This document shows, in pieces, positions 1 to 64,000 of a DNA stretch of 64,000 nt. This DNA comes from a virus. Location: the IMG/VR virus record IMGVR_UViG_3300030116_003118, positions 1 to 64,000 of that record, one strand, 5' to 3'. Positions within the stretch are counted from its first letter, which is position 1, and each line of letters begins with the position of its first letter. The notes under the pieces are model-generated. The model did no database searches and had not been told where the DNA came from. It was given only the letters and a program-made list of their open reading frames with translations. The translations under genes and the position numbers were made by a program.

Positions 1-1894
1 CAAGGGCTTCTGTAATAGTAGTATTTCCCGCCGCACCTGATGTTCCTTGTGTTAAGTTAACTTTATGCTGGTCACTATCATCATTTGATGCTGTTATATC
101 TAAAGCACTTACACTATTAACGGCTTCTGCAAAATTAGCCCTATTAGAACCACCACCGCTAGGAAGACGATAAAGAACATAAGTTACAGATGGGCTTCCA
201 AAGGTAATAGTAGAACCAGTTAGATTAGTAGATTTAGTTGCATGAGCCGCTAAAAACTTAGTAGTTGTTCCATCACTATCAACCAATTGAATAGCCTTAG
301 TTGAAGGTTCATTAGCAGTCTCTCCTCCAGAAAAATTGTTTACAGTTACATGAGTCATATTTGTTGTTTTAGTTATAGTATAATTATTGCCTGTTGTACC
401 TGCGGCATCAACAGTTAAATTAAGCGGTAATGGAGAACCACTTCCAACCGCAGCAGTGATTTGGGTATTTCCGTTAGTATGATTAATTGCTTGTGCCAGA
501 CCAGTGTAAGTGTTTGCTAATGTGCTTCCTTTTAAAAATGGAAAAACGGTATCACTACCTCTAGTTACTGAGGTTCCTACGGTAACTTCACTAGCATCAA
601 AATAACCAGAAGGATAAGGATGATATTTTTTTGCACTACCTCCCGTTGTTATAGTAATAAAATTATTAGTTACTTGAACTTCATCTACTCCACCTGCCAT
701 TTGAGCAACGGCAATAGATGAATTTGATGCCAAAGTTGTACCTATTGCTAATGAAGCATTAGTTTGTCCAACTCTGTTTGGCGCACTTCCTGTAAAGGCT
801 GCTGTAAATGTTAGTACAATGTTACCGGGATTTAAAGTTGGATTTGCGTCTGCGCTCGGATTAGAAATAACACCCGCCCAAAATGATGAATTGCCTCCTA
901 TTCCTTTGTAAAATTCACCTGCTGTATCTTCATTAGTTGTACCTATTAAGTAAGCAAAAGAATTTGCAGGCCAAGTACCTGTCAATGGGTCACCAGATGA
1001 ACCAGTAAAACCCTGACTTGCGCTTTGAGCAAACCATCTATATGTAATACCTGCTTCAGTTGTAACTAATATACAATCTGTTGAGTTACTATTTGGTGTA
1101 GCATGGCTAGGATTAGAATAAAACTTTACTTGACCCACCTCTTTAACAGGATAAGTATCAACGCTAAAATTATTGTTAGGAGCAGTAATTGAAGCAGTAG
1201 CATTTTGAGCAGGGTAATATGATTGTGGCGTACCTGAAATAGTAACGCTTCCTGTTGCTTGAGCATCACTAGTATCTAATTCATTTGCAGAAAAAGCACT
1301 ATCTATACTTATGGTATTAAAGGGTAAAGCATTTTGTGCAGAACTTCCTATCTGTCTTAAACTAGTAGATATACCATCGTAATAACCCGTTGAATCATAA
1401 TATCCATGTAAAGTATTATTGCTGGTTATAACAGCATTATCTGTTTTGACATATCTTGTTGCATTTGTAGCCTGTGGAAAATCAGCAACTAATTTCCATT
1501 CAGATGGCTGATTTATATTTGTTGTAGTAGCGTTTTCTAAATATAAATGCAAGTTCGTGTTATAAAATATTGACATCTTTTTATCATTCTGAGATGTACC
1601 AAATCTTTTATTGCTTTGATAATGAGTGGGGTTAGATACAGTGGCCCCCAATCTAGGAGAAGTTTTCCTAGAATCTAATGTACCAAAACCCGTTGAGTGA
1701 CTTCCATACCCATTTATGTCATATGGGGTAAGTATAGCCTCTAAAGTGAATACGTTTCTAGGAGACCATACACCTGCTCTTAATGCTAAATCTGTATCTG
1801 TATCATTATATTCAGAATAATCTAAATTAAGATATCCATCACATAGCATAGGGAAAACCAGTGCTTTAGTTTCTCCAACGAATACTCCCGGCAT
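1..1894 (-). CDS. Tail-fibre/adhesin-like virion protein (3' end outside window)
   Basis: The frame opens at an ATG at 1894 (MPGVFVGETKALVF...) and has no stop down to base 1, so at least 631 residues are present and the C-terminus is missing. The start follows GAGG at a good distance. Composition is Ser/Thr/Asn/Gly-rich with alternating hydrophobics, as in beta-structured fibres. A VFTLEAILTP segment near the N-terminus resembles laminin-G/concanavalin-like domains. The distal part (ITASNDDSD..., NLTQGTSGAAGN) resembles modules I associate with marine viral structural proteins. It is the most downstream gene of the virion operon, after the tape measure, where tail-tip or receptor-binding proteins usually sit. 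The exact role is inferred. Confidence 0.6.
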   Translation of the reverse strand, partial: MPGVFVGETKALVFPMLCDGYLNLDYSEYNDTDTDLALRAGVWSPRNVFTLEAILTPYDINGYGSHSTGFGTLDSRKTSPRLGATVSNPTHYQSNKRFGTSQNDKKMSIFYNTNLHLYLENATTTNINQPSEWKLVADFPQATNATRYVKTDNAVITSNNTLHGYYDSTGYYDGISTSLRQIGSSAQNALPFNTISIDSAFSANELDTSDAQATGSVTISGTPQSYYPAQNATASITAPNNNFSVDTYPVKEVGQVKFYSNPSHATPNSNSTDCILVTTEAGITYRWFAQSASQGFTGSSGDPLTGTWPANSFAYLIGTTNEDTAGEFYKGIGGNSSFWAGVISNPSADANPTLNPGNIVLTFTAAFTGSAPNRVGQTNASLAIGTTLASNSSIAVAQMAGGVDEVQVTNNFITITTGGSAKKYHPYPSGYFDASEVTVGTSVTRGSDTVFPFLKGSTLANTYTGLAQAINHTNGNTQITAAVGSGSPLPLNLTVDAAGTTGNNYTITKTTNMTHVTVNNFSGGETANEPSTKAIQLVDSDGTTTKFLAAHATKSTNLTGSTITFGSPSVTYVLYRLPSGGGSNRANFAEAVNSVSALDITASNDDSDQHKVNLTQGTSGAAGNTTITEAL

Positions 1895-1903
1895 TTATAT
1901 TCC

Positions 1904-2629
1904 TCAAAAGGTAGTGTTGATAAAGTCTGAAATTGCTGTAGATGCTTGAACAAACGTCATAGTAAAATTAATTGATGGTGCTGTAGTACCTGATAAGTCT
2001 GTTCCAACGTCTGTAATAAATCCTTTAATACCTTTTATCTCTTGAGAAACCGAACTAATAGCATCAAACGTTCCGGTAGTTTCCCCAATAGACCAATCTG
2101 GAACATCATATTTTCTGTTAGCAAAGTTAAATGGTATAAGTGGTAGGTCTGCGTGTGCAGTATCATCAGTAATTCCTGCTCTCAAATCATATTCATCGTC
2201 ATACCTACTAGGAATTAAAACTATTAATTTAGAAGGGTTTTGGTCTTCTTGTAAGAAAGAAGAATCAACATATGAATGAAGTAATTGTGCTATCTCATAA
2301 CTAGTTAATTTTGCTTGTTTAGGTGTATCACTACCTGACCTTTTATGAATTGTTTGGTCTGTAATGAATCCCTGTAAACTGATTTGCTTTCTTGCCATAC
2401 CTGCATCCATAACTAATGTAGTAGATTCTCCAGAAATCAATCCAGAGAAAGGAACCTCAAACGGCATGGTTGTCTTAGACGTACTGATATTTATTGATTC
2501 ACAATATAGTCCTATTCTATTTGTATGAATAGTATTTTGATTATCATCTATTGGTGAGTTCACTCTTCTTGCTAACTCTAACATAACGTATGTTGCGCCT
2601 TCTGCTCTAATATCTTTAAAATCTGTCAT
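1904..2629 (-). CDS. Tail-tip/distal tail candidate protein
   Basis: A 241-residue protein (MTDFKDIRAEGATYVML...) whose start codon shares a base with the stop of the tape measure gene, so translation is probably coupled. I recognise no family. It has a central GLISGESTTLVMDAGMARKQISLQGF segment of beta-strand character and no membrane segment. In siphovirus-like gene order, the gene after the tape measure usually encodes a distal-tail or baseplate-hub protein. That role is inferred from position only. Confidence 0.6.
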   Translation of the reverse strand: MTDFKDIRAEGATYVMLELARRVNSPIDDNQNTIHTNRIGLYCESINISTSKTTMPFEVPFSGLISGESTTLVMDAGMARKQISLQGFITDQTIHKRSGSDTPKQAKLTSYEIAQLLHSYVDSSFLQEDQNPSKLIVLIPSRYDDEYDLRAGITDDTAHADLPLIPFNFANRKYDVPDWSIGETTGTFDAISSVSQEIKGIKGFITDVGTDLSGTTAPSINFTMTFVQASTAISDFINTTF

Positions 2630-4050
2630 TATGCAAACCTCGTTTGGGCGGTGTTAGTTCTATTCATTCTTAAGTTTATTTCTCTTGCGACCTTATTAGC
2701 CATATCTTTAACCTCTGCATCTGATGCTCCTATACGACCTTGAACATTTACTGTAATATTTGTTGTACCTGTCATACTCTTAGATTCGTTGTTTGTATGT
2801 ACTCTTGAACCTCTTGGCAAAGAAACTAATTCTGGGCCTCTTTCTCCTACTAATGTCATATTTTCAGATACAACTCCACCTGTTGCCCTACCTCTAACTG
2901 CGCTTGCTATAGCACCTGAAACTGCGGCAGCAAGTAAATACCCTAATGCTACTAACCATCCACCTGTGGCAATAAATGTAATTGCTGCCATTACTACCAA
3001 TACAGCAGAAAGAATACCAAATACTACTTCACCGATTCGTTGTGATACCTTTTCTCCGTCTGCTAACTTACCGAACATAAAGTTTACTGCTGACTCAATT
3101 ACAGCAGTTACTAGACCAATACCTACCATGAATACTCCAATAAGTATTTGAAGTAATCCACCTATTACCTTTAAGAAACTTGCACCAAATTTACCAAAAT
3201 CACCCTGTAAAGCGGCAACAACCATTCCTATTATACCTCCAAGAATTGATACTATTCCTGTTAAGATTAATTTAAGAGATGCTAAAATTAGTTTCCTGCT
3301 TTCTTGGAAATGCGGCCAAAGTAATTTAAATATGTTTACTATGACTAGCAATCCAAGTAGGAAAACTGTACTCCACAAAAAGAAGGATTTTAGAAATTGC
3401 ATTAGTCCTTTTAAGACAGGCCCAATTGCTTTAGCAAATGCATTTAATCGTTGTCGTTGTTTTATAAAAAATTGAGCAACAGGATTATCTTTTGCTGCAT
3501 CTATCTCATCTTGGTCTAGTCTGCTTTGTGTTACTCTGTCTTGTGCTTCAGTTAGTTTACCGTATTGGTTTTCTAACATAGCCTTAGTTGTTTTCTGAGC
3601 ATCTTTTAGTATTTCTGCTTGTCTCTCTAAATCATTAGCAAATGTAATTTTACCTTCTTTCTCTAATGCTTCAACATATTTTTCAGATGCTTGTGTTATC
3701 GCACCGTATTCTTTAACAGTTCTTCTTGCTGTCTCAGACCAAGTTTCTAAATCCATTGACCCATCAATTAAGTCTGTATTTAGGTTTTCTAATGCCTCGC
3801 TTAATTGAACTTGAGCATTGATGCTTTCCATCATATATTTATTTCCTTTTGATTGACCATCGTAATACATTACAAATGCATCGGTAACTGCTCTTAACTT
3901 ATTCTGTAAAGCCCAGAAATTAGGTAAAATACCCGATGCTGAACGACTAATAATAGTCCAAAACTTTGATTTGTTAAGACCAGTCATTACATCTTGTAAA
4001 CCAGTAGATTGTTTGGAAAGGGCTTCAATAGAAGCGGCTATTGAATACAT
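2629..4050 (-). CDS. Tail tape measure protein (short)
   Basis: A 473-residue protein. The N-terminal 200 residues are helical and charged. The middle (about 215-390) contains several long hydrophobic segments, as in tape measure proteins that insert in the host membrane during DNA entry. Near the C-terminus, GGVVSENMTLVGERGPELV followed by LPRGSRVHTN is the hallmark G-x-V...VGE-x-GPE-x-V...P-x-GS motif of tape measures. It lies just downstream of the frameshifted tail chaperone, the standard order. By the usual rule of about 1.5 angstrom per residue, a tail of about 70 nm would be expected; this is an inference. Confidence 0.85.
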   Translation of the reverse strand: MYSIAASIEALSKQSTGLQDVMTGLNKSKFWTIISRSASGILPNFWALQNKLRAVTDAFVMYYDGQSKGNKYMMESINAQVQLSEALENLNTDLIDGSMDLETWSETARRTVKEYGAITQASEKYVEALEKEGKITFANDLERQAEILKDAQKTTKAMLENQYGKLTEAQDRVTQSRLDQDEIDAAKDNPVAQFFIKQRQRLNAFAKAIGPVLKGLMQFLKSFFLWSTVFLLGLLVIVNIFKLLWPHFQESRKLILASLKLILTGIVSILGGIIGMVVAALQGDFGKFGASFLKVIGGLLQILIGVFMVGIGLVTAVIESAVNFMFGKLADGEKVSQRIGEVVFGILSAVLVVMAAITFIATGGWLVALGYLLAAAVSGAIASAVRGRATGGVVSENMTLVGERGPELVSLPRGSRVHTNNESKSMTGTTNITVNVQGRIGASDAEVKDMANKVAREINLRMNRTNTAQTRFA

Positions 4051-4072
4051 CCTGTCTTCTACTGAAATCTAA

Positions 4073-4641
4073 TCACCCTTTCCGTTGTGCCTTTTTAATT
4101 TCGTCTGCTTCTATTTCTTTAACAGCCCCATGTACCGACATAAATTTACTAATTGTTTTTATTGGAGTGTGTTGTGCTTCATATGGGTTTATATTAAACG
4201 CTTGGCAATAACTATACAATAAAACATCTAATGCTATTTCTGGTTCTACTTTTCTTCCTAATAAGGCATTTTTATATATCTTTAATTTCCCATATCATCC
4301 CCTAATGAATCCGTTAGGGGGTTTGGTAGTATTTCTTTTAATTGCGCTCCTACATATGGAGACAATCGCAAAAGTTCTATTCCAGACAGTTGCGGTTCTG
4401 TTTTTTCTATGAAGTTTTCTACCATAAACTTCCACATCTTGTTCATATCTATTTCCATTCCTTGTGTTTTTGGGTCAAGTTTCATAACGCTTGACATCGC
4501 TTGCTCGACTTGGAGCCATGTGGGTTCTTTGACCCACACTTTCATATATTCATCACTATCGGGAGCAACCTTCAAGTGATGGCATTCAGTTTCAACTGCT
4601 GTAAACAGTCTATTCTTATCACTAACTATTTTTCTTTCCAT
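4073..4641 (-). CDS. Tail assembly chaperone, -1 frameshift form (gpGT-like)
   Basis: The -1 frame is open from the slippery site at 4285-4291 to a TGA at 4073-4075. It adds 70 residues (LKIYKNALLGRKVEPEIALD...) to the G-type protein, giving about 189 residues. The extension has no ATG start of its own near its 5' end, so a frameshift is the simplest way to express it. It ends 22 bases before the tape measure start. In lambda the T extension recruits tail tube protein to the tape measure complex. The heptamer G GGA AAT is read in the X XXY YYZ register. Confidence 0.8.
4282..4641 (-). CDS. Tail assembly chaperone, short form (lambda gpG-like)
   Basis: A 119-residue acidic protein. I choose the ATG at 4641 (MERKIVSDKNRLF...) because GGTGG lies nine bases upstream; the frame extends to a GTG at 4653 but with no better signal. 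The gene ends in D-D-M-G-N-stop, and those last codons are a perfect -1 slippery heptamer (4285-4291). Immediately upstream of a tape measure gene, this matches the G gene of lambda-type tails, whose product coats the tape measure during tail assembly. Similarity to a known G family was not recognised at sequence level; the call comes from position and frameshift signal. Confidence 0.75.
   Translation of the reverse strand: MERKIVSDKNRLFTAVETECHHLKVAPDSDEYMKVWVKEPTWLQVEQAMSSVMKLDPKTQGMEIDMNKMWKFMVENFIEKTEPQLSGIELLRLSPYVGAQLKEILPNPLTDSLGDDMGN
4285..4291 (-). promoter_or_regulatory. Programmed -1 ribosomal frameshift site
   Basis: In transcript sense the site reads G GGA AAT, followed at once by the zero-frame stop TAA. 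Seven bases upstream in the mRNA lies a perfect 7-bp hairpin (CCCCTAA / TTAGGGG, positions 4299-4320). Its 3' arm ends in AGGGG, which could also act as an internal Shine-Dalgarno-like stimulator, as in bacterial dnaX. No strong downstream hairpin is visible. Confidence 0.8.
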
Positions 4642-4819
4642 AGTTTTTTCCACCTACAATATAACTAACAAACAAACAAACGTATTGTTAGTGGAATCTG
4701 AGATTTGATTATAAAATAATTATTAAATGCCTCCGAGGATGGTATTTATCCCACCCTAAATTCGCACAACACCCCTCATATTCGGGAATCGTGACGTAGA
4801 AATTGACCTCCGCTTTCTT

Positions 4820-4826
4820 AAAAAAA
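4820..4826 (-). terminator. Oligo-U tract after the tail tube gene
   Basis: Downstream of the tail tube stop (4861) the transcript carries a run of seven T (4820-4826) without a strong hairpin. Archaeal termination commonly uses oligo-T stretches. The 4642-4860 gap also contains an AT-rich TTTTATAATC on the same strand that could be a TATA element for the tail chaperone gene. Both calls are tentative. Confidence 0.35.
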
Positions 4827-4860
4827 TTTAGTTTTGAGTTGAATATCTCTTAAGGCTTGT

Positions 4861-6489
4861 TTACCCCTGTATTATCCAGTTTCCGTTGTATTGACAACCA
4901 TTGGTTGCGAGGGTTCGTGCCGAGACTGAAACCGCAACTTCTAATTGTCCTTTATCATCTGGAAACGGAATGTCCACAGAAGTCGTCAAATAGTTATCAA
5001 ACTTAAATTTAATAAATTCTCCGGTTGACTTGGTAAACTCTAACTCAATTAACTCATCAGTCGTTGCTGTGTCCGATGTTTCATTTTGCTTTCTTAACTC
5101 TTCCCATATACTTCTATCAGTTATAAGTAAGTTTAGGTTTAAATCATAAGTTCTTTGACCTGTAATGTGAGCAGAAGTAATAGTCCTGTCATAGTTTCCA
5201 ATGAATCTTTGAGCAGTTAGGTTGTTAGATATTGCTAAACTTCCGCTTTTGACTCTAGCCATTTGTTGACCAAATATCTTAATAGAACCATCAGAAAACA
5301 TGAAAGGATTTATATCCTCTAAGTCTGTACCTGCATAGTTTACTAATTCACTAGCAGTTTCTATACCTCTCTTTGGAACATAATTAGTTTCACAATCATG
5401 TGCTTTTCTTGCCATAGCACTTATAGAAGCCATTACTTCTTGACCTTCATCGAAGTTTAAAGTAAATGAGTTTACTTGGCATCCCGTATAAACTCTACAA
5501 AACATGCTTTCTTTATTTGTATCTACTTTAAACGTACTTCCGGTAAGACCATGCTTTTCATTTGTTATTTCTAAAGCAAACGATGGCAAATCACCTGAAT
5601 CATTTTCTGTAATAGTATACAAAATATCTGGATATATACCATTAGTAGTATTAATTGCTTGATAGTTAGTTAAAGTGCCACCACCGGGATATGACGCTAA
5701 AGGAGGAAACAGTCTCTTTACTGTTTGACTTCCATCATAATCATCTAATACTCTATGGAATGTTGCATCAGCAGTGTTTCCTGTAATATGAGAATAAAAG
5801 CGGTCTGTGATTAAAGTATCTCCTGCTTCATTATCAGTTCCCCCTAATGATGAGGTTACATATGTCATATCTCCAAGCGCATAATACAACCAAGAACCAT
5901 TGTTTAAAGCAACATCAAAAGATGCTTCTCCTAAATTTTCTGCCGCCTTATATTGGAAACCATAGTTTCTTGTTCCTCCCATTGCTAGATTAACTTGTTT
6001 CATTTCTACATCTACAGTAGGTGGTGTAATTGTATTAACTATTCCTAGCCAATGGTCTGCTGATAGTTTTATATCAGTGTCATTAGACGCAGGTGCAGGT
6101 AAAGGCGCACCATATCCATGAATAACTATCTTCATTCTGTTGTTTGCAGTCGTGCTTATTTGTTGGTTAAAGGTAATTTTAGATGAGTCATTAGATTTAA
6201 TTCTAAGAGTTTGTGCCGCAGCAACAGGACTTAAATCAGAACCATTTTGGTCTTTTTCTGTAATAGTGGCTAAACAACCCCTATACAAATTTGTTGCCAA
6301 TTTTATTCGGGTAGTTGCTGTAATCTTAACTGTGTCAAAACTACTACCTGTTATTGTTCCATTACTCGTTGATACAATCAACGTTCCGTTCTTACTGCTC
6401 TCATTTATTAATGCACCCAAATCAAATTCTAATTCAGGTATCATAGTTGCAGATAATCCTGCACCTGTATATACTTCATTATTTACCAT
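4861..6489 (-). CDS. Major tail tube protein
   Basis: A 542-residue protein. The C-terminal third (IKIFGQQMARVKSGSLAISNN..., then a FKFDNYLTTSVDIPF segment and a final VAVSVSARTL strand) has the pattern of phage tail tube proteins: a domain that ends in a beta-sandwich with an N-L-T-[AQ] turn. It lies between a tail-terminator-like gene and the tail chaperone, as expected. It is longer than typical tube proteins (150-400 residues), which suggests inserted Ig-like or decoration domains around residues 100-350. I am fairly sure of the class, less of the domain limits. Confidence 0.7.
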   Translation of the reverse strand: MVNNEVYTGAGLSATMIPELEFDLGALINESSKNGTLIVSTSNGTITGSSFDTVKITATTRIKLATNLYRGCLATITEKDQNGSDLSPVAAAQTLRIKSNDSSKITFNQQISTTANNRMKIVIHGYGAPLPAPASNDTDIKLSADHWLGIVNTITPPTVDVEMKQVNLAMGGTRNYGFQYKAAENLGEASFDVALNNGSWLYYALGDMTYVTSSLGGTDNEAGDTLITDRFYSHITGNTADATFHRVLDDYDGSQTVKRLFPPLASYPGGGTLTNYQAINTTNGIYPDILYTITENDSGDLPSFALEITNEKHGLTGSTFKVDTNKESMFCRVYTGCQVNSFTLNFDEGQEVMASISAMARKAHDCETNYVPKRGIETASELVNYAGTDLEDINPFMFSDGSIKIFGQQMARVKSGSLAISNNLTAQRFIGNYDRTITSAHITGQRTYDLNLNLLITDRSIWEELRKQNETSDTATTDELIELEFTKSTGEFIKFKFDNYLTTSVDIPFPDDKGQLEVAVSVSARTLATNGCQYNGNWIIQG

Positions 6490-6501
6490 TTTACCAACCT
6501 A

Positions 6502-7035
6502 CTAACTAACAATTGTTCTTCCGAACCTTTTCATGGTAACAGACAATTTATATCCCAACAACCTCTTATTTCTGTCATTGGCATCGCTTCTGCCTGTAAT
6601 TTCAATTAATTCAGCACTATCTCCTGCATTTATGCTTGGCCTTAGTGCCTTCTTCTCTAAGATGTAACGCACGATTTGGTATAAACTTTTCAGCCTTTCC
6701 CTTGCAAATGTTAGGTCGGCTGTCCCTGAACGTGGTTGTAAAGTTCTAATATGTAATGTAAATGTATATTCTTCGTTTCTTACGGAGTAATCTATAGTAG
6801 GATGTGATATGCTTGCAGAGTCTTCATAAAATATTATAATATCTGTTGAGTCTATATCTACTCTTCTTCCTTGATTTGGTGTAAAGTTTTTTACATCTAC
6901 TAAAAGAGGCTTTGCTCTATGTGAAGATGTTCCTACAGGAGAGTCGCCAAAGGCATTAGAACCTGAACCAGTATCTACGGTTGCATTAGTCCAATTCTCA
7001 TCAATGAGAGTTATGAGGAAAGTGACTTCATCCAT
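6502..7035 (-). CDS. Tail terminator / tail completion candidate
   Basis: A 177-residue protein immediately upstream of the tail tube gene, starting MDEVTFLITLIDENW. It has alternating beta segments (EYTFTLHIRTL) and a helix (ARERLKSLYQIVRYILEKK) followed by a final strand (GYKLSVTMKRFGRTIV). This alpha/beta arrangement and position fit lambda gpU-like or HK97 gp10-like completion proteins that cap the tail tube. The family was not recognised directly, so the call rests on position and predicted fold pattern. Confidence 0.55.
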   Translation of the reverse strand: MDEVTFLITLIDENWTNATVDTGSGSNAFGDSPVGTSSHRAKPLLVDVKNFTPNQGRRVDIDSTDIIIFYEDSASISHPTIDYSVRNEEYTFTLHIRTLQPRSGTADLTFARERLKSLYQIVRYILEKKALRPSINAGDSAELIEITGRSDANDRNKRLLGYKLSVTMKRFGRTIVS

Positions 7036-7232
7036 GTTTTTTCTTCCTTACTTAATATATATTCTGTTTTTCTAAAAAAGTGGTCTGCGGCATTTTCTAA
7101 TACCATATCTTCATCGGCGGCTAAATCTTCTAATCCAATCACAGCAAGATATTCTTGCTCTAACTTTGCTCTCTCTCTTTCTAGTTTTAATATTTCTTGA
7201 AATTCTATAAATAGATTATTCATTTTACTCAT
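7011..7232 (-). CDS. Small acidic helical protein
   Basis: 73 residues (MSKMNNLFIEFQEIL...), predicted as two helices, with a strong AGGTGATTACATG initiation region. It overlaps the next gene by 25 bases. Sandwiched between a connector candidate and a tail terminator candidate, it may be a small neck component. No family recognised. Confidence 0.6.
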   Translation of the reverse strand: MSKMNNLFIEFQEILKLERERAKLEQEYLAVIGLEDLAADEDMVLENAADHFFRKTEYILSKEEKTWMKSLSS

Positions 7233-7240
7233 GTAATCAC

Positions 7241-8377
7241 CTAGTCAATTAAGTGAAGTAGTTGTTTTTTACCATCTATTATAGCCTTTGCTTCCTCTAG
7301 GAGTATATCGTGCTTTGTCTTTAAGTCAATATTAGCACCTGTTTCTGCAATAAGTATAGTATTATCATCATGTAATAGAACTTCTGCCGCAACCATCTTA
7401 GTTGCCGCTTCATGTATTGAAGAAGGTATTCGGCTACTTCCTACTTGATAAGTGACTTTTATGGTGTTGTTCTGCATATGAGGATATTCATGTTTAAAAT
7501 ATATCCTACCCTCTTCACTTATCTGCCACCAATCCTTTAATCTTCCGTAATCTTCCTTGTCTACAAAAGAAAACGTGTTAATTTTTGCTAAAGTAGAACC
7601 TTGCCATTCCTCAATTGTGCAAATTGTTCCAGCATCAGAAGGAAGTAATGAAGAAATTTTTACTCTTGACCCGTCATGGCTAGGAGAAGCATAAAAGAAA
7701 TCTGAGATATTTTTGTCAGTATGGTTTCCTCCGCCATCACTTGTGTCATTTTCTCCTGCAATTGTCTTAGCCTGTGTTTCTCCTGTAAAATTTGCTGTCT
7801 TTGTTGGGAATTTTTCGTTAATTGCATCGCATAATTGTAATACTGTTGTTTTTTCACCTAAATGATTATAGAAACCATTAGCAGTATTTCTTGGCACATT
7901 AAATCTAATTGTATTTGCGGCTCCCGGAGTTCCCACATAAAAGACATATTTATGATTCTCGGTTGTTGTTGTGGGTGTAATCTCTGTCATGGCCGAAGCA
8001 ACGTCTTCATATTTACTTCCATTCCATAGTTCTAATCTAACTATTTTTCTTATATTAGGATATAATAATTGAACAAACCCTATATAATCTTTGAAATGCG
8101 TAACAGGATATGCGCTTTCTCTTGTGGGTAAAAAGTCATGATGTTCCTTTTGAATAATAATTGGTCTATAAGATGTCTTAATACTATCATCTATTTTTCC
8201 TTCTACTCTTTTAATTATCTTACCCACTTCTGCATTTGTAGGGCTTGTTGAACCACTAAAAGTCTGACATTGTAATAAAGCAGATACTTCATCGTGTGTG
8301 GTATAATGCCCTATACCTGTTCCATAATTTACCCCGGAGGTTCTTACATAATCACTTTCTGACTTTAACGTACTCAT
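7241..8377 (-). CDS. Head-tail connector/adaptor candidate
   Basis: A 378-residue protein (MSTLKSESDYVRTSG...). The first 100 residues (HDEVSALLQCQTFSG, VGKIIKRVEGKIDDSIKTSY) have the helix pattern of gp6-like adaptor proteins that bind the portal, where a short helical bundle monitors tail attachment. The remainder is beta-rich. The C-terminal stretch (SSIHEAATKMVAAEVLLHDD) is again helical, as in HK97 gp6. Its position between the capsid genes and tail terminator supports a neck role. Moderate confidence. Confidence 0.5.
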   Translation of the reverse strand: MSTLKSESDYVRTSGVNYGTGIGHYTTHDEVSALLQCQTFSGSTSPTNAEVGKIIKRVEGKIDDSIKTSYRPIIIQKEHHDFLPTRESAYPVTHFKDYIGFVQLLYPNIRKIVRLELWNGSKYEDVASAMTEITPTTTTENHKYVFYVGTPGAANTIRFNVPRNTANGFYNHLGEKTTVLQLCDAINEKFPTKTANFTGETQAKTIAGENDTSDGGGNHTDKNISDFFYASPSHDGSRVKISSLLPSDAGTICTIEEWQGSTLAKINTFSFVDKEDYGRLKDWWQISEEGRIYFKHEYPHMQNNTIKVTYQVGSSRIPSSIHEAATKMVAAEVLLHDDNTILIAETGANIDLKTKHDILLEEAKAIIDGKKQLLHLID

Positions 8378-9417
8378 TTATCCATCACCCATTTCTTTAA
8401 TCTATTCATTTGTCTTCTCATGTATGAAACCATTGCTATTTTATTAGTATCTGTAAATTGTTTTTGTCCACCTTCTTCTGCTCTTCCTCTTTTTCCTTCG
8501 GGTCGTATATATTCTCTTAATTTATATTTCTTTTGCTTATCATACCTTGTTTGCATTTCTGGTCTTAGTTCTGTGACATCTCTAAAACTGTATCTTTTAG
8601 TGCGTTGAAAGTCTATTTCTTCAAGATAAAATACATTTGCTTTGGTATCTAATTCATTCAAAGGGTCTTTGGCTGTCTCTAAAGTTTTAATATATTTAGC
8701 ATTTGCCGTTTCGCCTCTGATATATAGTCTTAATATTCCTGTAACAGTAGGTGTTATTGCCTCTTCTATCTGCTTTCTAATTGATGGTATTTTTGTTAAA
8801 GTCTTCCAATCTAAATCAACAGTTTTATCTCCGGGTTCAGGTACACCACTCTCAAAAAACTTTCTTTCAGAATAACTAGATTTATTAGAAGCATGAATAA
8901 TAAACTTTGGTCTTTGTACTAATTTTTTAGTTTCTTTCATTTGTTCTGCTAATCCTGCGCTTCCTTGTGCCTCAAATATTCTTGATTCAAACCCAGTAAG
9001 ATTTTCTTTATCTGCATGTTTCATAACAAAATCTCTTTCTGATTTTGAGAATTTTTTAGGTTTATCGGGAAACTTAAAAGTTTTATTACCTTCTTCGTCA
9101 TCAACACCGTACACTATATTCTTAACAGTTAGAAAATTAATTGCCCCAACATTATAAGCATCTTCTAATATATCTAAATCTCTAGTGCTTAATTCTACAT
9201 CTCCTGTCCAGTCAGATTGTTCATTTATTAATTTATTCAAAGCAAGTTTAGCGTTAATTTTAATCCACATCTTCATGTCTTTATCGTTAAATTGTTTCCA
9301 CCCTTTAGGATAATATGAAGCAGACACACTATATTCCGTTGGGTATTCTTTATCATAATCATCAGATGGGTCACCATCAGGGCCAACAACGTCTTCTAAT
9401 GCTTTTTCTAATATCAT
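8374..9417 (-). CDS. Virion neck-region protein, unknown
   Basis: 347 residues, overlapping its downstream neighbour by four bases (ATGA). Mixed alpha/beta, with a very basic C-terminus (KQKKYKLREY... and MRRQMNRLKKWVMDK) that could contact DNA or the portal. It has no cysteine clusters, membrane segments or recognised motif. Position suggests a head-completion or neck component. Confidence 0.55.
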   Translation of the reverse strand: MILEKALEDVVGPDGDPSDDYDKEYPTEYSVSASYYPKGWKQFNDKDMKMWIKINAKLALNKLINEQSDWTGDVELSTRDLDILEDAYNVGAINFLTVKNIVYGVDDEEGNKTFKFPDKPKKFSKSERDFVMKHADKENLTGFESRIFEAQGSAGLAEQMKETKKLVQRPKFIIHASNKSSYSERKFFESGVPEPGDKTVDLDWKTLTKIPSIRKQIEEAITPTVTGILRLYIRGETANAKYIKTLETAKDPLNELDTKANVFYLEEIDFQRTKRYSFRDVTELRPEMQTRYDKQKKYKLREYIRPEGKRGRAEEGGQKQFTDTNKIAMVSYMRRQMNRLKKWVMDK

Positions 9418-10268
9418 CCGTCTGCCTCCTCAAATAAACGATACCATTCTTCTAAATCCATATCTCCAACAAGTTTCTCATATGGCATTTGTATTCCCTG
9501 TTCTGCCATTAAATCAGCAATAATCTCATCAAAATTAACGGTGATTACAATCCGCCTGTTTTTTCTATTCTCGTCTATATCATAATCATCTACTGAAACA
9601 ACAAGATATTTATTCCAGCCTTCTTTAATTTTAGCAGCAATTTGTTCTTCATTCATTTTACCTGCCTTTCTTTGATGAATAGTACCCTCTAATGAATCTT
9701 CTGGTTGGAACTTTTTTCCTGCCTCTGTTAAAGCCTTACCATAAGGTCTAACGCTTTCTCCTGCTGAATAAAGTTCAGTTCCTTTTTCATCCTTCATTTT
9801 GTGTGCAGTAGTTAACCATTCATATCCTAATTTATCAAGAAGCCCTTCCATTTTCATATCTTTTCTTGTATCGTCTAAGTCTCTTAATATTGCATCAAAT
9901 CTATCATCTGTTCCAGAAGTATTTACAAACACTCTAGTCTTTGTAAAAAACTCTTCTGCTGTCAAATCCATTATTGACTCCCATGCTTTTTGAATATAGT
10001 TTTCATATTCAATTCTATTAAATTTCATATCAGGATTTTCATCAGTAGCATCTTCTAATAAAGCAGAGTTTAAATAATGTTTCATGTTTTTACTAATACT
10101 GCTATAGTTTTTGACAGTAAAAGGAGACACTATATATTTTAACATAAGCACGGCTAATGGGTTATCTAGGACATCACCCGTTAAGGATGCGTTATCTATT
10201 TCTATTGGTTCAGAACCAACAGAATAGTCCCTATTTTCATATCTAATAGTAGCAGGTAACCTAATCAT
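9414..10268 (-). CDS. Virion-module protein, unknown
   Basis: 284 residues (MIRLPATIRYENRDY...), four-base overlap with the downstream gene. Acidic and helical, with a final VVSVDDYDIDENRKNRRIVI beta segment before a helical tail. No recognised domain. It lies in the tightly coupled 7-11.9 kb block, so it is probably structural or an assembly factor. Confidence 0.55.
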   Translation of the reverse strand: MIRLPATIRYENRDYSVGSEPIEIDNASLTGDVLDNPLAVLMLKYIVSPFTVKNYSSISKNMKHYLNSALLEDATDENPDMKFNRIEYENYIQKAWESIMDLTAEEFFTKTRVFVNTSGTDDRFDAILRDLDDTRKDMKMEGLLDKLGYEWLTTAHKMKDEKGTELYSAGESVRPYGKALTEAGKKFQPEDSLEGTIHQRKAGKMNEEQIAAKIKEGWNKYLVVSVDDYDIDENRKNRRIVITVNFDEIIADLMAEQGIQMPYEKLVGDMDLEEWYRLFEEADG

Positions 10269-10277
10269 TTATACCAC

Positions 10278-10991
10278 TTAAGCCAACCAAGCGGCCCAAG
10301 CAGCACCTTTAGAAATCATCTGCGATAGACCTAAACCACTTCTAGGTGGAGTATAGGTCATTTGACCCGTATTGGGGTCTATCCAGTAAGGATTCCCCAT
10401 TGTGTCCGTACCTGCTGGTGGAATTGGATAACCAGAATTGTTGCTAAATGCCTGTTGTTGCTGATACATGGCTTGATTAAACTGAGTTGCACCACCGCCA
10501 CCTTGAATCTGTGATGGGTCAACACCGCCGTTAACAGGCATTCCTGCCGATACTCCTACAGGTGCAGGTGCAGGGGCTTGTGGAGTAGGTGCGCTAAATC
10601 CTTGAGATTCTAAGTATTGACTCTTAGCCATCTTTCTTTGATAAACTACCTCAGAATTTATTGCAGTTGCTAATAATGTTTGTAAATCTAATTGTATGTT
10701 AGCCGCAGTTACAGCATTATAATCTGCCTGTGCAACAGAAGTCACACCTAACTCTGTACCTGTTCCTACAGTATCTAAACGTAGTTTTACTAATTGTTCA
10801 CTAACTACCTTTTCTACTACATCTTCTACTAGTTGTGCAAGCGCACCTAAAAACTGTTCACCGTGATAAGTAAAGAACTCTTCTACATGGTTCTCTTGTA
10901 AAGTTAGTAAATTATTTGTGGCTTTAAATTGAGCCTGACTCGTTGCATCTATTTGTTGTGCTATACTTCTATTTGATGTACCCCATACCAT
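10278..10991 (-). CDS. Coiled-coil, Pro/Gln-rich virion protein
   Basis: 237 residues. The N-terminal half is a long amphipathic helical region (NLLTLQENHVEEFFTYHG through VVSEQLVKLRL). A linker rich in Pro, Ala, Gly and Gln follows (about residues 145-215), and the chain ends in GAAWAAWLA, a short Trp-rich hydrophobic tail. The architecture suggests a flexible tethered virion component. No family recognised. Confidence 0.55.
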   Translation of the reverse strand: MVWGTSNRSIAQQIDATSQAQFKATNNLLTLQENHVEEFFTYHGEQFLGALAQLVEDVVEKVVSEQLVKLRLDTVGTGTELGVTSVAQADYNAVTAANIQLDLQTLLATAINSEVVYQRKMAKSQYLESQGFSAPTPQAPAPAPVGVSAGMPVNGGVDPSQIQGGGGATQFNQAMYQQQQAFSNNSGYPIPPAGTDTMGNPYWIDPNTGQMTYTPPRSGLGLSQMISKGAAWAAWLA

Positions 10992-10992
10992 A

Positions 10993-11715
10993 TTATTGTG
11001 CCTCCAATTCTATTGCGTTTTCAGGTATCTCTACTTTATCCTGAGGAATAACTTGTGCGCCACTGGTCATTAATTCTAAAACTCTTTTATTAATGCCATT
11101 TTGTTCCATTGTTAATCGAAATAATTCGTCTTCCTTGTTTTCATTAGACATTTGAGGGGGCTTTATAGTCCACCCCATTCCTGACAAACTCTCTATGTCT
11201 GACTGCCTTAATGAAGTTAGCGGTGCTGATTGTAACATTTTAGGCACTTTGGGCATAGGTATGTATGATTCAAAAGAAAGACCATGTTCTTCCGCTATTA
11301 TTTGTTGCTCTAACATCTCATATTGTCTGTGCAATTGTGCATGTTTTTCACAGTAAGTTCCCCTCATAGGATAACCTTTTCTTACTTTGTGAAGAGGTAT
11401 TGTTGGTCTCATTGGGTCTGATGCTTCCCAAACCTTATGGGTTCCACATACAACACATCTATCCTTCGTATTAAATTTATAACTGTAAGGTATCTTCATA
11501 AAACTTTTTCTTTCAGGCCACAGTATCTTTAACATTTCTTTTAATTGTTTTCTAGGCTTACTGCTTTTATACTCATATTGCATAACTGAGCCGGGTGACC
11601 TAGCAAGTTTAATGGGAGGTAAAAAGGGATTTGCTGCTATTGTGTTATTAGCAGGTATTAAAGAAGGAGGCTGATAAGTAGGTGCTATTGTCATCTTTCC
11701 AACTCCGATTGCCAA
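10993..11715 (-). CDS. Zinc-finger-containing virion-module protein
   Basis: 240 residues. After a Pro-rich N-terminus, a C-V-V-C ... Y-C-E-K-H cluster (about residues 85-125) looks like a treble-clef or C2CH zinc site. The C-terminal third is helical and acidic. Zinc sites are unusual in tail or neck proteins of bacterial phages but recur across this genome. It overlaps the upstream gene by 25 bases. Function unknown. Confidence 0.55.
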   Translation of the reverse strand: MAIGVGKMTIAPTYQPPSLIPANNTIAANPFLPPIKLARSPGSVMQYEYKSSKPRKQLKEMLKILWPERKSFMKIPYSYKFNTKDRCVVCGTHKVWEASDPMRPTIPLHKVRKGYPMRGTYCEKHAQLHRQYEMLEQQIIAEEHGLSFESYIPMPKVPKMLQSAPLTSLRQSDIESLSGMGWTIKPPQMSNENKEDELFRLTMEQNGINKRVLELMTSGAQVIPQDKVEIPENAIELEAQ

Positions 11716-11900
11716 TTCTCTTTACCCATCATCTCTAAGTCATTAAAAGTCATCTCTTTAAATATTGGATTACGGTTAGCAATCCTCATTATATGTGCCA
11801 CGGCTTCTTGTAGTTTTTGACCCGAATCGGGCATTTCTGTATTAAATGTTAACATCTTAGCGATGTCTTCAAACTCTTGATATATTGTTTTTTCTACCAT
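11691..11900 (-). CDS. Small acidic helical protein
   Basis: 69 residues (MVEKTIYQEFEDIAK...). Its start codon shares a base with the stop of the GTPase gene and its 3' end overlaps the zinc-finger gene, so the three are probably co-translated. All-helical, no cysteine pairs. It might be a partner of the GTPase, purely on adjacency. Confidence 0.55.
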   Translation of the reverse strand: MVEKTIYQEFEDIAKMLTFNTEMPDSGQKLQEAVAHIMRIANRNPIFKEMTFNDLEMMGKENWQSELER

Positions 11901-12568
11901 TAGTAATCCTCTATCATTGTTGAAATTCCTCTGTAAACCATTTCTGAATCTGATTTTGCACTTACTATATATTTGTATGTAGGTATGCCTTTATCATTTA
12001 ATTTATTTGCTCCATCTCTAAATGCTTGGAATATAGGGTGTTGTTGTATCTCTTTGTATTCATACCTGTCTTTCCATAGGTCATATTTGTTTGCCCATAT
12101 ACCTACTGCTTTTGGATAATCTTTATCAGATTTTTTATACTTTTTATTTACGTTGTCCCAATAAGGCGCACATATTGTATCTACTAAAAATGTCCAACAT
12201 AGTTGTTGTTCTATATCAAAGTGTTTTGTTAAATGTCTATCGTCAATCATAAAGATAATATATTCTACTTTTCTTTTTCTCATATCGTATAGCCATTCAT
12301 TCCAATATGTTGTTTCTCCTCCTATATCTGATGTTTTGATTGTGTGTTGGTCTCCATCAATTTTAATTGTTTTTCTTAATGCTCTTTCTCTTCCAACAGT
12401 TCTTTGTTTAATTTCTGGTACATCTCCTCTTGTTCTTAATTGATGATGTAATGTTGTTTTTCCTACTTGCGTAGCACCATATACTCCTACTGCATGTGGA
12501 TTTATTTTCTTCCAAAGTAATCCTAACTGCTCTATACAGATAATTACGAACCCTGTCATCACCGACAT
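11900..12568 (-). CDS. Ras/Arf-like small GTPase
   Basis: 222 residues with a full set of GTPase motifs: P-loop GATQVGKT at residues 31-38 (G1), D-I-G-G-E (G3, DxxG type) about residue 80, and N-K-Y-D (G4, NKxD) in the C-terminal half, followed by a plausible SAK (G5) in VSAKSD. The first 19 residues are hydrophobic and could anchor the protein in a membrane. Two small membrane proteins lie immediately upstream. A GTPase of this type inside a virion gene block is unusual. It could act in membrane remodelling, egress or entry; that is inference. The motif assignment is solid. Confidence 0.75.
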   Translation of the reverse strand: MSVMTGFVIICIEQLGLLWKKINPHAVGVYGATQVGKTTLHHQLRTRGDVPEIKQRTVGRERALRKTIKIDGDQHTIKTSDIGGETTYWNEWLYDMRKRKVEYIIFMIDDRHLTKHFDIEQQLCWTFLVDTICAPYWDNVNKKYKKSDKDYPKAVGIWANKYDLWKDRYEYKEIQQHPIFQAFRDGANKLNDKGIPTYKYIVSAKSDSEMVYRGISTMIEDY

Positions 12569-12576
12569 TCAATCAC

Positions 12577-12795
12577 CTAGAAATGAAATATCGAAGTAAT
12601 ACCTCCCCAAAGCGTACTAAATAAATTAACACCAAACGATGGTAATGCATGACCAATACAAAAACTTACAAGAGAAGCAATAACTCCCCAAAAGTAAAAT
12701 CTTGCTCTTAGAAACCAAACATCTGCTGAATGCGCTCTTTGCATATCATACGCTAAAGCAGATTCATCCATACCAAATGCTATGGCTTCCAACAT
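12577..12795 (-). CDS. Small membrane protein
   Basis: 72 residues. A charged N-terminus (about 30 residues) is followed by a hydrophobic segment FYFWGVIASLVSFCIGHAL and a second weaker one near the C-terminus. It sits between a two-helix membrane protein and the GTPase, with gaps of under 10 bases, which suggests a joint membrane complex. No family recognised. Confidence 0.6.
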   Translation of the reverse strand: MLEAIAFGMDESALAYDMQRAHSADVWFLRARFYFWGVIASLVSFCIGHALPSFGVNLFSTLWGGITSIFHF

Positions 12796-12799
12796 TTAA

Positions 12800-13195
12800 T
12801 CACTCAACCTGTGCTAAAAAGGGAGATACTTGGGGTTCTTCTGTTGTTACGGGTTGTGGTTGTATAGGCTGTCTATTCCAACTTTGGTTAAACTGTTGTA
12901 GGCTTTGACGAACCTTTTCTCTTTGTTGTTCATCTCTAGCCCTTCTAGCCCAATAAGCGGCAATTCTTCTGTCGAGTAAAGTCATCTCAATGTAGTCATT
13001 CAAAGCCAAATCAAACACGGCTTTCATTACAAGTATTCCACCAATGGTCATTAGTGAAAATACTATTGCATGTGCATAGTGTGAAAAGGCAAGTAAATTA
13101 CCATATTCAGCATAAAAGAAAACATTTATGCCACTAATGCAACCAACGAATAATATCGTCATTACTAGTTTTGTATCTTTTTCTAAAGCGGGCAT
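12800..13195 (-). CDS. Membrane protein with two transmembrane segments
   Basis: 131 residues. Two hydrophobic segments (about 10-28 and 40-60) form an N-terminal hairpin, followed by a basic, Gln-rich cytoplasmic-type tail (RRIAAYWARRARDEQQREK...). The positive charges after the second segment place the tail on the inside by the positive-inside rule. It abuts the other membrane gene and the GTPase. Possible holin-like or membrane-remodelling role, but no direct evidence. Confidence 0.6.
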   Translation of the reverse strand: MPALEKDTKLVMTILFVGCISGINVFFYAEYGNLLAFSHYAHAIVFSLMTIGGILVMKAVFDLALNDYIEMTLLDRRIAAYWARRARDEQQREKVRQSLQQFNQSWNRQPIQPQPVTTEEPQVSPFLAQVE

Positions 13196-13199
13196 TTTT

Positions 13200-13514
13200 T
13201 CATCTCACTTGAACGGAGACTACTACATCATTGGCTGCTGTACCTGAAACTGCTGCACGACTTAAAAACAGACCTGTACCTAAAATAGCCCCATGATAAT
13301 CCAAATCTACTGATGTTCCAGCAGGTACAGGTATTACTGCAAATAGGCTTGAAGCAACGGCTGAAGAATTATCATATAAACTAATGGTTTGTTCAGCACC
13401 GTCATTATTGTGTATCTTTACAGACATCAACTTAACGCGCTCTTTTATCAAATGTTCTGTTTCAGCACCGTCAGTTGTGGTACTCTTATAACAGTAATTC
13501 AACGAGCCTGACAT
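13200..13514 (-). CDS. Small beta-rich virion surface protein candidate
   Basis: 104 residues (MSGSLNYCYKSTTTDG...), almost entirely alternating strand/turn pattern with a Ser/Ala/Thr-rich C-terminus (SGTAANDVVVSVQVR). Size and composition fit capsid decoration or trimeric surface proteins, and the gene is close to the major capsid gene. It is separated from it by a hairpin terminator, so its dosage may differ. Function inferred. Confidence 0.55.
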   Translation of the reverse strand: MSGSLNYCYKSTTTDGAETEHLIKERVKLMSVKIHNNDGAEQTISLYDNSSAVASSLFAVIPVPAGTSVDLDYHGAILGTGLFLSRAAVSGTAANDVVVSVQVR

Positions 13515-13590
13515 TTTAGCATCTCCTGTGTATTGGTGTGAGGGAGCGTATCCCTTATGAATGTTACTTAAAAATAAAATGTTGTAGTGA

Positions 13591-13617
13591 CCTATGACCC
13601 CGTTAAGGGGCCATAGG
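13591..13617 (-). terminator. Hairpin plus U-rich terminator after decoration/capsid genes
   Basis: In transcript sense CCTATG-x-CCCC pairs with GGGG-x-CATAGG around a five-base loop (10 bp with one mismatch), followed within about 15 bases by a T-rich stretch (TTTTATTTTTA). It lies 19 bases past the stop of the 13636-13971 gene and could set high expression of the upstream capsid genes with partial read-through. Confidence 0.65.
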
Positions 13618-13635
13618 CCACATTTATTGCGGTAA

Positions 13636-13971
13636 TCAAAGATTTCCGTAGACCCGAACTCTTACAGAGCCTTCATCACTTGTGCCTGATTGTGCGGCTG
13701 TGCCTGTGGAAAGAATCAGTTTAAAACTACTCCCTGATTCATAGCCTCCACCTTCTGCTACAATTGCTCTAGCATCATGGCCGATTTCTTCCACACCCGT
13801 TACTATTACAGCATTTATGGTTCTTAAACCAAGTTCTGCTGCTGTTACGAGCATACCCGTATTATCGTTAGCATCACAATTTATATTAGCATCAACATAG
13901 TATTCATCGCCTGATACTTTAGGCGTTGTATATCCCTTATGGTCTGCTAATACTGTTACTGTAACTGCCAT
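13636..13971 (-). CDS. Capsid decoration/head fibre candidate
   Basis: 111 residues (MAVTVTVLADHKGYTTPKV...), beta-rich, lying 11 bases after the major capsid gene and just before a strong terminator. The opening M-A-V-T-V-T-V and a GS/GT-rich end (STGTAAQSGTSDEGSVRVRVYG) resemble small capsid-associated proteins of marine viruses. Codons look more GC-rich than in neighbours, like the capsid gene, which fits high expression. The specific role is inferred. Confidence 0.6.
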   Translation of the reverse strand: MAVTVTVLADHKGYTTPKVSGDEYYVDANINCDANDNTGMLVTAAELGLRTINAVIVTGVEEIGHDARAIVAEGGGYESGSSFKLILSTGTAAQSGTSDEGSVRVRVYGNL

Positions 13972-13982
13972 ACTTAATCACC

Positions 13983-15392
13983 TCATGCACTGGTTAGGTT
14001 CGTTATCTTTCCTTGTCCCTTAAAGAAGGAGCAACCAGTCTCAGCAATCGTGCGGTACAATGCCTGATTACCAAGTTTGGCAACACCGAATGGGTTACCG
14101 TGGTCAATACCATCTTCAAAGTATTGGGTGGGTTTCATTACAGATAGCCACAGGTGGTCTGTATCAAGAATGAGTATATCACTCAATTTGTTAGCAGTAG
14201 CCTGTCCTGTTTGTGGCATATCCTTACAAGGAATAATTGGGATGTCGTAGTAAGTAGCGACCCTAAAGCCAACTTCTGAACCCTTTACACCCCTAACACC
14301 GTTATGAGTAGGAATAATCTCCTTCCTATCCATAAATCGCTCTTGGGACTGTAGTAAGTCACCAAGATGCTGAATGGTGTCGTATCCTGTTAAGATAACC
14401 TTTGGGCTTCCTCCGGCTTCTCTAATGTTTCTTAACGCCTTGTTAAGAATTGTTAGAGTTAATGGCCTTGCATCACCTTCTGCATAACCATCACCATTGT
14501 CAACATATGCATCCATAAACCCTGCACCTGTAACAGTACCCATTTTGCTGGTTCCACTTGCACTTCCGGGGTTTCTGTCAGTATTGTTGAACAATGTATA
14601 CATTGCTGCATCAACCGTGGTTTTAGTGCCGTCACTGGCCTTATTAACCGAGAACAACCCATCATCGAAAGCATCTGCTAATTCTTGCTTTGAGGAAACT
14701 ATCTTCATTAAAGAAGTGTAGTTTCTTTCAACGTTAGCATTAGCATTGCTTAGGTCAAGCGACTCAAGAGGCAATAGAAGCATAGCGTTCTGCATCTCTG
14801 CGTGGTGCTTACCCATGTCTTCACGGATTAAAGCACGGATGTCTCCAACGCCGTCATCAATCTTTGCCATCTCAAGAGCCAATTCCGAGAACTCAAACAT
14901 ATGAGCAACGGTCTTGGGGCTGGTGTTTAACTTGTCATAGGTGGGTGTAATAGCAGAAATAGTTCCTGCCGTTGAATCAGCACCAGAATCTATTGCCGCG
15001 TTTTCACCGTATCCACCTAGAGCATCTGGTCGTAGGGCATCTCCACCCTTTGTTAACGTTCCACTGTTATCTGCCATAGAGATTTTATTATCTCCACCGC
15101 CACCTGCTCTCTTTGTCATCACTCTCCAACCAGAAGAAACATAAGGTCTCTTTGGTAGCATTGCGAGTGCATTGCATTCTTGGTTAATCATTGACCATAC
15201 TTTCTTACCGTAGGCCAAGTTATATAGGTCACTTAACGCCGAATTAGCACTAGCCATGCTGTTACCCGAATCGTGGGCTGCGGATAATCCGCTAACAACA
15301 CCTGCCGCCTTTAACAGCGCATTACCTGAACCGCCCCTAATACCATAGGTTGCGGCTTCCAAATCTCTCATAGACTTAATATATCCTGTCAT
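13983..15392 (-). CDS. Major capsid protein (HK97-like)
   Basis: 469 residues, directly after the prohead protease-scaffold gene, the usual order. The N-terminal 100 residues are Ala/Gly/Ser-rich and helical, as in delta domains that are cleaved. The central part (YDKLNTSPKTVAHMFEFSE, then a helix with REDMGKHHAEMQNAML) fits the E-loop/spine-helix part of HK97-fold proteins. The C-terminus (ALYRTIAETGCSFFKGQGKI) fits the final beta strands of the P domain. The gene is noticeably richer in G and C than its neighbours, consistent with strong expression. Assignment is by context and fold pattern. Confidence 0.75.
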   Translation of the reverse strand: MTGYIKSMRDLEAATYGIRGGSGNALLKAAGVVSGLSAAHDSGNSMASANSALSDLYNLAYGKKVWSMINQECNALAMLPKRPYVSSGWRVMTKRAGGGGDNKISMADNSGTLTKGGDALRPDALGGYGENAAIDSGADSTAGTISAITPTYDKLNTSPKTVAHMFEFSELALEMAKIDDGVGDIRALIREDMGKHHAEMQNAMLLLPLESLDLSNANANVERNYTSLMKIVSSKQELADAFDDGLFSVNKASDGTKTTVDAAMYTLFNNTDRNPGSASGTSKMGTVTGAGFMDAYVDNGDGYAEGDARPLTLTILNKALRNIREAGGSPKVILTGYDTIQHLGDLLQSQERFMDRKEIIPTHNGVRGVKGSEVGFRVATYYDIPIIPCKDMPQTGQATANKLSDILILDTDHLWLSVMKPTQYFEDGIDHGNPFGVAKLGNQALYRTIAETGCSFFKGQGKITNLTSA

Positions 15393-15402
15393 CTTATATC
15401 AC

Positions 15403-16650
15403 CTAGTTCTCATATTGAGCGATAAAGTTGTGTATCTCTCCCCAATCCATTTCTGAAACATCAGGTACTTCAATTTCAGCAGAAGAGGATTTTACAATCT
15501 CATCCGTTTGAGCAGTTAATGACTTCCTAAGAAGAGCAAACTCTTCCTTAAGTGCATCAACCTCATTCTTGGCATCATACTCGTTTCGGGCAACAGAAGC
15601 CTTCCTTAAGTCTTGCTCCTTTACGAACCTCTCTTCAAACTGAGCCTTTAGAGAGTCATAAGCCATCTTCTCTAACTGCTCGGCTTTGAAAGCCTCGTAA
15701 GCCTTCTCTACATTTTCGCTGCTAAGGTCTAAAGTAGCGAAATCTTCGTTATTCCACTCCTTGTATAATTGACCAAATTGTGCGGCTTGTGGGTGTTTCT
15801 TGCCTTCTGCTTCTTCTCCGGCATGACCCGCCTCAACGAAGCCTTCCGGCCCCATTCTACCCTTAGCGGTATTATCGGAGTATTCCATGTTCATATTCTC
15901 TTCATCCATGTCGGCCATTTCTTCATCCTTACCGTAATCGCCGGATTCCATGTCTGCGTCTTCTATGTCCACATCATCTTCTCCCTTCATGTCTGCATTC
16001 TCCATATCGGCCATTTCCTCATCCTTATCTGGTTTTGCATCCATTTCTTCTTTCTTTAGGTCATTAACTTCCGCCATAAGCGTGTTAAGTTCCTCAAGTG
16101 CTTTTTCCAATCTCTCAGTCATGTCACTCTTCTCCTCCTTTAATATGTCAAACTTTGCTTCTGGGTTTATTCCTTTTTCACAAATTGTTACTTCATGGAG
16201 TTCTAATTTATCTATCTCATTATATTGGCCTAACTCTTCGCTTGTTTTTTGCCTCTTAGATAGTGCTTGTCCACCTATACTAAATGAACGTAAGGTTCCT
16301 TTTCTGATACCTCTTTGAATTTCTTTTGCCTTTTCTATGTCATCTCTTAATTTAATAACAACATAAAAGCCTACATCATCTACTTCTGTCTTGTGAAGGT
16401 TTCCATTTTTATCTCTATAATTTTCTATTACGTCACCGACTTGAACATTTGAATGATTTGACATTACATTTCTATACTTGGGTGTTTCCATATATTTTAT
16501 AACTGCTTCTTCTAATGCTTTTAGTGTAATTAAGTCATTTTGTTTATCTACAATTTCTATTGATGCATATCCTCCTATGACTAAATCATCTGATTTTAAA
16601 ATACTAAAGTTACCTTCTGTATGCGACTTAAGCAAAGTGGCTTCCGACAC
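15403..16650 (-). CDS. Prohead protease fused to scaffold (XkdF/U35-like), C-terminal W-tag
   Basis: 415 residues. Residues 1-135 match the phage prohead protease family: G-G-Y-A-S...D near residue 27, a candidate catalytic His in MSNHSN (H66) and a candidate Ser in RSFSIGG (S122 or S124). Residues about 180-250 are an extraordinarily acidic Asp/Glu/Met repeat, then a long coiled coil (AYEAFKAEQLEKMAYDSLKA...) as in a scaffold core. The last 15 residues, MDWGEIHNFIAQYEN, resemble the N-terminal W-tag of the upstream proteins. Scaffold C-termini usually bind the capsid protein, so this end may show what the tag binds. The fusion allows protease and scaffold to assemble together and be removed by self-digestion. 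Confidence 0.75.
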   Translation of the reverse strand: MSEATLLKSHTEGNFSILKSDDLVIGGYASIEIVDKQNDLITLKALEEAVIKYMETPKYRNVMSNHSNVQVGDVIENYRDKNGNLHKTEVDDVGFYVVIKLRDDIEKAKEIQRGIRKGTLRSFSIGGQALSKRQKTSEELGQYNEIDKLELHEVTICEKGINPEAKFDILKEEKSDMTERLEKALEELNTLMAEVNDLKKEEMDAKPDKDEEMADMENADMKGEDDVDIEDADMESGDYGKDEEMADMDEENMNMEYSDNTAKGRMGPEGFVEAGHAGEEAEGKKHPQAAQFGQLYKEWNNEDFATLDLSSENVEKAYEAFKAEQLEKMAYDSLKAQFEERFVKEQDLRKASVARNEYDAKNEVDALKEEFALLRKSLTAQTDEIVKSSSAEIEVPDVSEMDWGEIHNFIAQYEN

Positions 16651-16689
16651 AATACCACTTCCTCAATTTACTATATGAAGGCCACGATA

Positions 16690-19200
16690 TTACGCAACTT
16701 GCATGGTTAACTTTTTATGTCGGTCTTCAGTAATATCCCATATTCCTTCGTCTTTGTCAGCATCTAACATCTTTTGCTTAACACCAGTCCATACTAACCA
16801 AGTATCTTCTTCATTCACAGGTACTACTCTAAAGTGGACTCTTGTATCAAACTTCTTACCATTGATTTTATATTCGTGATAACCATGTCTTTGCACACCT
16901 AACTTAATTTTACCAGAATCTATAAGTTTTCCTCTTGTTGTTTTATCTGCAACCTGTGCAGGAAACTTTCCTGATTTACCAAATAAGTTGTAAATGTCTT
17001 CTGTATCTTCTATATCAATAGTCCACGCCATATCTTTTTTATCTGTTTCAATAATGAATTCTAAGTTATCATCATCACCATAGTATATAGAAAATGTTCC
17101 AGACTTAGGAGTGTCTGCTTTAATTAATTTATCTTTATTTGGAACAAAAGTATCCTTAGCCACCTTAACAAAATCATCAAAATCAGTTAACCAATTTACT
17201 AATTTACGCATATCGTTATCCCACAATGCTTCACTTAATTCAGGTATCTTTTCTTTAGCAAATTTTTGTATATCTCTTACATGTGTTCCTTTACCATCTG
17301 GGTCTTTATCATGTAAGAAAGATTTAATGGCTACTCTAGCATCTCCAGACTTTGCCTTCATTAACTCTGTAATTTCATGCTTCCACAAATCTATATCTGC
17401 TAAAGCATTTTTCTCCATTAAAGTATCCCCACTGAATCCATATATAGTATAGCCATCAAAATCTCCTTTCATTATTATTTCGGCTTCCCCATGAATATTA
17501 TCAGTAACAATATATTTCTTTAGTGCATCTCTAACTTCATACTTTAATGTCTTTCTTCCCTCTTTAGATAACAAATCCAAAGTAATAAGTTTTTCAGGTT
17601 GTTCCACTTCGGGGAGTTCTATTACCTTAGCAGTGTATAATTTATAGCCTTTAGGTGTCTTTCTTACTTCGTCAACCTTAACTCTAACTATGTCACCTAC
17701 ATCTACATCTTCCTTTGTATTTAGGGCTTTACCGACAGAGAGATACTTTATTCCTTTTAACTCAGTACCACCATGTTCTCTTGCTTCTTCTCCGCTAAGT
17801 GGCCCTGCCCCTAATGTATACGAATTTAGATTTGATTTTGTAGTTTTCTTATCTAAAACAATCAAATCTAAGTCAACAAATTTCTTCATCTTAATCCACT
17901 TTGGATTCTTTTTAGTACCAATATAATATGTGGATTCTATATCTTTTATAACTACTCCTTCTGAAGCAGGTAGTTCCATAATATCTTTAGAATACTTTTC
18001 CACTTCTGCTAACGAATCTGCAATTCTTGTATTCTTTTTATTTGGAAACCCTAACTCATCAGAAGAGTTTTGAGATAGTTGATAAAATAATGTATTGATT
18101 CTTTCTCTTAAAGGGTTGTCTGCTAAATTCTTTCCTTCGTGGTGCATTATATCAAAGACCCTAGCCTTTAATTTAGCATCAGGATATTTGTTTTTAAATA
18201 AGTGTGCTATAGTATCTGCTCTATGAAGAGGCTCATCTTTATCATATAGTATTAGTTCTGCATCAAAGATACAATCTCCAAATCTCTTTTGCTTTAATTT
18301 ATCTACAATGTCTTTACATTTAGAAGTAATATCTTTTTCATTGTAAGAATAAATTTTTACTTTGTCTTTTATTTTATGAAGTTGAACCCTGATACCATCA
18401 TACTTTTCTTGAACTAGCCATTCTCCACTAAAGCCCTTAAGTTCTTCAATGTCTTTAACTTCAAATATTCTATACATTGGTTTGTTTGGTATGATAAAAT
18501 CAGTATCCGCTTTTTCTTCTTTAGAGTCCTCAGACTTTTCTAATCTAATTGCAATTAACTTTTCCCAATCCTCTTCTGTGTTATCTCTTAGATATACCTT
18601 TTTCAATAACTCAAGAGCAGGTTTAAATTTGGGCTTTATTTTAGATGTGTCTTTGTTATCACCATAATGCTCAATAATATAAATAGGAATATCATCTAAT
18701 CTAAGGTCTAGCCCTTCCGCGCCTTCTGCTATATCTGCTATATTAATTCCTTCTTGTTCCCATGAGGCTGATGATATTCCGTGTGAATGTGTTCTCAAAG
18801 CATAGTGTATAAACATAGCATATATTGCTGGCTTAGATATAAATGTCTCTATAACCCTGTCTCCTAACTGTTTAGCAAACGGGTCATTTACTTCATCGGA
18901 ATTGTATCTTAATCTTTTTATTTGAGCATATAAATCTCTAGCATGATTTGATTCAGGGTCTAGTGTGTTTTTATTAAACACTACTTCTTCGTCTAAATAT
19001 TTTTTCATTTCGTTAGTAAAACTACTAAGTCCATCGAAATCATCTCTTATCTTTTCGACAGACTTCCTCCATTGTTCCCCATATTCTTTAGGGTCTTCTC
19101 TCGCAGTAAGATATTTTACTCTCACATCTTCATAAAAATCAAGAACACGCTTCGCCAAGTTCTTATTTTTTTTGCGAAAGAAGACCCCAGATTGTGCCAT
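16690..19200 (-). CDS. ATP-dependent DNA ligase with extra C-terminal region
   Basis: 836 residues. The nucleotidyltransferase core is clear: motif I EKYDGIR with the adenylated lysine at K266, motif III FDAELILYD, motif IV EGVVIKDIE and motif V PKWIKMKK, followed by an OB-fold-like segment to about residue 555. The N-terminal 230 residues are helical and do not look like a standard ligase DNA-binding domain. The C-terminal 270 residues form another domain, with a segment GYHEYKINGKKFDTRVHFRV and nearby W residues that might relate to the LigD phosphoesterase fold; this is tentative. It joins nicks in DNA using ATP. Its location between scaffold and portal, not among early genes, suggests packaging in the virion or late use at genome ends. 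Confidence 0.8.
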   Translation of the reverse strand: MAQSGVFFRKKNKNLAKRVLDFYEDVRVKYLTAREDPKEYGEQWRKSVEKIRDDFDGLSSFTNEMKKYLDEEVVFNKNTLDPESNHARDLYAQIKRLRYNSDEVNDPFAKQLGDRVIETFISKPAIYAMFIHYALRTHSHGISSASWEQEGINIADIAEGAEGLDLRLDDIPIYIIEHYGDNKDTSKIKPKFKPALELLKKVYLRDNTEEDWEKLIAIRLEKSEDSKEEKADTDFIIPNKPMYRIFEVKDIEELKGFSGEWLVQEKYDGIRVQLHKIKDKVKIYSYNEKDITSKCKDIVDKLKQKRFGDCIFDAELILYDKDEPLHRADTIAHLFKNKYPDAKLKARVFDIMHHEGKNLADNPLRERINTLFYQLSQNSSDELGFPNKKNTRIADSLAEVEKYSKDIMELPASEGVVIKDIESTYYIGTKKNPKWIKMKKFVDLDLIVLDKKTTKSNLNSYTLGAGPLSGEEAREHGGTELKGIKYLSVGKALNTKEDVDVGDIVRVKVDEVRKTPKGYKLYTAKVIELPEVEQPEKLITLDLLSKEGRKTLKYEVRDALKKYIVTDNIHGEAEIIMKGDFDGYTIYGFSGDTLMEKNALADIDLWKHEITELMKAKSGDARVAIKSFLHDKDPDGKGTHVRDIQKFAKEKIPELSEALWDNDMRKLVNWLTDFDDFVKVAKDTFVPNKDKLIKADTPKSGTFSIYYGDDDNLEFIIETDKKDMAWTIDIEDTEDIYNLFGKSGKFPAQVADKTTRGKLIDSGKIKLGVQRHGYHEYKINGKKFDTRVHFRVVPVNEEDTWLVWTGVKQKMLDADKDEGIWDITEDRHKKLTMQVA

Positions 19201-19202
19201 GT

Positions 19203-19427
19203 TTATCCTTCAAACTCAGTTATGTTTGTTTGTTCTTCATCCCTACCTTTTACATCTGGTACGGATTCAGCCTTTGGCTTTTTGACATCAACAGTTTCAC
19301 CTGTTTCGTTCTCTATATCAGCGATTTGAGTAGAAACAATTTCCTTTCCTAACTCTAATGCTTTAACCATCAGTTCTTCCATCTTTTCTTCTTTTGTTAC
19401 TTTTTGTGGTAATCCATCATCCATCAA
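19203..19427 (-). CDS. Small acidic protein
   Basis: 74 residues (MMDDGLPQKVTKEEKMEEL...), start overlapping the upstream stop (ATGA), two bases before the ligase gene. Predicted one helix followed by a disordered acidic tail. No W-tag, no recognised family. Possibly a scaffold-related or ligase-partner peptide by adjacency. Confidence 0.55.
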   Translation of the reverse strand: MMDDGLPQKVTKEEKMEELMVKALELGKEIVSTQIADIENETGETVDVKKPKAESVPDVKGRDEEQTNITEFEG

Positions 19428-19663
19428 TAACCACCTTCCAATTTTGCTACCATTTCATTGATATCTTTCCAATCCATCTTGGCAATATCATCAACGCTAG
19501 TAGTTCCACTACCCATTGTGGGTGTTGGTGTATTTGTGACAACTAAACCTGACTTCATCAGTATGTTGTCATCATTGTAAACAGTTTTTTCTAACTTGCT
19601 TACCTTATCAACTAACTCCTTCAACAGAAGAAGCATTTCATTGTCTGCACTTTCGTCACTCAT
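19424..19663 (-). CDS. Small protein with C-terminal W-tag-like peptide
   Basis: 79 residues from the ATG at 19663 (MSDESADNEMLLLLK...), chosen because GGAG lies nine bases upstream; an ATG at 19672 is too close to it. A leucine-rich helix (LLLLKELVDKVSKLEKTV) suggests a dimeric coiled coil. The last 17 residues, MDWKDINEMVAKLEGGY, copy the tag of the protease-scaffold C-terminus and the N-termini upstream. It may be a minor scaffold or core component. Confidence 0.65.
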   Translation of the reverse strand: MSDESADNEMLLLLKELVDKVSKLEKTVYNDDNILMKSGLVVTNTPTPTMGSGTTSVDDIAKMDWKDINEMVAKLEGGY

Positions 19664-19991
19664 CTTTCTCATCTCCTAAATCTCCTTTGCTCTTTGGATA
19701 AATCATCCCTCGCATTTGGCGATATAGAATCTCATAATCTTTTCTAAGTTCAGATGCAGCCGCTACAAGAGATATGTTTGTCTCTTCTATTTTCTCCATC
19801 TTTTTCTTATCAGACTTATTTACATTAAGAGATTTTATTTCATCCAATAAATCTCCTAACTTGGTAAAGTCTTGTCCCATATATTCTGTTGGCTGAACAG
19901 ATTGTAACAACTTCTTAATTTTCTTCTTTTGCTTTGGGTCAACCTTTGCCAACAATTCACTTTCTTCTTTTAAAATAACTTTTTCCCACAT
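19656..19991 (-). CDS. Coiled-coil protein with N-terminal W-tag
   Basis: 111 residues starting MWEKVILKEESELL (W2, K8), the most promoter-distal N-terminal W-tag copy. The remainder is a highly charged two-helix coiled coil (KKMEKIEETNISLVAAASEL). Overlaps the next gene by eight bases. Likely an internal core or scaffold-associated protein by analogy with the tag hypothesis; no family recognised. Confidence 0.6.
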   Translation of the reverse strand: MWEKVILKEESELLAKVDPKQKKKIKKLLQSVQPTEYMGQDFTKLGDLLDEIKSLNVNKSDKKKMEKIEETNISLVAAASELRKDYEILYRQMRGMIYPKSKGDLGDEKDE

Positions 19992-19994
19992 ATT

Positions 19995-21773
19995 TTATCT
20001 TCCTCCCATTCTCTCTAATAATTGTTTTATCTGAGGAATCCTATTAAACGCTAAAACTTCTAATCTGTATTGTTTTTGTAATTTATATAACCTTGCTATT
20101 CTTTCTTGGGATTTGAAATTGTCTATTAAATCATCCATTCTTTTCTCTAATTTGACCCGTCTTTCTCTAGTCATTTTATTATAGTACGGGTCTCCCCTTC
20201 CCGGATTAATTAATTTAAGTAATCTTCTATAATCCTGTGATTGTTTAAACCTATCAAACTCTTTATCTATTTTAGTATTTACATTTTGTAAGTTTGTTTC
20301 TGCCCCTTTCTTAGAATTGTTTTTAGTTTCTTCTTTTAGAGTTCTGAGGTGCATCATTAATTTTTCTTTGGTGTCTGGTTTTGTATCTCCACCTGCAAGG
20401 AAACTTTGTATTGGGTCAAGTTTTGCTCTTTGCTTTTTATCCTCTTCCCTAATTTGTGCAAATCTTTGTTCTTCCCATTCCTTCTCTTCTTTTGTTTTTG
20501 GACTTGCAGTAGCATCTCTTCTAAGTCTTTCTCTTTCTTCATCTTCTTGTATTTCCTGTAAGGCAATACCCTGTTTTGATTTGTAGTCTTTAATATTATT
20601 TTGAAGTCCTTCATAATGTTCTCTAAGGTCGGCAAGATATTCAAAATTAGTAACTGATTCCGCAACTCTTTTATCGCCGTTCTCATTAATAATTTGTTCT
20701 AATTTATCTATAGCAGACTTAGTATTCATAATTTTAGCATATTCTTTTTCTACTTCTTTAATAAGTTTGACTAAATAGTTTCCTGCATATTCTTGAAAGT
20801 CTTCTCCTTCTTTTTCTGACTCACTTTTAACATCCCAGTCCCTACGAATACTTGCAGCAATTTCATCGAGAGACCAATTTCTATCTCCATCAACATCTTC
20901 AATAAAGTCTTCAATTAAATCATAAAAGTCTGCATCTGCACTTGTGTTTGCATTTAAATTATTTACTAATTTGTTTAAATGTATTGCTGAGTTTTTATTA
21001 AATTTATATTCATCTGCGTTTAATGTCTTAATTAAAGAAGGTACAGTAGATTTATCTACTCTCTTTTGTTCAATTCTTTGTGCTACTCTTCTCAGTTTGT
21101 CTGCTCTAGTAATACTTCTATTAAATTCTGATTTTAAAAATCTTTCAAATTTTCTATATAAGTCTGTAACATTTCTTTTACCGTCTGAATCTACTCTAAC
21201 TAACTTCGACACAATTGCAGGATGAATCTTTTTCTTATCATTCCAGACAGATTCATTTAGACCCACTAAGAATTTTGATGTTATTATTTTTCTCTCCTTT
21301 AAATCAGATTTAGTTTTATCAGTTATCCTTTGGTCTTCTTCTAAATCTATCAAAACTTCATTAAGTGTTTTTTCTTGGAGACTCATTTTTCTTTCTACTT
21401 TGGTTGTTTTAGTATCTTGTAGAAATACATCAATAACTTTTAGTATGGTTTCTTTATCTTTCTCTTCAGCATATCTCATTATATTTTGTAAAGAAGATTT
21501 TATAAATTCAAATGAACTTACCTTCCAACCCTCAGGGCGTTGTCTATCTTTGAAAGAAGTCTTAAGTTGAGAACTAGTCCAAGTAATTTGAGGCTTTGGA
21601 TTTATTTCATCTTTGTTCCTCTCAATATACTTGGAGATAGTTCTTCTTATTGCATACTGAACTTCTTTTAAAGTTAAATCATTTTCTGCCAATTTTTTAG
21701 CATTATCTTTTTTTCTTAAAATTCTGTAAAGTTCCACTTCGGCGGTAACCTGTTTAAGTAACAGTTCCACCAT
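19995..21773 (-). CDS. Large charged helical protein
   Basis: 592 residues, about a third of them Lys/Arg/Glu/Asp, almost entirely helical with long coiled-coil stretches around 350-480. The N-terminus MVELLLKQVTAEVEL is reminiscent of the W-tag but lacks the tryptophan. Composition is like internal core proteins of large phages. A SLDEIAASIRRDWDV segment may be a small helical domain. Function unknown. Confidence 0.55.
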   Translation of the reverse strand: MVELLLKQVTAEVELYRILRKKDNAKKLAENDLTLKEVQYAIRRTISKYIERNKDEINPKPQITWTSSQLKTSFKDRQRPEGWKVSSFEFIKSSLQNIMRYAEEKDKETILKVIDVFLQDTKTTKVERKMSLQEKTLNEVLIDLEEDQRITDKTKSDLKERKIITSKFLVGLNESVWNDKKKIHPAIVSKLVRVDSDGKRNVTDLYRKFERFLKSEFNRSITRADKLRRVAQRIEQKRVDKSTVPSLIKTLNADEYKFNKNSAIHLNKLVNNLNANTSADADFYDLIEDFIEDVDGDRNWSLDEIAASIRRDWDVKSESEKEGEDFQEYAGNYLVKLIKEVEKEYAKIMNTKSAIDKLEQIINENGDKRVAESVTNFEYLADLREHYEGLQNNIKDYKSKQGIALQEIQEDEERERLRRDATASPKTKEEKEWEEQRFAQIREEDKKQRAKLDPIQSFLAGGDTKPDTKEKLMMHLRTLKEETKNNSKKGAETNLQNVNTKIDKEFDRFKQSQDYRRLLKLINPGRGDPYYNKMTRERRVKLEKRMDDLIDNFKSQERIARLYKLQKQYRLEVLAFNRIPQIKQLLERMGGR

Positions 21774-21782
21774 TAAATCACC

Positions 21783-21992
21783 TTACCACGGAATATTTTC
21801 GTGTCTCTTATTGTCCAGTTTTTTTGCTTTCTTAAATTGCACAACACCCGGAACATGGTCTGGTTGTTCGCGCTTTAATGTTGCCGGGTCATTTCCGACA
21901 ATATCATGTCTCTTACTGACATCTTTCTTCATTGCATTTACTTCCTTGTTAATCTCCTTAACAAGTTCTTTTTTCTTATCTATTGTTGTCAT
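21783..21992 (-). CDS. Small basic protein
   Basis: 69 residues (MTTIDKKKELVKEINKE...), very Lys-rich with a C-terminal ENIPW. Four-base overlap with the upstream gene. No tag in the standard form and no recognised domain. Could be a DNA-binding internal protein. Confidence 0.55.
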   Translation of the reverse strand: MTTIDKKKELVKEINKEVNAMKKDVSKRHDIVGNDPATLKREQPDHVPGVVQFKKAKKLDNKRHENIPW

Positions 21993-22657
21993 TTTCTTTC
22001 ACTCTCAAGATATTCTATTCCTCTATATTTTATAGGAATCTTTTTACCGCTACTTAATAATTTATCTACTTCTCTCCACTCTTTAAAGTTTATTACAGAA
22101 AAAGAATATGGTACTCCGGGCATTGTATATCCTGTACCTCTTCTTTTATCCTCTGATTTATATCCTGTCTCTCTAACTACATTAAGGTCAAACCAACCTA
22201 GTTTTCTAAAAAGAGGATTTAATTTCTCTATTATGTCATTTTGCGCCCAAGTTCTTAAGTCATCCCAAGTCTGCCATCTTCTGTTAAATTCTTCGCTTGG
22301 AAATGTTGATACTCTTTCTCTATGAAATCTTTGTCTTCCTCCAAAAAATTCACCAGTCATTGCAGGGCGATTGTATCTTTTTGTACTAAAAAACCTATTT
22401 AAAAAATGAAAGAAATGTGCAGGGCTACCAAAGGGTTCGGGTCGTGTAGGTGAATGCCAATAACTTTTACCATATCTTTTTTTAGATGCATTTTTCCAAA
22501 TTGTTGTATAAGCCTCATCTATCTCTTCTTTGTACTTATGCCATTTAGGTTTAAGTTGGTCTAAATCTCTTGAAAAGTCTCTATCATCAAACGGTGAACC
22601 TTGTTCATCTCTTGGTAAACCAACTTCTACTTTCTTAATAGTTTGTTGCCAATTCAT
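21989..22657 (-). CDS. W-tagged basic protein next to portal
   Basis: 222 residues beginning MNWQQTIKKVEVGLP (W3, K8). The body is aromatic and Arg-rich (RRWQTWDDLRTWAQNDI, ...HFFHFLNRFFSTKRYN), which suggests nucleic-acid or protein binding. ATGA overlap with the portal gene puts its dosage near portal. No family recognised. Confidence 0.6.
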   Translation of the reverse strand: MNWQQTIKKVEVGLPRDEQGSPFDDRDFSRDLDQLKPKWHKYKEEIDEAYTTIWKNASKKRYGKSYWHSPTRPEPFGSPAHFFHFLNRFFSTKRYNRPAMTGEFFGGRQRFHRERVSTFPSEEFNRRWQTWDDLRTWAQNDIIEKLNPLFRKLGWFDLNVVRETGYKSEDKRRGTGYTMPGVPYSFSVINFKEWREVDKLLSSGKKIPIKYRGIEYLESERK

Positions 22658-24300
22658 CCAACTCGCCTCTCTGTTCTTGAATCAACATTCTTATTACCTG
22701 CTTCCCTCGGTAAACCAGTAAATCTTTTATCTGGGCCAGTTTCAGAAGATGGTTTATTTCTGGTTGCTGGCGGATTTTCTTGTGGAGTAGTTCTTTCTTG
22801 TTGCCCCTGTTGTTCCATAATTTGACCCATTTGACTTGCATCTATATTTGTACCAGCATAGGGGTCACGTTCAATTTGTTTGTCTTGTCCCTTAGGTGCT
22901 TTACCTTCTTCTGGTTTTGGTTTATGATAAGAAAACCTTCCCTTATCATCCATTTCTACTTCAAAGCCTAAGTTTTTAATAGACGCAGCAATTTGCACTT
23001 CTAGTTCTCTTAACCTTATTTTGGCTAACTCATCTTCTTCTTCAGAAGGAGGTAACTTTAATTTCCAATCTGTGATTCCAAATTGTTCTGTAATAAATGG
23101 TAAAACATAATCATTCCAAATAGTTTGTGCCATTTCAACTGCACGGTTTGTAACAAGAATTTGCATACCTTCATTATTCAATCCACCACTGGCGGAATTG
23201 TCTGCCATGAAAATTTTAGATACACCATAGAACGCAGAAATTCTATCTCTTAAATCTTCTTTAACAGCAACATAATCCATTTCTTTTAGGCTATCTAAAA
23301 ACTTTATCCACTCAATAGAACCTTTACCATTTTCTGCTTCTATTCCCATAACAGGAATAAAGTGAGGGTCTTGCTCCATTTTTTCTTTAACGCCTCTCCA
23401 GAAATTTTTCATAGAATCAATATTTCTGGTTTGAACTGCAAGTAATCCTCTTGGCATTCTGCTCTTTGAATAAGAAGAATTTACATAATTTTCCATAGCA
23501 ATCAACGTAGTAATGTGATTCCAAAGAGTAAGTATTGGAGACAAACCATAAAGTCTACTTGGATTATATTTACTAAAGTGTAGAACTTCTCCCTTAATAT
23601 AATACTGTTCTTCTCCATGCGCTCTATTTACATAATGAATTGGATAAGTAGGGCCACCGCATTCTTCACATCTTTCAGCAGGGTCATCCGATTTGAAATC
23701 TCTATGTCTGATACAGGTAAATCCTTCTTTTCCTTTTGTTCCTTTTTCATCAGAATAAATTGCCATGCTTACAGGGTCTCCCCTATACATTTCTTTTATT
23801 CTGTGCATTTTTATTTCGCCGTTGCCATCTAAGAAATATTCTTTAACTAGAATAACATAGGCATCATCCATGATGTTTAAATCATCTTCCATTTCTTTTA
23901 GAATATCAATAAACATTTGCTCAGATTCATTTACATACCTGTGTAAAAATTTCTTAGCATAAACTAATTGGTCTTTGTTAGGCTTTTTTAAATCTGGGCT
24001 ACCGCATTCTTGACAAGCGGGAGTAGGAGACTTATGTTCATTACCACAAGAGTTACATTTTAATGCAAACTTTTCTTCCCAATGATAACCTCTTCTAAAT
24101 ATCTCCGTCTTTAATTGACTAGTGCAGGTTCTTACTATTACTGATTGTTGTGCAACATGATATACCACTGGTGCAGTAATCATGTATGAAGTATCTTTTT
24201 CTTGGATACCCGGATTGAAAACTTTTCTATCAGCAGGTTTAGGAGTTCTTCTCCTAAATACATTGCGAATAGAAAATCTTCTTTGTTCTTCTTCTACCAT
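22654..24300 (-). CDS. Portal protein with embedded zinc ribbons
   Basis: 548 residues. The core matches phage portals: a wing/stem with LKEMEDDLNIMDDAYVIL, a GEVLHFSKYNPSRLYGLSPI segment, then IAMENYVNSSYSKSRMPRG, and ISAFYGVSKIFMADNSASGG leading into the long stem helix. It precedes the terminase block. Two zinc-ribbon-like inserts are unusual: C-N-S-C...C-Q-E-C about residues 82-100 and C-I-R-H...C-E-E-C about 190-215. The C-terminal 80 residues are Pro/Gln/Arg-rich and probably disordered, as in portal barrels or tethers. The dodecameric portal is the DNA entry and exit gate of the capsid. Confidence 0.85.
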   Translation of the reverse strand: MVEEEQRRFSIRNVFRRRTPKPADRKVFNPGIQEKDTSYMITAPVVYHVAQQSVIVRTCTSQLKTEIFRRGYHWEEKFALKCNSCGNEHKSPTPACQECGSPDLKKPNKDQLVYAKKFLHRYVNESEQMFIDILKEMEDDLNIMDDAYVILVKEYFLDGNGEIKMHRIKEMYRGDPVSMAIYSDEKGTKGKEGFTCIRHRDFKSDDPAERCEECGGPTYPIHYVNRAHGEEQYYIKGEVLHFSKYNPSRLYGLSPILTLWNHITTLIAMENYVNSSYSKSRMPRGLLAVQTRNIDSMKNFWRGVKEKMEQDPHFIPVMGIEAENGKGSIEWIKFLDSLKEMDYVAVKEDLRDRISAFYGVSKIFMADNSASGGLNNEGMQILVTNRAVEMAQTIWNDYVLPFITEQFGITDWKLKLPPSEEEDELAKIRLRELEVQIAASIKNLGFEVEMDDKGRFSYHKPKPEEGKAPKGQDKQIERDPYAGTNIDASQMGQIMEQQGQQERTTPQENPPATRNKPSSETGPDKRFTGLPREAGNKNVDSRTERRVG

Positions 24301-24303
24301 TTA

Positions 24304-25629
24304 TCATACATCCATTTTTGAATTTGCTTCCAACTTACTAATCCCATCTATATCAATGTCCCATTCATTCCAATTGAAATTAGTGTTGTCTTTGTGATTG
24401 TGATATTTCATAAGTTTAAATAACTCATCTTTTCTGTCTTTGTACCAATCTGCTTTTTTATTCTCTTTCTTTATTTTAATTAGTTCTAGCAAAACTTTTG
24501 CATTTGGCCCTTTCATTCTAAAGTGTGGTAAACAATTTTTTAATAGTTTAGTAATATCTTTTCCAGAATAGAAATTTAATCTGTTAACAGGTCTAGTGTC
24601 TTGTGGTGACTTTTGGTCTAAATGTAATCTTCCAATGCTTCCTAATGATTTATACATTTCCATCATAAATGCTTTTCCTCTATCTCCTGTCGCAACTAAA
24701 CCTACTCTTGGATTATGATTTTTGTCCATTGTAATATATCCATCAGAGTCTATGAATGCTGCTGTGTATGCCCATATATTCTTTTTTATTTCATCATTAA
24801 ATTTATAATAAGCACCATTGACCCCAGTTATATTTTCTTCCTTTGCTAGTTTAGCAATTATTGCAGTAGAAGTTTTATCGTATAGATTCTTTTCTAAAGA
24901 ATCATGAATTTCTCTTGCAGAAATACCCGGATTATTACAAACTGCTTTTAAGATTTCACTCTTCAAGACTGACTTGGGGCTAGGGTTTATAGAGGTTTCC
25001 TTTAGAATTGCTTTAAATTCTTTTTTGGCTTCTGTTGCTTTCTTTAGATTAGAAGCATACTCTTTACCAAATGAAAGTTCTTTCATATCTAAATTTGCTT
25101 CCCAATTTTTACAAAGCGAATCCACTACTCTTCTTCTAGTATCTTCTTCACTTATTTTACTTAGTTTTAGTAAATCGCTTTCAGAACAAGTCATACTTTG
25201 TAAAGGAACCTTATATTTCTTTACCCAATAAATAGATTCTATACATTTGTTAAGATAATCAGAATAACCATCAATTAGATTATCAATAGCCTTCGTAAAT
25301 TTAATTTTTGGTTCTCCTTTTAATGTCCTTCGATAATTTCTCATTTCTTTAACTACCATAGGAATACTATTACCCTGAATCTCATATGCCTGAGGATAAA
25401 CATCTAATGCCTTTTTAGCATCTGTTAAATTCATTCCAAACTCTTCTGCATAATCTTTTGTTATATCATCATGGCTTCTTATTGGTTTGTTTTCTAACCA
25501 ACTTGCGTTTTTCATGCCATCAGTTAAGTTTTCCATTTGTTCAGTTAACTTAGCCTTTTCACGCATAATTTTTGATTGTGCTTCTAATTCATCAGCCTGT
25601 TCTTCTTCTAAATCTGATTCATTTGTCAT
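24304..25629 (-). CDS. Portal-terminase gene with winged helix and LAGLIDADG-like domain
   Basis: 441 residues. The N-terminal half is helical and acidic. Residues about 225-280 (LKAVCNNPGISAREIHDSL... KLAKEENITGVNGAYYKF) look like a winged helix. From about 290, WAYTAAFIDSDGYITMD is a LAGLIDADG signature (G-x-x-D-[SG]-D-G) followed by RVGLVATG and a second-half helix before HFRMKGPNAKVLLELI. Small terminases often sit beside the large one, so the N-terminal part could be the small subunit, with a homing-endonuclease-type domain fused or captured. Alternatively it is a DNA-binding protein that uses this fold without nuclease activity. Confidence 0.6.
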   Translation of the reverse strand: MTNESDLEEEQADELEAQSKIMREKAKLTEQMENLTDGMKNASWLENKPIRSHDDITKDYAEEFGMNLTDAKKALDVYPQAYEIQGNSIPMVVKEMRNYRRTLKGEPKIKFTKAIDNLIDGYSDYLNKCIESIYWVKKYKVPLQSMTCSESDLLKLSKISEEDTRRRVVDSLCKNWEANLDMKELSFGKEYASNLKKATEAKKEFKAILKETSINPSPKSVLKSEILKAVCNNPGISAREIHDSLEKNLYDKTSTAIIAKLAKEENITGVNGAYYKFNDEIKKNIWAYTAAFIDSDGYITMDKNHNPRVGLVATGDRGKAFMMEMYKSLGSIGRLHLDQKSPQDTRPVNRLNFYSGKDITKLLKNCLPHFRMKGPNAKVLLELIKIKKENKKADWYKDRKDELFKLMKYHNHKDNTNFNWNEWDIDIDGISKLEANSKMDV

Positions 25630-25643
25630 CTTTTACACCCGAC

Positions 25644-27080
25644 CTAAAAATTTAAACCTATCATTCCCGTATTTTGCTCAAATAGAGGCGTTTCAGGCTC
25701 ATCGAATAGTTCCATGTCATCGAGGAGCATAAACGCTTCTGTCGGCGTTTGTGAGGCCGCATTTGCTAAGGCTAGGCCCATAACCAAGTCGTCATGCGCA
25801 CCGACTCCCTCAAACTTACCAGATTGAGTAATTGAGAACATAGATAATTCTTCTAATAGTGCTTGAGTCATCTTTCTGCTGTTATTATCTCCATACGGAA
25901 GATGTAATTTGTTGTTTTCAAAGTTCATTTGTAGATTTAATATAATTTCTTGCTTCTTTCTACGGGTTGTATCAAAATCCCTTACATTTAAGTCGGATAC
26001 AGCCCTTAACTCTTGTGTAAACGCCTTTGCGAATGTATTTGTTTCGTAAAGTATGACTTCCGGCTCAAACACTTGACCAATTAGACGTAATTTATCAATA
26101 TTTTCTCTAAATTGAACATTTTTACTTCTATCTACATGAACAATGCTTTTATTTTTCTCATCATCTACTTCTAAAACCATAATTACGTTATAATCGCCGT
26201 CTGTAGAGATAGCAGGGTCAACACCTACATAATATTTGTATCCTTTATCTTTTCTGTGACCTAATTTAAGAATTAAATCTCTATTTTTTGCATTTTCTAA
26301 GTGTTCTTGTCCAAAAAGTGCTGTTCCTGTTGAAACTGGTATACATAGATACTCCCTAGTAAACTTTAATGAACCAATTTCTGCCTTCCTTTGCATCAGA
26401 GCATCAAAATCCCATCTTTCAGGCCATAAGGGTTCATTCATTGAATCTAAACAGGGATATTTTCTAACTGTATAGGCTTCGTTTTCTTCTAGTTGTGAGA
26501 AAATATCAGTATAAGTAAAAGGAGTCCCTATCATTCTAAGATTAGCAGTGTGGTGAAGTGTAGGAATCATATCTCCGAAGAACCAATCAGTAACTCTTTG
26601 AATACCAGTTAAACTAAACTCTTTCAAAGGGTCATCAATAATAATTTCTTGCGGGTGAAGACCACGAATCTGTGAACCTACTGACCTTTCAAGAATTGAG
26701 TTGCCATTCGTTAATGTTATGTTTCCAATAGCCCATCCTCTTGTTGGTCTAAACTTTTTTAACTGTGGTAAATTAAAATATCTATCTATCTCTCTCATGT
26801 GAACAAGAGTCTGCTTTTGGTTCGATGAAATGTATAGCATCTGATATGGTGGTTCTTGGAACACTAAATTCCAAACTACCCAAGAATGCATAAAAACAGA
26901 TTTTCCGTGGTCACGACTACAGACTATTACGGTTCTATCTGTGTTTGACATAGTATCTAGCCATTCTTGCATATAGGCAGGATACATCATACCTAATACA
27001 TTTTGAAAGAAATAAGGAAATGAATCTTTTGACATTTGCATATCCATCTGATGAGCAAAGTTTAATTCTTCTAATTCCAT
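25644..27080 (-). CDS. terL: Terminase large subunit
   Basis: 478 residues. The ATPase motor shows an atypical Walker A CSRDHGKS at residues 54-61, Walker B E-I-I-I-D-D-P near 145, and a coupling-type RMIGTPFTYTD motif. The C-terminal RNase H-like nuclease begins with G-V-D-P-A-I-S-T-D-G-D-Y-N, whose first Asp is a metal ligand, and continues with YETNTFAKAF (second acidic residue) and a final GAHDDLVMGLALA (third). It packages DNA into the prohead through the portal and cuts the concatemer. One-base overlap with the GNAT gene upstream. No intein or insertion is visible. Confidence 0.92.
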   Translation of the reverse strand: MELEELNFAHQMDMQMSKDSFPYFFQNVLGMMYPAYMQEWLDTMSNTDRTVIVCSRDHGKSVFMHSWVVWNLVFQEPPYQMLYISSNQKQTLVHMREIDRYFNLPQLKKFRPTRGWAIGNITLTNGNSILERSVGSQIRGLHPQEIIIDDPLKEFSLTGIQRVTDWFFGDMIPTLHHTANLRMIGTPFTYTDIFSQLEENEAYTVRKYPCLDSMNEPLWPERWDFDALMQRKAEIGSLKFTREYLCIPVSTGTALFGQEHLENAKNRDLILKLGHRKDKGYKYYVGVDPAISTDGDYNVIMVLEVDDEKNKSIVHVDRSKNVQFRENIDKLRLIGQVFEPEVILYETNTFAKAFTQELRAVSDLNVRDFDTTRRKKQEIILNLQMNFENNKLHLPYGDNNSRKMTQALLEELSMFSITQSGKFEGVGAHDDLVMGLALANAASQTPTEAFMLLDDMELFDEPETPLFEQNTGMIGLNF

Positions 27081-27679
27081 TATTTCTTTCTCCTTAATGA
27101 TGCGTTAATTTTATTCCATTTCTTTGCCATTGGTACAGGTAAATAAATAACAAAATCCTGCCCTTTACTTGCCGCCATTTCTGCATGTTCATCCACGACC
27201 TTCTTTGGTATAAAGTCATAGTAACTTTCTAAGTTATCTGGGTTTGTCATCCAAAATTTTCTCTTGAAAGAATCAGCCCAAGCAGTGCCTCCTAATGTAG
27301 TATTATTGATTAAACCTATTCCGGGCTTAGAAGCCATCTTATCCATTTTTTCATTCTGTAGTTTTCTACTAATTCCTGAAAAACCTTTAGAGCCACCACG
27401 CCTATAATCAGGATGAACTCTTGTACCTGCTAATACCCAATAGGTTCCATAATCTTGCCAACCACTATAACCAATCATTCTATTATTATCCCATGCAGTA
27501 AGATAATCCCCTTCAAAAGTATATGGGTTTAGATTATTAGGACTTTCTCTTCGTGCAATTCTTGGATTATCTGGATTTGATTCGTTCCAAATTTCAACAA
27601 TCTCTTCTTCAGAAAAAGCCCTAACAGGAAAAGTTATTCCTTTGTATCCTGTTTGTTTAAGCAAGTCAAACCAATTCAA
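27080..27679 (-). CDS. GNAT-like acetyltransferase with N-terminal W-tag
   Basis: 199 residues starting MNWFDLLKQTGYKGI (W3, K8). After the tag a GNAT fold is suggested: TFPVRAFSEEEIVEIW at the first strand and helix, DNNRMIGYSGWQDYG, then VLAGTRVHPDYRRGGSKGFSG, where V-H-P-D-Y-R-R-x-G matches the acetyl-CoA-binding motif A (V-x-P-x-[YW]-[RQ]-x-x-G-[IVL]-[GA]). This is a tag joined to a known enzyme domain, which supports the idea that the tag is an address label. It may act on host proteins after injection; that is inference. Confidence 0.65.
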   Translation of the reverse strand: MNWFDLLKQTGYKGITFPVRAFSEEEIVEIWNESNPDNPRIARRESPNNLNPYTFEGDYLTAWDNNRMIGYSGWQDYGTYWVLAGTRVHPDYRRGGSKGFSGISRKLQNEKMDKMASKPGIGLINNTTLGGTAWADSFKRKFWMTNPDNLESYYDFIPKKVVDEHAEMAASKGQDFVIYLPVPMAKKWNKINASLRRKK

Positions 27680-27743
27680 AATCCCACCACCTAAATCTTG
27701 TTAATTTAATTTTTTTCAATGGAAGATTTTTCTTTTTTTTCAT

Positions 27744-28028
27744 TTAATAACCCATGTCCATTTTACTTGGCCCTGACAGTTCTCTAACTTTTTGACAACA
27801 GAGCCTAATTTTTTGAGTTGATTGTAGGTTCCAAAAAGCATCCTTCTCCATCCTAAATTTCTTTTCTATGTAAGCACATAATTCTTTTCTTGTCATTGCT
27901 TCAAAATCAGCATCTATTTTTGTCCCTAGAATTGGCCCTGTTTCTGGTGGCAATCTTGAATCTAAAATGACATATATTCTACCCATCAAATCAATGAGTT
28001 TACTAATTACTTTGTGTCTAAGTTTCAT
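27744..28028 (-). CDS. Small helical protein
   Basis: 94 residues (MKLRHKVISKLIDLMGRIYV...). Basic amphipathic N-terminal helix and three cysteines without a zinc pattern. ATGA overlap with the upstream small gene. Followed by a 64-base gap containing T/A-rich tracts before the GNAT gene. No tag, no family recognised. Confidence 0.55.
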   Translation of the reverse strand: MKLRHKVISKLIDLMGRIYVILDSRLPPETGPILGTKIDADFEAMTRKELCAYIEKKFRMEKDAFWNLQSTQKIRLCCQKVRELSGPSKMDMGY

Positions 28029-28183
28029 TTCTCATCAACTACCTTGTGTTCAAATAAATAATCCGATGCATCATCTACGGATGACCAATCATGTTCATCT
28101 AAATCATATTTATCTGCGACTTCCTCTAAATCATCTATTGCCTCATCAACTGGCTTTTTCTTTACAATGTCAAACCACTTCAT
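28025..28183 (-). CDS. 52-residue W-tagged protein
   Basis: A short gene with product MKWFDIVKKKPVDEAIDDLE... ending FEHKVVDEK. It carries the tag (W3, K8) followed only by about 40 acidic residues. Both ends overlap neighbours by four bases (ATGA), strong evidence of translation. Among the smallest tagged proteins, so the cargo domain is minimal. Confidence 0.75.
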   Translation of the reverse strand: MKWFDIVKKKPVDEAIDDLEEVADKYDLDEHDWSSVDDASDYLFEHKVVDEK

Positions 28184-28602
28184 GCAGTGTAACCTCCGGG
28201 TTCATCAGTTTCTATAAACATCTCAAGAATTTCTTTTCCCTTTTCAACATCTATTTTTTCTGGTCTAGGTACTCCCATCATGTCTACCATAAAATCAGGT
28301 ATCATCTTAAATCCTTCATCTGCCGCATCCCACTTTACTTTGGTTAAATAATGATAAAGAAATTCAGGGTTTGGTTCTGGTACATCAACGACATCGCTTA
28401 TTAATTTATAATTATGTTTTTGTCTCTCTATCATGTCCCTCAGTTTACTAGGAGCCATAAAAGCATCGCCAGTTCTTTCCTCTTGTTTTAATGCTAGTTT
28501 ATACAGAGCCTCTACAAATTCTAAACTCTGTAATGTTTGTTTTACCATCATAAGCCCTACATCTTTTATAGGGTTTCTTTTTGTGATTTCAAACCAACTC
28601 AT
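28180..28602 (-). CDS. W-tagged helical protein
   Basis: 140 residues beginning MSWFEITKRNPIKDVG (W3, K8). The rest is helical (MVKQTLQSLEFVEALYKLALKQ) with an EPGGYTA end. ATGA overlaps on both sides. No recognised domain. Confidence 0.65.
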   Translation of the reverse strand: MSWFEITKRNPIKDVGLMMVKQTLQSLEFVEALYKLALKQEERTGDAFMAPSKLRDMIERQKHNYKLISDVVDVPEPNPEFLYHYLTKVKWDAADEGFKMIPDFMVDMMGVPRPEKIDVEKGKEILEMFIETDEPGGYTA

Positions 28603-31151
28603 CGGAACACCGCCTTTACATGATAAACAACGTCTTCGTTCACACCGTACTTATTAGCAATACTATTCATGCTTTCAAATTCATTAACTATACCTACAAT
28701 ATCGGTTGCTGTTAGTTCAGTTTTATATTGACTCTTAATTAATTCTATAGTATCATTTATGTTATCAAAATCATCAAGTCTACCATAGCCTTCATAAGTT
28801 GGTTTATTTAACATTTTTCTTATTTCATCATGAACAACAAGTACGGCTCTTTCAGGTACAGATAATCTTATCATGTCTCCTCTCTCAGTATGTAGCGACA
28901 TAAAAGTTTTCATTTGATTACTCTTATTAGCATCCTTTTGGAATAACTTAGACTTGGCTGCAATAAACGCAATTAAATATTTATACATTGGTTGAGGCTT
29001 ACCCTCATTATTATACTCGTCTGCAAGACGTTGTACGCTCTCGCCTCTTATTTTTAGTTGTCCTATGTTGACATTTCTATTTGTTCTAGCAATCCTTTCA
29101 AGGATAGAAGCGAAGTATTTTTTGTCTATAGATATATCATCAGTGAAATCTTCTACTATATCTAACACATCTTCTGTTGTATTTATCAATAGTTTTTCAG
29201 ATGGTGATGTAGTAGTCAATGCTTTTCTATAATTATTGATTTGTATTAAATCATTCTTATCTATCAAGCCTATACCAACTGTTAAGAACTGTGTAAATAG
29301 TTGTGCTATTAATTGGTTTGGTGCGCCCCTTCCTGTAAACTGTGCTAGTTCCTGTGAGCGCAAAAATTTAGGAGTGTCTCTAAACACCATAAATTCTCCA
29401 TAAGAAGGCTTGACATAATATTCTTGTATTGCTACTAATAGGTTTTCTATTGCCTCTTCAAACTCTCCCAAGTCTTCTCTTAGTGAACCTAAGTGTCCTA
29501 ATCTGAATCTGCTCATAATGTGGTAGTGTTGTTTAGTATCTTCTGTTATTTTCTTTTGGCCTCTTTCTGCATCTCCACCAGTAGGCATATCTGCTTGTTC
29601 CCATATTTCAGGCATCGTTGTTCTATTGAGAGGTTCTTCTATTAGTTCGCCTACGGCCTCCAATAAATCTAAATGGAATTTTTCCAAAGATTCATAATTT
29701 GGTACTTTGATTTCTTTATTTTGTTTATCTTCAAAACCTAAACTTTCATCATAGAAATTATACACTTCTTGGGTAAATGGTAAATAAAACCAGTCTCTTG
29801 AAACATCAGCAACTTGTTCTCTTCTTTCTTCATGTTCATCTAAAAGTTCTTGTAGGTCTTCTGCAACGCCACTATCAATTTCATTTTCTTCTTGAATTTC
29901 TTGCTTTAGTATTTCTAAAAACTTTATGTAAGCAGTTTTACTGAATGGGTCTTTTACTATTCCTTTTTGGGCAGCGATACCATATATCGGGTCAACCTGT
30001 GAAATTCTAGTAATATTGTCTATTTGCTTTCTAAAGTTTTCAGCCGCAATTTGTGGTGCGCCGGATTGACCTACTCCAAATTCTGCTTCAGCCGCACCTC
30101 TTTGTGAATCTCCTTCTTCCGAACCATATCCTTCATAAATATCTATATCTTCTTCATCTATTTCAAACTCTTCATCTTGTTCTTCGATGCTTCTTAAAGA
30201 ATCGCCTTCATCAAAGATATCTTTTATTTTTTCTATTATGGCATTATGAACATTCATAAGAGTTTCTTCATCATCATCGCTTGCTACAGGATAATAGATT
30301 GACCTAGATTTAATGACATAGTTCTTATCATCCATGTCCTGATACAAATCATACAGTTTCTTTAACTCACCGTCTAATTCTGTAAAGAATGTTTCCGATT
30401 CTTTCAGCCCTATTATCTTTACATCTTCAGAACCATCATCTAATTTATCTATTTGTTTTTCGATTCCTTCCCATTCTATTAGGACTTTTTGAATGGCTCC
30501 TCTTAAATCATCAAACTTATCGTAAACCTTTTCCCAGTGGTCATAAAATTTCTTTCTTGACTTAACCATTCTTGGGTCTATTATTCCTAACAACTCTCCT
30601 TCATCGAAATTTTGTATTTTCAATTTCTTTTTTCTAGCAGTTGATTCAAGAGAATTTGCTAGTGATGTTAGCCCTAAAGCATAATGTGACATAACATCTA
30701 ATCCCTTAGTTGTATTAATCATATCAGTAATAAACTTCTTGTTTTCATCTGAGTTATTTAATACTTCTAAATCATCCAACTCTAATGCACTCTTTAAATC
30801 ATTAGGTTGAAGTTTTCTATTTCTATATCTAAATTCAGAAATGATATTTTTTATCATATTCTTACTTGTTTTTCCTCTATCGGTTCCTACCGATAATGCA
30901 GCCATGTAATCTTTAATATATTGTTCCGAGAATCTTTTCTTTTGTAAAAGAGATTTGATGTTTTCTAACTCTTTATCTTTATTAAGAGTTTCACTGATAA
31001 GTAATTTATGTGTGTTTGAAATATGTCCTTCTTCAAACTGCGTGTTCTTCATCTCTCTTATCTTTGCAATATATTCTTTACTGTCTACTTCATACTTCTC
31101 AGTATATGCCCGCCGGGACAGGGTAATGTAATCCTGAATTTCTTGAGTCAT
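28599..31151 (-). CDS. Very large acidic helical protein
   Basis: 850 residues, no W-tag (MTQEIQDYITLSRRAY...). Helical, acidic, with a low-complexity Asp/Glu stretch (EEQDEEFEIDEEDIDIYEGYG, about 320-350). The C-terminal IVNEFESMNSIANKYGVNEDVVYHV resembles a helix-turn-helix. With the next gene it forms a pair of long coiled-coil-type proteins overlapping by four bases. Possible internal core or injected protein; no family recognised. Confidence 0.55.
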   Translation of the reverse strand: MTQEIQDYITLSRRAYTEKYEVDSKEYIAKIREMKNTQFEEGHISNTHKLLISETLNKDKELENIKSLLQKKRFSEQYIKDYMAALSVGTDRGKTSKNMIKNIISEFRYRNRKLQPNDLKSALELDDLEVLNNSDENKKFITDMINTTKGLDVMSHYALGLTSLANSLESTARKKKLKIQNFDEGELLGIIDPRMVKSRKKFYDHWEKVYDKFDDLRGAIQKVLIEWEGIEKQIDKLDDGSEDVKIIGLKESETFFTELDGELKKLYDLYQDMDDKNYVIKSRSIYYPVASDDDEETLMNVHNAIIEKIKDIFDEGDSLRSIEEQDEEFEIDEEDIDIYEGYGSEEGDSQRGAAEAEFGVGQSGAPQIAAENFRKQIDNITRISQVDPIYGIAAQKGIVKDPFSKTAYIKFLEILKQEIQEENEIDSGVAEDLQELLDEHEERREQVADVSRDWFYLPFTQEVYNFYDESLGFEDKQNKEIKVPNYESLEKFHLDLLEAVGELIEEPLNRTTMPEIWEQADMPTGGDAERGQKKITEDTKQHYHIMSRFRLGHLGSLREDLGEFEEAIENLLVAIQEYYVKPSYGEFMVFRDTPKFLRSQELAQFTGRGAPNQLIAQLFTQFLTVGIGLIDKNDLIQINNYRKALTTTSPSEKLLINTTEDVLDIVEDFTDDISIDKKYFASILERIARTNRNVNIGQLKIRGESVQRLADEYNNEGKPQPMYKYLIAFIAAKSKLFQKDANKSNQMKTFMSLHTERGDMIRLSVPERAVLVVHDEIRKMLNKPTYEGYGRLDDFDNINDTIELIKSQYKTELTATDIVGIVNEFESMNSIANKYGVNEDVVYHVKAVFR

Positions 31152-33169
31152 TCTTGTACCTCCTTAACTAGACCTTCATCAGATAATCTTCCCATAAGTT
31201 TATACAATTTATCTTCGCCACCTTTAATTTCTAATTGTAACAACTGTAGATATTGTGATGTGTTATCAATAATATCTTGAACCTTTTGTTTAACGGATTC
31301 TACTAAGCCATCCATAATAGTAGAAAAGGAAGATTGCGCTTCCGTTAATAATTGGTTAAATAGTTTCTTTTCTTCTTCTTCATCATCTTCTTCTTCTGCG
31401 TCATACATGTCGTTTCTTATGGCATTTAGTTCTCTAGTCCCATAATAGAAATCTAAACTTATTAACAACCTTAACATTTCTACAGGTGAAGACTCTCCCG
31501 AATGAGTGCCTGTTGCCTTTAGTTCTCTTAATAGGTCTGATACAGTATCTCCCTCTGTCATAGAAATGTTAATCATTTCAGAATCTTTTCTTAGTAGTTT
31601 GATTTGGTTCACAAACTCCTTTGCTAATTCTACAGGGATTCCTTCATAATTTAACTTGTTAGCATTTTCTCTTATACTAGTAAATAAATCAGCACTTCCT
31701 TCCTTAGCATTGAATATTTCTTCAACGCTAAATGCAAGTTCTAATAGGTCATCTTTCTCATAGAACTCAGACAGTGCTTGGTTAATTTCTAACTCATCTT
31801 TACCTCTTAATTTTTTGAACATCTCTACTTCATCATCAGTAAATAAGTTAGTTCCTTGTCCTCTGTAATAATTTTCTAGTGCTTTAAAATCATCTCTCAA
31901 AGCAACAGCATCATCCTTCTTAGAACCAGTTATGTATTTGTAAAACTTGGGAAATTCCTCAGATTGTCTCCTATAGATTTCTTGAAGTTCCTGTATTTTT
32001 TCTTTAGATACTCCTGAAGGGTGGTCTTCACTTACCTTTTCTTTTACTTTATCTTTAAGGTCTTCTCTTCTATAATACTTAGATTGTTTGTCTACATCTT
32101 TTTCTAATAATGAAACGAGTTTTTTAGGAACATTTCTGCTTAGTTTAATTTCTTCACCTGACTCAATCATCTGTTTTAGATTTAGTGAAGGACTCTTCAA
32201 TAGAGTTTCTAAACTTGTACTAACGGTGACGTTGTTACCTAACAAAGAAGACCTAGCATTTTGTAAAGCCTTTTTACTTTTTGTCTTAGGGGTAGGCATA
32301 AACTCCATTTTCTTTCTCCAGCCTTTTAACCCTAATAGTTTCAAATAGTTTAATGCATCTTCTGCATCCGTTACTTGATTCTCATAAGTTTTTGATTCAG
32401 AAACATCTATTTCTCTTTGAACTCTATCAGATATCTCTGTGTCTCCAAACAAATCTAGTAAGGCAGATTTTTTGAATCCACCTGTTCTAGTAAATCTAAT
32501 TCTTTGTCCAGTCTTTCTTTGCTCAAGTCTATTGATAACATCTCTTACTTGATTAAACATATCAGGACTTATTTTCTCAGGTAGTGTAACTGTAACTTCA
32601 TCATCTGTCTTTGTTACTTCTGCTCCTTCTAATGCCTCTTTGATTTCATCGAAGGCTTCTACTTGTGTAGTTTTGTAAACTTTATCTGTACTGTAATATA
32701 ACAAATCAACATCGTCTTTATCTATTGCCTCTATTATTTCTGACTTGTTTTGCATTAGCAAGTCTTTCTTTTTAGTTCTAGTTTTACCACTCCAACTTCT
32801 AAGTCCCTTTCCTACAAACGCCTTTAGCGGGCCTGTGTCTCCTTCTTTGAGAGATTCTAAAATCTTATCAAACTTTGAACTTACAGTACCCTTTTGTTGC
32901 GCTCTTACGTTTTCTTCAGTAAGAATTTCATTCAATACATTTACAAGTTTTAATGCGTTTGCTGCAATCTCATCTTCTTTGTCCTTGAACTCTTGAGGGA
33001 TTTGTTTCTTATTTGATAAAGCAGTTACTTTATTCTTAACTCTTATGATATTCTTTTTATCATCTTTCTTTGCTTCACCTTCGATATATGCTACGCCCTG
33101 TTCTGTGGTTAGTAAACCAGCAACATTGTCTGGTTTTGGTAATGCTTTCAAAACAGTTTCCCAAGTCAT
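31148..33169 (-). CDS. Large W-tagged helical protein
   Basis: 673 residues beginning MTWETVLKALPKPDN (W3, K8). Nearly all helical and highly charged with a run of acidic residues near 600 (YDAEEEDDEEEEKK). A segment KTDDEVTVTLPEKISPDMFNQ is the only clear beta stretch. The tag plus size suggests a major internal protein. No family recognised. Confidence 0.6.
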   Translation of the reverse strand: MTWETVLKALPKPDNVAGLLTTEQGVAYIEGEAKKDDKKNIIRVKNKVTALSNKKQIPQEFKDKEDEIAANALKLVNVLNEILTEENVRAQQKGTVSSKFDKILESLKEGDTGPLKAFVGKGLRSWSGKTRTKKKDLLMQNKSEIIEAIDKDDVDLLYYSTDKVYKTTQVEAFDEIKEALEGAEVTKTDDEVTVTLPEKISPDMFNQVRDVINRLEQRKTGQRIRFTRTGGFKKSALLDLFGDTEISDRVQREIDVSESKTYENQVTDAEDALNYLKLLGLKGWRKKMEFMPTPKTKSKKALQNARSSLLGNNVTVSTSLETLLKSPSLNLKQMIESGEEIKLSRNVPKKLVSLLEKDVDKQSKYYRREDLKDKVKEKVSEDHPSGVSKEKIQELQEIYRRQSEEFPKFYKYITGSKKDDAVALRDDFKALENYYRGQGTNLFTDDEVEMFKKLRGKDELEINQALSEFYEKDDLLELAFSVEEIFNAKEGSADLFTSIRENANKLNYEGIPVELAKEFVNQIKLLRKDSEMINISMTEGDTVSDLLRELKATGTHSGESSPVEMLRLLISLDFYYGTRELNAIRNDMYDAEEEDDEEEEKKLFNQLLTEAQSSFSTIMDGLVESVKQKVQDIIDNTSQYLQLLQLEIKGGEDKLYKLMGRLSDEGLVKEVQE

Positions 33170-33173
33170 TTAA

Positions 33174-34022
33174 TCACGCTACAAACCAGTCATCTTCCTT
33201 TATTCCTTCTGGAATAAATAGGAAGTCATCATTCGGATTTTCTATCACTTGTTCTTTGAACCCTGTAACGAAATCCGGCTTATCCATGTCTGGTGCGGCG
33301 GCTCTACCTCTAGGCGTAACTTCTGGGAATCCCTTTAGATTGTCATCTTTTAATCGTTGTCTATTTAATCTAAATAGTCCCTTCTCCACCAAACTCATAA
33401 TTATGGGGTTTTCGCCTTGTTTTATATTTACTAAATCTCCTAATCCAAAATCAGCAAATAGTTTCCTTTGTTGCTTTAATGCTGCGCCACCAGTATCATA
33501 ATACGTTCTTATGTATAGTGCTGCGGCTTCTGCATTTGTTAATGGCACTATCTCAGGCATGTATATGAAATTAGTATCTGCTGGAATATCTATTATTACA
33601 GATTGATAAGGTCTCCTTACATCCTCTATAATAGAAACACCTAATTCATCTGGGTTTAAAGTCCAAGTAGCCCTACCGCTACCAACATCTCTAATATCTG
33701 GTATTTGAGAAGCCCTATCCATTTCTCCCCAAATAGCCTCATCATATTCTACATCTCTTTCTCTTAACTGCCAGTTATTGATGTTAACTTTTCCATACAA
33801 TCCTCTAGCAGTATTACTAACAAGTCGTGGTCTAAAGATGTTATTCTTTCTTTTGAACCACCTTACCATCGTTCTCTCTTTATTGAATCTGTCCATCCAC
33901 TTTCCAGATTCATTGAAGACTAAATCTTCTAATTCTGGAAACGCTGCTAAATTAAAGTATCCATACTTTTCACCTTGCATCGTAGTAGGCATCTTCAATA
34001 CTTTTTCCCAAAGTTCATCCAT
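33174..34022 (-). CDS. W-tagged virion-module protein
   Basis: 282 residues from the ATG at 34022 (MDELWEKVLKMPTTMQG; W5, K10), which follows GGTG at seven bases; the frame extends to a GTG three codons earlier. Mixed alpha/beta body with VSIIEDVRRPYQSVIIDIPAD and IYMPEIVPLTNAEAAALYIR segments. It could be a small enzyme (the central beta-strand plus helix pattern recalls ADP-ribosyltransferase-like folds, but I cannot support this). Five bases from the next gene. Confidence 0.6.
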   Translation of the reverse strand: MDELWEKVLKMPTTMQGEKYGYFNLAAFPELEDLVFNESGKWMDRFNKERTMVRWFKRKNNIFRPRLVSNTARGLYGKVNINNWQLRERDVEYDEAIWGEMDRASQIPDIRDVGSGRATWTLNPDELGVSIIEDVRRPYQSVIIDIPADTNFIYMPEIVPLTNAEAAALYIRTYYDTGGAALKQQRKLFADFGLGDLVNIKQGENPIIMSLVEKGLFRLNRQRLKDDNLKGFPEVTPRGRAAAPDMDKPDFVTGFKEQVIENPNDDFLFIPEGIKEDDWFVA

Positions 34023-34031
34023 TTTTTTCAC

Positions 34032-34439
34032 CTAATCTATTTGACTTCTATCTTGTCTAAATTCACCTGCTTGACCTGCATTACAATCCCACGGTTGAAA
34101 GTTATGAACTGTTTTAGCACTCCTTCCTGAAGTTGGTGACACAAATGATTCTAATATTTCTTTGTGTATATCACATGATTGATGACCACAGTTTCTACAC
34201 TTGTATGTTGCCCTCATGTTACACATTGGATTACGACATTCACATTCATCTTTTGTTTGTGGTGCGACATCAGTGGCATCTTCCGTTGAATCCTCCTGTT
34301 CTGTTCTATCACCCATTTGACGGGTATCTTTCGTTTTACTCCTAGTCCTGTCTAACTTAGGCGGGGGGTCTCGCAATAAAGGTTGGGGGCCACTTGGACT
34401 TCTATCAAAAATCTTAACGATATCCTTCCAATCATTCAT
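34032..34439 (-). CDS. W-tagged zinc-binding protein
   Basis: 135 residues beginning MNDWKDIVKIFDRSP (W4, K9). A disordered Pro/Asp/Arg-rich linker leads to a zinc cluster C-E-C-R-N-P-M-C...C-R-N-C-G-H-Q-S-C-D-I-H (about 80-105), similar to B-box/AN1-type fingers. A near twin is the 41968-42267 gene. Eight-base overlap with the upstream small gene. Confidence 0.65.
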   Translation of the reverse strand: MNDWKDIVKIFDRSPSGPQPLLRDPPPKLDRTRSKTKDTRQMGDRTEQEDSTEDATDVAPQTKDECECRNPMCNMRATYKCRNCGHQSCDIHKEILESFVSPTSGRSAKTVHNFQPWDCNAGQAGEFRQDRSQID

Positions 34440-34608
34440 ATTTGAACCTCTTATTTAATGCGTCTTTTCTCCTATTACAACCGCAGTCTTTACCCGTCTT
34501 TTCTGAAACATAATCAACTGCTTTCTTTATTCCTGTAGCAGTAGTAATTCTTTCAATAGTATCTCCTAAACCTTTATCTTCTTTTAAAAGTTTATCTTTC
34601 CAACTCAT
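34432..34608 (-). CDS. 58-residue W-tagged protein
   Basis: A short gene: MSWKDKLLKEDKGLGDT... to CNRRKDALNKRFKYE. The tag is slightly longer (W3, K9). A C-x-C-N-R-R cluster near the C-terminus may bind metal or DNA. Its stop overlaps the next start (ATGAATGA, eight bases). Starts after GGTTACAATG with a GAGAGG sequence about 5-10 bases upstream. Confidence 0.7.
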   Translation of the reverse strand: MSWKDKLLKEDKGLGDTIERITTATGIKKAVDYVSEKTGKDCGCNRRKDALNKRFKYE

Positions 34609-34619
34609 TGTAACCTCTC

Positions 34620-34805
34620 CTATGCATTCTCTTGTTGAAATTCCATCTCTCTTAACATATCAGGAGTGCAATCGTGATTAGCAAAATCTTCTTCGTTATC
34701 ACTTTCATAACCACATAATTGACAACGATACTTATCTTCTTGAACACCGTGTTTAAAATTACCTAATTCGTATCTTTTTGCCTTTAGCATATCTTGCCAA
34801 CTCAT
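34620..34805 (-). CDS. W-tagged C2H2 zinc finger
   Basis: 61 residues: tag MSWQDMLKAKRYELG (W3, K8) followed by a classical finger C-Q-L-C-G-Y-E-S...F-A-N-H-D-C (C2HC spacing close to C2H2). An example of tag plus a single minimal domain. Two bases from the upstream gene's stop. Confidence 0.7.
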   Translation of the reverse strand: MSWQDMLKAKRYELGNFKHGVQEDKYRCQLCGYESDNEEDFANHDCTPDMLREMEFQQENA

Positions 34806-34807
34806 AA

Positions 34808-35128
34808 TTATAACCTCTCAAATGTTCCTAATGTTGGTTGTCTAGGGTCAGGTACTTGCGTTTTTACTTCGGCTAATGTGGTCTGTGTTTTAGGAACTTT
34901 AGGAACCTTTTCTAATGCTCTTAATTGAGAAGTCATTTGCCCTGCGTTAGATATTATTCTATTAATCCACCTATCTTCTATTTCTTTGGCTTCCATACTA
35001 AGCCCCTTTCTTTCTAATACGTTCATAAATGAATCAATCTTTTCAAATTCATCTTTTACATTGTTCCATCGAGGGTTCTTAGAAAACCTCATCAATGGTT
35101 GTCTTTTAACTATATCTTCCCAATTCAT
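34808..35128 (-). CDS. W-tagged helical protein
   Basis: 106 residues beginning MNWEDIVKRQPLMRF (W3, K8). Two helices (EFEKIDSFMNVLERKGLSM, then MTSQLRALEK), then a Pro/Thr-rich tail. ATGA overlap with the upstream gene. No family recognised. Confidence 0.6.
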   Translation of the reverse strand: MNWEDIVKRQPLMRFSKNPRWNNVKDEFEKIDSFMNVLERKGLSMEAKEIEDRWINRIISNAGQMTSQLRALEKVPKVPKTQTTLAEVKTQVPDPRQPTLGTFERL

Positions 35129-36204
35129 GTTGTTCTTGGCTCCCTTAAAAAATTATTTAAATCTGTAAGTGCAGTAGTTAGGGCTTCTTCCCTTTGTTCT
35201 CTTCGGGTTTCATAATCTTTCATTTCTTGTGCTGTTGGCCCTGCTTCTCTCGCTTCTGTTTTTCTATCTTCTTCAACATCTTTGTCTTCTTCTTGTTGTA
35301 ATTCATTTAATAACTTAGCAGACTGTTCAGATATGTTTCCTGATGCCCTCTGTCTTTCTAAATTTTGAATTAGTTTTTGATTTGATGCCCTTCTTTGTTC
35401 AGCAGTTAATGTAGCCAATGGTTGGTTTGCTTTAAATCCGGGTTGTAATCCTGCTTCTTGTGCTTCTGCTGATGTCATCGCTGGTTGTCTTTGTTCTGTA
35501 GCATCTGTTGGTTTTCCTCTAACAGTTTGAACATTTCTTCCTAAAGTCTGTCTCCATGTTTCTCCTATCTTTCCACCAGAACCTATTCTTAATCTTTCTA
35601 AAGGAGATAGTTTTGTTTCGCCTCTTCCTTGAACTGCTTCTCTTTCTGCGCCTCTAACGTTTCCAAACATTCTATCTTGTCTTTGAGGGTCATTAACATA
35701 ATCACTTACTGCTTGTCGCTGTCTTGCATTTTCTTCTGCTTCTCTTACTTTTGCCCTATCTCTTTCTATTTTCGCTTTGCCTTGTTGAGTGTCAACTCTT
35801 GCTTGTCTTTCTCTTAGTTTTTGTTTTCTATCAATAGCCGCCTGTTCCCTCTTTCTTTCTTGTTCTTTGGCTCTTAATTGTCTTTGATAATCAGCCCTAT
35901 CCTTTTGGTCTTCTTGTTCTTTTTGTCGTTGTTCAAAGAACTTAAAATTTTCATCTTGTTCTTTTCCTCTTGCTTCGTCTGCTTGAGCAGATAATTCAGA
36001 ACCTCTTGATTCAAGAACATTTTTCCTTTGTTGTTCTTTCATCTCTTTTGCCTTGCTTTCTTCTACTCCTCTTTGATATCTTCTTTGTGCGCTATCAGTA
36101 GATATTTTCTTATCTCGCTGTTTTATCTTTCTTCTACTGCCAGCAACAAACCCCGGTTTCATAGGGGCTTTAGCAAGTTCAAACCAAGCAGCAGTTGCGT
36201 TCAT
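35125..36204 (-). CDS. W-tagged long coiled-coil, Arg/Gln-rich protein
   Basis: 359 residues. The tag sits a few residues in (MNATAAWFELAKAPMKPG; W7, K12). The body is an extreme Arg/Gln/Glu-rich coiled coil (QRQLRAKEQERKREQAAIDR, about 50-190), then a disordered section. High positive charge with length suggests DNA organisation in the capsid. Some of the low-complexity could be a hypermutable segment. No family recognised. Confidence 0.6.
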   Translation of the reverse strand: MNATAAWFELAKAPMKPGFVAGSRRKIKQRDKKISTDSAQRRYQRGVEESKAKEMKEQQRKNVLESRGSELSAQADEARGKEQDENFKFFEQRQKEQEDQKDRADYQRQLRAKEQERKREQAAIDRKQKLRERQARVDTQQGKAKIERDRAKVREAEENARQRQAVSDYVNDPQRQDRMFGNVRGAEREAVQGRGETKLSPLERLRIGSGGKIGETWRQTLGRNVQTVRGKPTDATEQRQPAMTSAEAQEAGLQPGFKANQPLATLTAEQRRASNQKLIQNLERQRASGNISEQSAKLLNELQQEEDKDVEEDRKTEAREAGPTAQEMKDYETRREQREEALTTALTDLNNFLREPRTT

Positions 36205-36208
36205 TATA

Positions 36209-36523
36209 TCACCTTTCTTTTTCTCTTAGTTTATTTTGCCACGAAGAATCAAAAAATTCTGGTGAGGCTCTATCATCTGGTTTACCACCGAATTGCGCCC
36301 CTCGCATCTTAGGCATCTTTGTTGCCTTTTCTTTATCCCTTACAAGTTTTAATCTATATAATACTACAAACTTATTACAGTCGTCACAAACTCTGCCATC
36401 AATTAAAGGTCTACCATTGTTTCCAAATTTTCCGTATGGTTTACCACACAAAGCACAGGTTTTACCTCTGTCTTCCATGTCATCATTTTGTCTGACTGTT
36501 TTGAAAATATCATCCCAATTCAT
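36209..36523 (-). CDS. W-tagged zinc-binding protein
   Basis: 104 residues from the ATG at 36523 (MNWDDIFKTVRQND; W3, K8), preferred over an upstream in-frame GTG because it gives an ATGA overlap with the upstream gene and the tag at the N-terminus. A zinc site C-A-L-C-G...C-D-D-C-N-K (about 24-52) is followed by a helix and an acidic/basic tail. Confidence 0.65.
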   Translation of the reverse strand: MNWDDIFKTVRQNDDMEDRGKTCALCGKPYGKFGNNGRPLIDGRVCDDCNKFVVLYRLKLVRDKEKATKMPKMRGAQFGGKPDDRASPEFFDSSWQNKLREKER

Positions 36524-37179
36524 GCCATTTTCTCCTCCATCTTTCGTTTCACATCTAACCAAACTTGTGGATGATTTTGTGCTAATACCTCTTGAACAAT
36601 CTGCATTTGCGCTACTATGATTGTATCCTGTCTCTTATGAACTAACTTGCCCTTAAACTCCATAAGATATCGTAGACTCTCTCTAATCTCTTTTGCTAGT
36701 TTAGTTAAACTATCTATGTATTTAGGATGTAATGGCTCATCGCTATCGAAAAGCGTATCTATTTTCATTTCTAACCGTGTTATATTTTTAGACAGACTCT
36801 CAATTTCGTCTACCTCCTTCACCGCTATTATATTTGCCGCAGACTTCTGAACCAATGGTTGAAGATGTTTCCTCATGTGTCGCTTTACTTGTTCTTCTGA
36901 ACATTTCAAAAGCATTGAAACACCTTTTGGTGTTACCGAACCTTCACTTAATTCTTTCTCTAAATGACCTCTTAACTCATGCGTACAAAAGGCACACCTC
37001 GGATTAGATGCATCAACATAATCTCCCATATGATTTCTTTGATGCCTTGCTGATGTTCCGCTAGGCCAATCCATTTGCCTATCCAAATCATCAGGCGCAA
37101 TAGCCATTGTTTCTAATTGCGCTTCTAAATCATCACGGTCTTCGTGATTACATAATTTACATCGTCTTCTCTTTACCAT
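36520..37179 (-). CDS. Zinc-binding, possibly DNA-binding protein
   Basis: 219 residues from the ATG at 37179 (MVKRRRCKLCNHEDRDD). Two zinc knuckles of the same design, C-K-L-C-N-H and C-A-F-C-T-H, each followed by a short helical domain with conserved R-x-x-R-N-H-M / K-R-H-M-R-K-H endings, suggest an internal duplication. A coiled coil (ESLSKNITRLEMKIDTLFDS) completes it. Small terminase subunits can have HTH plus coiled coil; this zinc version is a candidate. It lacks the W-tag. Confidence 0.55.
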   Translation of the reverse strand: MVKRRRCKLCNHEDRDDLEAQLETMAIAPDDLDRQMDWPSGTSARHQRNHMGDYVDASNPRCAFCTHELRGHLEKELSEGSVTPKGVSMLLKCSEEQVKRHMRKHLQPLVQKSAANIIAVKEVDEIESLSKNITRLEMKIDTLFDSDEPLHPKYIDSLTKLAKEIRESLRYLMEFKGKLVHKRQDTIIVAQMQIVQEVLAQNHPQVWLDVKRKMEEKMA

Positions 37180-38342
37180 GCTAATACACTCTTCCAACTC
37201 TTTTTAACTTCTTTCTTTTTCTTTTCTACAGGTTTAGGCTTTGCTACCCCCGGCATGAATACAGTTTCTTTACCGGGTGTTCTCTTACACTTACCTGTTA
37301 AAATGGCTAGATTTTTTGTCTGCCTTCTTGAAATGTTTACTGAAATCCCTTTTACTTCTCCTATGAACTTATCATAGTCTGCTACTCTTTTAACAGTCTT
37401 ACTGTCTTTTACACCAATATCTATAAATGTAAATGCCTTGAGCCTATTGTTAACATGGGTGTCTCTGAACATACCTGTTGTCTTATTAATGCCCCAACCG
37501 GGAGCCTGTGGTGTTCCAACGCATTCTGCCATGTATTCCTTGATGGCATCTATAGTCATCAATTCTGGAGCAGTTACGCCTTTTCCAGAATCCACAATCT
37601 TTAGTTTCAAATGCTCAAAACTAACATCTTCCTCTAATGCCTTTACAGTTTCACTTAGAATATAAACTAAACCATTGCTAACCAATTGTTGCTTTAAGAT
37701 TATACTCTTTTTAACTTCATATAACGTACCATCACCTGCAAACAATGCTTGCCACATTGGAGGCTCGGCAGTATTTTTACTTGTATTATACCAATCAGAA
37801 GAAACCGCCTTTATTGACTCCTCTTTTCCTCCAAACAATTTTGCTTTTAGATTTCTATATTTAACATAATCAGTGGTTCTATAATGACCATATACTTCTT
37901 TAGTATCTGTCTCTTCATCATAGTCTGCATTCTTTCTATTTACCTTTCTAAAAATAGGTACTGTGAAAACAATGTTTCTTGGGTCTGCTTCGGTATTCTG
38001 CATGTTCTTTAATTTAGTATATACCTTAGTAACATTCTTTTTATCTTCCTCAGTTATACCATCTGTTAAATCTAACAAAGCATCCAGTAACTCCACTACG
38101 TTACCTGCACCGTCATCTAACGGGTCATCAGTATATGGCCTAGCAACTTGTGTATCTCCATGTGCGGCAACTAAATCTAATAATGTTTTATCAGAAGTAA
38201 TTCCCATTTGCTCTCCACTAACACTACTACATTGGTCTTTCCATTCTTCATAAGCCTCCTTAAACTTAGAAGAATCAAAAGTTTGTGTTCCCTGAGAGCC
38301 GTCTATAGAGACTCCAACATTTGCCTTCTTTTCTTTTGCCAT
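37173..38342 (-). CDS. Virion-module protein with C-terminal W-tag-like peptide
   Basis: 389 residues. The N-terminus (MAKEKKANVGVSIDGSQG) lacks the tag; instead the C-terminus reads EVKKSWKSVLAW after a Lys-rich linker, with W383 followed by K-S-V-L. The body is alpha/beta with a central helix-rich region (LKQQLVSNGLVYILSETVK). Its 3' end overlaps the next start. The peptide at the opposite end supports a movable address label rather than a shared domain. Confidence 0.6.
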   Translation of the reverse strand: MAKEKKANVGVSIDGSQGTQTFDSSKFKEAYEEWKDQCSSVSGEQMGITSDKTLLDLVAAHGDTQVARPYTDDPLDDGAGNVVELLDALLDLTDGITEEDKKNVTKVYTKLKNMQNTEADPRNIVFTVPIFRKVNRKNADYDEETDTKEVYGHYRTTDYVKYRNLKAKLFGGKEESIKAVSSDWYNTSKNTAEPPMWQALFAGDGTLYEVKKSIILKQQLVSNGLVYILSETVKALEEDVSFEHLKLKIVDSGKGVTAPELMTIDAIKEYMAECVGTPQAPGWGINKTTGMFRDTHVNNRLKAFTFIDIGVKDSKTVKRVADYDKFIGEVKGISVNISRRQTKNLAILTGKCKRTPGKETVFMPGVAKPKPVEKKKKEVKKSWKSVLAW

Positions 38343-38587
38343 TACTCTTCCTCTTCATCATTATCCATTGTGTGAATAGATAGGTCTTTCTTTCTATTAT
38401 CCACACCCCCTTCATCATCTAGGTTTTGCGACATACCCCCTGCTACGGCTGTTGCACCTGCACCTATTATTGGAGCGATAACTTTCTCCAAATCTTTCTT
38501 CTTCTTTCCGTATAATGGTCTTGCCTCTATACCCCCTGTATTAGACATGACTGCACCTGAATCTTTTATTACATTCCACCACTTCAT
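38342..38587 (-). CDS. Small W-tagged protein with Gly/Ala hydrophobic stretch
   Basis: 81 residues beginning MKWWNVIKDSGAVM (W3, W4, K8). A hydrophobic APIIGAGATAVAGG segment (about 37-50) could insert in a membrane, and the C-terminus is acidic (DNDEEEE). One-base overlap with the upstream gene's neighbour. No family recognised. Confidence 0.6.
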   Translation of the reverse strand: MKWWNVIKDSGAVMSNTGGIEARPLYGKKKKDLEKVIAPIIGAGATAVAGGMSQNLDDEGGVDNRKKDLSIHTMDNDEEEE

Positions 38588-38793
38588 AGTTTTTTTACCT
38601 CCTTCAATAAATCTGCATAGTAACTGCTTTTTCGATTATAAAATATTCTTACTAATTTTACTTTGTCGTTTGCTCCCATAAATATAGGGTCATTTTTCTT
38701 AACACCATATTCTTCCATTTGGCGAATTTCCTTATCTGTTTTGATTTCCTCTAACTGAACATCATACTTTTGTTTGAATATTTTAAACCACAT
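38584..38793 (-). CDS. Small W-tagged protein
   Basis: 69 residues starting MWFKIFKQKYDVQ (W2, K7), ATGA overlap with the downstream gene. The body has an RIFYNRKSSYYADLLKEVKK tail. No recognised domain. Confidence 0.6.
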   Translation of the reverse strand: MWFKIFKQKYDVQLEEIKTDKEIRQMEEYGVKKNDPIFMGANDKVKLVRIFYNRKSSYYADLLKEVKKL

Positions 38794-38794
38794 A

Positions 38795-39463
38795 CTATTC
38801 TTCTCCTTCTGGTAGTTCTGGTAATTTCTTAAGTGCTTTAACTATTTCTTTATATGCAGGATGTTTAGTAAATAATGTAATGTAAAATATCTTATCATCC
38901 TTTGTAGGTGGCTTGAATTTATAAGGTTGTGGTGGTCTTTCTGTAGAAGTATCTTTAGTTATTTTAACAGAAGTTCTTTCTTCTTCTTCTTCTTCTAACC
39001 CCATAGCATCATAGTATGCTTGACGGTCTCCTTCTTCCCAAAAATCAAATGTAACTAATTTTGGTTTCCCCATAAACTTTAGATTTTTATTTGCTAACTC
39101 TAGCCCAAATTTTGCTAAATCTCTAACTACTTCTCTTAATTTATTTTTACCAGCAGAACCAACATGTGACGGGTGAGTATTATATGTGAATTCATATGGC
39201 TCATCTGCATTAAAATTATCTTTTATCTGTTTCATGGTAAAGTTATCTTTAGATTGATTTAACATTGTTGGAGATAAAGTTTTGAGACCTATCCAAGCAA
39301 GCGGTAATCTTCCGCTTCCTCTACCTTCCATTGTATACCCATCACCTGTTGCTTTAACAATGTCTATCATATTAGGTCTACTTTCATAGTTTTCAATAGC
39401 CTCATTTATTTCTGATTCAGTTGGCATCAAACGCTCTCTTTTAAGAAGGCTTTCCCACATCAT
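38795..39463 (-). CDS. W-tagged alpha/beta protein
   Basis: 222 residues beginning MMWESLLKRERLMP (W3, K8). Contains two long mixed segments (EPYEFTYNTHPSHVG, LKFMGKPKLVTFDFWEEGD) and an acidic EEEEE stretch. An enzyme is possible, with an H-x-x-H-like NTHPSH in the middle. ATGA overlap upstream. Not recognised. Confidence 0.6.
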   Translation of the reverse strand: MMWESLLKRERLMPTESEINEAIENYESRPNMIDIVKATGDGYTMEGRGSGRLPLAWIGLKTLSPTMLNQSKDNFTMKQIKDNFNADEPYEFTYNTHPSHVGSAGKNKLREVVRDLAKFGLELANKNLKFMGKPKLVTFDFWEEGDRQAYYDAMGLEEEEEERTSVKITKDTSTERPPQPYKFKPPTKDDKIFYITLFTKHPAYKEIVKALKKLPELPEGEE

Positions 39464-40188
39464 CTTCTTCTCACCCCATCTAAATCTCTAAGTTGTTTCT
39501 TCCATCTTGGTCTTTTTTTCTTAGGAGAAACTTGTTCATCCTTCCAATCTCTATGTTTTTCTCTATATCTTTCAGATGGCTTCATTTCAGAAGGAGCCAA
39601 TTTACCTTCCATCCTAGCACCCTCTTCTTCATCAATAGTTAAATCTTCATTGTCTTTCATGTAAGTTGTTTTACACAATTGCCATTGTTCTTGAACATAC
39701 TTCATTCCATCTAAATTCATAATGTCTATACCAAAGAGAGTTATGTCCTCCCCTCTATCTGGTTCCATTAAGTTGTTGATAGTTTTACAATCATAGTCCA
39801 TAATTGTACGGAATACTTTCTTTCTTCTTGCAGGAGTTAGTTTGTAAAGATTTTCATTTTCATTCATATATTCAATAACTTCTTCTAATAATAATTCTTT
39901 TGCCCCTTCACAGCAAGGGTCATCATCTGGATTTACTTGGCCGTCTTCTGCCATTGTAAAACTAGGAGAAACCCTACTAATAATATCTTTAGACATTCCA
40001 CCCCTTTGACTGTATTCTTCCTCTTCATCATCATCAGAAGAAGGCGCACCTCCCCCGCCTCTATTTGGGCCACCGCCTCCACCGCCAAAACCGCTTTGTC
40101 TATCTAATTCAGATTCTCTTTCCCTATTAACCCACTTACCAGTTTTAGGGTCTTTTGTCCTAACCTTTAGAATCTTATTCCAATCCAT
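39460..40188 (-). CDS. W-tagged protein with Gly-rich linker
   Basis: 242 residues beginning MDWNKILKVRTKDPK (W3, K8), then a Gly-rich tract (FGGGGGGPNRGGGG) and acidic stretch as a flexible linker, then a helical domain (NPDDDPCCEGAKELLLEEV...). The linker between tag and domain is what a cargo tether would need. C-terminal 45 residues are Lys/Arg-rich. Confidence 0.6.
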   Translation of the reverse strand: MDWNKILKVRTKDPKTGKWVNRERESELDRQSGFGGGGGGPNRGGGGAPSSDDDEEEEYSQRGGMSKDIISRVSPSFTMAEDGQVNPDDDPCCEGAKELLLEEVIEYMNENENLYKLTPARRKKVFRTIMDYDCKTINNLMEPDRGEDITLFGIDIMNLDGMKYVQEQWQLCKTTYMKDNEDLTIDEEEGARMEGKLAPSEMKPSERYREKHRDWKDEQVSPKKKRPRWKKQLRDLDGVRRR

Positions 40189-40190
40189 AA

Positions 40191-40550
40191 CTACACCTTG
40201 TAATATGTTTTCTTTCCGTTCCTTCCAACGCCGCGTTCTTGTTTTGTTGTAATGTTCATTGTTTCTAATCTCTTTCTTAAGAAAGACGTAAGGTTTTCAT
40301 CACTATCTTTTAACTTGGGATTTTGTTCTCTTAGTGATTTTATTATATCGTCTATTGTATTCCAATCGTTATTAGTTTGTAAATATTTTGTAATCTGTGA
40401 TTCTAAAGAATCATAAAATTCAGTGCTTCTTTTTCCGTGTTTCTTTCTTAGATAATCTAAATGTTTCATATCATCAGACTTTGCATACTTTTCAGCAAGC
40501 ATCTCAAACTCTTTGAGTTCATCAGATTTAATTAATTCAAACCAAGTCAT
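40191..40550 (-). CDS. W-tagged winged-helix-like protein
   Basis: 119 residues beginning MTWFELIKSDELKEFEM (W3, K8). The C-terminal 70 residues (TIDDIIKSLREQNPKLKDS... TSFLRKRLETMNITT... KKTYYKV) look like a winged helix with a final beta hairpin. Possible DNA-binding cargo. Confidence 0.6.
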   Translation of the reverse strand: MTWFELIKSDELKEFEMLAEKYAKSDDMKHLDYLRKKHGKRSTEFYDSLESQITKYLQTNNDWNTIDDIIKSLREQNPKLKDSDENLTSFLRKRLETMNITTKQERGVGRNGKKTYYKV

Positions 40551-40554
40551 TCAA

Positions 40555-40830
40555 TCACCAATCTCTACACGCCATACATCTAGCAGAATAATCTCCTTTT
40601 CCGCACGTTGAACATTTATGTCTTGCTCTAAAGGATTTCTTTCTCTTAGTGTTTCCACTCTTACCTGTCACTTTAACTCCTGATTGACCCCAATGAACTT
40701 TCTTATACTTGCCTTTCTTTCCTGATGGAACACAAGCCATCCATTTCTTTCCACTTCTTGTTGATTTGGTTTTACCTGTTCTTTTGGTACACCTACCAGA
40801 CTTACACAGGTTATCAAACCAAGCATCCAT
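40555..40830 (-). CDS. Basic Cys-rich protein with W-tag variant
   Basis: 91 residues from the ATG at 40830 (MDAWFDNLCKSGRCTK; W4, K10). I reject an upstream TTG. Extremely Lys/Arg/Gly/Ser-rich, with a C-S-T-C-G...C-M-A-C zinc ribbon at the C-terminus. The KKVHWGQSGVK...KSFRARHKC segment resembles a recurring small basic phage protein family whose function I do not know. Probably binds DNA. Confidence 0.6.
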   Translation of the reverse strand: MDAWFDNLCKSGRCTKRTGKTKSTRSGKKWMACVPSGKKGKYKKVHWGQSGVKVTGKSGNTKRKKSFRARHKCSTCGKGDYSARCMACRDW

Positions 40831-40831
40831 T

Positions 40832-41200
40832 TTATTCAATCCTTGTAGTATCCTTACTTAAATGTCTTAAGTATTTATCATCTAATTCATAGAAGTGAAA
40901 TAGTTTTTTACTCTTGCCTTCTACATGTTCTTTACCAGACATTAAAGTTCCATCGGGGTGTTTGTGGGTTTCACCAGTCCACTGAACAGGTTTACCATCT
41001 TCAATATAGAAATGTCTTTCTCCCTTTCCTTTCCTAAGATTCTTAAAATCTTCTCCCGTTATTTTACCATCATCATTGGTGTCAATTTCATGCTGGTCAC
41101 CAACGAGTTTTTTCTCCTCCATTACAACAACAGGCCCGTATGTTTTACACGGATTTTGCCCACAGCCGCAATGTCTCTTTATTACTTCTTCCCAAGTCAT
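40832..41200 (-). CDS. W-tagged EF-hand-like protein
   Basis: 122 residues beginning MTWEEVIKRHCGCGQNP (W3, K8). A calcium-loop motif D-T-N-D-D-G-K-I-T-G-E-D-F (about 39-51) matches an EF-hand or dockerin loop, and a Cys-rich C-G-C-G-x-x-P-C sits after the tag. The domain after that (KHPDGTLMSGKEHVEG) is beta-rich. Calcium-binding cargo is a reasonable inference. Confidence 0.65.
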   Translation of the reverse strand: MTWEEVIKRHCGCGQNPCKTYGPVVVMEEKKLVGDQHEIDTNDDGKITGEDFKNLRKGKGERHFYIEDGKPVQWTGETHKHPDGTLMSGKEHVEGKSKKLFHFYELDDKYLRHLSKDTTRIE

Positions 41201-41460
41201 CTTTTTCCTTTTCTCCTTTTATATGTTTTACACGCTGCACATGTTGGTCTACATCTTCTCTTTTTACCTTTTGAAGCATCTTTTCTACCACAAGGTTTAG
41301 GCCCACCCTTTCTTCCACAAGTTGAACAATCAATCCATCCTCCCTGTGTTTTACCTCCTTTGGTTTCTTTTCCGCCTCTTCTTGAAAACCATCCATGTAA
41401 TCCTTCATCTTTTTCGCGCTTGAATTTGTCTCCGCCTTTAACTACTTCAAACCAACTCAT
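41197..41460 (-). CDS. Small basic Cys-rich W-tagged protein
   Basis: 87 residues beginning MSWFEVVKGGDKFKRE (W3, K8). A GLHGWFSRRGGKE module is followed by a W-I-D-C-S-T-C-G...C-G-R...C-R-P-T-C-A-A-C cluster. This G-L-x-x-W-F...C-G-R...C-R-P layout resembles a small uncharacterised family common in phages; here it is joined to the tag. ATGA overlaps on both sides. Confidence 0.65.
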   Translation of the reverse strand: MSWFEVVKGGDKFKREKDEGLHGWFSRRGGKETKGGKTQGGWIDCSTCGRKGGPKPCGRKDASKGKKRRCRPTCAACKTYKRRKGKR

Positions 41461-41642
41461 TTTGATTTACCCCAATTAGCACAACCTACCTTTCTACAAC
41501 GCACTACTGCACCGGAAGCATAAGCAGAAGGCCAAACTGAATATCTTGCTTTTACCTTTCTAGTACAGCAATCATCTGTGTTTTTCTTTTTCTTACGCCT
41601 TCGCGCTTTTTTCTTCTTGGCCTTTACAACTTCAAACCACAT
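41457..41642 (-). CDS. Small very basic W-tagged protein
   Basis: 61 residues beginning MWFEVVKAKKKKARRRK (W2, K7). A polybasic run of about 14 residues follows the tag, then a Cys-rich C-C-T-R-K and R-C-R-K-V-G-C-A-N-W end. Likely a DNA-binding internal protein by charge. Confidence 0.65.
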   Translation of the reverse strand: MWFEVVKAKKKKARRRKKKKNTDDCCTRKVKARYSVWPSAYASGAVVRCRKVGCANWGKSK

Positions 41643-41956
41643 TATTTCTGCCCCACATATAAAAACTTCATACCATTGCGTTCATAGATTATTCGCATAT
41701 TACCTAGTCTAGCCTCTCTTTTGAGAAATGCCCTTAATTCTCCATCAGTAGGCATAGCCCTTCTAAGAGGAGATTTTGGTTTACCGGAAGCATCTAACAC
41801 TCTACCTGCGGCTCTTTCTTTGTTGTCTTTTTCAATAGCAGTTCTAACCATAGACATTATTTGTGCTACGTCTAATGGCCTGTCAACATACTTAATGGTG
41901 TCTGAAACAATTTGATGTAGTTGTTTTTTCTTTTTTACTATATCTTCCCAACCCAT
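41642..41956 (-). CDS. W-tagged winged-helix-like protein
   Basis: 104 residues beginning MGWEDIVKKKKQLHQIV (W3, K8). The rest has a winged-helix pattern (VDRPLDVAQIMSMVRTAIE, DGELRAFLKREARLGNM, then strands RIIYERNGMKFLYVGQK). A putative DNA-binding cargo. Confidence 0.65.
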   Translation of the reverse strand: MGWEDIVKKKKQLHQIVSDTIKYVDRPLDVAQIMSMVRTAIEKDNKERAAGRVLDASGKPKSPLRRAMPTDGELRAFLKREARLGNMRIIYERNGMKFLYVGQK

Positions 41957-41967
41957 AATTTAGCACC

Positions 41968-42267
41968 TCATAGTTTTACCATGTTATTGTGACCATCCAT
42001 GCCACTGTCTTTATGCTCATCACACCATTGCGCTCCACATTCAGCACAAGCCCACGTTGCTTTATTTTTACAACCTCTGCCAAAAGGTTGCCAAGAGGAA
42101 CACGCATCTTTTGGGAAATCTGCAATGTTAAAATCTGCCATAGTGTCTTTACCAGTCCTACGCTGAAAACCCTTAAACTCCTTAGGTTTCTTTTCTGGTG
42201 TTTTTGGGTCAGGCTTTTTCCCCCCTCTATTCGGATTAAATACTTTAACGAGTTCTTCCCATGACAT
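41968..42267 (-). CDS. W-tagged zinc finger protein (B-box/AN1-like)
   Basis: 99 residues beginning MSWEELVKVFNPNRGG (W3, K8). The C-terminal finger C-S-S-W...G-C-K-N-K-A-T-W-A-C-A-E-C-G-A-Q-W-C-D-E-H-K parallels that of 34032-34439, including the conserved K-A-T-[WY]-x-C and C-D-x-H spacing. The two genes look like paralogs. Confidence 0.7.
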   Translation of the reverse strand: MSWEELVKVFNPNRGGKKPDPKTPEKKPKEFKGFQRRTGKDTMADFNIADFPKDACSSWQPFGRGCKNKATWACAECGAQWCDEHKDSGMDGHNNMVKL

Positions 42268-42271
42268 AGGG

Positions 42272-43825
42272 TTACCTCCAATCCAGCATAGGAAGCAGTT
42301 TAGTCTTAAGGTCTGCGGGCAAGTTGGTATTGCTATAGAACAGATATCCTAATTTTAACACCATCTTGTCATTCTTGCGTATGCCCAAAGTATTAATCAA
42401 AACGTCACTAGAACTTGCCTGTGCCTTTTTCCACGCATAATATCTTACAATATAATATTGGTCATCTATTCTGGTTTCAACGGTTTTCTGCCTCCATTTG
42501 CGGGGCTTATCAAATTGAGTATCATATTTATTTTCTAAGTCTTCAATAACCATTAGTTCTCTTGGCCTGAGTTCTTTCTTCCATTTATCATAATCACCGA
42601 CTCTTTTATACCAGCCCTTCATATTGCCACTTAGAATCATATCTGCTCTTGAGACTACATAAGCCTCCCTTCCTGCACTTGGGTCTAATGTTCTTTCAGG
42701 TACATCTTCTGGAGATTTTGTTTTTGCTTTTTTACCACTCCATAAATCACCGTTTTCATCTAACGGCCCAAAGACATCTTTTTTACCAAAGGGTTCATTG
42801 GTGAGTTTTCTAAGTGCAATACAAGCAATTATCTCTGGAATATCATCTATAAATTTATAATTAGTAAAATACGGTTGAGCAATAGGATTTTCAAAATTAC
42901 TGCCGCTTTCAGTCAAACCTAACTGTCTTCTAACTTTAGGGTCATCCGCTTGCTTTTTTCTTTCTTCTTCAATTAAATTAAGAGCATCTTGCATTTTATC
43001 ATTAATGCCAAAAATGTTTATTCTAGAACCCATATCTTTTTTCATTTTATCCCAGTAATTTGACATTTCTTTTCTACACTTATCATCTCTTAATCCTTCT
43101 GTAGTATATGCTTCGTGAACATCTTCTATTTTGGTATCTGAAAACAATTGTGATTCAGGTTCATCTTCTCTTCCAAGACCGGGGCCAGCCGCAAGTGCTG
43201 TATTTAAATTACCTACCTGTTTACCCATTTTATTATAATACTGTAATAACCTACCTGTTAACCACTCGGCATATTTATCTAAATTTCCTTCTGGTGATTG
43301 AGCATGCATAAACATTTTTAACGCTAGAGAATATCTTATATTGTAATAATCCTGACTATCATTTAATTGACCCTGACTTTGAGACCTATCTCGCTCAGTA
43401 TCCCTAAAGAACCATCCATAATGTAGCCTATTAGCAAACTGATGGAAAAAGGAACTTACACTTGGATGTTCTATATCTCCCTCCATTTCATTATCTTTCA
43501 TTATCTCAATTAAATCTCTAACATCCATAAAACTATTAGGAAGTACATAATCACCCTGCCTCTCTAATATAAGATTTAATACCTTTGTCTTCCATTCGGA
43601 ATTAAGTTGGTCGGTGTTTCTACCACGAAGAAAAATCGAAGCATCAAAATACGGTCTTTGCAAATAACTAAAAGGAGAGTAATTAAAAATTCTTTGTCCT
43701 CTTAATATCTGAGATAATGCTTCTACTGATGATGCATAATATTGGCTTACATTAGAAGGAATATATATTTTCTTTATCTCATCTTTCTCATCAGTAGGAA
43801 TTCTTGCTATTTCTCTCCAACTCAT
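42272..43825 (-). CDS. Large W-tagged protein, first large gene of the operon
   Basis: 517 residues beginning MSWREIARIPTDEKDE (W3, R8; the only clear tag ending in Arg). Mixed helical body, with a repeated aromatic pattern (FANRLHYGWFFRD; RKWRQKTVETRIDDQYYIV). Its ATG overlaps the stop of a 31-residue membrane peptide gene. Function unknown. Confidence 0.6.
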   Translation of the reverse strand: MSWREIARIPTDEKDEIKKIYIPSNVSQYYASSVEALSQILRGQRIFNYSPFSYLQRPYFDASIFLRGRNTDQLNSEWKTKVLNLILERQGDYVLPNSFMDVRDLIEIMKDNEMEGDIEHPSVSSFFHQFANRLHYGWFFRDTERDRSQSQGQLNDSQDYYNIRYSLALKMFMHAQSPEGNLDKYAEWLTGRLLQYYNKMGKQVGNLNTALAAGPGLGREDEPESQLFSDTKIEDVHEAYTTEGLRDDKCRKEMSNYWDKMKKDMGSRINIFGINDKMQDALNLIEEERKKQADDPKVRRQLGLTESGSNFENPIAQPYFTNYKFIDDIPEIIACIALRKLTNEPFGKKDVFGPLDENGDLWSGKKAKTKSPEDVPERTLDPSAGREAYVVSRADMILSGNMKGWYKRVGDYDKWKKELRPRELMVIEDLENKYDTQFDKPRKWRQKTVETRIDDQYYIVRYYAWKKAQASSSDVLINTLGIRKNDKMVLKLGYLFYSNTNLPADLKTKLLPMLDWR

Positions 43826-43917
43826 TTACTAAACCTTCCTAAAGATGATGCCGCCCGCCAAATAAAGAAAACAATGTACGTTACTATTAATACACCTATT
43901 GTTGCTATTGTTGACAT
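43822..43917 (-). CDS. 31-residue single-pass membrane peptide
   Basis: A short gene: MSTIATIGVLIVTYIVFFIW followed by RAASSLGRFSK. A 17-residue hydrophobic span with a basic tail, ending in an ATGA overlap with the large W-tagged gene. It is the first gene of the long minus-strand operon. The overlap and clean topology support translation. Confidence 0.7.
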   Translation of the reverse strand: MSTIATIGVLIVTYIVFFIWRAASSLGRFSK

Positions 43918-44320
43918 GTATGTTCGCCCGGACTAATTTGTTAAACACTTAAAATCGAAAATTTGGCCCGTAATTTATTTGCCACTTGCGTTTTTTTTCT
44001 ACCTGTTTTAATTACATTCCCAGAATAAAAATGTTTTTATCATTCTTTTAGTGGTAAAAGAGACCATTAGTTTTGTATTCTTTACTTCGCGACCCCGTTT
44101 TTACAGTACATTAATTACAGGCTTTACTTTTGGTCGCTCTGTATATAGATATCACAGGTGCGGGTACTATTTAGATATACTACTAGCAGGTATTAAGATT
44201 TTAAGCCTGCTGCGACTAAATAAAACAAATAAAAATCAAAGAAAAAAAATCGTTCCAAAGCATATGGTCATGCAAATATATTTGACCCGTAAGGAATATC
44301 ATTCAATCACGAATGTAATC
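43918..44320. other. Leader of the minus-strand operon; AT-rich, no gene seen
   Basis: No coding region with plausible start and composition. It contains AT-rich tracts that could hold the late promoter on the minus strand, a small inverted repeat GCAGG...CCTGC at about 44189-44213, and a degenerate CATATGG (44261-44267) followed by an element (GGTCATGCAAATATATTTG...) repeated at 44401. Confidence 0.5.
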
Positions 44321-44373
44321 TTCTACGCACAATTGCTGATTGCAGCAATTGTAGGTACTATGTACCTGTAGAA
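44321..44373. ncRNA. Candidate structured RNA A (three-way junction)
   Basis: TTCTAC (44321-44326) pairs with GTAGAA (44368-44373) and encloses two hairpins: CAATTGCTG / CAGCAATTG (9 bp, 4-base loop) and GGTAC / GTACC. Strand of transcription is not known. No open reading frame fits it. Confidence 0.45.
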
Positions 44374-44452
44374 TTATACCGCGATTTACTTCCCTTCCAT
44401 ATGGTCATGTAAATACATGCACCCGTCAGGAAATTCTTCCAACAACGATTGT

Positions 44453-44518
44453 CGTATTCAGTGTTCAGTGGAGCATAGTAGTGATAACACTTACTATTAC
44501 CCTATTTCTCTGAATACG
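44453..44518. ncRNA. Candidate structured RNA B
   Basis: CGTATTCAG (44453-44461) pairs with CTGAATACG (44510-44518), 9 bp, enclosing a weaker hairpin (TAGTA...TACTA with GTG/CAC). It lies between palindromes at 44397 and 44540. Its 5' flank resembles that of RNA A. Confidence 0.45.
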
Positions 44519-44545
44519 TCATCTTATGTTTTCATCCTTCCATAT

Positions 44546-44644
44546 GGTTCGGAGGTGAAACACGGCGGATTAACACGCATTATGAGTTATACTTCACTCA
44601 TCATCGTCATAGAAAATATCCACGTTTTCACCTCCATACGAACC
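44546..44644. ncRNA. Candidate structured RNA C
   Basis: GGTTCG (44546-44551) and GGAGGTGAAA (44551-44560) pair with TTTCACCTCC (44626-44635) and CGAACC (44639-44644). A 6-bp hairpin ATGAGT/ACTCAT sits inside. The outer stem starts within the palindrome at 44540. Confidence 0.45.
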
Positions 44645-44719
44645 CGGCGGGTTGCACAACTTGTGACAACCATATGGTAATGCCTGTGCTTTGCAAACAG
44701 AATGCCCGATAAACGGGAC

Positions 44720-44809
44720 TTACTTCATTGTTACGATTTTACAGCAATTACCCATCTTTACTCTAAAATCGCCTAATTCCATTCCGCAGGTTTCACATAT
44801 TTTAATCAT
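44720..44809 (-). CDS. 29-residue zinc-ribbon microprotein
   Basis: A tiny frame, MIKICETCGMELGDFRVKMG ending NCCKIVTMK, with a C-x2-C...C-C zinc-ribbon look. Its start overlaps the stop of the preceding 27-residue frame (ATGATTAA), as in the rest of the genome. A CCCG/CGGG hairpin follows the stop. Short, so confidence is limited. Confidence 0.5.
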   Translation of the reverse strand: MIKICETCGMELGDFRVKMGNCCKIVTMK

Positions 44810-44885
44810 TATTTTTACATCCATTAAACCAGCACCAATAGAACGAGGATTCACAATCATTACAGGAGGGAAGGGTATTTCTCAT
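44802..44885 (-). CDS. 27-residue Cys-rich microprotein
   Basis: Product MRNTLPSCNDCESSFYWCWF ending NGCKNND, four cysteines in a C-x2-C...C-x4-C pattern. It begins one base after the stop of the 44887-45615 gene, which supports coupled translation. No Shine-Dalgarno of its own is evident. Confidence 0.45.
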   Translation of the reverse strand: MRNTLPSCNDCESSFYWCWFNGCKNND

Positions 44886-44886
44886 A

Positions 44887-45615
44887 CTAATCCTCCAATA
44901 CCTGTTTAGTAGTCTCAGGCGTACATTCGTAATTAGCCTCGCTTTTTATACTTGTCTCACAATCAACCTCTATCATTACAACATCATCTGAATACTTCTG
45001 TAATATATCTGTAACTGTTTTGCGCATCTTCTTCATTGTGGATAGTGGTGTTTCTACTAGCATAAACTCAATGTTCTTTCTATCGGTCACTGATTCGGCT
45101 TCGTAAGTGATTACCATTTTTAGAGTAAAAGAACCACCGTATCCTTGTTCAAATTTGGTCTTCATTGTAGTGCCATCTTCAAACAATACTTTGCCCATAG
45201 CACCAGCAGATATTTGTTCTGCTCCTTCTGGTAATTCAAAGACTTCTTCATCCACTACTAGATATTCGCCTCTTACTCTCTTCCAATCATGGCTGCTTGT
45301 TTTGGTATAATTGGTAGCAATAGTGGCTTCAATACCATATTCATCTAATCCTTCTATTGCTCTATCAGCCTGTGAACTGTAAGCAAGAGTCATCATAATT
45401 TGATTGTTATCATCAACAATGCTGTATGTAGTTTCTTCATCTATTATTTCTTGAAAACCATAGTTCTCTGCGCTCGGAGTTCCATAAGCGTAACTAGCAG
45501 TTAGTGCCAAACCCTTATCAAATAGGTCTGATTGCACCTTTCTGTTCAATTTCTTGTGGTCTCTAAAACTATCACTCTTGAATTTGATTGCCATCTTTCT
45601 TTCATATATTGTCAT
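44887..45615 (-). CDS. Unknown protein of the minus-strand regulatory operon
   Basis: 242 residues beginning MTIYERKMAIKFKSD; the ATG at 45615 follows GGAGAT at seven bases. Beta-rich middle (TTYSIVDDNNQIMMTLAYS, FTLKMVITYEAESV) and an acidic C-terminus. It starts immediately after the stop of a 62-residue gene, under the TATA box at 45821-45834. No family recognised. Confidence 0.65.
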   Translation of the reverse strand: MTIYERKMAIKFKSDSFRDHKKLNRKVQSDLFDKGLALTASYAYGTPSAENYGFQEIIDEETTYSIVDDNNQIMMTLAYSSQADRAIEGLDEYGIEATIATNYTKTSSHDWKRVRGEYLVVDEEVFELPEGAEQISAGAMGKVLFEDGTTMKTKFEQGYGGSFTLKMVITYEAESVTDRKNIEFMLVETPLSTMKKMRKTVTDILQKYSDDVVMIEVDCETSIKSEANYECTPETTKQVLED

Positions 45616-45804
45616 TTACTCATCTCCTATTTGTTCAACATAATCATTCAATGCTGACTTCATATCTTTCATTACATCTTCTAGGTTATCACCAGATACC
45701 TTTAGTTTGCTAATACACAATACTAGGGCAGACCCAGATTTCATGTGCTTAACCTCTAACACGTATTTTGGCTCGTTAATTATTGTTGCGTCATTTGTTT
45801 CCAT
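45616..45804 (-). CDS. Small protein, probably leaderless mRNA
   Basis: 62 residues from the ATG at 45804 (METNDATIINEPKYVLEV). The TATA box CTATATATTC is centred about 25 bases upstream, so transcription would begin at or near the ATG. A longer frame upstream would include the TATA region and is rejected. An alpha/beta fold with a C-terminal helix (NLEDVMKDMKSALNDYVEQ). Unknown function. Confidence 0.6.
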   Translation of the reverse strand: METNDATIINEPKYVLEVKHMKSGSALVLCISKLKVSGDNLEDVMKDMKSALNDYVEQIGDE

Positions 45805-45820
45805 ACATCTTATTAGTTTT

Positions 45821-45834
45821 ATCAGAATATATAG
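45821..45834 (-). promoter_or_regulatory. TATA box for the 44720-45804 operon
   Basis: Transcript-sense CTATATATTCTGAT, 24 bases downstream of the CCATATGG at 45859-45866 on the same strand and about 25 bases upstream of the first ATG. Confidence 0.55.
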
Positions 45835-45892
45835 GGTGAGTGTTAGCAAAGCACACTACCATATGGTTTGCTTTGCGTTAAACCCGGATGGA

Positions 45893-45919
45893 GAATAGGG
45901 GGTAATTACCCCCCTATTC
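45893..45919 (-). terminator. Hairpin across the stop codon of 45914-46459
   Basis: GAATAGGGGG(T)AA pairs with TTACCCCCCTATTC, a near-perfect 13-bp palindrome that includes the last codons and the stop. The same arrangement is found at the end of the paralog on the other strand (48999-49028). Confidence 0.6.
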
Positions 45920-46459
45920 TTCTTCCCCTCCGTCAATGAAGGATACAACAGGGTATCCCTCAGAATCGTAAGAGCCATCCCAATGATACTTCTTGGAAGT
46001 GTCATTGTTTGCGTGGGCGTTAAATGCACCATTCAGGAATGTGCGCTCCTTCTTGGTCATTTCCTTTGCGTATGCCTCTGCACCATCGGCCATATCTCTG
46101 TAAAGAAGGCCACCGGACTTTCCGTGCGTTCTTAGGGTTGCGTAAATTGCGGGGTAAACCACATCTCTGCAAGCCACGAAATACACTTCATTGAGGTATA
46201 GGTCGAATTGAGACTTGGTTGCGATATCCATCAAGGATTTGCGGCCTTGTCCAATTGGAGAGTTAGCGACATCGGTGAATACACCGACTATGCTGTTCCA
46301 ATATCTCTTTCGGGTGCTTGGGTTAGCGTCACCGAGAGTGAACATTGAACGAACCATTGCGGCCAAATCCGATTGTTCGGGGTTAGCCGCAAACCACTCT
46401 TCCAAGTCTGCTTTCTTTGCGTTCCATCTGTTATCATCTATGCTGTTATCTGTTGCCAT
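45914..46459 (-). CDS. Paralogous regulatory-region protein 1
   Basis: 181 residues (MATDNSIDDNRWNAKKADL...). Helical, with GDANPSTRKRYWNSIVGVF and LRTHGKSGGLLYRDMADGA segments that align with GDNNSSTRDSLTNSIKDML and LRKHGKSKGSPVYADADEY of the gene at 48506. The pair are diverged copies, transcribed away from each other from the ends of a 2-kb RNA-rich interval. The start is preceded by GGAGATGATG. Codon usage is GC-richer than the neighbours, suggesting strong expression. Function unknown. Confidence 0.7.
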   Translation of the reverse strand: MATDNSIDDNRWNAKKADLEEWFAANPEQSDLAAMVRSMFTLGDANPSTRKRYWNSIVGVFTDVANSPIGQGRKSLMDIATKSQFDLYLNEVYFVACRDVVYPAIYATLRTHGKSGGLLYRDMADGAEAYAKEMTKKERTFLNGAFNAHANNDTSKKYHWDGSYDSEGYPVVSFIDGGEEE

Positions 46460-46528
46460 AAATCATCATCTCCGTTGATTAGTAGGGTAGTACCCCCTAT
46501 TATCTCCGTTCTATTAAATGCTACAGAA

Positions 46529-46537
46529 CATATATGG
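46529..46537 (-). promoter_or_regulatory. TATA box for the 45914-46459 gene
   Basis: Transcript-sense CCATATATG, 31 bases downstream of the CCATATGG at 46561-46568. The 20 bases after that palindrome (TGTTATACTTTGTGAAA) recur next to the palindrome at 47647. Confidence 0.5.
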
Positions 46538-46580
46538 TTTTTATTTCACAAAGTATAACACCATATGGTTATGAAGTAGG

Positions 46581-46663
46581 CTACAAAAGAGTTCAGGCTA
46601 CAGCCACTCGCACTCTATAGTGCGAATCTAAATGTGGTGAGATGTGCCTGAAATCTATTGTAG
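46581..46663 (+). ncRNA. Candidate structured RNA F1 (motif family)
   Basis: Nested stems CTACAA / TTGTAG, TTCAGGC / GCCTGAA, CCAC / GTGG and an apical hairpin TCGCACT / AGTGCGA (46608-46625), then AATCTAAATGTGG. The motif AATCTAAATGT also follows the apical hairpin in the RNA at 47970, and a variant (GTCCAAACGT) in the RNA at 47669. The shared architecture and motif suggest a family; the plus strand is assumed. Confidence 0.55.
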
Positions 46664-46687
46664 TCGCTCAATACCCCAAATCGGGTT

Positions 46688-46866
46688 TTGTCCGACTCAA
46701 ACAATAATAGACGGTAAATCAAGTTTTAGACTTAACCAATGCTGCTTTCGCTTAGGCTAGATACATTGTGTATCTTAGCAGCCTTAGAGCCTTCTTATTG
46801 ATGTAGTTAATTTTAACAACATCAATAATTAAAACATGATAAACCATCTATTAACTCATCGGACAA
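46688..46866. ncRNA. Candidate multi-branched RNA F2
   Basis: Outer stem TTGTCCGA (46688-46695) / TCGGACAA (46859-46866), second stem TAATAGACGGT / ACCATCTATTA (10 of 11 bp), and internal hairpins including TTATTGATGT / ACATCAATAA and AGATACA / TGTATCT. It abuts the palindrome at 46867 exactly, as RNA I2 abuts the one at 47952. Confidence 0.55.
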
Positions 46867-46895
46867 CCATATGGTTGAGTTTAGATAATAGTAGA

Positions 46896-46928
46896 ACTTT
46901 CGAAACGTAAAGGAGGGCTTTCGAAAGT
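46896..46928. ncRNA. Candidate hairpin G1
   Basis: ACTTTCGAAA pairs with TTTCGAAAGT (10 bp), followed by a GCATAC / GTATGC stem that encloses GTAATT / AATTAC. Further TTTCGAAA copies nearby suggest a repeat-based structure. Confidence 0.4.
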
Positions 46929-47068
46929 GCATACCTAGCGTGGTAATTCTCAATTACAGCCAAAGTGATAGCGTAGTATGCAGTATCGAAAGAACGAGTT
47001 TAGGTTTCGAAAGGCTACTTATCATAAACGACACCCTATTTCTTTTGTCGGGTATAAACCTTTACGCT

Positions 47069-47149
47069 GCGTTATACGAGCAGCACATCCTTCGTGACGC
47101 TTTGGCTCTTATTATGAATAATCACTTCAATTGTACTGCCGTATAACGC
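47069..47149. ncRNA. Candidate structured RNA G2
   Basis: GCGTTATACG (47069-47078) pairs with CGTATAACGC (47140-47149), 10 bp, with internal GCAG/CTGC and ATTAT/ATAAT pairs. On the plus strand it is followed by GCTCTTTTTG, an oligo-T that could terminate it. Confidence 0.5.
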
Positions 47150-47193
47150 GCTCTTTTTGTTTATTACCATATGGTTTTGCTTTGCGAATAAAC

Positions 47194-47301
47194 CAGATTT
47201 CAAATTGAAGGATGCGAGTGATTATTGATTATGGGGGCAAATCTTCGGCATCACCTTAATTCCCCTCACTCGACTTATTTCCTTCAATGGGCTTGAATCT
47301 G
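47194..47301. ncRNA. Candidate rod-like RNA H1
   Basis: CAGATTTCAA plus ATTGAAGGA pair with TCCTTCAAT and TTGAATCTG; inside, CGAGTGA pairs with TCACTCG and GGGG with CCCC. The whole 108-base segment folds as a single long arm. It lies after the palindrome at 47167. Confidence 0.5.
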
Positions 47302-47373
47302 AATGGGTTTTGTTTTGTGCTTTCCTAAGGCACTCTCAGACCCGACTGAGTAAATGAAAGTGTAGGGGAGATT

Positions 47374-47550
47374 ATGTTTCCACATCTTCCCAATTCCGAA
47401 TGCGTGTTAGTTTTAAGAAAATTTGCTAAGTTTCTTATTAACGCCGGAATACCAGATTATGACCCCGCTAAGGGTTGTGTAGTGTGGTATCTTTTTCTTC
47501 AATCCCACTCCCTGCCCACTATAGGCTCTAATCTGTGCCTTACACCCTAA
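47374..47550 (+). CDS. Possible 58-residue protein in the RNA region
   Basis: Frame MFPHLPNSECVLVLRKFAKF... ends SHSLPTIGSNLCLTP, with GGGGAG seven bases upstream of the ATG. The same DNA also shows inverted repeats (TAAGAAA/TTTCTTA), so it may be structural RNA. No domain recognised. I give it even or lower odds. Confidence 0.3.
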   Translation: MFPHLPNSECVLVLRKFAKFLINAGIPDYDPAKGCVVWYLFLQSHSLPTIGSNLCLTP

Positions 47551-47610
47551 CAACGGTGTTATTCAGCCACTACTTACCGGGTTGCACTCCCGGCATTAGT
47601 AGGTAAGTAA

Positions 47611-47623
47611 CCGAATATATGAG
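47611..47623 (-). promoter_or_regulatory. TATA-like box on the minus strand
   Basis: Transcript-sense CTCATATATTCGG, 24 bases downstream of the palindrome at 47647-47654. The spacer carries the same CTTTGTGAAA as the 46529 promoter, so an RNA antisense to the 47.1-47.6 kb segment is plausible. Confidence 0.4.
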
Positions 47624-47668
47624 GTGTTCTTTCACAAAGTATCACACCATATGGTTACATAGTGTGAG

Positions 47669-47746
47669 TTTACGCCTAAGGCTGTATTTTGGGTCTCTTT
47701 CAATAAGAGAGTCCAAACGTGGCCAAAAGCCAGCGTTAGGCGTAAA
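47669..47746 (+). ncRNA. Candidate structured RNA I1 (motif family)
   Basis: TTTACGCCTAA / TTAGGCGTAAA (11 bp) extended by GCTG/CAGC; inner arm TTTGG...TCTCTT / AAGAGA...CCAAA; small hairpin TGGC/GCCA. Motif GTCCAAACGTGG follows the apical hairpin, like AATCTAAATGTGG in F1. Confidence 0.55.
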
Positions 47747-47768
47747 GGAACCTTGATAACCTGACGGG

Positions 47769-47951
47769 TTGTCTTTTGTATTTGTAAGGCTGTCTTCGTT
47801 CAATTCAAATGGCAATCATAAAGTTTTACCTTGTTGTAACGCTTAGGCTCACTGTAATGACAGTGTACTAAGGCCGCGCACTGATTTGCGCTGGCCTGTA
47901 AAACATTATGTTACCATCTTCATCTTGCCAGCCTTTTGTTTTGTAAGACAA
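47769..47951. ncRNA. Candidate multi-branched RNA I2
   Basis: Outer stems TTGTCTT / AAGACAA and AAGGCTG / CAGCCTT, inner stem GTTTTAC / GTAAAAC, and hairpins CACTGT/ACAGTG and GCGCA/TGCGC. It ends directly at the palindrome at 47952. Its design (TTGTC...GACAA) parallels F2. Confidence 0.55.
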
Positions 47952-47969
47952 CCATATGGTAAGGATAAA

Positions 47970-48032
47970 CGTATGCTGGTGGTATAGGCTCTCTAAAGAG
48001 CCAATCTAAATGTTAAATACTTCCAGCATACG
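47970..48032 (+). ncRNA. Candidate structured RNA J1 (motif family)
   Basis: CGTATGCTGG / CCAGCATACG (10 bp), then GTAT/ATAC, and an apical hairpin GGCTCT / AGAGCC with a CTAA loop, followed by AATCTAAATGT exactly as in F1. The most compact family member. Confidence 0.6.
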
Positions 48033-48095
48033 GAGATACACCAGATTTCTGGTCGGGTATTATGGAAAGTTTCGCTTAACTAGGGTGATAAACGG

Positions 48096-48175
48096 CGCAG
48101 GAAGGGTAAAGTTCTACGAAGCGTAAAACGTGTTGACTTGTATCTTGGATACATTTACTCTTTACCACTCCTGCG
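48096..48175. ncRNA. Candidate structured RNA J2
   Basis: CGCAGGA / TCCTGCG and GGTAAAG / CTTTACC (7 bp each) form one arm with a TGTATC/GATACA hairpin inside. An ACCAGATTTCTGGT palindrome precedes it at about 48046. Confidence 0.5.
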
Positions 48176-48270
48176 ACCAGTTTCTCACTCCTATTTAAGA
48201 CTCAACTATTTCCTAAACCATATGGTACGATTAATTGAACAGATAGATGCCTTAATCGCTTCTGTTAAAA

Positions 48271-48311
48271 GTAGGCAACTGGGAAATCGAAACTGCCTAC
48301 CTCCGTTTCGA
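48271..48311. ncRNA. Candidate H-type pseudoknot
   Basis: GTAGGCA (48271-48277) pairs with TGCCTAC (48294-48300), while TCGAAAC (48287-48293) in its loop pairs with GTTTCGA (48305-48311) downstream. The two 7-bp stems abut and could stack. It lies about 195 bases upstream of the 48506 gene, before a GTGTAA/TTACAC hairpin and an oligo-A/T stretch. Confidence 0.5.
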
Positions 48312-48423
48312 CTGGAAGTGTAAAAATTACACCTTCGCTCCGAAAAAAACGGCTTGTTTTTCCTTCTCGGCTTTCCAGACCCCTGAAAAACGCTATCATT
48401 ACCATATGGTTCGGCTTTGTATA

Positions 48424-48439
48424 GAACCATATATATACT
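48424..48439 (+). promoter_or_regulatory. TATA box for the 48506 gene
   Basis: AACCATATATATACTC, 15-22 bases downstream of the palindrome at 48402. A GGTGAT Shine-Dalgarno lies at about 48494, just before the ATG at 48506. Confidence 0.6.
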
Positions 48440-48505
48440 CGATGACCTTGCCAAGAATGCCCCCGAACAGAGGCAACGAATGATAAAAACAATAGGTGAT
48501 AAAAG

Positions 48506-49015
48506 ATGGAAGATATTGAGTGGGATTCAGTAAAGATAAAAGTAAACACTATGCTTGAAGGAAACGCAGAAGTAGGTGACATACCTTCTGATGTCGTTAC
48601 CCTAGCACAGATGTTAATAACGACAGGAGATAATAACTCCTCAACAAGAGATAGCCTGACTAACAGCATTAAGGACATGCTAAAGCCATACGCAGGATAT
48701 CCGTGGAAGAGAGGCAATCAGGGCATTCTACCAGCCGCAGCCCGCGCTGTAGTAGATTCTGCAACTGATAACATCAGAGAAGCAGCAAGAACGTTCTTTA
48801 ACGAGACTTCGCAGTATTCTCAGCCACTTCTGCGAAAGCACGGTAAGAGCAAGGGTTCCCCTGTTTACGCCGATGCTGACGAGTATGCAAACGAACTTGC
48901 ATCAAAGGCTCGTAAGGCAGCAACACAACTCTTCAAGGATGGAGAGTGGGATGGTTCGCTATCCGGCCTTGCTGCTTGTGCGGCTTATGATGACGTAACT
49001 ACGGAGGATGAGTGA
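48506..49015 (+). CDS. Paralogous regulatory-region protein 2
   Basis: 169 residues (MEDIEWDSVKIKVNTMLEG...), a diverged copy of the 45914-46459 product. Common features are a helical N-terminus, G-D-x-N-x-S-T-R, then L-R-x-H-G-K-S-x-G and an E-Y-A-[NK]-E-[LM] helix. Alanine-rich and acidic overall. It has its own TATA box and GGTGAT. Strong expression is suggested by GC-rich codons. No known family; a nucleic-acid-binding or RNA-chaperone role beside the RNA array is only a guess. Confidence 0.7.
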   Translation: MEDIEWDSVKIKVNTMLEGNAEVGDIPSDVVTLAQMLITTGDNNSSTRDSLTNSIKDMLKPYAGYPWKRGNQGILPAAARAVVDSATDNIREAARTFFNETSQYSQPLLRKHGKSKGSPVYADADEYANELASKARKAATQLFKDGEWDGSLSGLAACAAYDDVTTEDE

Positions 49016-49028
49016 TTATCCTCCGTAG
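48999..49028 (+). terminator. Hairpin across the stop codon of 48506-49015
   Basis: CTACGGAGGAT (48999-49009) pairs with ATCCTCCGTAG (49018-49028), 11 bp, with the stop TGA in the loop. A second strong hairpin follows at 49050-49120. Confidence 0.6.
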
Positions 49029-49189
49029 CCTATAGTTCGGGTGCATTTTCTCGGAGAGTGGGAATAGGGTCTTTAATGGCCTTATTCCCCTCTCCCTCTT
49101 TTCAGGTTCTTATTTCCGAGCAAAGCAGAAATAGAACCATATGGTATTAGGTTCATTATGAGAGGTGGGGCGCGAGGTGTGCCGCACCA

Positions 49190-49197
49190 TTTATATG
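49190..49197 (+). promoter_or_regulatory. Candidate TATA box of the plus-strand operon
   Basis: TTTATATG, 45 bases downstream of the palindrome at 49137. A transcript from here would have a leader of about 400 bases before the first gene at 49621. Tentative. Confidence 0.35.
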
Positions 49198-49349
49198 TTC
49201 TCAAGAATCCTATGGAATGCTAATCAGTATTGTCAGTATTTGAGACAGGAAAGTGCATAGTTTTCTAATGACAGTATATGAAAGAATCTAAATTAATGGC
49301 GTAAAATATTCTAGCCGTTAAAACAGATAGAAACTCTGGGTGGAGAATG

Positions 49350-49415
49350 TGGTTCTATATGATATATTATATCCATTATCAATACCCATATCTATATGAC
49401 ATATCCTATATGATA
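49350..49415. repeat. AT-rich direct repeats
   Basis: Three copies of [TC]CTATATGA[TC]AT with partly palindromic ATATCATAT cores. Position upstream of the early operon fits origin iterons or an operator. Confidence 0.5.
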
Positions 49416-49620
49416 TGATAAGGAGGATTCCCTCTGAGTAAAAGAAGTCACGATATGTCATGTTTCTACTCTTTCTAGTTAGCGATAATAACGAAGTTGG
49501 GATGATGTGTTAGGAAATGAATAAGAAGTTAGTATATTGTATATTATTATATTTTTATTATTATTATACTATTATATTACCCACCACCACCACCACCACT
49601 CGGTATGGGGGGGTGTAAAA

Positions 49621-49752
49621 ATGAGAAAAATAGAAAGATATCAGAAGGATGCACAAGATGCTCACTTTACGGGAATATGTGGGCATATTATCTTTATTTC
49701 TCAGGTAGAAATTCGTGAGAATAAACCGAGGACACTTTTAACAGGTGAATAA
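49621..49752 (+). CDS. Small protein at the start of the early operon
   Basis: 43 residues from the ATG at 49621 (MRKIERYQKDAQDAHF...), preceded by GGGGGGGTGTAAAA; that GGTGTAAA leader also precedes the ATGs at 55655 and 55942. The longer frame upstream translates AT and (CAC)n repeats and is rejected. A C-G-H near the middle. Function unknown. Confidence 0.5.
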   Translation: MRKIERYQKDAQDAHFTGICGHIIFISQVEIRENKPRTLLTGE

Positions 49753-49753
49753 A

Positions 49754-50356
49754 ATGAGAGTAAATTGGAACAAAAAGGATGAAAAGAAGATAGTTTCCCT
49801 TTGGAATAAAGGAACTAAAATAAAGGATATCGTTAAAGCGTTTCCAGAAAGAACCATTGGTTCAGTAACGAATAAGATATACCGTATGCAAAGTGAGGGG
49901 ATTTTGGTTAGCCGACATAAAGATGGCAAGAATCCACCCTCGTTAAATCAAACAAAGAAAGGTAAAAAATCAAAGTTACCTGCCACGATTGAAGAGGCAA
50001 TGAAGAAAAACATGCCTTATCTTGAGCAGGAGAGAAACTTCAGCACTAAGGATTTTACTGATTTCTTTTCTAAGGCTGATAGAGTGATGGAAAACGATGA
50101 GTCTTCCATTTCTATCATAGCAGTAGTTAGAGAAATCGAGCAATTTTTACTGAGCAAGAACGCACAGTACGGAGATAGTGCGCTAAATCCTATTCGTGTA
50201 TTTTCAAAAGCAGACAAATCTGAGCAATTGAAAGTAAGAATAGATGATAAACTTAATAGGTTAATGCAAGGCAACGCTGATTTGGAGTCAGATGAAGATG
50301 TCATCAAAGACTTAATCGGCTATTTGATTTTGTTATTAATTCATTTAAGAGAATAA
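49754..50356 (+). CDS. SANT/HTH plus nucleotide-modification-associated domain protein
   Basis: 200 residues from the ATG at 49754 (MRVNWNKKDEKKIVSLW), after GGTGAATAAA. Residues 1-50 look like a Myb/SANT-type HTH (W...K-I-V-S-L-W-N-K-G...R-T-I-G-S-V-T-N-K-I-Y-R-M). Residues 125-195 (A-Q-Y-G-D-S-A-L-N-P-I-R-V-F...R-I-D-D-K-L-N-R-L...ED-V-x-K-D-L-I-G-Y-L-I-L-L) match the Nmad1/DUF1599-type domain linked to DNA base modification. It suggests modified viral DNA or nucleotide handling. Confidence 0.7.
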   Translation: MRVNWNKKDEKKIVSLWNKGTKIKDIVKAFPERTIGSVTNKIYRMQSEGILVSRHKDGKNPPSLNQTKKGKKSKLPATIEEAMKKNMPYLEQERNFSTKDFTDFFSKADRVMENDESSISIIAVVREIEQFLLSKNAQYGDSALNPIRVFSKADKSEQLKVRIDDKLNRLMQGNADLESDEDVIKDLIGYLILLLIHLRE

Positions 50357-50865
50357 GACTCCCCGCAAGGAGACAGGGTTTGTATGAATAAAAACGGTAA
50401 AGTTACCTCCTATCCTATGGTAGTGGAATCTACCAATACAAGGGAATTTTCGCTTTCCCTACCGTTCCCATCAATTCCCAATCAAAGGCGTGAAGCAGAT
50501 AATCCAATGCTTTCGGCACATAATGTGTGGAATTATCAATTGCCCCGCCACGTTCACGGAAGCAGACAATTAAATTTTAAACATGTTAATACATGTTAGT
50601 GTGGTTTTAACCGAGTAATAAAAGATACTTTGCTGGGCAGCAAATCTTATTTCCTTCAAAAGGTTGTGTATCTTTTTCCACAATTAAACTCTTCGGAGCA
50701 AGGGTGTAACGAATAAAAGAATTGGCTAAAGATAGGTTTGTGTTTCGGTAAGTCTATCCTTCATCAAGTTACAAAGGCACACAGTTTTTCGTTTTGCTGT
50801 TCATATTTCCGATAACCTTATTCTAGGTTTCAAATCGGGCCTTTGCCTGCCCTTGCTCCTTTCAA
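50357..50865. other. Noncoding region with a three-way-junction RNA candidate
   Basis: At 50621-50675 AAAGATAC pairs with GTATCTTT (8 bp) around hairpins TTTGCT/AGCAAA and CCTT/AAGG, followed by TTTT. Other short hairpins (CTCC/GGAG at about 50360, AACCT/AGGTT near 50815) lie around it. A 71-codon frame at 50384-50599 has no support and overlaps hairpin repeats. The region probably forms a precursor transcript leading into the tRNA. Confidence 0.5.
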
Positions 50866-50952
50866 TGCGGGATTCCCAAGTATGGTCAAAGGGGCCGGAC
50901 TTAAGATTCGGTGCGTAGTGCTTCGGGGGTTCAAATCCCCCTCCCGCAACCA
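50866..50952 (+). tRNA. tRNA-Leu (anticodon UAA), CCA encoded
   Basis: Acceptor arm TGCGGGA pairs with TCCCGCA, followed by discriminator A and an encoded CCA. Anticodon arm CCGGA-CTTAAGA-TTCGG gives anticodon UAA. T arm GGGGG-TTCAAAT-CCCCC. A long variable arm is present as in type II tRNAs. It serves UUA codons, common in this AT-rich genome. Confidence 0.9.
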
Positions 50953-50976
50953 TTCAAAATAATAGATGTGATAACA

Positions 50977-51507
50977 ATGAATATATTTGTATTAGATGAA
51001 AACCCAAAAACAGCAGCACAAATGATGAACGACAAACATGTGGTAAAAATGCCATTAGAAAGTTTACAGATGATTTCAACATGTATGACTTTACGAGGAT
51101 TCAATGGCCCTTATCGCAAGTCATTTGCTTATCATCCTTGTACCATATGGGCAAGACAAACAAGTGAGAATCTTGTTTGGTTGATTGAGCATTTCAAAGC
51201 ATTGTGCGAAGAATATACGTTGAGATATAACAAAGTTCACAAGTGTCAAAAGACCTTTGAACAATCAGAAGATGAGGTAAAGAAATTGATTGAGTATTTA
51301 CCTAAAGATGGACTTACACCATTCGCTATTGCAATCAGCCCTGATATGTTTTGCAGAAAGGTAGAAGGCTTTGATAGTCTTTCTGCTGTAGATAAATATC
51401 GTTTGTATTATCTACATGACAAAAAACATATTGCTGATTGGAAAACAAAACCGCCTCAATGGTGGACAGACTTTTACAAGATGGAGGAAGAATATGGGTT
51501 GCAATAA
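50977..51507 (+). CDS. Pyrimidine dimer glycosylase/endonuclease V-like protein
   Basis: 176 residues from the ATG at 50977 (MNIFVLDENPKTAAQM...), 25 bases after the tRNA. The pattern M-N-I-F-V-L-D-E-N-P...M-x-D-K-H-V-V-K-M-x-L-E-S-x-Q and H-P-C-T-I-W...N-x-x-W-L matches a phage family annotated as pyrimidine dimer DNA glycosylase-like. DNA repair is the likely function, the exact activity uncertain. A longer frame running into the tRNA is rejected. Confidence 0.7.
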   Translation: MNIFVLDENPKTAAQMMNDKHVVKMPLESLQMISTCMTLRGFNGPYRKSFAYHPCTIWARQTSENLVWLIEHFKALCEEYTLRYNKVHKCQKTFEQSEDEVKKLIEYLPKDGLTPFAIAISPDMFCRKVEGFDSLSAVDKYRLYYLHDKKHIADWKTKPPQWWTDFYKMEEEYGLQ

Positions 51508-51667
51508 GTGTATTAATGGAGTAATAATGAAACAAATTAGTTTGGCTGAATTTGTTCCAGAACCGTGTGATTGCGTAGTTGAGGATTGGTTTAAATCCCT
51601 ACGCAAGAGTTATAGCCAAGATGAAGCAGGAGAGAAACAGAATGACGAGTTGGAAAAAGACCAATAA
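51494..51667 (+). CDS. Small zinc-ribbon protein
   Basis: 57 residues (MGCNKCINGVIMKQISL...), with C-N-K-C near the N-terminus and P-C-D-C-V at residues 28-32: a minimal zinc site. It overlaps the previous gene by 14 bases. Unknown. Confidence 0.55.
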   Translation: MGCNKCINGVIMKQISLAEFVPEPCDCVVEDWFKSLRKSYSQDEAGEKQNDELEKDQ

Positions 51668-52028
51668 GACAATGTTAAGAATCCATTATTCAATGGATAA
51701 ATATAGAGAGAATGAAGAAGGAATGCCTATTGAAACGCTAGAAGGTGAGTTGGCTTATGTTAACTTACCATTTGCTTCTACGTTTCTAAACATAGAAGAT
51801 AAGGATGGTAAGATGTATAGTATATCAAGAGATTGTATCTTTAAGATTGATTGGCTATCACTGCCAAAGTGGACTAAGTTAACAGAATCCCATGTAGTTG
51901 ATTCAGCAAAGATGAGATTAAAGAATCTAAGCAGAGAGATTGAAGAGGAACAAAAGAGATTTAATTCTCAAGAGGCTCTCGATGATATGCTTGACGACCA
52001 TGCTAAGAAAGGAATTGAAACTACATGA
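51642..52028 (+). CDS. Unknown early protein
   Basis: 128 residues from the ATG at 51642 (MTSWKKTNKTMLRIHYS), chosen because GGAG lies about eight bases upstream; an ATG at 51672 is a second option without a ribosome site. Beta-rich centre (VNLPFASTFLNIEDKDGKMY) then helices. The N-terminus is not a W-tag. Confidence 0.55.
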   Translation: MTSWKKTNKTMLRIHYSMDKYRENEEGMPIETLEGELAYVNLPFASTFLNIEDKDGKMYSISRDCIFKIDWLSLPKWTKLTESHVVDSAKMRLKNLSREIEEEQKRFNSQEALDDMLDDHAKKGIETT

Positions 52029-52123
52029 ATATGTATAAGGCATTAAGAAGATATGGTAAGAAACCTAGAATAAGAGATTATTTACTAGGTGGCGAAACAA
52101 GCGAATGTAGTTCAGGTGATTAA
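52025..52123 (+). CDS. 32-residue basic protein
   Basis: Product MNMYKALRRYGKKPRIRDYL ending GETSECSSGD. ATGA overlap with the preceding gene. Unknown. Confidence 0.55.
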   Translation: MNMYKALRRYGKKPRIRDYLLGGETSECSSGD

Positions 52124-52124
52124 A

Positions 52125-52271
52125 ATGATAGAGATATTAAATATGGATTGGATAAAAGAAATGGAATATACTTGGAGCGACTTTAATAGTGTGTTCTTTG
52201 TATATGCAATAGGTGTAGCGGCATGTGTTGCTGTTGCAGTTTATTATAATGTAGAAATAGAAGAGTGGTAA
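52125..52271 (+). CDS. Small single-pass membrane protein
   Basis: 48 residues (MIEILNMDWIKEMEYTW...), one transmembrane segment SVFFVYAIGVAACVAVAVYY and an acidic tail. AGGTGAT nine bases upstream of the ATG. Unknown; early membrane proteins often alter host envelopes. Confidence 0.6.
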   Translation: MIEILNMDWIKEMEYTWSDFNSVFFVYAIGVAACVAVAVYYNVEIEEW

Positions 52272-52272
52272 T

Positions 52273-52542
52273 ATGAGAATGGAACCAATAGAAACAGTTA
52301 AGAGAGAAATAGAATTTTCCTTAGTTGATGATGAGGACATGCCTCCTATTATCATTACTATGGATAGAGATGATAACCCCAAAGTAGTAATTAATCGAAA
52401 TTATGACATATGGTTGAGTCTGCACCGTAAAACCATTGGTGGTTGTGCAGAAGCATTGTATGGTAAAATAGATGATTTACTAACAGCCCATCTTAGAGAC
52501 CAAAGAATGTATGAAAAGATGGATAGAGATATGGGGGCTTAA
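52273..52542 (+). CDS. Small acidic protein
   Basis: 89 residues (MRMEPIETVKREIEFSL...). Beta strands PIIITMDRDDNPKVVINRN then two helices. One base after the previous stop. Ends MDRDMGA at a G-run from which a frameshift into the next zinc ribbon is conceivable. Confidence 0.6.
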   Translation: MRMEPIETVKREIEFSLVDDEDMPPIIITMDRDDNPKVVINRNYDIWLSLHRKTIGGCAEALYGKIDDLLTAHLRDQRMYEKMDRDMGA

Positions 52543-52544
52543 AC

Positions 52545-52655
52545 ATCAGTGGCATCGTTACAGTTAGATGCGAAACGTGTGATAAATGGATAGCACAAGG
52601 ACTAAGATGGTGCAAAGAATGTATAGAAAAACAAATAGAAGAGGAATCAAAATGA
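52545..52655 (+). CDS. Zinc ribbon without a canonical start codon
   Basis: Frame ...GIVTVRCETCDKWIAQGLRW then CKECIEKQIEEESK, a good C-E-T-C...C-K-E-C zinc ribbon whose stop overlaps the next ATG (ATGA). No ATG or GTG lies between the upstream stop (52540-52542) and the ribbon. It may start at a rare codon (ATC, TTA) or be reached by a -1 slip at the GGGGG at 52532-52536. Start coordinate is nominal. Confidence 0.45.
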   Translation: MSGIVTVRCETCDKWIAQGLRWCKECIEKQIEEESK

Positions 52656-52831
52656 TGGAATTTAAAACAAAACAAGGAACAACAAGTTTCAATAGAGAAT
52701 GTATATGTGCTTATACAGTATATGTAAACAGTCAGAACCAAAGACTAGTTGATGTGCATATAAACGGTGGTTCAATATTTACCGTTTTAGCAGGGTCAAC
52801 AAAGGATTTTTTGGGGTGGATGAATGAGTAG
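52652..52831 (+). CDS. Small beta-rich protein
   Basis: 59 residues from the ATG at 52652 (MMEFKTKQGTTSFNREC...), with ATGA overlap supporting this start. An open beta-strand pattern similar to SH3-like or OB-like minis (VDVHINGGSIFTVLAGS). Unknown. Confidence 0.55.
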   Translation: MMEFKTKQGTTSFNRECICAYTVYVNSQNQRLVDVHINGGSIFTVLAGSTKDFLGWMNE

Positions 52832-53114
52832 ATGGTTATTAGCAATGGATGGTAGCCCGGCGGCTAAAGATAAATTGATAACAAGTCTTCTTAAAGGAGA
52901 AAAGAAGGCTAAGAATGTTATAAGAGAAATAGACCACATAGCCAGTACGCTTGAACCCTACCTACGATGTGATAAGTCACATATTCTTCTCAACGAAATA
53001 TACCAATTAACTAGGCCATATATTCGTAATAAGTCTGTGGAGGAACAAATACTTGAGTTAAAGGAACAAGTCAAGACATTGGAAAAGACTATTGATATGA
53101 TGGAGGAAGAATAA
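52824..53114 (+). CDS. Small helical coiled-coil protein
   Basis: 96 residues (MSRWLLAMDGSPAAKD...). C-terminal coiled coil EEQILELKEQVKTLEKTIDM. Overlaps both neighbours by a few bases. Unknown. Confidence 0.55.
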   Translation: MSRWLLAMDGSPAAKDKLITSLLKGEKKAKNVIREIDHIASTLEPYLRCDKSHILLNEIYQLTRPYIRNKSVEEQILELKEQVKTLEKTIDMMEEE

Positions 53115-53218
53115 TGGCTAAGTTTTATTGTGAAGTATGTGGCTTTGGTATACCATTTGGTTCAATACACAAAGGCCGCAACGGTTGTGCTAAATGCAGA
53201 AAGGAGATGAATAGATGA
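53114..53218 (+). CDS. 34-residue zinc-ribbon protein
   Basis: Product MAKFYCEVCGFGIPFGSIHK then GRNGCAKCRKEMNR: C-x2-C-x15-C-x2-C. It overlaps the upstream stop by one base and the downstream start by four, which is strong support. Confidence 0.7.
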   Translation: MAKFYCEVCGFGIPFGSIHKGRNGCAKCRKEMNR

Positions 53219-53517
53219 GAAAGTTTGTAGCGTTAGCATGGGAAGATGGTAAGGCTAGGGATTTGAAGCAGTATATCTATGTTAATAATATTACAATGGA
53301 TATTCTTCATTTCCCGTATAACGAAATGTTATTTAAGGAATTAGGTATGAAACCTGAAACCCCTGTAACATTATTTGAGGTAAAAGGAGAAAAATATATC
53401 AAGTTGGCAGAAACCTTTGAGAACATTTATAAAATGTATCGTGGAGGTCTGTTAGACGAGATACCCGATGAAATTAACCTTGACAAGCGAGATGTGAAAA
53501 ATGATGGGGATGAGTAA
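53215..53517 (+). CDS. Thioredoxin-like protein without the CxxC
   Basis: 100 residues. It aligns with its neighbour: NNITMDILHFPYNEMLFKEL with a cis-Pro-like P-V-T-L, and F-E-N-I-Y-K-M-Y-R-G-G-L-L with L-N-E-I-Y-K-M-L-G-A-G-L-L. The N-terminal active-site cysteines are missing (AWEDGKARDL), so it should be redox-inactive. Perhaps a binding partner or divergent duplicate. Confidence 0.55.
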   Translation: MRKFVALAWEDGKARDLKQYIYVNNITMDILHFPYNEMLFKELGMKPETPVTLFEVKGEKYIKLAETFENIYKMYRGGLLDEIPDEINLDKRDVKNDGDE

Positions 53518-53808
53518 ATGAGAGAACTATTGGTGTTTTCAACAGAAAACTGTGAACCATGCAAGCAATTGTATAGTTACTGCCAATCAAATAACAAATC
53601 GTGGGAGTTTGTATATCCATCTGCTTATGCAGACTTATACAGAGAGTTAAACGTAAAAACTGCTCCGACTCTTGTAGAAAAGAAAAATGGAAACTACAGT
53701 GTTCTTGCTGTAGGACTAAATGAAATCTATAAGATGCTTGGTGCAGGACTATTAGAAGACACATGGGAAGTAGAATTAAGAGATAAAAAGGTGAATGAAG
53801 ATGAGTAG
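53518..53808 (+). CDS. Thioredoxin/glutaredoxin-like protein
   Basis: 96 residues (MRELLVFSTENCEPCKQLYS). Active-site C12-E-P-C15 after a first strand, and a cis-proline region T-A-P-T-L-V, are hallmarks. It could reduce the C-terminal cysteines of the ribonucleotide reductase encoded 2.5 kb downstream. Abuts the upstream paralog. Confidence 0.75.
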   Translation: MRELLVFSTENCEPCKQLYSYCQSNNKSWEFVYPSAYADLYRELNVKTAPTLVEKKNGNYSVLAVGLNEIYKMLGAGLLEDTWEVELRDKKVNEDE

Positions 53809-53941
53809 TAAAACAGTATATCAATCAGATGATGGCCCTGTAATGACCATGAGTTTAAAGGAATATCATAAGATGGTTAAAGAATTAAACTATCTTAGAG
53901 TAGAAGTAAAGAAGTTGGAGAGTCAATTAAATGGCTCCTAA
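53801..53941 (+). CDS. 46-residue coiled-coil protein
   Basis: Product MSSKTVYQSDDGPVMTMSLK... to YLRVEVKKLESQLNGS. It overlaps both neighbours (8 and 11 bases). A C-terminal leucine-heptad stretch. Unknown. Confidence 0.6.
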   Translation: MSSKTVYQSDDGPVMTMSLKEYHKMVKELNYLRVEVKKLESQLNGS

Positions 53942-54206
53942 ACTTAAACCACCAAGAATATGTAGAATATGTGGTTTATCTGAACACACAAACGGTGTTT
54001 GGTGTGATAGATTTAACCCAATCTATTTCAGTGATAAAGTGTATTATGCTAACAATGAAGCATCAGAAGGACACGCTATCTGTCTAAAGTTAGAAGCACA
54101 GGCCAAGTTATATGGTAGAAGTTCAGTTCTAACAAAGGCAAAAGATAAATATAGAAATGATAAATGGGTGTATGTGAATAGAATGCATATATCCGAAGAA
54201 GAATAA
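53931..54206 (+). CDS. Small zinc-binding protein
   Basis: 91 residues (MAPKLKPPRICRICGLSEHT). Zinc candidates C-R-I-C-G-x-x-E-H...W-C-D-R and a later H-A-I-C. Unknown; basic. Confidence 0.6.
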   Translation: MAPKLKPPRICRICGLSEHTNGVWCDRFNPIYFSDKVYYANNEASEGHAICLKLEAQAKLYGRSSVLTKAKDKYRNDKWVYVNRMHISEEE

Positions 54207-54225
54207 AAATAGGGAGAACGAGAAA

Positions 54226-55392
54226 ATGACAGATTTAATACCAAAGCGAGCATTAGGAAATGGTCGTTGGGATAGAAAACTAAAAGAAAGAATGACAAAC
54301 TTATCAAAGGCTGATAATTATGATGATGCTAAACATGAGTGGATTGCTACCGGAAAGGTTTGGTGGCATGAAATAGGTGATGAAGATAATCCACCTGATT
54401 GGGTTGCACAACACCAGAACAAGTGTTTATGTGGTCACGATATTGTTTATCATTTTGAAATTCATAACACTGAAACTGATGTTAGAGAATGTGTGGGTTC
54501 AGACCACATAAACTCTTATCTGATTCTTCGTGCTATTCGTGAAGAAACAGGACTAGAAGATGATTACATTACTGACGAGATGATTGAGGAATGGATTACC
54601 GTCAGAGTTGAAGCATTGAAAAAGAATGCTTGGTGGAATATGCATGGTGAACATTTCACTAGTATGTTTGATGCAGTCAAAGATATTGACCTTAGAGTTA
54701 ATGTTAGAAGAACAGGTAAGAAATACTACGATAATGTTCTAAGAATGTATAGAGACAAAACACAGATAAGAAAGCGTAGTGAAGGTAACTACGGAGAACC
54801 GGGTTATAAGATGGCTTCTATTGTATGGCGATGGAATCACCCTGATAACCCAAAGGCTCAAATTAACAAGAAAGGATGGCCTAACAAGAAACTGTATAAT
54901 GACACAATGATGTTCTTTTACACACTTGAGAAGGCTAAGGCCATCATCAAAAAAGAGGATGATTTTGTCAAGGAGCGACTTGAAGATATAAGAAAAGCCG
55001 ATGAAATTCAGGAGAACAGAAAGAAGGCGGCAATAGAAAGACGCAAAAGAGTTGTTGAAACCGTTGAAGAGATTACACATCAGCCTAAATTTTTGGAGAT
55101 GTGTGAGTATTACGGTCTAGAACCTTTCGTTCCAGAACAAGGAAAGGACAATTGGGAGGAAAGATTCTTAACAGATATCAAACACAAGATGGTTAGAGGC
55201 AACCCATTAACAGATAAACAACTGAATAAACTATGGGAAATACTTGATAAAACAAAAAGAGATGCGACTCCCGCAACTCAAAAACAAAAAGATTACTTAA
55301 TTCGACTAGGATATGAAGGGGATATTGATAACATCAGTAAATCAGATGCTAGTGATGAAATAAGTAGAATAAGAAAGGAGAGAACACAATGA
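54226..55392 (+). CDS. Zinc-containing early protein, unknown
   Basis: 388 residues. Residues 65-95 hold C-L-C-G-H-D-I...C-V-G-S-D-H-I, a zinc-ribbon-like pattern in which the later ligands could be C and H; a long coiled coil spans 230-290; and the C-terminal 45 residues (P-A-T-Q-K-Q-K-D-Y-L-I-R-L-G-Y) resemble the small T-x-x-Q-x-x-x-[IL]-x-x-L-G-Y domain found in many phage proteins. Possibly involved in DNA replication or nucleotide modification; not recognised with confidence. Confidence 0.6.
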   Translation: MTDLIPKRALGNGRWDRKLKERMTNLSKADNYDDAKHEWIATGKVWWHEIGDEDNPPDWVAQHQNKCLCGHDIVYHFEIHNTETDVRECVGSDHINSYLILRAIREETGLEDDYITDEMIEEWITVRVEALKKNAWWNMHGEHFTSMFDAVKDIDLRVNVRRTGKKYYDNVLRMYRDKTQIRKRSEGNYGEPGYKMASIVWRWNHPDNPKAQINKKGWPNKKLYNDTMMFFYTLEKAKAIIKKEDDFVKERLEDIRKADEIQENRKKAAIERRKRVVETVEEITHQPKFLEMCEYYGLEPFVPEQGKDNWEERFLTDIKHKMVRGNPLTDKQLNKLWEILDKTKRDATPATQKQKDYLIRLGYEGDIDNISKSDASDEISRIRKERTQ

Positions 55393-55601
55393 GTGATGAT
55401 AAGAAGAAAACTAAGGCTGACTTAGAGAAGGAATTGGAAGAGACAACTACACAGTTGCAACAGGTAAGCGGTGCTTATCAGCAACTTTTAGTGGCTAACC
55501 AAAATCTAAATCTATTAGTTAGCAAATATGAAGAAACAATAAACCTGCTTACCGCTAGAGTCCTAGAGGCTCGACAATCCGCGCAACAGCAGCAAGGTTG
55601 A
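55389..55601 (+). CDS. Small coiled-coil protein
   Basis: 70 residues (MSDDKKKTKADLEKELEET...), almost entirely heptad repeats ending in QSAQQQQG. ATGA overlap upstream. A hairpin (CCGGG/CCCGG, 55607-55631) follows it. Could multimerise a partner. Confidence 0.55.
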   Translation: MSDDKKKTKADLEKELEETTTQLQQVSGAYQQLLVANQNLNLLVSKYEETINLLTARVLEARQSAQQQQG

Positions 55602-55654
55602 TAAGTCCGGGGCAACTAGAACGGTTCCCGGCAAGAAAAAGAAGGTGTAAAAAT

Positions 55655-55855
55655 ATGTTATTGACTATAATGAATGATACTGGACACACGACCTTAGAAG
55701 TTACGGCTGAAGAGGTTATAGACCAAATTAACGACCATCCGACCCACTGGGTTTTTATTGATGGAGAGATTACTTCAAGAGAAACAATCTCAGAAGTTAA
55801 TTGGGATTCTGTTGAGTCTGTTGACTTGACACAGGCTATTGTTGGCGGCTACTAA
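55655..55855 (+). CDS. Ubiquitin-like/ThiS-like beta-grasp protein ending in GGY
   Basis: 66 residues from the ATG at 55655 (MLLTIMNDTGHTTLEVTAEE), after GAAGGTGTAAAAAT. The order strand, strand, helix (AEEVIDQI), strand (HWVFIDGEI), then D-S-V-E-S-V-D-L-T-Q-A-I-V-G-G-Y copies ThiS/MoaD-like proteins, including the V-N-G-E-like turn (F-I-D-G-E) and the C-terminal di-glycine (G64-G65) plus one extra residue Y66. A terminal residue past GG would need trimming by a JAMM or similar protease before activation. A JAMM protein and an E1-like protein are encoded 6-7 kb downstream. Confidence 0.65.
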   Translation: MLLTIMNDTGHTTLEVTAEEVIDQINDHPTHWVFIDGEITSRETISEVNWDSVESVDLTQAIVGGY

Positions 55856-55889
55856 GCCCCTTCAATACGTCTAAATTTTTTATGAAGGT

Positions 55890-55936
55890 AGCAGGGCGTA
55901 CCCCTTGCGCTCTGCTCCTTCGCCCTAATGGGGGTG
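55890..55936 (+). promoter_or_regulatory. Possible switching leader before the RNR operon
   Basis: AGCAGGGCG (55890-55898) can pair with CGCTCTGCT (55908-55916), or its AGGGCG with CGCCCT (55921-55926); ACCCC (55900-55904) could also cover the GGGGT ribosome site. These alternatives are mutually exclusive and end at the Shine-Dalgarno of the 55942 gene. Confidence 0.4.
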
Positions 55937-55941
55937 TAAAT

Positions 55942-56328
55942 ATGATAAGTGAAGATAATTTTAATTTCATAACCACATCTTATTTTCCTAAGATGATGGA
56001 AATTTTTGGATGGTCTGTAAAGGATTATAATACATATAATAATCTAGCAATAGTGCGAGCAGACTTTTATCCCATCGGACACATACTAGGTTTTAGTAAG
56101 AAAGCAGTAATAGTATGTGATGGGAATATGCTATTTGTTTATAATGGCAAAGAATATGAAGACTTTTCACAACTTTATGAAGAACTGGGGGATAAAGCGT
56201 ATGATACGTTTCCTGACTGGGATATTAAGGTTGAGAAAGAATGGCTAATAAAAGGGCTTAACGGAGAGTGGATTTATTCATTTTCTAATCTAGTCCAAAT
56301 GCCGTATAGAACACAGGTGAAGTGCTAA
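55942..56328 (+). CDS. Unknown protein preceding RNR
   Basis: 128 residues from the ATG at 55942 (MISEDNFNFITTSYFPKM), after GGGGGTGTAAAT; a longer frame upstream runs through the leader hairpin and is rejected. Alpha/beta with aromatic-rich strands. Its stop overlaps the RNR start (TAATG). Perhaps a small accessory factor of RNR, by coupling alone. Confidence 0.55.
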   Translation: MISEDNFNFITTSYFPKMMEIFGWSVKDYNTYNNLAIVRADFYPIGHILGFSKKAVIVCDGNMLFVYNGKEYEDFSQLYEELGDKAYDTFPDWDIKVEKEWLIKGLNGEWIYSFSNLVQMPYRTQVKC

Positions 56329-58202
56329 TGAAACAAGAAGAGACAGCGAGAAATATAATGAGTGGAATAACTCATTATCTAAAATATGCAAAATATATAG
56401 GAGCAGAACAGCGAAAGGAGACATGGGAAGAAACTGTTAATAGAAACAGAAACATGCATCTAAAGAAGATGGGTCATTTAGGCCCAGAAGTCTTTAATGA
56501 GATAAATCGTATTTACGATGATTTCGTTATGACAAGAAAGGTTTTACCTTCGATGCGCTCCATGCAGTATGCGGGGAAACCGATTGAAATTGCACCCAAC
56601 AGTATTTACAATTGTGCTTATTTGCCAATTGATGATATTGCTTGTTTCCATGAGATATTCTTTTTATTACTCAATGGAACAGGTGTAGGATTTTCAGTCC
56701 AACGACATCATACTATTCATTTGCCGGAGATTAGAAAGCCTAATCCAAAGCGAAGTAGAAAGATAGTTGTTCAGGATTCTATCGTAGGTTGGGCAGATGC
56801 TATCAAGGAGTTATTCCGTTCTTACACAGGAGAACTAACTCAAAGCCCCCGCTTTATTTACGATGATATTAGACCTATGGGTGCGCCTTTGAAAACAAGA
56901 GGCGGAAAAGCCCCCGGCCCTGAACCTTTAATTGAATGCATGACTATTGTAGAAAACATGCTTAGAGTTAAAGAAGATGGAGATAGGTTGACTCCGCTAG
57001 AATGCCATGATATTATTTGTCATATGGCTAATGCAGTTACAGCAGGTGGAAATAGACGAGCCGCATTGATATCATTATTCAGTGCTGATGACCATGAGAT
57101 GCAAACTTGCAAGTCTGGACAATGGTGGGATGGTAATTCACAAAGAGCAAGAAGTAATAACTCAGCAGTTATTTTGAGAAGTAAAGTAACAAAGGATTAC
57201 TTTAATCAGTTGTGGGATAAAATAGAAGAATCTGGTTCTGGAGAACCCGGAATCTATTTTACGCATGATAAAGATTGGGGAACTAATCCTTGCTGTGAAA
57301 TCGCTCTTAGACCCTATCAGTTCTGTAATCTTACAGAAATAAATGCTAATACTGTAGAAGACGATAAAGACCTGTATGAAAGAGTAGAAGCCGCAACAAT
57401 ACTAGGAACATTACAAGCATCCTATACTGACTTTTATTATCTAAGAGATATATGGAGAGAAACAACAGAACGTGATGCTTTGTTGGGTGTATCTATGACA
57501 GGTATCGCATCTCAAAAAACTGATTTGTTAGATGTAACAGGTGCGGCTTTGAAGGCTAAAGAAATAAACAAGAAGTGGGCAGATATACTAGGAATAAATC
57601 CTGCTTCAAGAATTACTTGTGTAAAGCCTTCAGGAACTTCTTCAATGGTATTGGGAACGTCAAGTGGTATTCATGCTTGGCATTCTGAATACTATATTAG
57701 AAGAATTAGAATTGGTAAGGAAGAACCAATTTATAATTATCTACTTCAAAATCATCCTGAATTGATTGATGATGAAGATGGTAATCCGGCGGGTGCAGTA
57801 ATTGAGATACCTCAAAAAGCCCCAGACCATGCATTAACTGCCGATAAAGAGAATGCATTTGAGTTCCTAGAAAGAGTAAAGAACATGACTATTAGATGGG
57901 TTAACCCCGGACACAGTGATGGTCAAAATACTCACAACATTTCTGCGACTGTCTATATTAAGGATGGTCAATGGGATGAAGTTGGAGAATGGATGTGGTT
58001 AAACAGACATTACTACAACGGCCTTTCATGTTACCCGGAGTTTGCTGTTTACAAGCAAGCACCGTTTGAAGCATGTGATAAGGCAACGTATGAAAAGATG
58101 CTTCAATCTTTGAAAGACGTAGATTTAACTAAGATTGTAGAATTTGATGATTCTACTGATTTTAGTGACCCCGCATGTGGTGGCGGTGGATGTGACATCT
58201 AA
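56328..58202 (+). CDS. nrdJ: Adenosylcobalamin-dependent (class II) ribonucleotide reductase
   Basis: 624 residues from the ATG at 56328. It has the 10-stranded-barrel motifs: N-S-I-Y-N-C-A-Y (first redox-active Cys region), P-C-C-E-I-A-L-R...F-C-N-L-T-E-I-N (active-site thiyl Cys and Asn/Glu), C-V-K-P-S-G-T-S-S-M...S-S-G-I-H-A (substrate phosphate loop) and a C-terminal D-P-A-C-G-G-G-G-C-D-I redox pair. It resembles monomeric triphosphate-type enzymes. It makes deoxynucleotides for viral DNA synthesis and needs cobalamin from the host. The thioredoxin-like protein upstream may re-reduce it. Confidence 0.92.
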   Translation: MKQEETARNIMSGITHYLKYAKYIGAEQRKETWEETVNRNRNMHLKKMGHLGPEVFNEINRIYDDFVMTRKVLPSMRSMQYAGKPIEIAPNSIYNCAYLPIDDIACFHEIFFLLLNGTGVGFSVQRHHTIHLPEIRKPNPKRSRKIVVQDSIVGWADAIKELFRSYTGELTQSPRFIYDDIRPMGAPLKTRGGKAPGPEPLIECMTIVENMLRVKEDGDRLTPLECHDIICHMANAVTAGGNRRAALISLFSADDHEMQTCKSGQWWDGNSQRARSNNSAVILRSKVTKDYFNQLWDKIEESGSGEPGIYFTHDKDWGTNPCCEIALRPYQFCNLTEINANTVEDDKDLYERVEAATILGTLQASYTDFYYLRDIWRETTERDALLGVSMTGIASQKTDLLDVTGAALKAKEINKKWADILGINPASRITCVKPSGTSSMVLGTSSGIHAWHSEYYIRRIRIGKEEPIYNYLLQNHPELIDDEDGNPAGAVIEIPQKAPDHALTADKENAFEFLERVKNMTIRWVNPGHSDGQNTHNISATVYIKDGQWDEVGEWMWLNRHYYNGLSCYPEFAVYKQAPFEACDKATYEKMLQSLKDVDLTKIVEFDDSTDFSDPACGGGGCDI

Positions 58203-58539
58203 ACACCACATAATAAAAAACTCTAAACAATTAGATGCTATTTGGCCCATGATTTATGAAAAGGCAAAAGAAGAGGTAAAGATACCAACGTCTACCTATG
58301 TAGGACATTATAGGGATGAATATTTGTATCATAATAGAGACACCGCTTTGAATGCCCTTTGTAGATATTACGAAGATACAGTAAGTGGATTAGAAAGCAT
58401 AAAGAGTTTTTTGGGGTATGTCCGAAGACTATTTATAGTATCAGGAATAGTACCCTATGATAGTGAGTTCGATAAATTAATTGAACTGTATAACGATATT
58501 GGAATATATATAGAAGTGAATGAAAATGATGATTTGTAA
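58192..58539 (+). CDS. Small helical protein downstream of RNR
   Basis: 115 residues if the GTG at 58192 is used (VTSKHHIIKNSKQLDAIW); an ATG at 58249 would give 96 residues. All-helical (LNALCRYYEDTVSGLESIKS). It overlaps the RNR end by a few bases with the first option. Unknown. Confidence 0.5.
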   Translation: MTSKHHIIKNSKQLDAIWPMIYEKAKEEVKIPTSTYVGHYRDEYLYHNRDTALNALCRYYEDTVSGLESIKSFLGYVRRLFIVSGIVPYDSEFDKLIELYNDIGIYIEVNENDDL

Positions 58540-58942
58540 ATGTGGAAACAACAATTTTGAACTAATGATGAACGCCAAACTTAAATGCACTAGTTGCGGT
58601 AAGTTTTGGAATCCTTTTTCTAACCAAGAACACAAGGTAATGGAAAAGGATGGCTTCCATTTCTTTTGGGTAGTGATGAGAAATCATTTCCTAGAGAGAT
58701 GGGACAGACAATTACCAGACCTAGAAGAAGAAGACTTGTTAAAAGACTGTATTCAACTAAAGAATGTCAGTAAACAAAACAAGGCTTACTTTACACCCTA
58801 TCGTGGTGGACACCTTTTCTGGAAGTTTAAGTTTAACAGAAAGTTAAAGAGACTAGAACTGGAATTGATTACGATTACTTCAACTAAGGTAACTGAATTG
58901 AAGTATGAAAAGAATCCTAAAAAGATGGATATAAAATTTTGA
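58520..58942 (+). CDS. Zinc-ribbon protein
   Basis: 140 residues (MKMMICKCGNNNFELMM...). A clear ribbon C-K-C-G-N-N-N-F-E-L...C-T-S-C-G-K-F-W, then a helical/beta region. The start among three close ATGs (58520, 58526, 58529) is uncertain. Ribbon of the type seen in archaeal transcription or DNA-binding proteins. Confidence 0.6.
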   Translation: MKMMICKCGNNNFELMMNAKLKCTSCGKFWNPFSNQEHKVMEKDGFHFFWVVMRNHFLERWDRQLPDLEEEDLLKDCIQLKNVSKQNKAYFTPYRGGHLFWKFKFNRKLKRLELELITITSTKVTELKYEKNPKKMDIKF

Positions 58943-58951
58943 GGAATAAAT

Positions 58952-59284
58952 ATGAATGATGATGCAGTATTAAAGTTGTATGAAGAATTGAATAAGACCC
59001 AGATAATTAACGCATATAAAAAGTATCTTGAGGATAATAAAAGATATAGAAAAAAGAATGACGGATTCAAGGGAAGAGGTCAACCAAAGTTAGAGCGACC
59101 CAAAATATCTAACGTTACTTTATCTTGGAGAGAGTTTAGAAGATTACCCAAAGCATCTGTTATAGTGCATACTTTTAGCGAAGGCTGTGATACTTTGTAT
59201 CTAACAAGTCTTAAGAACAAAGGTTTCTTTAAAGAAACTAGAGAGTGGCATCGTAATTATGAGGGTGATGCTGATGCTAAGTAA
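58952..59284 (+). CDS. Small basic protein
   Basis: 110 residues (MNDDAVLKLYEELNKTQ...). Lys/Arg-rich second half including GFKGRGQPKLERPKISNVTL. No recognised domain. GAGGAATA upstream. Confidence 0.55.
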   Translation: MNDDAVLKLYEELNKTQIINAYKKYLEDNKRYRKKNDGFKGRGQPKLERPKISNVTLSWREFRRLPKASVIVHTFSEGCDTLYLTSLKNKGFFKETREWHRNYEGDADAK

Positions 59285-60614
59285 TTATGAATATAAGCAA
59301 GCGTGTACCGTAGTTATTAACTCGGCAGACGACAATGCTAGTAGTAAACAAATTACTGACATTGATATATATTCTACCTATGAATTGGGAGAAAGAACCT
59401 ATGTGCGCACAAGACCTGCTTTCAGAAGAGAAATAACTTGTCACTTGACACGTTCAAGAAAGAAGGGCGACCCTTTAGTTATGGGTATTGCTGATGCTCT
59501 ATCGGGTTTCTTAAAGATAAATGGTAACAATGGAAGAAGTTATTGGTCTCCGCCAAAGAAGTTTAAGATAGCAATAGTATTCCCAAACGTTGTTGATGAG
59601 GCCAATGGCGGGCCAATGATTCTAACAATAGAAAAGAAAGACCCATACTATTATCTGATGAATAACAGAATGACCAAGAAGAATATGATGGTCACAATTG
59701 CGAGAACAGTTTATCGTTCTTGTTTTGAAGATAATGCTATCACATTAATGCAATACATGTTTAACATGATTATATTGCCTGAGAATGTAAAGTATGCATT
59801 GGAGAACCGTACTCCTTATTTCTTTATTCGTGACCCTTTTAACAAAGAGGGAATGCGTGAAAGAATAGAAGTAAGATTAAACACTGAAATGATTTCACCA
59901 TCAGAAGCGGCATTAGAAATATCTGATGGAGTTTGGGCTCCAATTTCTGTAAAGGACTTAGATATATTCATTAACTTTCATTACCATAATCATAAGCGTT
60001 CTACCAAATGGATGTTAAGTCCCAAAGGTCTTTGGAAGAAACTAATTGGTTCTGAACCCACAGAATCACAAGTCCATCTTATGATGGAGTTTCTAACACA
60101 AAACCGTACTTCTGATTTGATTGAAGAAAGAGCGCAACAGTTGATGAAAGATTTGGTAACAAAATATCCTGATAGAATTAGAATTGTAAAGTATCTAAAC
60201 CACAAGAAGAAAGAGATAACTGCAATGTTGGTTCGTGGAAAGATGGCAGATTGGATTATCATAGACTCTGAATATAAAACTCAGATTCAAAAGGTAAAGA
60301 CATATGTGTATATCTCAAGCGAAGTAATTCAATATGATTTGGATAATAACTACAGACATGACCACAATGAGTTTGAAAGTGGTGTTTTGCGTGGGCCAAT
60401 CTGTATTGACAATGTTCACACAAATACTAGTTTGGGAGACCAATATGCGGCTAGAGCATTAGCACTTCTAAACGATAAGATGACTGTTAAGTTGGTTAAC
60501 ACCATTGCTAGATATATTCCAAAGATTATGCTAGACGGTGACCGTGAATCGAGATTCCAGTTTGAGGAAATAACTGGTGAAATGCTAAATGATAAATTAG
60601 GAAGTGTTAGATGA
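59274..60614 (+). CDS. Large early protein of unknown function
   Basis: 446 residues from the ATG at 59274 (MLSNYEYKQACTVVINS), chosen because GAGGGTGAT lies just upstream; ATGs at 59259 and 59268 overlap that site. Alpha/beta, with EKKDPYYYLMNNRMTKKNMM and RYIPKIMLDGDRESRFQFEE. It precedes the TFIIB-like gene with an ATGA overlap, so a replication or transcription role is possible. Not recognised. Confidence 0.6.
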   Translation: MLSNYEYKQACTVVINSADDNASSKQITDIDIYSTYELGERTYVRTRPAFRREITCHLTRSRKKGDPLVMGIADALSGFLKINGNNGRSYWSPPKKFKIAIVFPNVVDEANGGPMILTIEKKDPYYYLMNNRMTKKNMMVTIARTVYRSCFEDNAITLMQYMFNMIILPENVKYALENRTPYFFIRDPFNKEGMRERIEVRLNTEMISPSEAALEISDGVWAPISVKDLDIFINFHYHNHKRSTKWMLSPKGLWKKLIGSEPTESQVHLMMEFLTQNRTSDLIEERAQQLMKDLVTKYPDRIRIVKYLNHKKKEITAMLVRGKMADWIIIDSEYKTQIQKVKTYVYISSEVIQYDLDNNYRHDHNEFESGVLRGPICIDNVHTNTSLGDQYAARALALLNDKMTVKLVNTIARYIPKIMLDGDRESRFQFEEITGEMLNDKLGSVR

Positions 60615-61402
60615 ATTGTATTAATTGTAGTAGCAACATCATAGATTATGATGAGTTTTTAGATGAGTTTGTATGTGGGGAATGTAGGCTTGTATTGGTA
60701 AATAGAATCCATGAGGATGTGATACCAATCACCTACAAACCCAATGTAACAGAAGTTAGAAAAACTATGGACAGGCTACAAACAGAGGTAAATATGATTA
60801 CGTCTGAGTATGTATTAAGTTCCGAAGTCCAAGAGGATTTATATTGGATAATGAAAGAACATACAGAAAGAGACTCTTCATATTTGTCTGAAAATTTTGT
60901 TGATGTAATGGCAAAAGCAATAGTGCATCATGTGTTTAAGTTACACATGATACCTAACGACATAAAAAAATCAATGTATAACTATGAGAAAAAACATTTC
61001 AAGAGATATCTAAAAGACGTTAAAAGATATATTGATACTCCGTGGTGGAGACATAATAGCCCGGAACGTTCTCTTGACCCTATACTTTCAAATCTCTATA
61101 TGTTCAAAGAGTCTTACAAAGACCGAGCAAAGCAATTAATATTCTATATGGATAGAGTGCTTCAAGATGAAGGTATAGGTCAACTGATGTCAAACTACGC
61201 TATGATGGTGTATGTTCATATTCAGTTGGATAGAGAAATGCAAAATTGGATTGTAATAGATGAGATTGCTAGGGTTTTCTTTACAACCCCACAGGCAATA
61301 AAAAACAGATGGAAAAATTATATGAATTTATTCCATGTTTCAAAGGAAGGCTTTCAGAACTTAACCTTTGAAGAATTTATACTAGGTGTAAGATATGAAT
61401 GA
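60611..61402 (+). CDS. TFIIB-like transcription factor
   Basis: 263 residues. A zinc ribbon C3-I-N-C6...C22-G-E-C25 opens the protein, as in TFB, then a linker, then two helical repeats of cyclin-like character (SYLSENFVDVMAKAIVHHVF ...; MSNYAMMVYVHIQLDREMQN ...). An HTH-like DEIARVFFTTPQAIKNRWK lies in the second repeat. In archaea TFB bridges TBP at the TATA box to RNA polymerase. A virus copy could redirect polymerase to viral promoters, including the ACCATATATA-type boxes near 45-49 kb. Confidence 0.7.
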   Translation: MNCINCSSNIIDYDEFLDEFVCGECRLVLVNRIHEDVIPITYKPNVTEVRKTMDRLQTEVNMITSEYVLSSEVQEDLYWIMKEHTERDSSYLSENFVDVMAKAIVHHVFKLHMIPNDIKKSMYNYEKKHFKRYLKDVKRYIDTPWWRHNSPERSLDPILSNLYMFKESYKDRAKQLIFYMDRVLQDEGIGQLMSNYAMMVYVHIQLDREMQNWIVIDEIARVFFTTPQAIKNRWKNYMNLFHVSKEGFQNLTFEEFILGVRYE

Positions 61403-61985
61403 AAATAAAAGAAAAATAATGATAATAGGTGTAGGAGGGATAGGTAGTTATCTAGCCCCTCTTTTGAAAAAGGTTGGTATATACTCAATGTATTTGGCTG
61501 ACCCTGATATAGTAGAGGATAAGAATCTGTTGTATCAAAACTTTAGTAAGGCTACTGTAGGCCAAAAGAAGGTTGATTCTCTTTCGGGAATTAGTGTTGG
61601 TCATGTAAGAAGCCCTTACAATATATTGACAGATGCACAAATCAAAGGTTCTAAATCTGATTTGGTAGTATGCTGTGCAGACAACTTAGACATTAGAAGA
61701 CTTTTGTACCGACAAGGATTTCAAGATGATGCTAAAGTTAAGTGGTTAGATTTAAGAGCGCAAGGTAGAAATGGGGCATTGATTAGTTATTTAACTGACC
61801 CCAAGTTTAGCGATATGTTCTTACAAGGGCCGGATGGTTCTTTCTCCTGTCAAGGAGACCAAGAAGAAATAACACCAGAAACCGTACATTTTACCCATGT
61901 TGCAGTAGCAGGTATGGCCGCACAATGGATTCAAAGATGGTTTAATGGTGAAGAAGTAAAAGATAAAATGGTGATAAATATATGA
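61395..61985 (+). CDS. E1-like/ThiF-family adenylyltransferase
   Basis: 196 residues. N-terminal Rossmann motif I-I-G-V-G-G-I-G-S (residues 10-18), then L-A-D-P-D-I-V-E-D-K-N-L-L-Y-Q-N-F (the D-x-D...N-L-x-R/Q-Q signature; Q replaces the usual R-Q pair in part), and C-C-A-D-N-L-D-I-R-R (D-x-x-D substrate-site motif). A Cys in S-F-S-C-Q-G-D (about residue 150) could be catalytic. It is shorter than usual ThiF/MoeB and lacks the Cx2C zinc pairs. It would adenylate a C-terminal glycine of a ubiquitin-like protein. Confidence 0.8.
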   Translation: MNENKRKIMIIGVGGIGSYLAPLLKKVGIYSMYLADPDIVEDKNLLYQNFSKATVGQKKVDSLSGISVGHVRSPYNILTDAQIKGSKSDLVVCCADNLDIRRLLYRQGFQDDAKVKWLDLRAQGRNGALISYLTDPKFSDMFLQGPDGSFSCQGDQEEITPETVHFTHVAVAGMAAQWIQRWFNGEEVKDKMVINI

Positions 61986-62707
61986 GTTGGAAATGGACAA
62001 AAGAAGAAAAGGACTTTCTGTGGAAGATTGCACATAGTAAGATGGATGACGGTAAATTACTACCAGACCCATTAGTGGTGCATTTTTACAATCAGAAATT
62101 CCATGATAGAAAAAGAAGTGTAAAAGCAATTGACCATCAGTTGCGAAAACTAAATAAAGAAAAGGAAAATCTAATGAAGATTGAAAAGAAAGTCATGGGA
62201 AGTAACCATGAAAAGATAGAAAAAGAGGTAAAGAAGATGACAGAAAAACAGTTTCCTACAATGGAAAAAGTAAGAAAGAAACACCCGCGTCACTATCCTA
62301 CGCAGAATAGTGGTATGGGTTGGACTCCTTCTGATGATAAGTATTTGTTGGCTAATTGGTCAGCAAATGACGCAAAAAGAAATTCTACTGCAAAGCATCT
62401 AGGTAGAACACTACATGCTTGTAGAAGCAGACTTTTGAAAATCAGAAAGAATCCTGAATACATGAATAGCATATTGGTTCAAAGCCATGAAGTTACCATG
62501 CAGGATAAGGGAGTATATTTGGGTTCAGCAGAAATGAATCCAGTGAACTTTAATGACACAAAGAAAGAAGTTAAAGTTAGCAACAGTGCTAGAAAGCCCG
62601 GTCTGCTAGAGCGACTGCTCGATTGGTTGATTCATCGAGGGGAGCGAAAGCATGAGAAGAAGATTCAAAAGGCTGAAGCCAAGTTGCTAAGATTGCGTGG
62701 TGAATGA
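61982..62707 (+). CDS. Myb/SANT-like DNA-binding protein
   Basis: 241 residues with two related HTH segments: W-T-K-E-E-K-D-F-L-W...R-S-V-K-A-I-D-H-Q-L-R-K-L near the N-terminus and W-T-P-S-D-D-K-Y-L-L...R-T-L-H-A-C-R-S-R-L-L-K-I in the middle; between them a coiled coil. C-terminus basic. It lies between the E1-like and the JAMM genes with an ATGA overlap. N-terminal MSWKWTKEEK is part of the SANT domain, not a W-tag. Confidence 0.65.
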   Translation: MSWKWTKEEKDFLWKIAHSKMDDGKLLPDPLVVHFYNQKFHDRKRSVKAIDHQLRKLNKEKENLMKIEKKVMGSNHEKIEKEVKKMTEKQFPTMEKVRKKHPRHYPTQNSGMGWTPSDDKYLLANWSANDAKRNSTAKHLGRTLHACRSRLLKIRKNPEYMNSILVQSHEVTMQDKGVYLGSAEMNPVNFNDTKKEVKVSNSARKPGLLERLLDWLIHRGERKHEKKIQKAEAKLLRLRGE

Positions 62708-63199
62708 ATGATGAGTAATGTTGACGGCTTAGAAATCAGAATCCCTGATTGGAAAGATAAGATAGAATTTTCATACCGTGTGAATACACAACAAGGATTC
62801 CATGATTCTATATGGAACATGTCACAATATGCGTTTGATATTCCCAGAGAGGTTCAAGTGGTGATTGATGACAATGATAAACTTCATATCAGTGTCGGAA
62901 CCCCCGGATTTGTATCCTTTGATGGGCAATTCCCAACAGGAATGAAGTTACCGCTAAAAGAGTGGATTCACACACATCCATTCGGTCAAGCGTATTTTAG
63001 TGCGACTGATAAGAACACGGTGAACATATGGCATTCTAAACTAAACTCTGCTACGGTACTTGGAAAGTATCAAAAAGCAGTTTTAAGATTTAGATATAAT
63101 GATGAAGGTCATCATCTATACACGTTTTCTGAGCGTGAGAATAGATGGAATACTGTCAATAGCGTTATGGAAACGCTTTGGAATGAAGAAGAAGAGTGA
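62708..63199 (+). CDS. JAMM-motif metalloprotease (JAB-like)
   Basis: 163 residues. H88-T-H-P-F-G-Q-A-Y-F-S-A-T-D101 is an exact JAMM zinc motif (H-x-H-P-x6-S-x2-D). The required upstream Glu could be E20 or E48. The first 80 residues are beta-rich as in the fold. Such enzymes remove ubiquitin-like proteins or trim their C-terminus; in bacteria they also pair with E1/E2 in antiviral operons. Starts after the SANT gene without a gap (MMSNVDG; a second ATG three bases on). Confidence 0.8.
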   Translation: MMSNVDGLEIRIPDWKDKIEFSYRVNTQQGFHDSIWNMSQYAFDIPREVQVVIDDNDKLHISVGTPGFVSFDGQFPTGMKLPLKEWIHTHPFGQAYFSATDKNTVNIWHSKLNSATVLGKYQKAVLRFRYNDEGHHLYTFSERENRWNTVNSVMETLWNEEEE

Positions 63200-63203
63200 T
63201 AAG

Positions 63204-63392
63204 ATGTTTGGACAAGAAGCAAGCAAAGTAAAGGTGGAAGACGTTGATTGTGGTGATGAAACCATTCTACGTCTGATGCGTGATGGCGAAGTATTCGCTC
63301 ACGTTACAATAAAAAAGAGTGGGAATTCCCACACGTTTGATGTAATGCAAAGAAACATTACATCAGATAATGGAAGTGGAACGGATGAGTAA
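63204..63392 (+). CDS. 62-residue beta-rich protein
   Basis: From the ATG at 63204 (MFGQEASKVKVEDVDCGD), after GAAGAGTGATAAG. Strands around ILRLMRDGEVFAHVTIKKSG. No di-glycine at its C-terminus (NGSGTDE), so it is not an obvious ubiquitin-like protein. Four bases from the JAMM gene, so possibly a partner. Confidence 0.55.
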   Translation: MFGQEASKVKVEDVDCGDETILRLMRDGEVFAHVTIKKSGNSHTFDVMQRNITSDNGSGTDE

Positions 63393-63825
63393 AGTAAACC
63401 TAGTAGTATTGTTGATGTTATCAACAGTAATAGCAGGTTGTGCTGAAGCAATTCCTGACCCTCCAACGGTTGTTGAAGGAGCAAATGCCCCAGAGTGGGA
63501 ATATCTTAATGCAACATATACAGTAATGGTTGATGATAATAATTCAACCGTTCCTGTAGTTGTTCTTGGTAACAACAGCACATGGCTACAGGTTGATTCC
63601 TTTAGGCTAAATGCTACGCACATGAGTTTTGTGACAGAAGACAATGCTATTGTCTTTAACAATAAGTCCTTTACTCTAAGTGGGTATCTATCCCAAGACG
63701 GGATAATTTGGGAAGATGGGTATGCACCTATGATGGGTAACAGTACCCTTTTCTTTCCTAAGTTCCCATATGATATAACTGTAGAATATTCGGTTGTATA
63801 TCGTGAATGGACAGGCATGGAGTGA
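63385..63825 (+). CDS. Secreted lipoprotein with many N-glycosylation sequons
   Basis: 146 residues from the ATG at 63385 (MSKVNLVVLLMLSTVIAGC). Signal peptide with a lipobox V-I-A-G-C19, the cysteine being the lipidated N-terminus of the mature form. Six N-x-[ST] sequons (NAT, NST, NST, NAT, NKS, NST) suggest exposure and N-glycosylation, as is common in archaea. It overlaps the upstream gene by eight bases. A role in superinfection exclusion or virion-surface masking is an inference. Confidence 0.75.
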   Translation: MSKVNLVVLLMLSTVIAGCAEAIPDPPTVVEGANAPEWEYLNATYTVMVDDNNSTVPVVVLGNNSTWLQVDSFRLNATHMSFVTEDNAIVFNNKSFTLSGYLSQDGIIWEDGYAPMMGNSTLFFPKFPYDITVEYSVVYREWTGME

Positions 63826-63829
63826 TAGT

Positions 63830-64000: not shown

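Follow-up and report, generated by a model that had tools for sequence, protein, structure and literature searches.

A short W-tag on unrelated late proteins of a magrovirus-like virus is a probable capsid-targeting sequence

Introduction

Why should 25 late-strand genes, spread from 19,656 to 43,825 and encoding proteins with very different bodies, begin with nearly the same peptide? The genes lie in a 64,000-nucleotide stretch of viral DNA (the window; positions 1 to 64,000 of IMG/VR record IMGVR_UViG_3300030116_003118) from a marine, magrovirus-like tailed virus that carries its own PolB, AAA clamp loader, XPF-type nuclease and ATP-dependent ligase, and whose shell genes specify a tailed-virus major capsid protein (MCP) with portal, terminase and protease. 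The window's record is 84.5 kb long and its relatives measure 92-103 kb, which fits the ~90-100 kb of magroviruses; the host probably belongs to the Poseidoniales (archaea). Magroviruses have been described as widespread, and they may rank with the most abundant viruses of the sea (PMC10160649). The nearest cultured relatives that we found are the Druskaviridae (HVTV-1, HCTV-1, HCTV-5), whose MCPs form one clade with magroviruses (PMC8651126).

A first-pass annotation had read the shared start as an address label for virion loading, comparable to the capsid-targeting sequence (CTS) of T4. The halves that the tag shares with head-assembly proteins and its movement among orthologues, described below, lend that reading strong support.

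Results

A shared start on 25 late genes

The tag has the eight-residue consensus MSW-x-[DE]-ILK and is present in all relatives examined. In the window, 21 of the 25 starts match ^M.{0,5}W..[ILVMF].[KR] and four are variants (19656, 21989, 34432 and 40555; genes are named by their lower coordinate). The first-pass count of 25 was correct, and the example peptides it quoted are all in place, each coordinate being the low end of a minus-strand gene; its literal pattern, M-x-W-[FE]-x-[ILV]-[ILV]-K, proved too narrow, fitting only 10-11 of the 25. The N-tagged cargo candidates are as follows.

42272..43825, minus: 517 aa, MSWREIAR
41968..42267, minus: 99 aa, MSWEELVK, Cys-rich
41642..41956, minus: 104 aa, MGWEDIVK
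41457..41642, minus: 61 aa, MWFEVVK, polybasic
41197..41460, minus: 87 aa, MSWFEVVK, basic, Cys-rich
40832..41200, minus: 122 aa, MTWEEVIK, weak EF-hand match
40555..40830, minus: 91 aa, variant MDAWFDNLCK, DUF5754 above cut-off
40191..40550, minus: 119 aa, MTWFELIK
39460..40188, minus: 242 aa, MDWNKILK
38795..39463, minus: 222 aa, MMWESLLK
38584..38793, minus: 69 aa, MWFKIFK
38342..38587, minus: 81 aa, MKWWNVIK
36209..36523, minus: 104 aa from second ATG, MNWDDIFK, zinc-finger-like
35125..36204, minus: 359 aa, MNATAAWFELAK, coiled coil
34808..35128, minus: 106 aa, MNWEDIVK
34620..34805, minus: 61 aa, MSWQDMLK, C2H2-like
34432..34608, minus: 58 aa, variant MSWKDKLLK
34032..34439, minus: 135 aa, MNDWKDIVK
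33174..34022, minus: 282 aa, MDELWEKVLK
31148..33169, minus: 673 aa, MTWETVLK
28180..28602, minus: 140 aa, MSWFEITK
28025..28183, minus: 52 aa, MKWFDIVK
27080..27679, minus: 199 aa, GNAT-like, TTG start, MNWFDLLK
21989..22657, minus: 222 aa, variant MNWQQTIK
19656..19991, minus: 111 aa, variant MWEKVILK

The 19656 family is the most widespread among the cargo families, and in 15 homologues of the 31148 protein K8 of the tag is invariant and W3 nearly so.

Behind the tag, the bodies vary widely in sequence and length (52-820 aa). More than 80 contigs of relatives, several ~95-kb genomes among them, yielded 472 distinct tagged proteins, which BLAST sorted into as many as 196 families, an upper bound because remote homologues may have been split, and this agrees with the earlier description of the bodies as unrelated. 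Its domain guesses fared less evenly. DUF5754 in the 40555 protein exceeds the Pfam cut-off, whereas the GNAT (E 0.0046) and EF-hand (E 0.0023) matches fall under theirs; other body matches among the cargo are Zn-finger, KH and HTH-like. Pfam, PHROGs and NCBIfam searches with 131 cargo family representatives matched almost nothing, and among named phages there were no homologues of the tagged GNAT protein and two weak partial matches to DUF5754.

The tag is confined to one late block

Among genes of at least 60 aa in five genomes (the window virus and four relatives), 7-17 tagged starts were found per genome, compared with 0.1-0.2 expected by shuffling (maximum 2-3 in 1000 shuffles); the samples are related viruses, hence not independent. 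Internal methionines never carry the tag in these genomes (0/647, 0/674, 0/603, 0/780 and 0/691; ~3,400 in total). On the early strand the tagged genes number 0/55, 0/47, 0/61, 1/43 and 1/58, with none among the early genes of the window genome, and on the same strand as the tagged block 0/19 tail, MCP and protease genes are tagged.

An equal spread over early genes and unrelated genomes, named in the first-pass annotation as a result that would speak against its reading, is not what we observed: early genes contribute 0-1 per genome, and matches to the exact tag DNA pattern in GTDB genomes are isolated and scattered, coinciding with an ORF start in 36 of 80. Two GTDB loci have at least two tagged ORFs, and one of them (L345) lies in a MAG with five magrovirus proteases. 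Eleven of 12 tag-rich records encode an S78-type magrovirus protease, and the remaining one, a magrovirus fragment, seems to end before the portal-MCP region.

Two apparent exceptions were considered and rejected. A record with tags and without MCP, protease or portal (G017) has the gene order of a magrovirus fragment lacking the portal-MCP region, one end lying just beyond terminase and the other within tail genes. A 184.7-kb tagged contig, taken as a candidate for a different virus, contains two magrovirus proteases and is therefore probably two genomes joined.

Constraint acts on the peptide and ends at the lysine

At family level, the Lys at W+5 reaches 4.0 bits, +6 and +7 fall to 0.5-0.7, and positions farther on to ~0.2-0.4. 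Because the search expressions for the tag prescribe W, +3, +4 and +5, bits at those positions are inflated; Lys stands at 79% when it is not required. Proline directly after the tag Lys is absent from all 472 proteins, and from all 196 families where 11 were expected (p ~1e-5), an exclusion seen solely at the first position past Lys. Ala is enriched 2- to 3-fold at that position and Asp at the second position past Lys (p ~4e-8), as in the K/S-D of protease site 1 described below (a slash marks a putative cut). Otherwise cargo tags show no uniform residue past Lys (K, A, E, N, R and others occur).

This sharp end of conservation past Lys bears on the idea that the tagged genes are diverged paralogues that have retained their first codons. 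True paralogous arrays do occur, as at L239 with 7 adjacent cargo genes, but the differing bodies of 52-820 aa in 196 BLAST families, together with a tag that switches ends among orthologues, make common descent extremely unlikely as an explanation. Different genes have probably gained the tag repeatedly and independently.

Leu at +4 uses all six of its codons, and selection therefore acts on the protein, not the DNA. A nucleotide-level gene-start feature (translation initiation, stop-start coupling, N-degron or leader) would account for a Ser at codon 2 that is nearly always AGT and for ATGA at 16 of 25 starts, as favoured by stop-start overlap. Codon degeneracy and C-terminal tags rule out an origin at the start codon or in the RNA as sole explanation, however, and with inter-domain tags and with genes of the same layout outside the block that have no tag, the probability left to this alternative is next to negligible.

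The tag moves between termini

One gene of the block has no N-tag and carries the peptide at its other end.

37173..38342, minus: 389-aa protein, no N-tag, C-terminal tag KSWKSVLAW
37176..37202, minus: C-terminal tag of this protein, W383 invariant in the alignment

About 25 of 26 homologues of the 37173 protein have a C-terminus of the form W-x-x-[IVM]-[IML]-K or similar. Its model has a folded body, a disordered linker (373-380) and a helix (383-388) that begins at W383; a structure search found no PDB match and, in BFVD, viral homologues only. In the GNAT family the tag is N-terminal in the window; most relatives have it C-terminally, and fusions have it where the domains join. As judged from these homologues, the tag is independent of the start codon and can occupy either terminus or a place between domains. 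The 37173 protein of the window ends in SWKSVLAW, a tag without Lys; since some C-terminal tags have no Lys, cutting is perhaps not universal.

Both halves of the tag recur in head-assembly proteins

The tagged genes share their stretch of the late strand with head genes, and three of the head-assembly proteins contain one or both halves of the tag at separate places.

13983..15392, minus: major capsid protein (PHROG 24667, E 1e-20)
15306..15323, minus: putative MCP cut site N-A-L-L-K/A, residue 28 (54/54)
15403..16650, minus: prohead protease, Peptidase_S78 domain, acidic linker, coiled coil and W tail (Pfam E 3.8e-10)
15406..15450, minus: candidate C-terminal docking tail of the protease, MDWGEIHNFIAQYEN (67/67)
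16138..16152, minus: putative protease site 2, F-D-I-L-K, directly past the S78 domain (67/68)
16591..16608, minus: putative protease site 1, F-S-I-L-K/S (67/67)
19424..19672, minus: scaffold-like coiled-coil protein, 82 aa, with a mid LMK/S site and a C-terminal W-docking tail
19427..19477, minus: candidate C-terminal docking tail of the scaffold-like protein, MDWKDINEMVAKLEGGY (83/83 homologues)
19550..19567, minus: putative scaffold cut site N-I-L-M-K/S (82/83 homologues)

The protease scores 40.6 bits against PF04586 (gathering score 21), and its putative catalytic residues H66, S122 and S124 are invariant in 19 sequences, haloviruses included; its catalytic domain is poorly modelled (mean pLDDT ~49), and a PDB sequence search gave no match. 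The 19424 product is called scaffold-like from its size, coiled coil, position and tail.

Putative cut sites follow one theme, [IL]-[LM]-K: F-x-I-L-K/S-D at protease site 1 (67/67 homologues), F-D-[IV]-L-K at site 2 (67/68), [LI]-L-M-K/[SA] in the scaffold-like protein (82/83) and N-x-L-L-K/[SAG] in the MCP (54/54), with N-D-I-L-K/S in a divergent MCP and K28 invariant also in HVTV-1/HCTV-1. S, A or G follows Lys in the MCP, in the scaffold and at protease site 1, and protease site 2 (E, M, Q or A) is the only mixed structural site. The other half, M-S-W-x-[DE]-I in the tag, closes the proteins: all 67 proteases end in M-S-W-[GS]-[DE]-I-H-N and all 83 scaffold homologues found by BLAST end in W-x-[DEQ]-[IV]. 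These docking tails have no L-K and the cut sites no W; the W-tail and L-K occur together only in cargo tags. Read against these alignments, the tag is a union of two motifs that are otherwise separate in head-assembly proteins, a relationship new here.

A probable capsid-targeting sequence

The two halves suggest how the tag would work. Its W-x-[DE]-I half would mimic the C-terminal docking tail common to protease and scaffold-like protein; with this half shared, tagged proteins would therefore dock in the growing prohead at the sites used by protease and scaffold, the likeliest place being the inside of the MCP shell. The I-L-K half matches the putative prohead protease cleavage motif of MCP, protease and scaffold, and at maturation the protease would cut past Lys, as for MCP and scaffold, freeing the cargo inside the head. 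We infer docking partner, packaging and cleavage from these motifs, and we consider it probable that the tag is a capsid-targeting sequence of this magrovirus-like virus which docks cargo in the prohead and is then cut.

Loading might also take place without cutting, the whole eight-residue helix, Lys included, binding the prohead lattice or core and staying in the virion, in the manner of encapsulin cargo peptides. Cargo residues past Lys do differ from those at the structural sites (S/A/G), the 37173 tag is modelled as a short helix from W383 after a disordered linker and has no Lys in the window, and the protease tail is modelled as a helix from W403. We nevertheless judge an uncut tag unlikely: I-L-K is the invariant K/S motif of three structural proteins while docking tails do without L-K, Pro is excluded only right past Lys, and fused cargo carry the tag at a domain junction, a sensible place for a cut.

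An address to another viral complex (a replication factory, host RNA polymerase or a membrane), with likeness to head proteins arising by coincidence or reuse, would suit GNAT-like, Zn-finger, KH and HTH-like bodies that might act in the cell. With both tag halves invariant among protease, scaffold and MCP, and with the tagged genes placed among late-strand head genes, it is very unlikely.

On the preferred capsid-targeting reading, the label couples a scaffold-type docking tail with a site for the maturation protease, and so any gene that gains it, at one end or the other or between domains, may become a virion passenger. That this makes an open cargo system, in which ~10-25 fast-changing proteins per virus enter the host with the DNA, is a possibility that we rate slightly short of even; that the cargo reaches the next host is speculative.

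Discussion

The tagged proteins are almost without recognisable function, and the tag suggests a testable one, virion cargo, so that a large share of obscure late genes gains a candidate function from sequence alone. The same reading predicts at which residues mature MCP, scaffold, protease and cargo would begin or end. In the literature that we searched, no capsid-targeting system had been described for an archaeal virus, and this one would be the first; the tag would also offer a small signal, easily moved between proteins, for packaging purposes.

Like the T4 CTS (on IPI, IPII, IPIII and Alt; cut by gp21), the W-tag would be a short terminal propeptide on unrelated head proteins. Residues 4 and 7 of the T4 CTS serve targeting, and residues 8 and 10 processing (PMC9026906); both sequences are thus split into a targeting and a processing half, and both share the protease consensus of MCP and scaffold, the W-tag sites being putative. 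In contrast to T4, the sequence is a different one (Trp, Lys), with Lys instead of Glu at the putative cleavage position; the protease is a Peptidase_S78; the cargo number ~25 per genome rather than four; copies may be C-terminal or inter-domain; and the targeting half is common to the C-terminal tail of protease and scaffold.

Giant phages of the SPN3US type (gp245 substrates) likewise have N-terminal propeptides with one cleavage motif. These propeptides occur on several head and ejection proteins, and a C-terminal propeptide of the protease has been proposed to target it to the prohead (PMC7411985). Those of the most abundant SPN3US substrates are 124-130 residues long with a T4-like motif, whereas the W-tag has 8 residues with Lys.

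In herpesviruses, the MCP is bound through a C-terminal tail common to assemblin and the assembly protein, and the protease cleaves on both sides of its own domain. The window virus resembles them in the C-terminal tail shared by protease and scaffold and in the putative cut motifs flanking the S78 domain, and differs in having scaffold and protease as separate genes; to our knowledge, cargo tags of the W-tag kind are not known from herpesviruses. Encapsulin cargo-loading peptides are also short and movable and bring unrelated cargo into an HK97-fold shell. They are not known to be removed by a maturation protease, and encapsulins are non-viral, unlike the tailed-virus shell considered here.

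Druskaviridae, unlike the window virus, have no W-tag and no W tail. Their portal (~30%), protease (~33%) and MCP are homologous to those of the window virus, and they share the Lys before S/A, at MCP residue 28 (K/A) and in the protease at K376/S377.

The virus and its late genes

The full IMG/VR record spans 84.5 kb, 64 kb of which are covered by the window; relatives of 92–103 kb are common among marine contigs. Its nearest relatives among named viruses belong to the haloarchaeal Druskaviridae: HVTV-1, HCTV-1 and HCTV-5 (about 30% for the portal and about 33% for the protease). Because published MCP (major capsid protein) and portal trees group these haloviruses with magroviruses and further viruses of marine archaea (PMC8651126), we call the virus magrovirus-like. 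Judging by the literature, its probable host is Poseidoniales.

Main features of the window
1.9–13.6 kb, minus strand: tail genes, late
13983, minus strand: MCP, late
15403, minus strand: Peptidase_S78 prohead protease, late
22654, minus strand: portal, late
25644, minus strand: terminase, late
Beyond 46 kb, plus strand: replication genes (PolB, clamp loader, XPF-type nuclease, ATP-dependent ligase, RNR)

A second, untagged ATP-dependent DNA ligase (836 aa, with extra domains) lies in the head gene cluster at 16690–19200, between a scaffold-like gene and the protease and additional to the replication-block ligase (locus L002, 1374–2918); related ORFs adjoin the protease in relatives. An HNH-endonuclease-like ORF (PHROG 5046, E 1e-4) occupies 24304–25629, between portal and terminase, and the early region carries a tRNA-Leu (TAA) gene at 50866–50952.

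A conserved peptide opens unrelated late proteins

The first-pass annotation had counted 25 late proteins with a shared Trp-containing start, and we recovered the same number: a strict pattern catches 21, and the other four are variants. The literal pattern it had proposed, M-x-W-[FE]-x-[ILV]-[ILV]-K, describes a real tag yet matches only 10–11 of the 25; the consensus is M-S-W-[FEQK]-[DENS]-I-L-K. Among genes of at least 60 aa in the window genome and four relatives there are 17, 11, 13, 10 and 7 tagged starts, against 0.1–0.2 expected from shuffled N-termini, and none of the approximately 3,400 internal methionines of these genomes carries the tag. Nearly all occurrences lie on the late strand, with at most one exception per genome, and 0/19 tail, MCP and protease genes of the window genome have the tag. 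The bodies behind the tag had been described as unrelated, which holds on a larger scale: 472 distinct tagged proteins pooled over all loci fall into 196 BLAST families, an upper bound for truly unrelated bodies. Local cargo expansion is seen in locus L239 (2186–7990), where seven paralogous tagged genes (..LKNIQIS[SG]QRT[SG]S[KR]DY..) lie side by side.

At the family level, Trp holds 4.3 bits, the two hydrophobic positions 2.9 and 2.5 and Lys 4.0, values inflated by a search pattern that fixed Trp, both hydrophobic positions and K/R; information then falls to 0.5–0.7 at the next two positions and to about 0.2–0.4 thereafter. When K was not required in the search, the position was still 79% K. 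Among 15 homologues of the 673-aa protein at 31148 (25–54% identical to it), K8 never varies and W3 hardly ever does. Since Leu at +4 from Trp uses all six codons and Ile at +3 uses three, codon usage indicates that selection works on the peptide. AGT, AAT or ACT is frequent as codon 2, and ATGA at 16 of the 25 window starts fits a stop-start overlap, which may be the cause of Ser, Asn or Thr there. Relatives of the 592-aa protein at 19995–21773 start with MSFMDVLKAK, MNFMEILW or MDFLDGFLIR, which suggests that Phe is tolerated in place of Trp.

The two halves of the tag recur separately in head-assembly proteins

Alignments of the protease and MCP of relatives revealed each half of the tag on its own (a slash marks the putative cut). 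The putative docking half forms the protease C-terminus, M-S-W-[GS]-[DE]-I-H-N, with W-x-[DE]-[ILV]-[HN] in 67/67 distinct sequences. It also ends a small coiled-coil protein near the protease (19424–19672, 82 aa; M-[DES]-W-x-[DE]-I-[HN]), which we read as the scaffold; BLAST retrieved 83 homologues, and every one shows W-x-[DEQ]-[IV] within its last 22 residues. The putative cut half occurs in MCP at about residue 28 (N-[AST]-[LV]-L-K/[SAG], 54/54), in the protease directly ahead of the S78 domain (F-x-I-L-K/S-D, 67/67) and directly behind it (F-D-[IV]-L-K, 67/68), and in the small protein ([LI]-L-M-K/[SA], 82/83). The pattern persists in more divergent magroviruses, for example with N-D-I-L-K/S in MCP and, in the protease, E-F-A-V-L-K/G and the tail E-M-S-W-E-E-L-N. 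In haloviruses, Lys at MCP residue 28 and protease K376/S377 are still invariant; W tails are absent. A structural model, reliable for helices only, gives the protease an S78 domain, an acidic linker, a long helix (311–389), a linker and a tail helix from W403, and on this model it looks like a protease-scaffold fusion.

The W part thus stands alone in the tails, L-K stands alone in the cut sites, and the two are joined only in the cargo tag; this is our main argument for docking plus cutting as its function. The tag is most likely a capsid-targeting sequence: its W half would dock where scaffold and protease tails dock, and the S78 protease would cut after Lys during maturation. We hold a role in loading to be very probable and cleavage after Lys to be likely, and give delivery of the cargo into the host an even chance.

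Residues after the Lys bear on cutting. Pro never follows directly in the 472 proteins (0/196 families against 11 expected, p ~1e-5) and is normal or enriched at the following two positions; Ala is enriched directly after Lys, and Asp at the second position past it, matching K/S-D of the first protease site. These features lend further support to docking plus cutting. Counting against cutting, cargo tags lack the S/A/G restriction that structural sites show after Lys.

Strong C-terminal conservation, reminiscent of portions of the tag or cut site, also occurs in two late proteins that carry no tag: Y-[FH]-[LIV]-K-[AG]-x-[FY]-R-like (28599–31151) and VWLDV[KR]x[KQ]MEEK[LM]Q (36520–37197).

The tag moves within proteins

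The protein at 37173 has no tag at its N-terminus; about 25 of 26 homologues end in a W-[RKQE]-[EDST]-[IVM]-[IML]-K-like peptide, a few members lacking Lys, including that of the window (SWKSVLAW). W383 is among eight invariant residues of this family, and in the model a disordered linker joins the folded body to a helix that begins at W383. The GNAT gene adjoining terminase has the N-terminal tag MNWFDLLK in the window's clade; in most relatives a C-terminal W-x-x-[ILVM]-[ILMV]-[KR]-like peptide replaces it (32/40 single-domain members by a lenient pattern, with a background of 137/3,203 other genes). In fused versions a tag-like peptide separates the GNAT domain from its partner domain, as in KKWFDILKFVP (L220) and QWFALVKAQC, ahead of a DUF5754-like domain (L073). 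C-terminal tags total 31, against 3 expected. Explanations tied to translation starts are excluded by these C-terminal and between-domain positions.

Comparison with T4 and distribution

The first-pass annotation had likened the tag to the T4 capsid-targeting sequence (CTS). In T4, residues 4 and 7 serve targeting and 8 and 10 processing, and the CTS alone is enough to load foreign proteins (PMC9026906). The likeness stands for the presumed mode of working, the magrovirus tag being likewise split into two halves; unlike the CTS, it has no Glu at the putative cut and is not restricted to the N-terminus, and by sequence it is not a CTS member. The accessible literature on these viruses, which did not extend to subscription papers (the original magrovirus paper, HVTV-1 virion papers), makes no mention of such a motif.

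In IMG/VR the exact DNA pattern ATGAGTTGGNNNGANATHHTNAAR opens an ORF at 139/147 sites, and 83/119 loci have at least two tagged ORFs; in GTDB genomes it opens an ORF at 36/80 sites, and only two loci have at least two. Eleven of 12 tag-rich records tested encode this protease, the twelfth being a fragment that lacks the portal-MCP region. A bacterial MAG labelled Maricaulis (G021; locus L345, NZMJ01000167.1) contains five magrovirus-type protease matches, so contigs of archaeal viruses must have contaminated this bin. The 184.7-kb contig IMGVR_UViG_3300021958_000021 (L223, L228) has two proteases and is probably two joined virus genomes or a chimera.

Head-region proteins of Druskaviridae (HVTV-1 genes 113, 115 and 116; HCTV-1 genes 106 and 109) share another recurrent module, approximately [KR]VY[VI]xSPxEAPExVxVQxGxxGGxYY (L184, 17369–30847; L185, 19831–31949), which may serve this lineage as a head-targeting module of its own.
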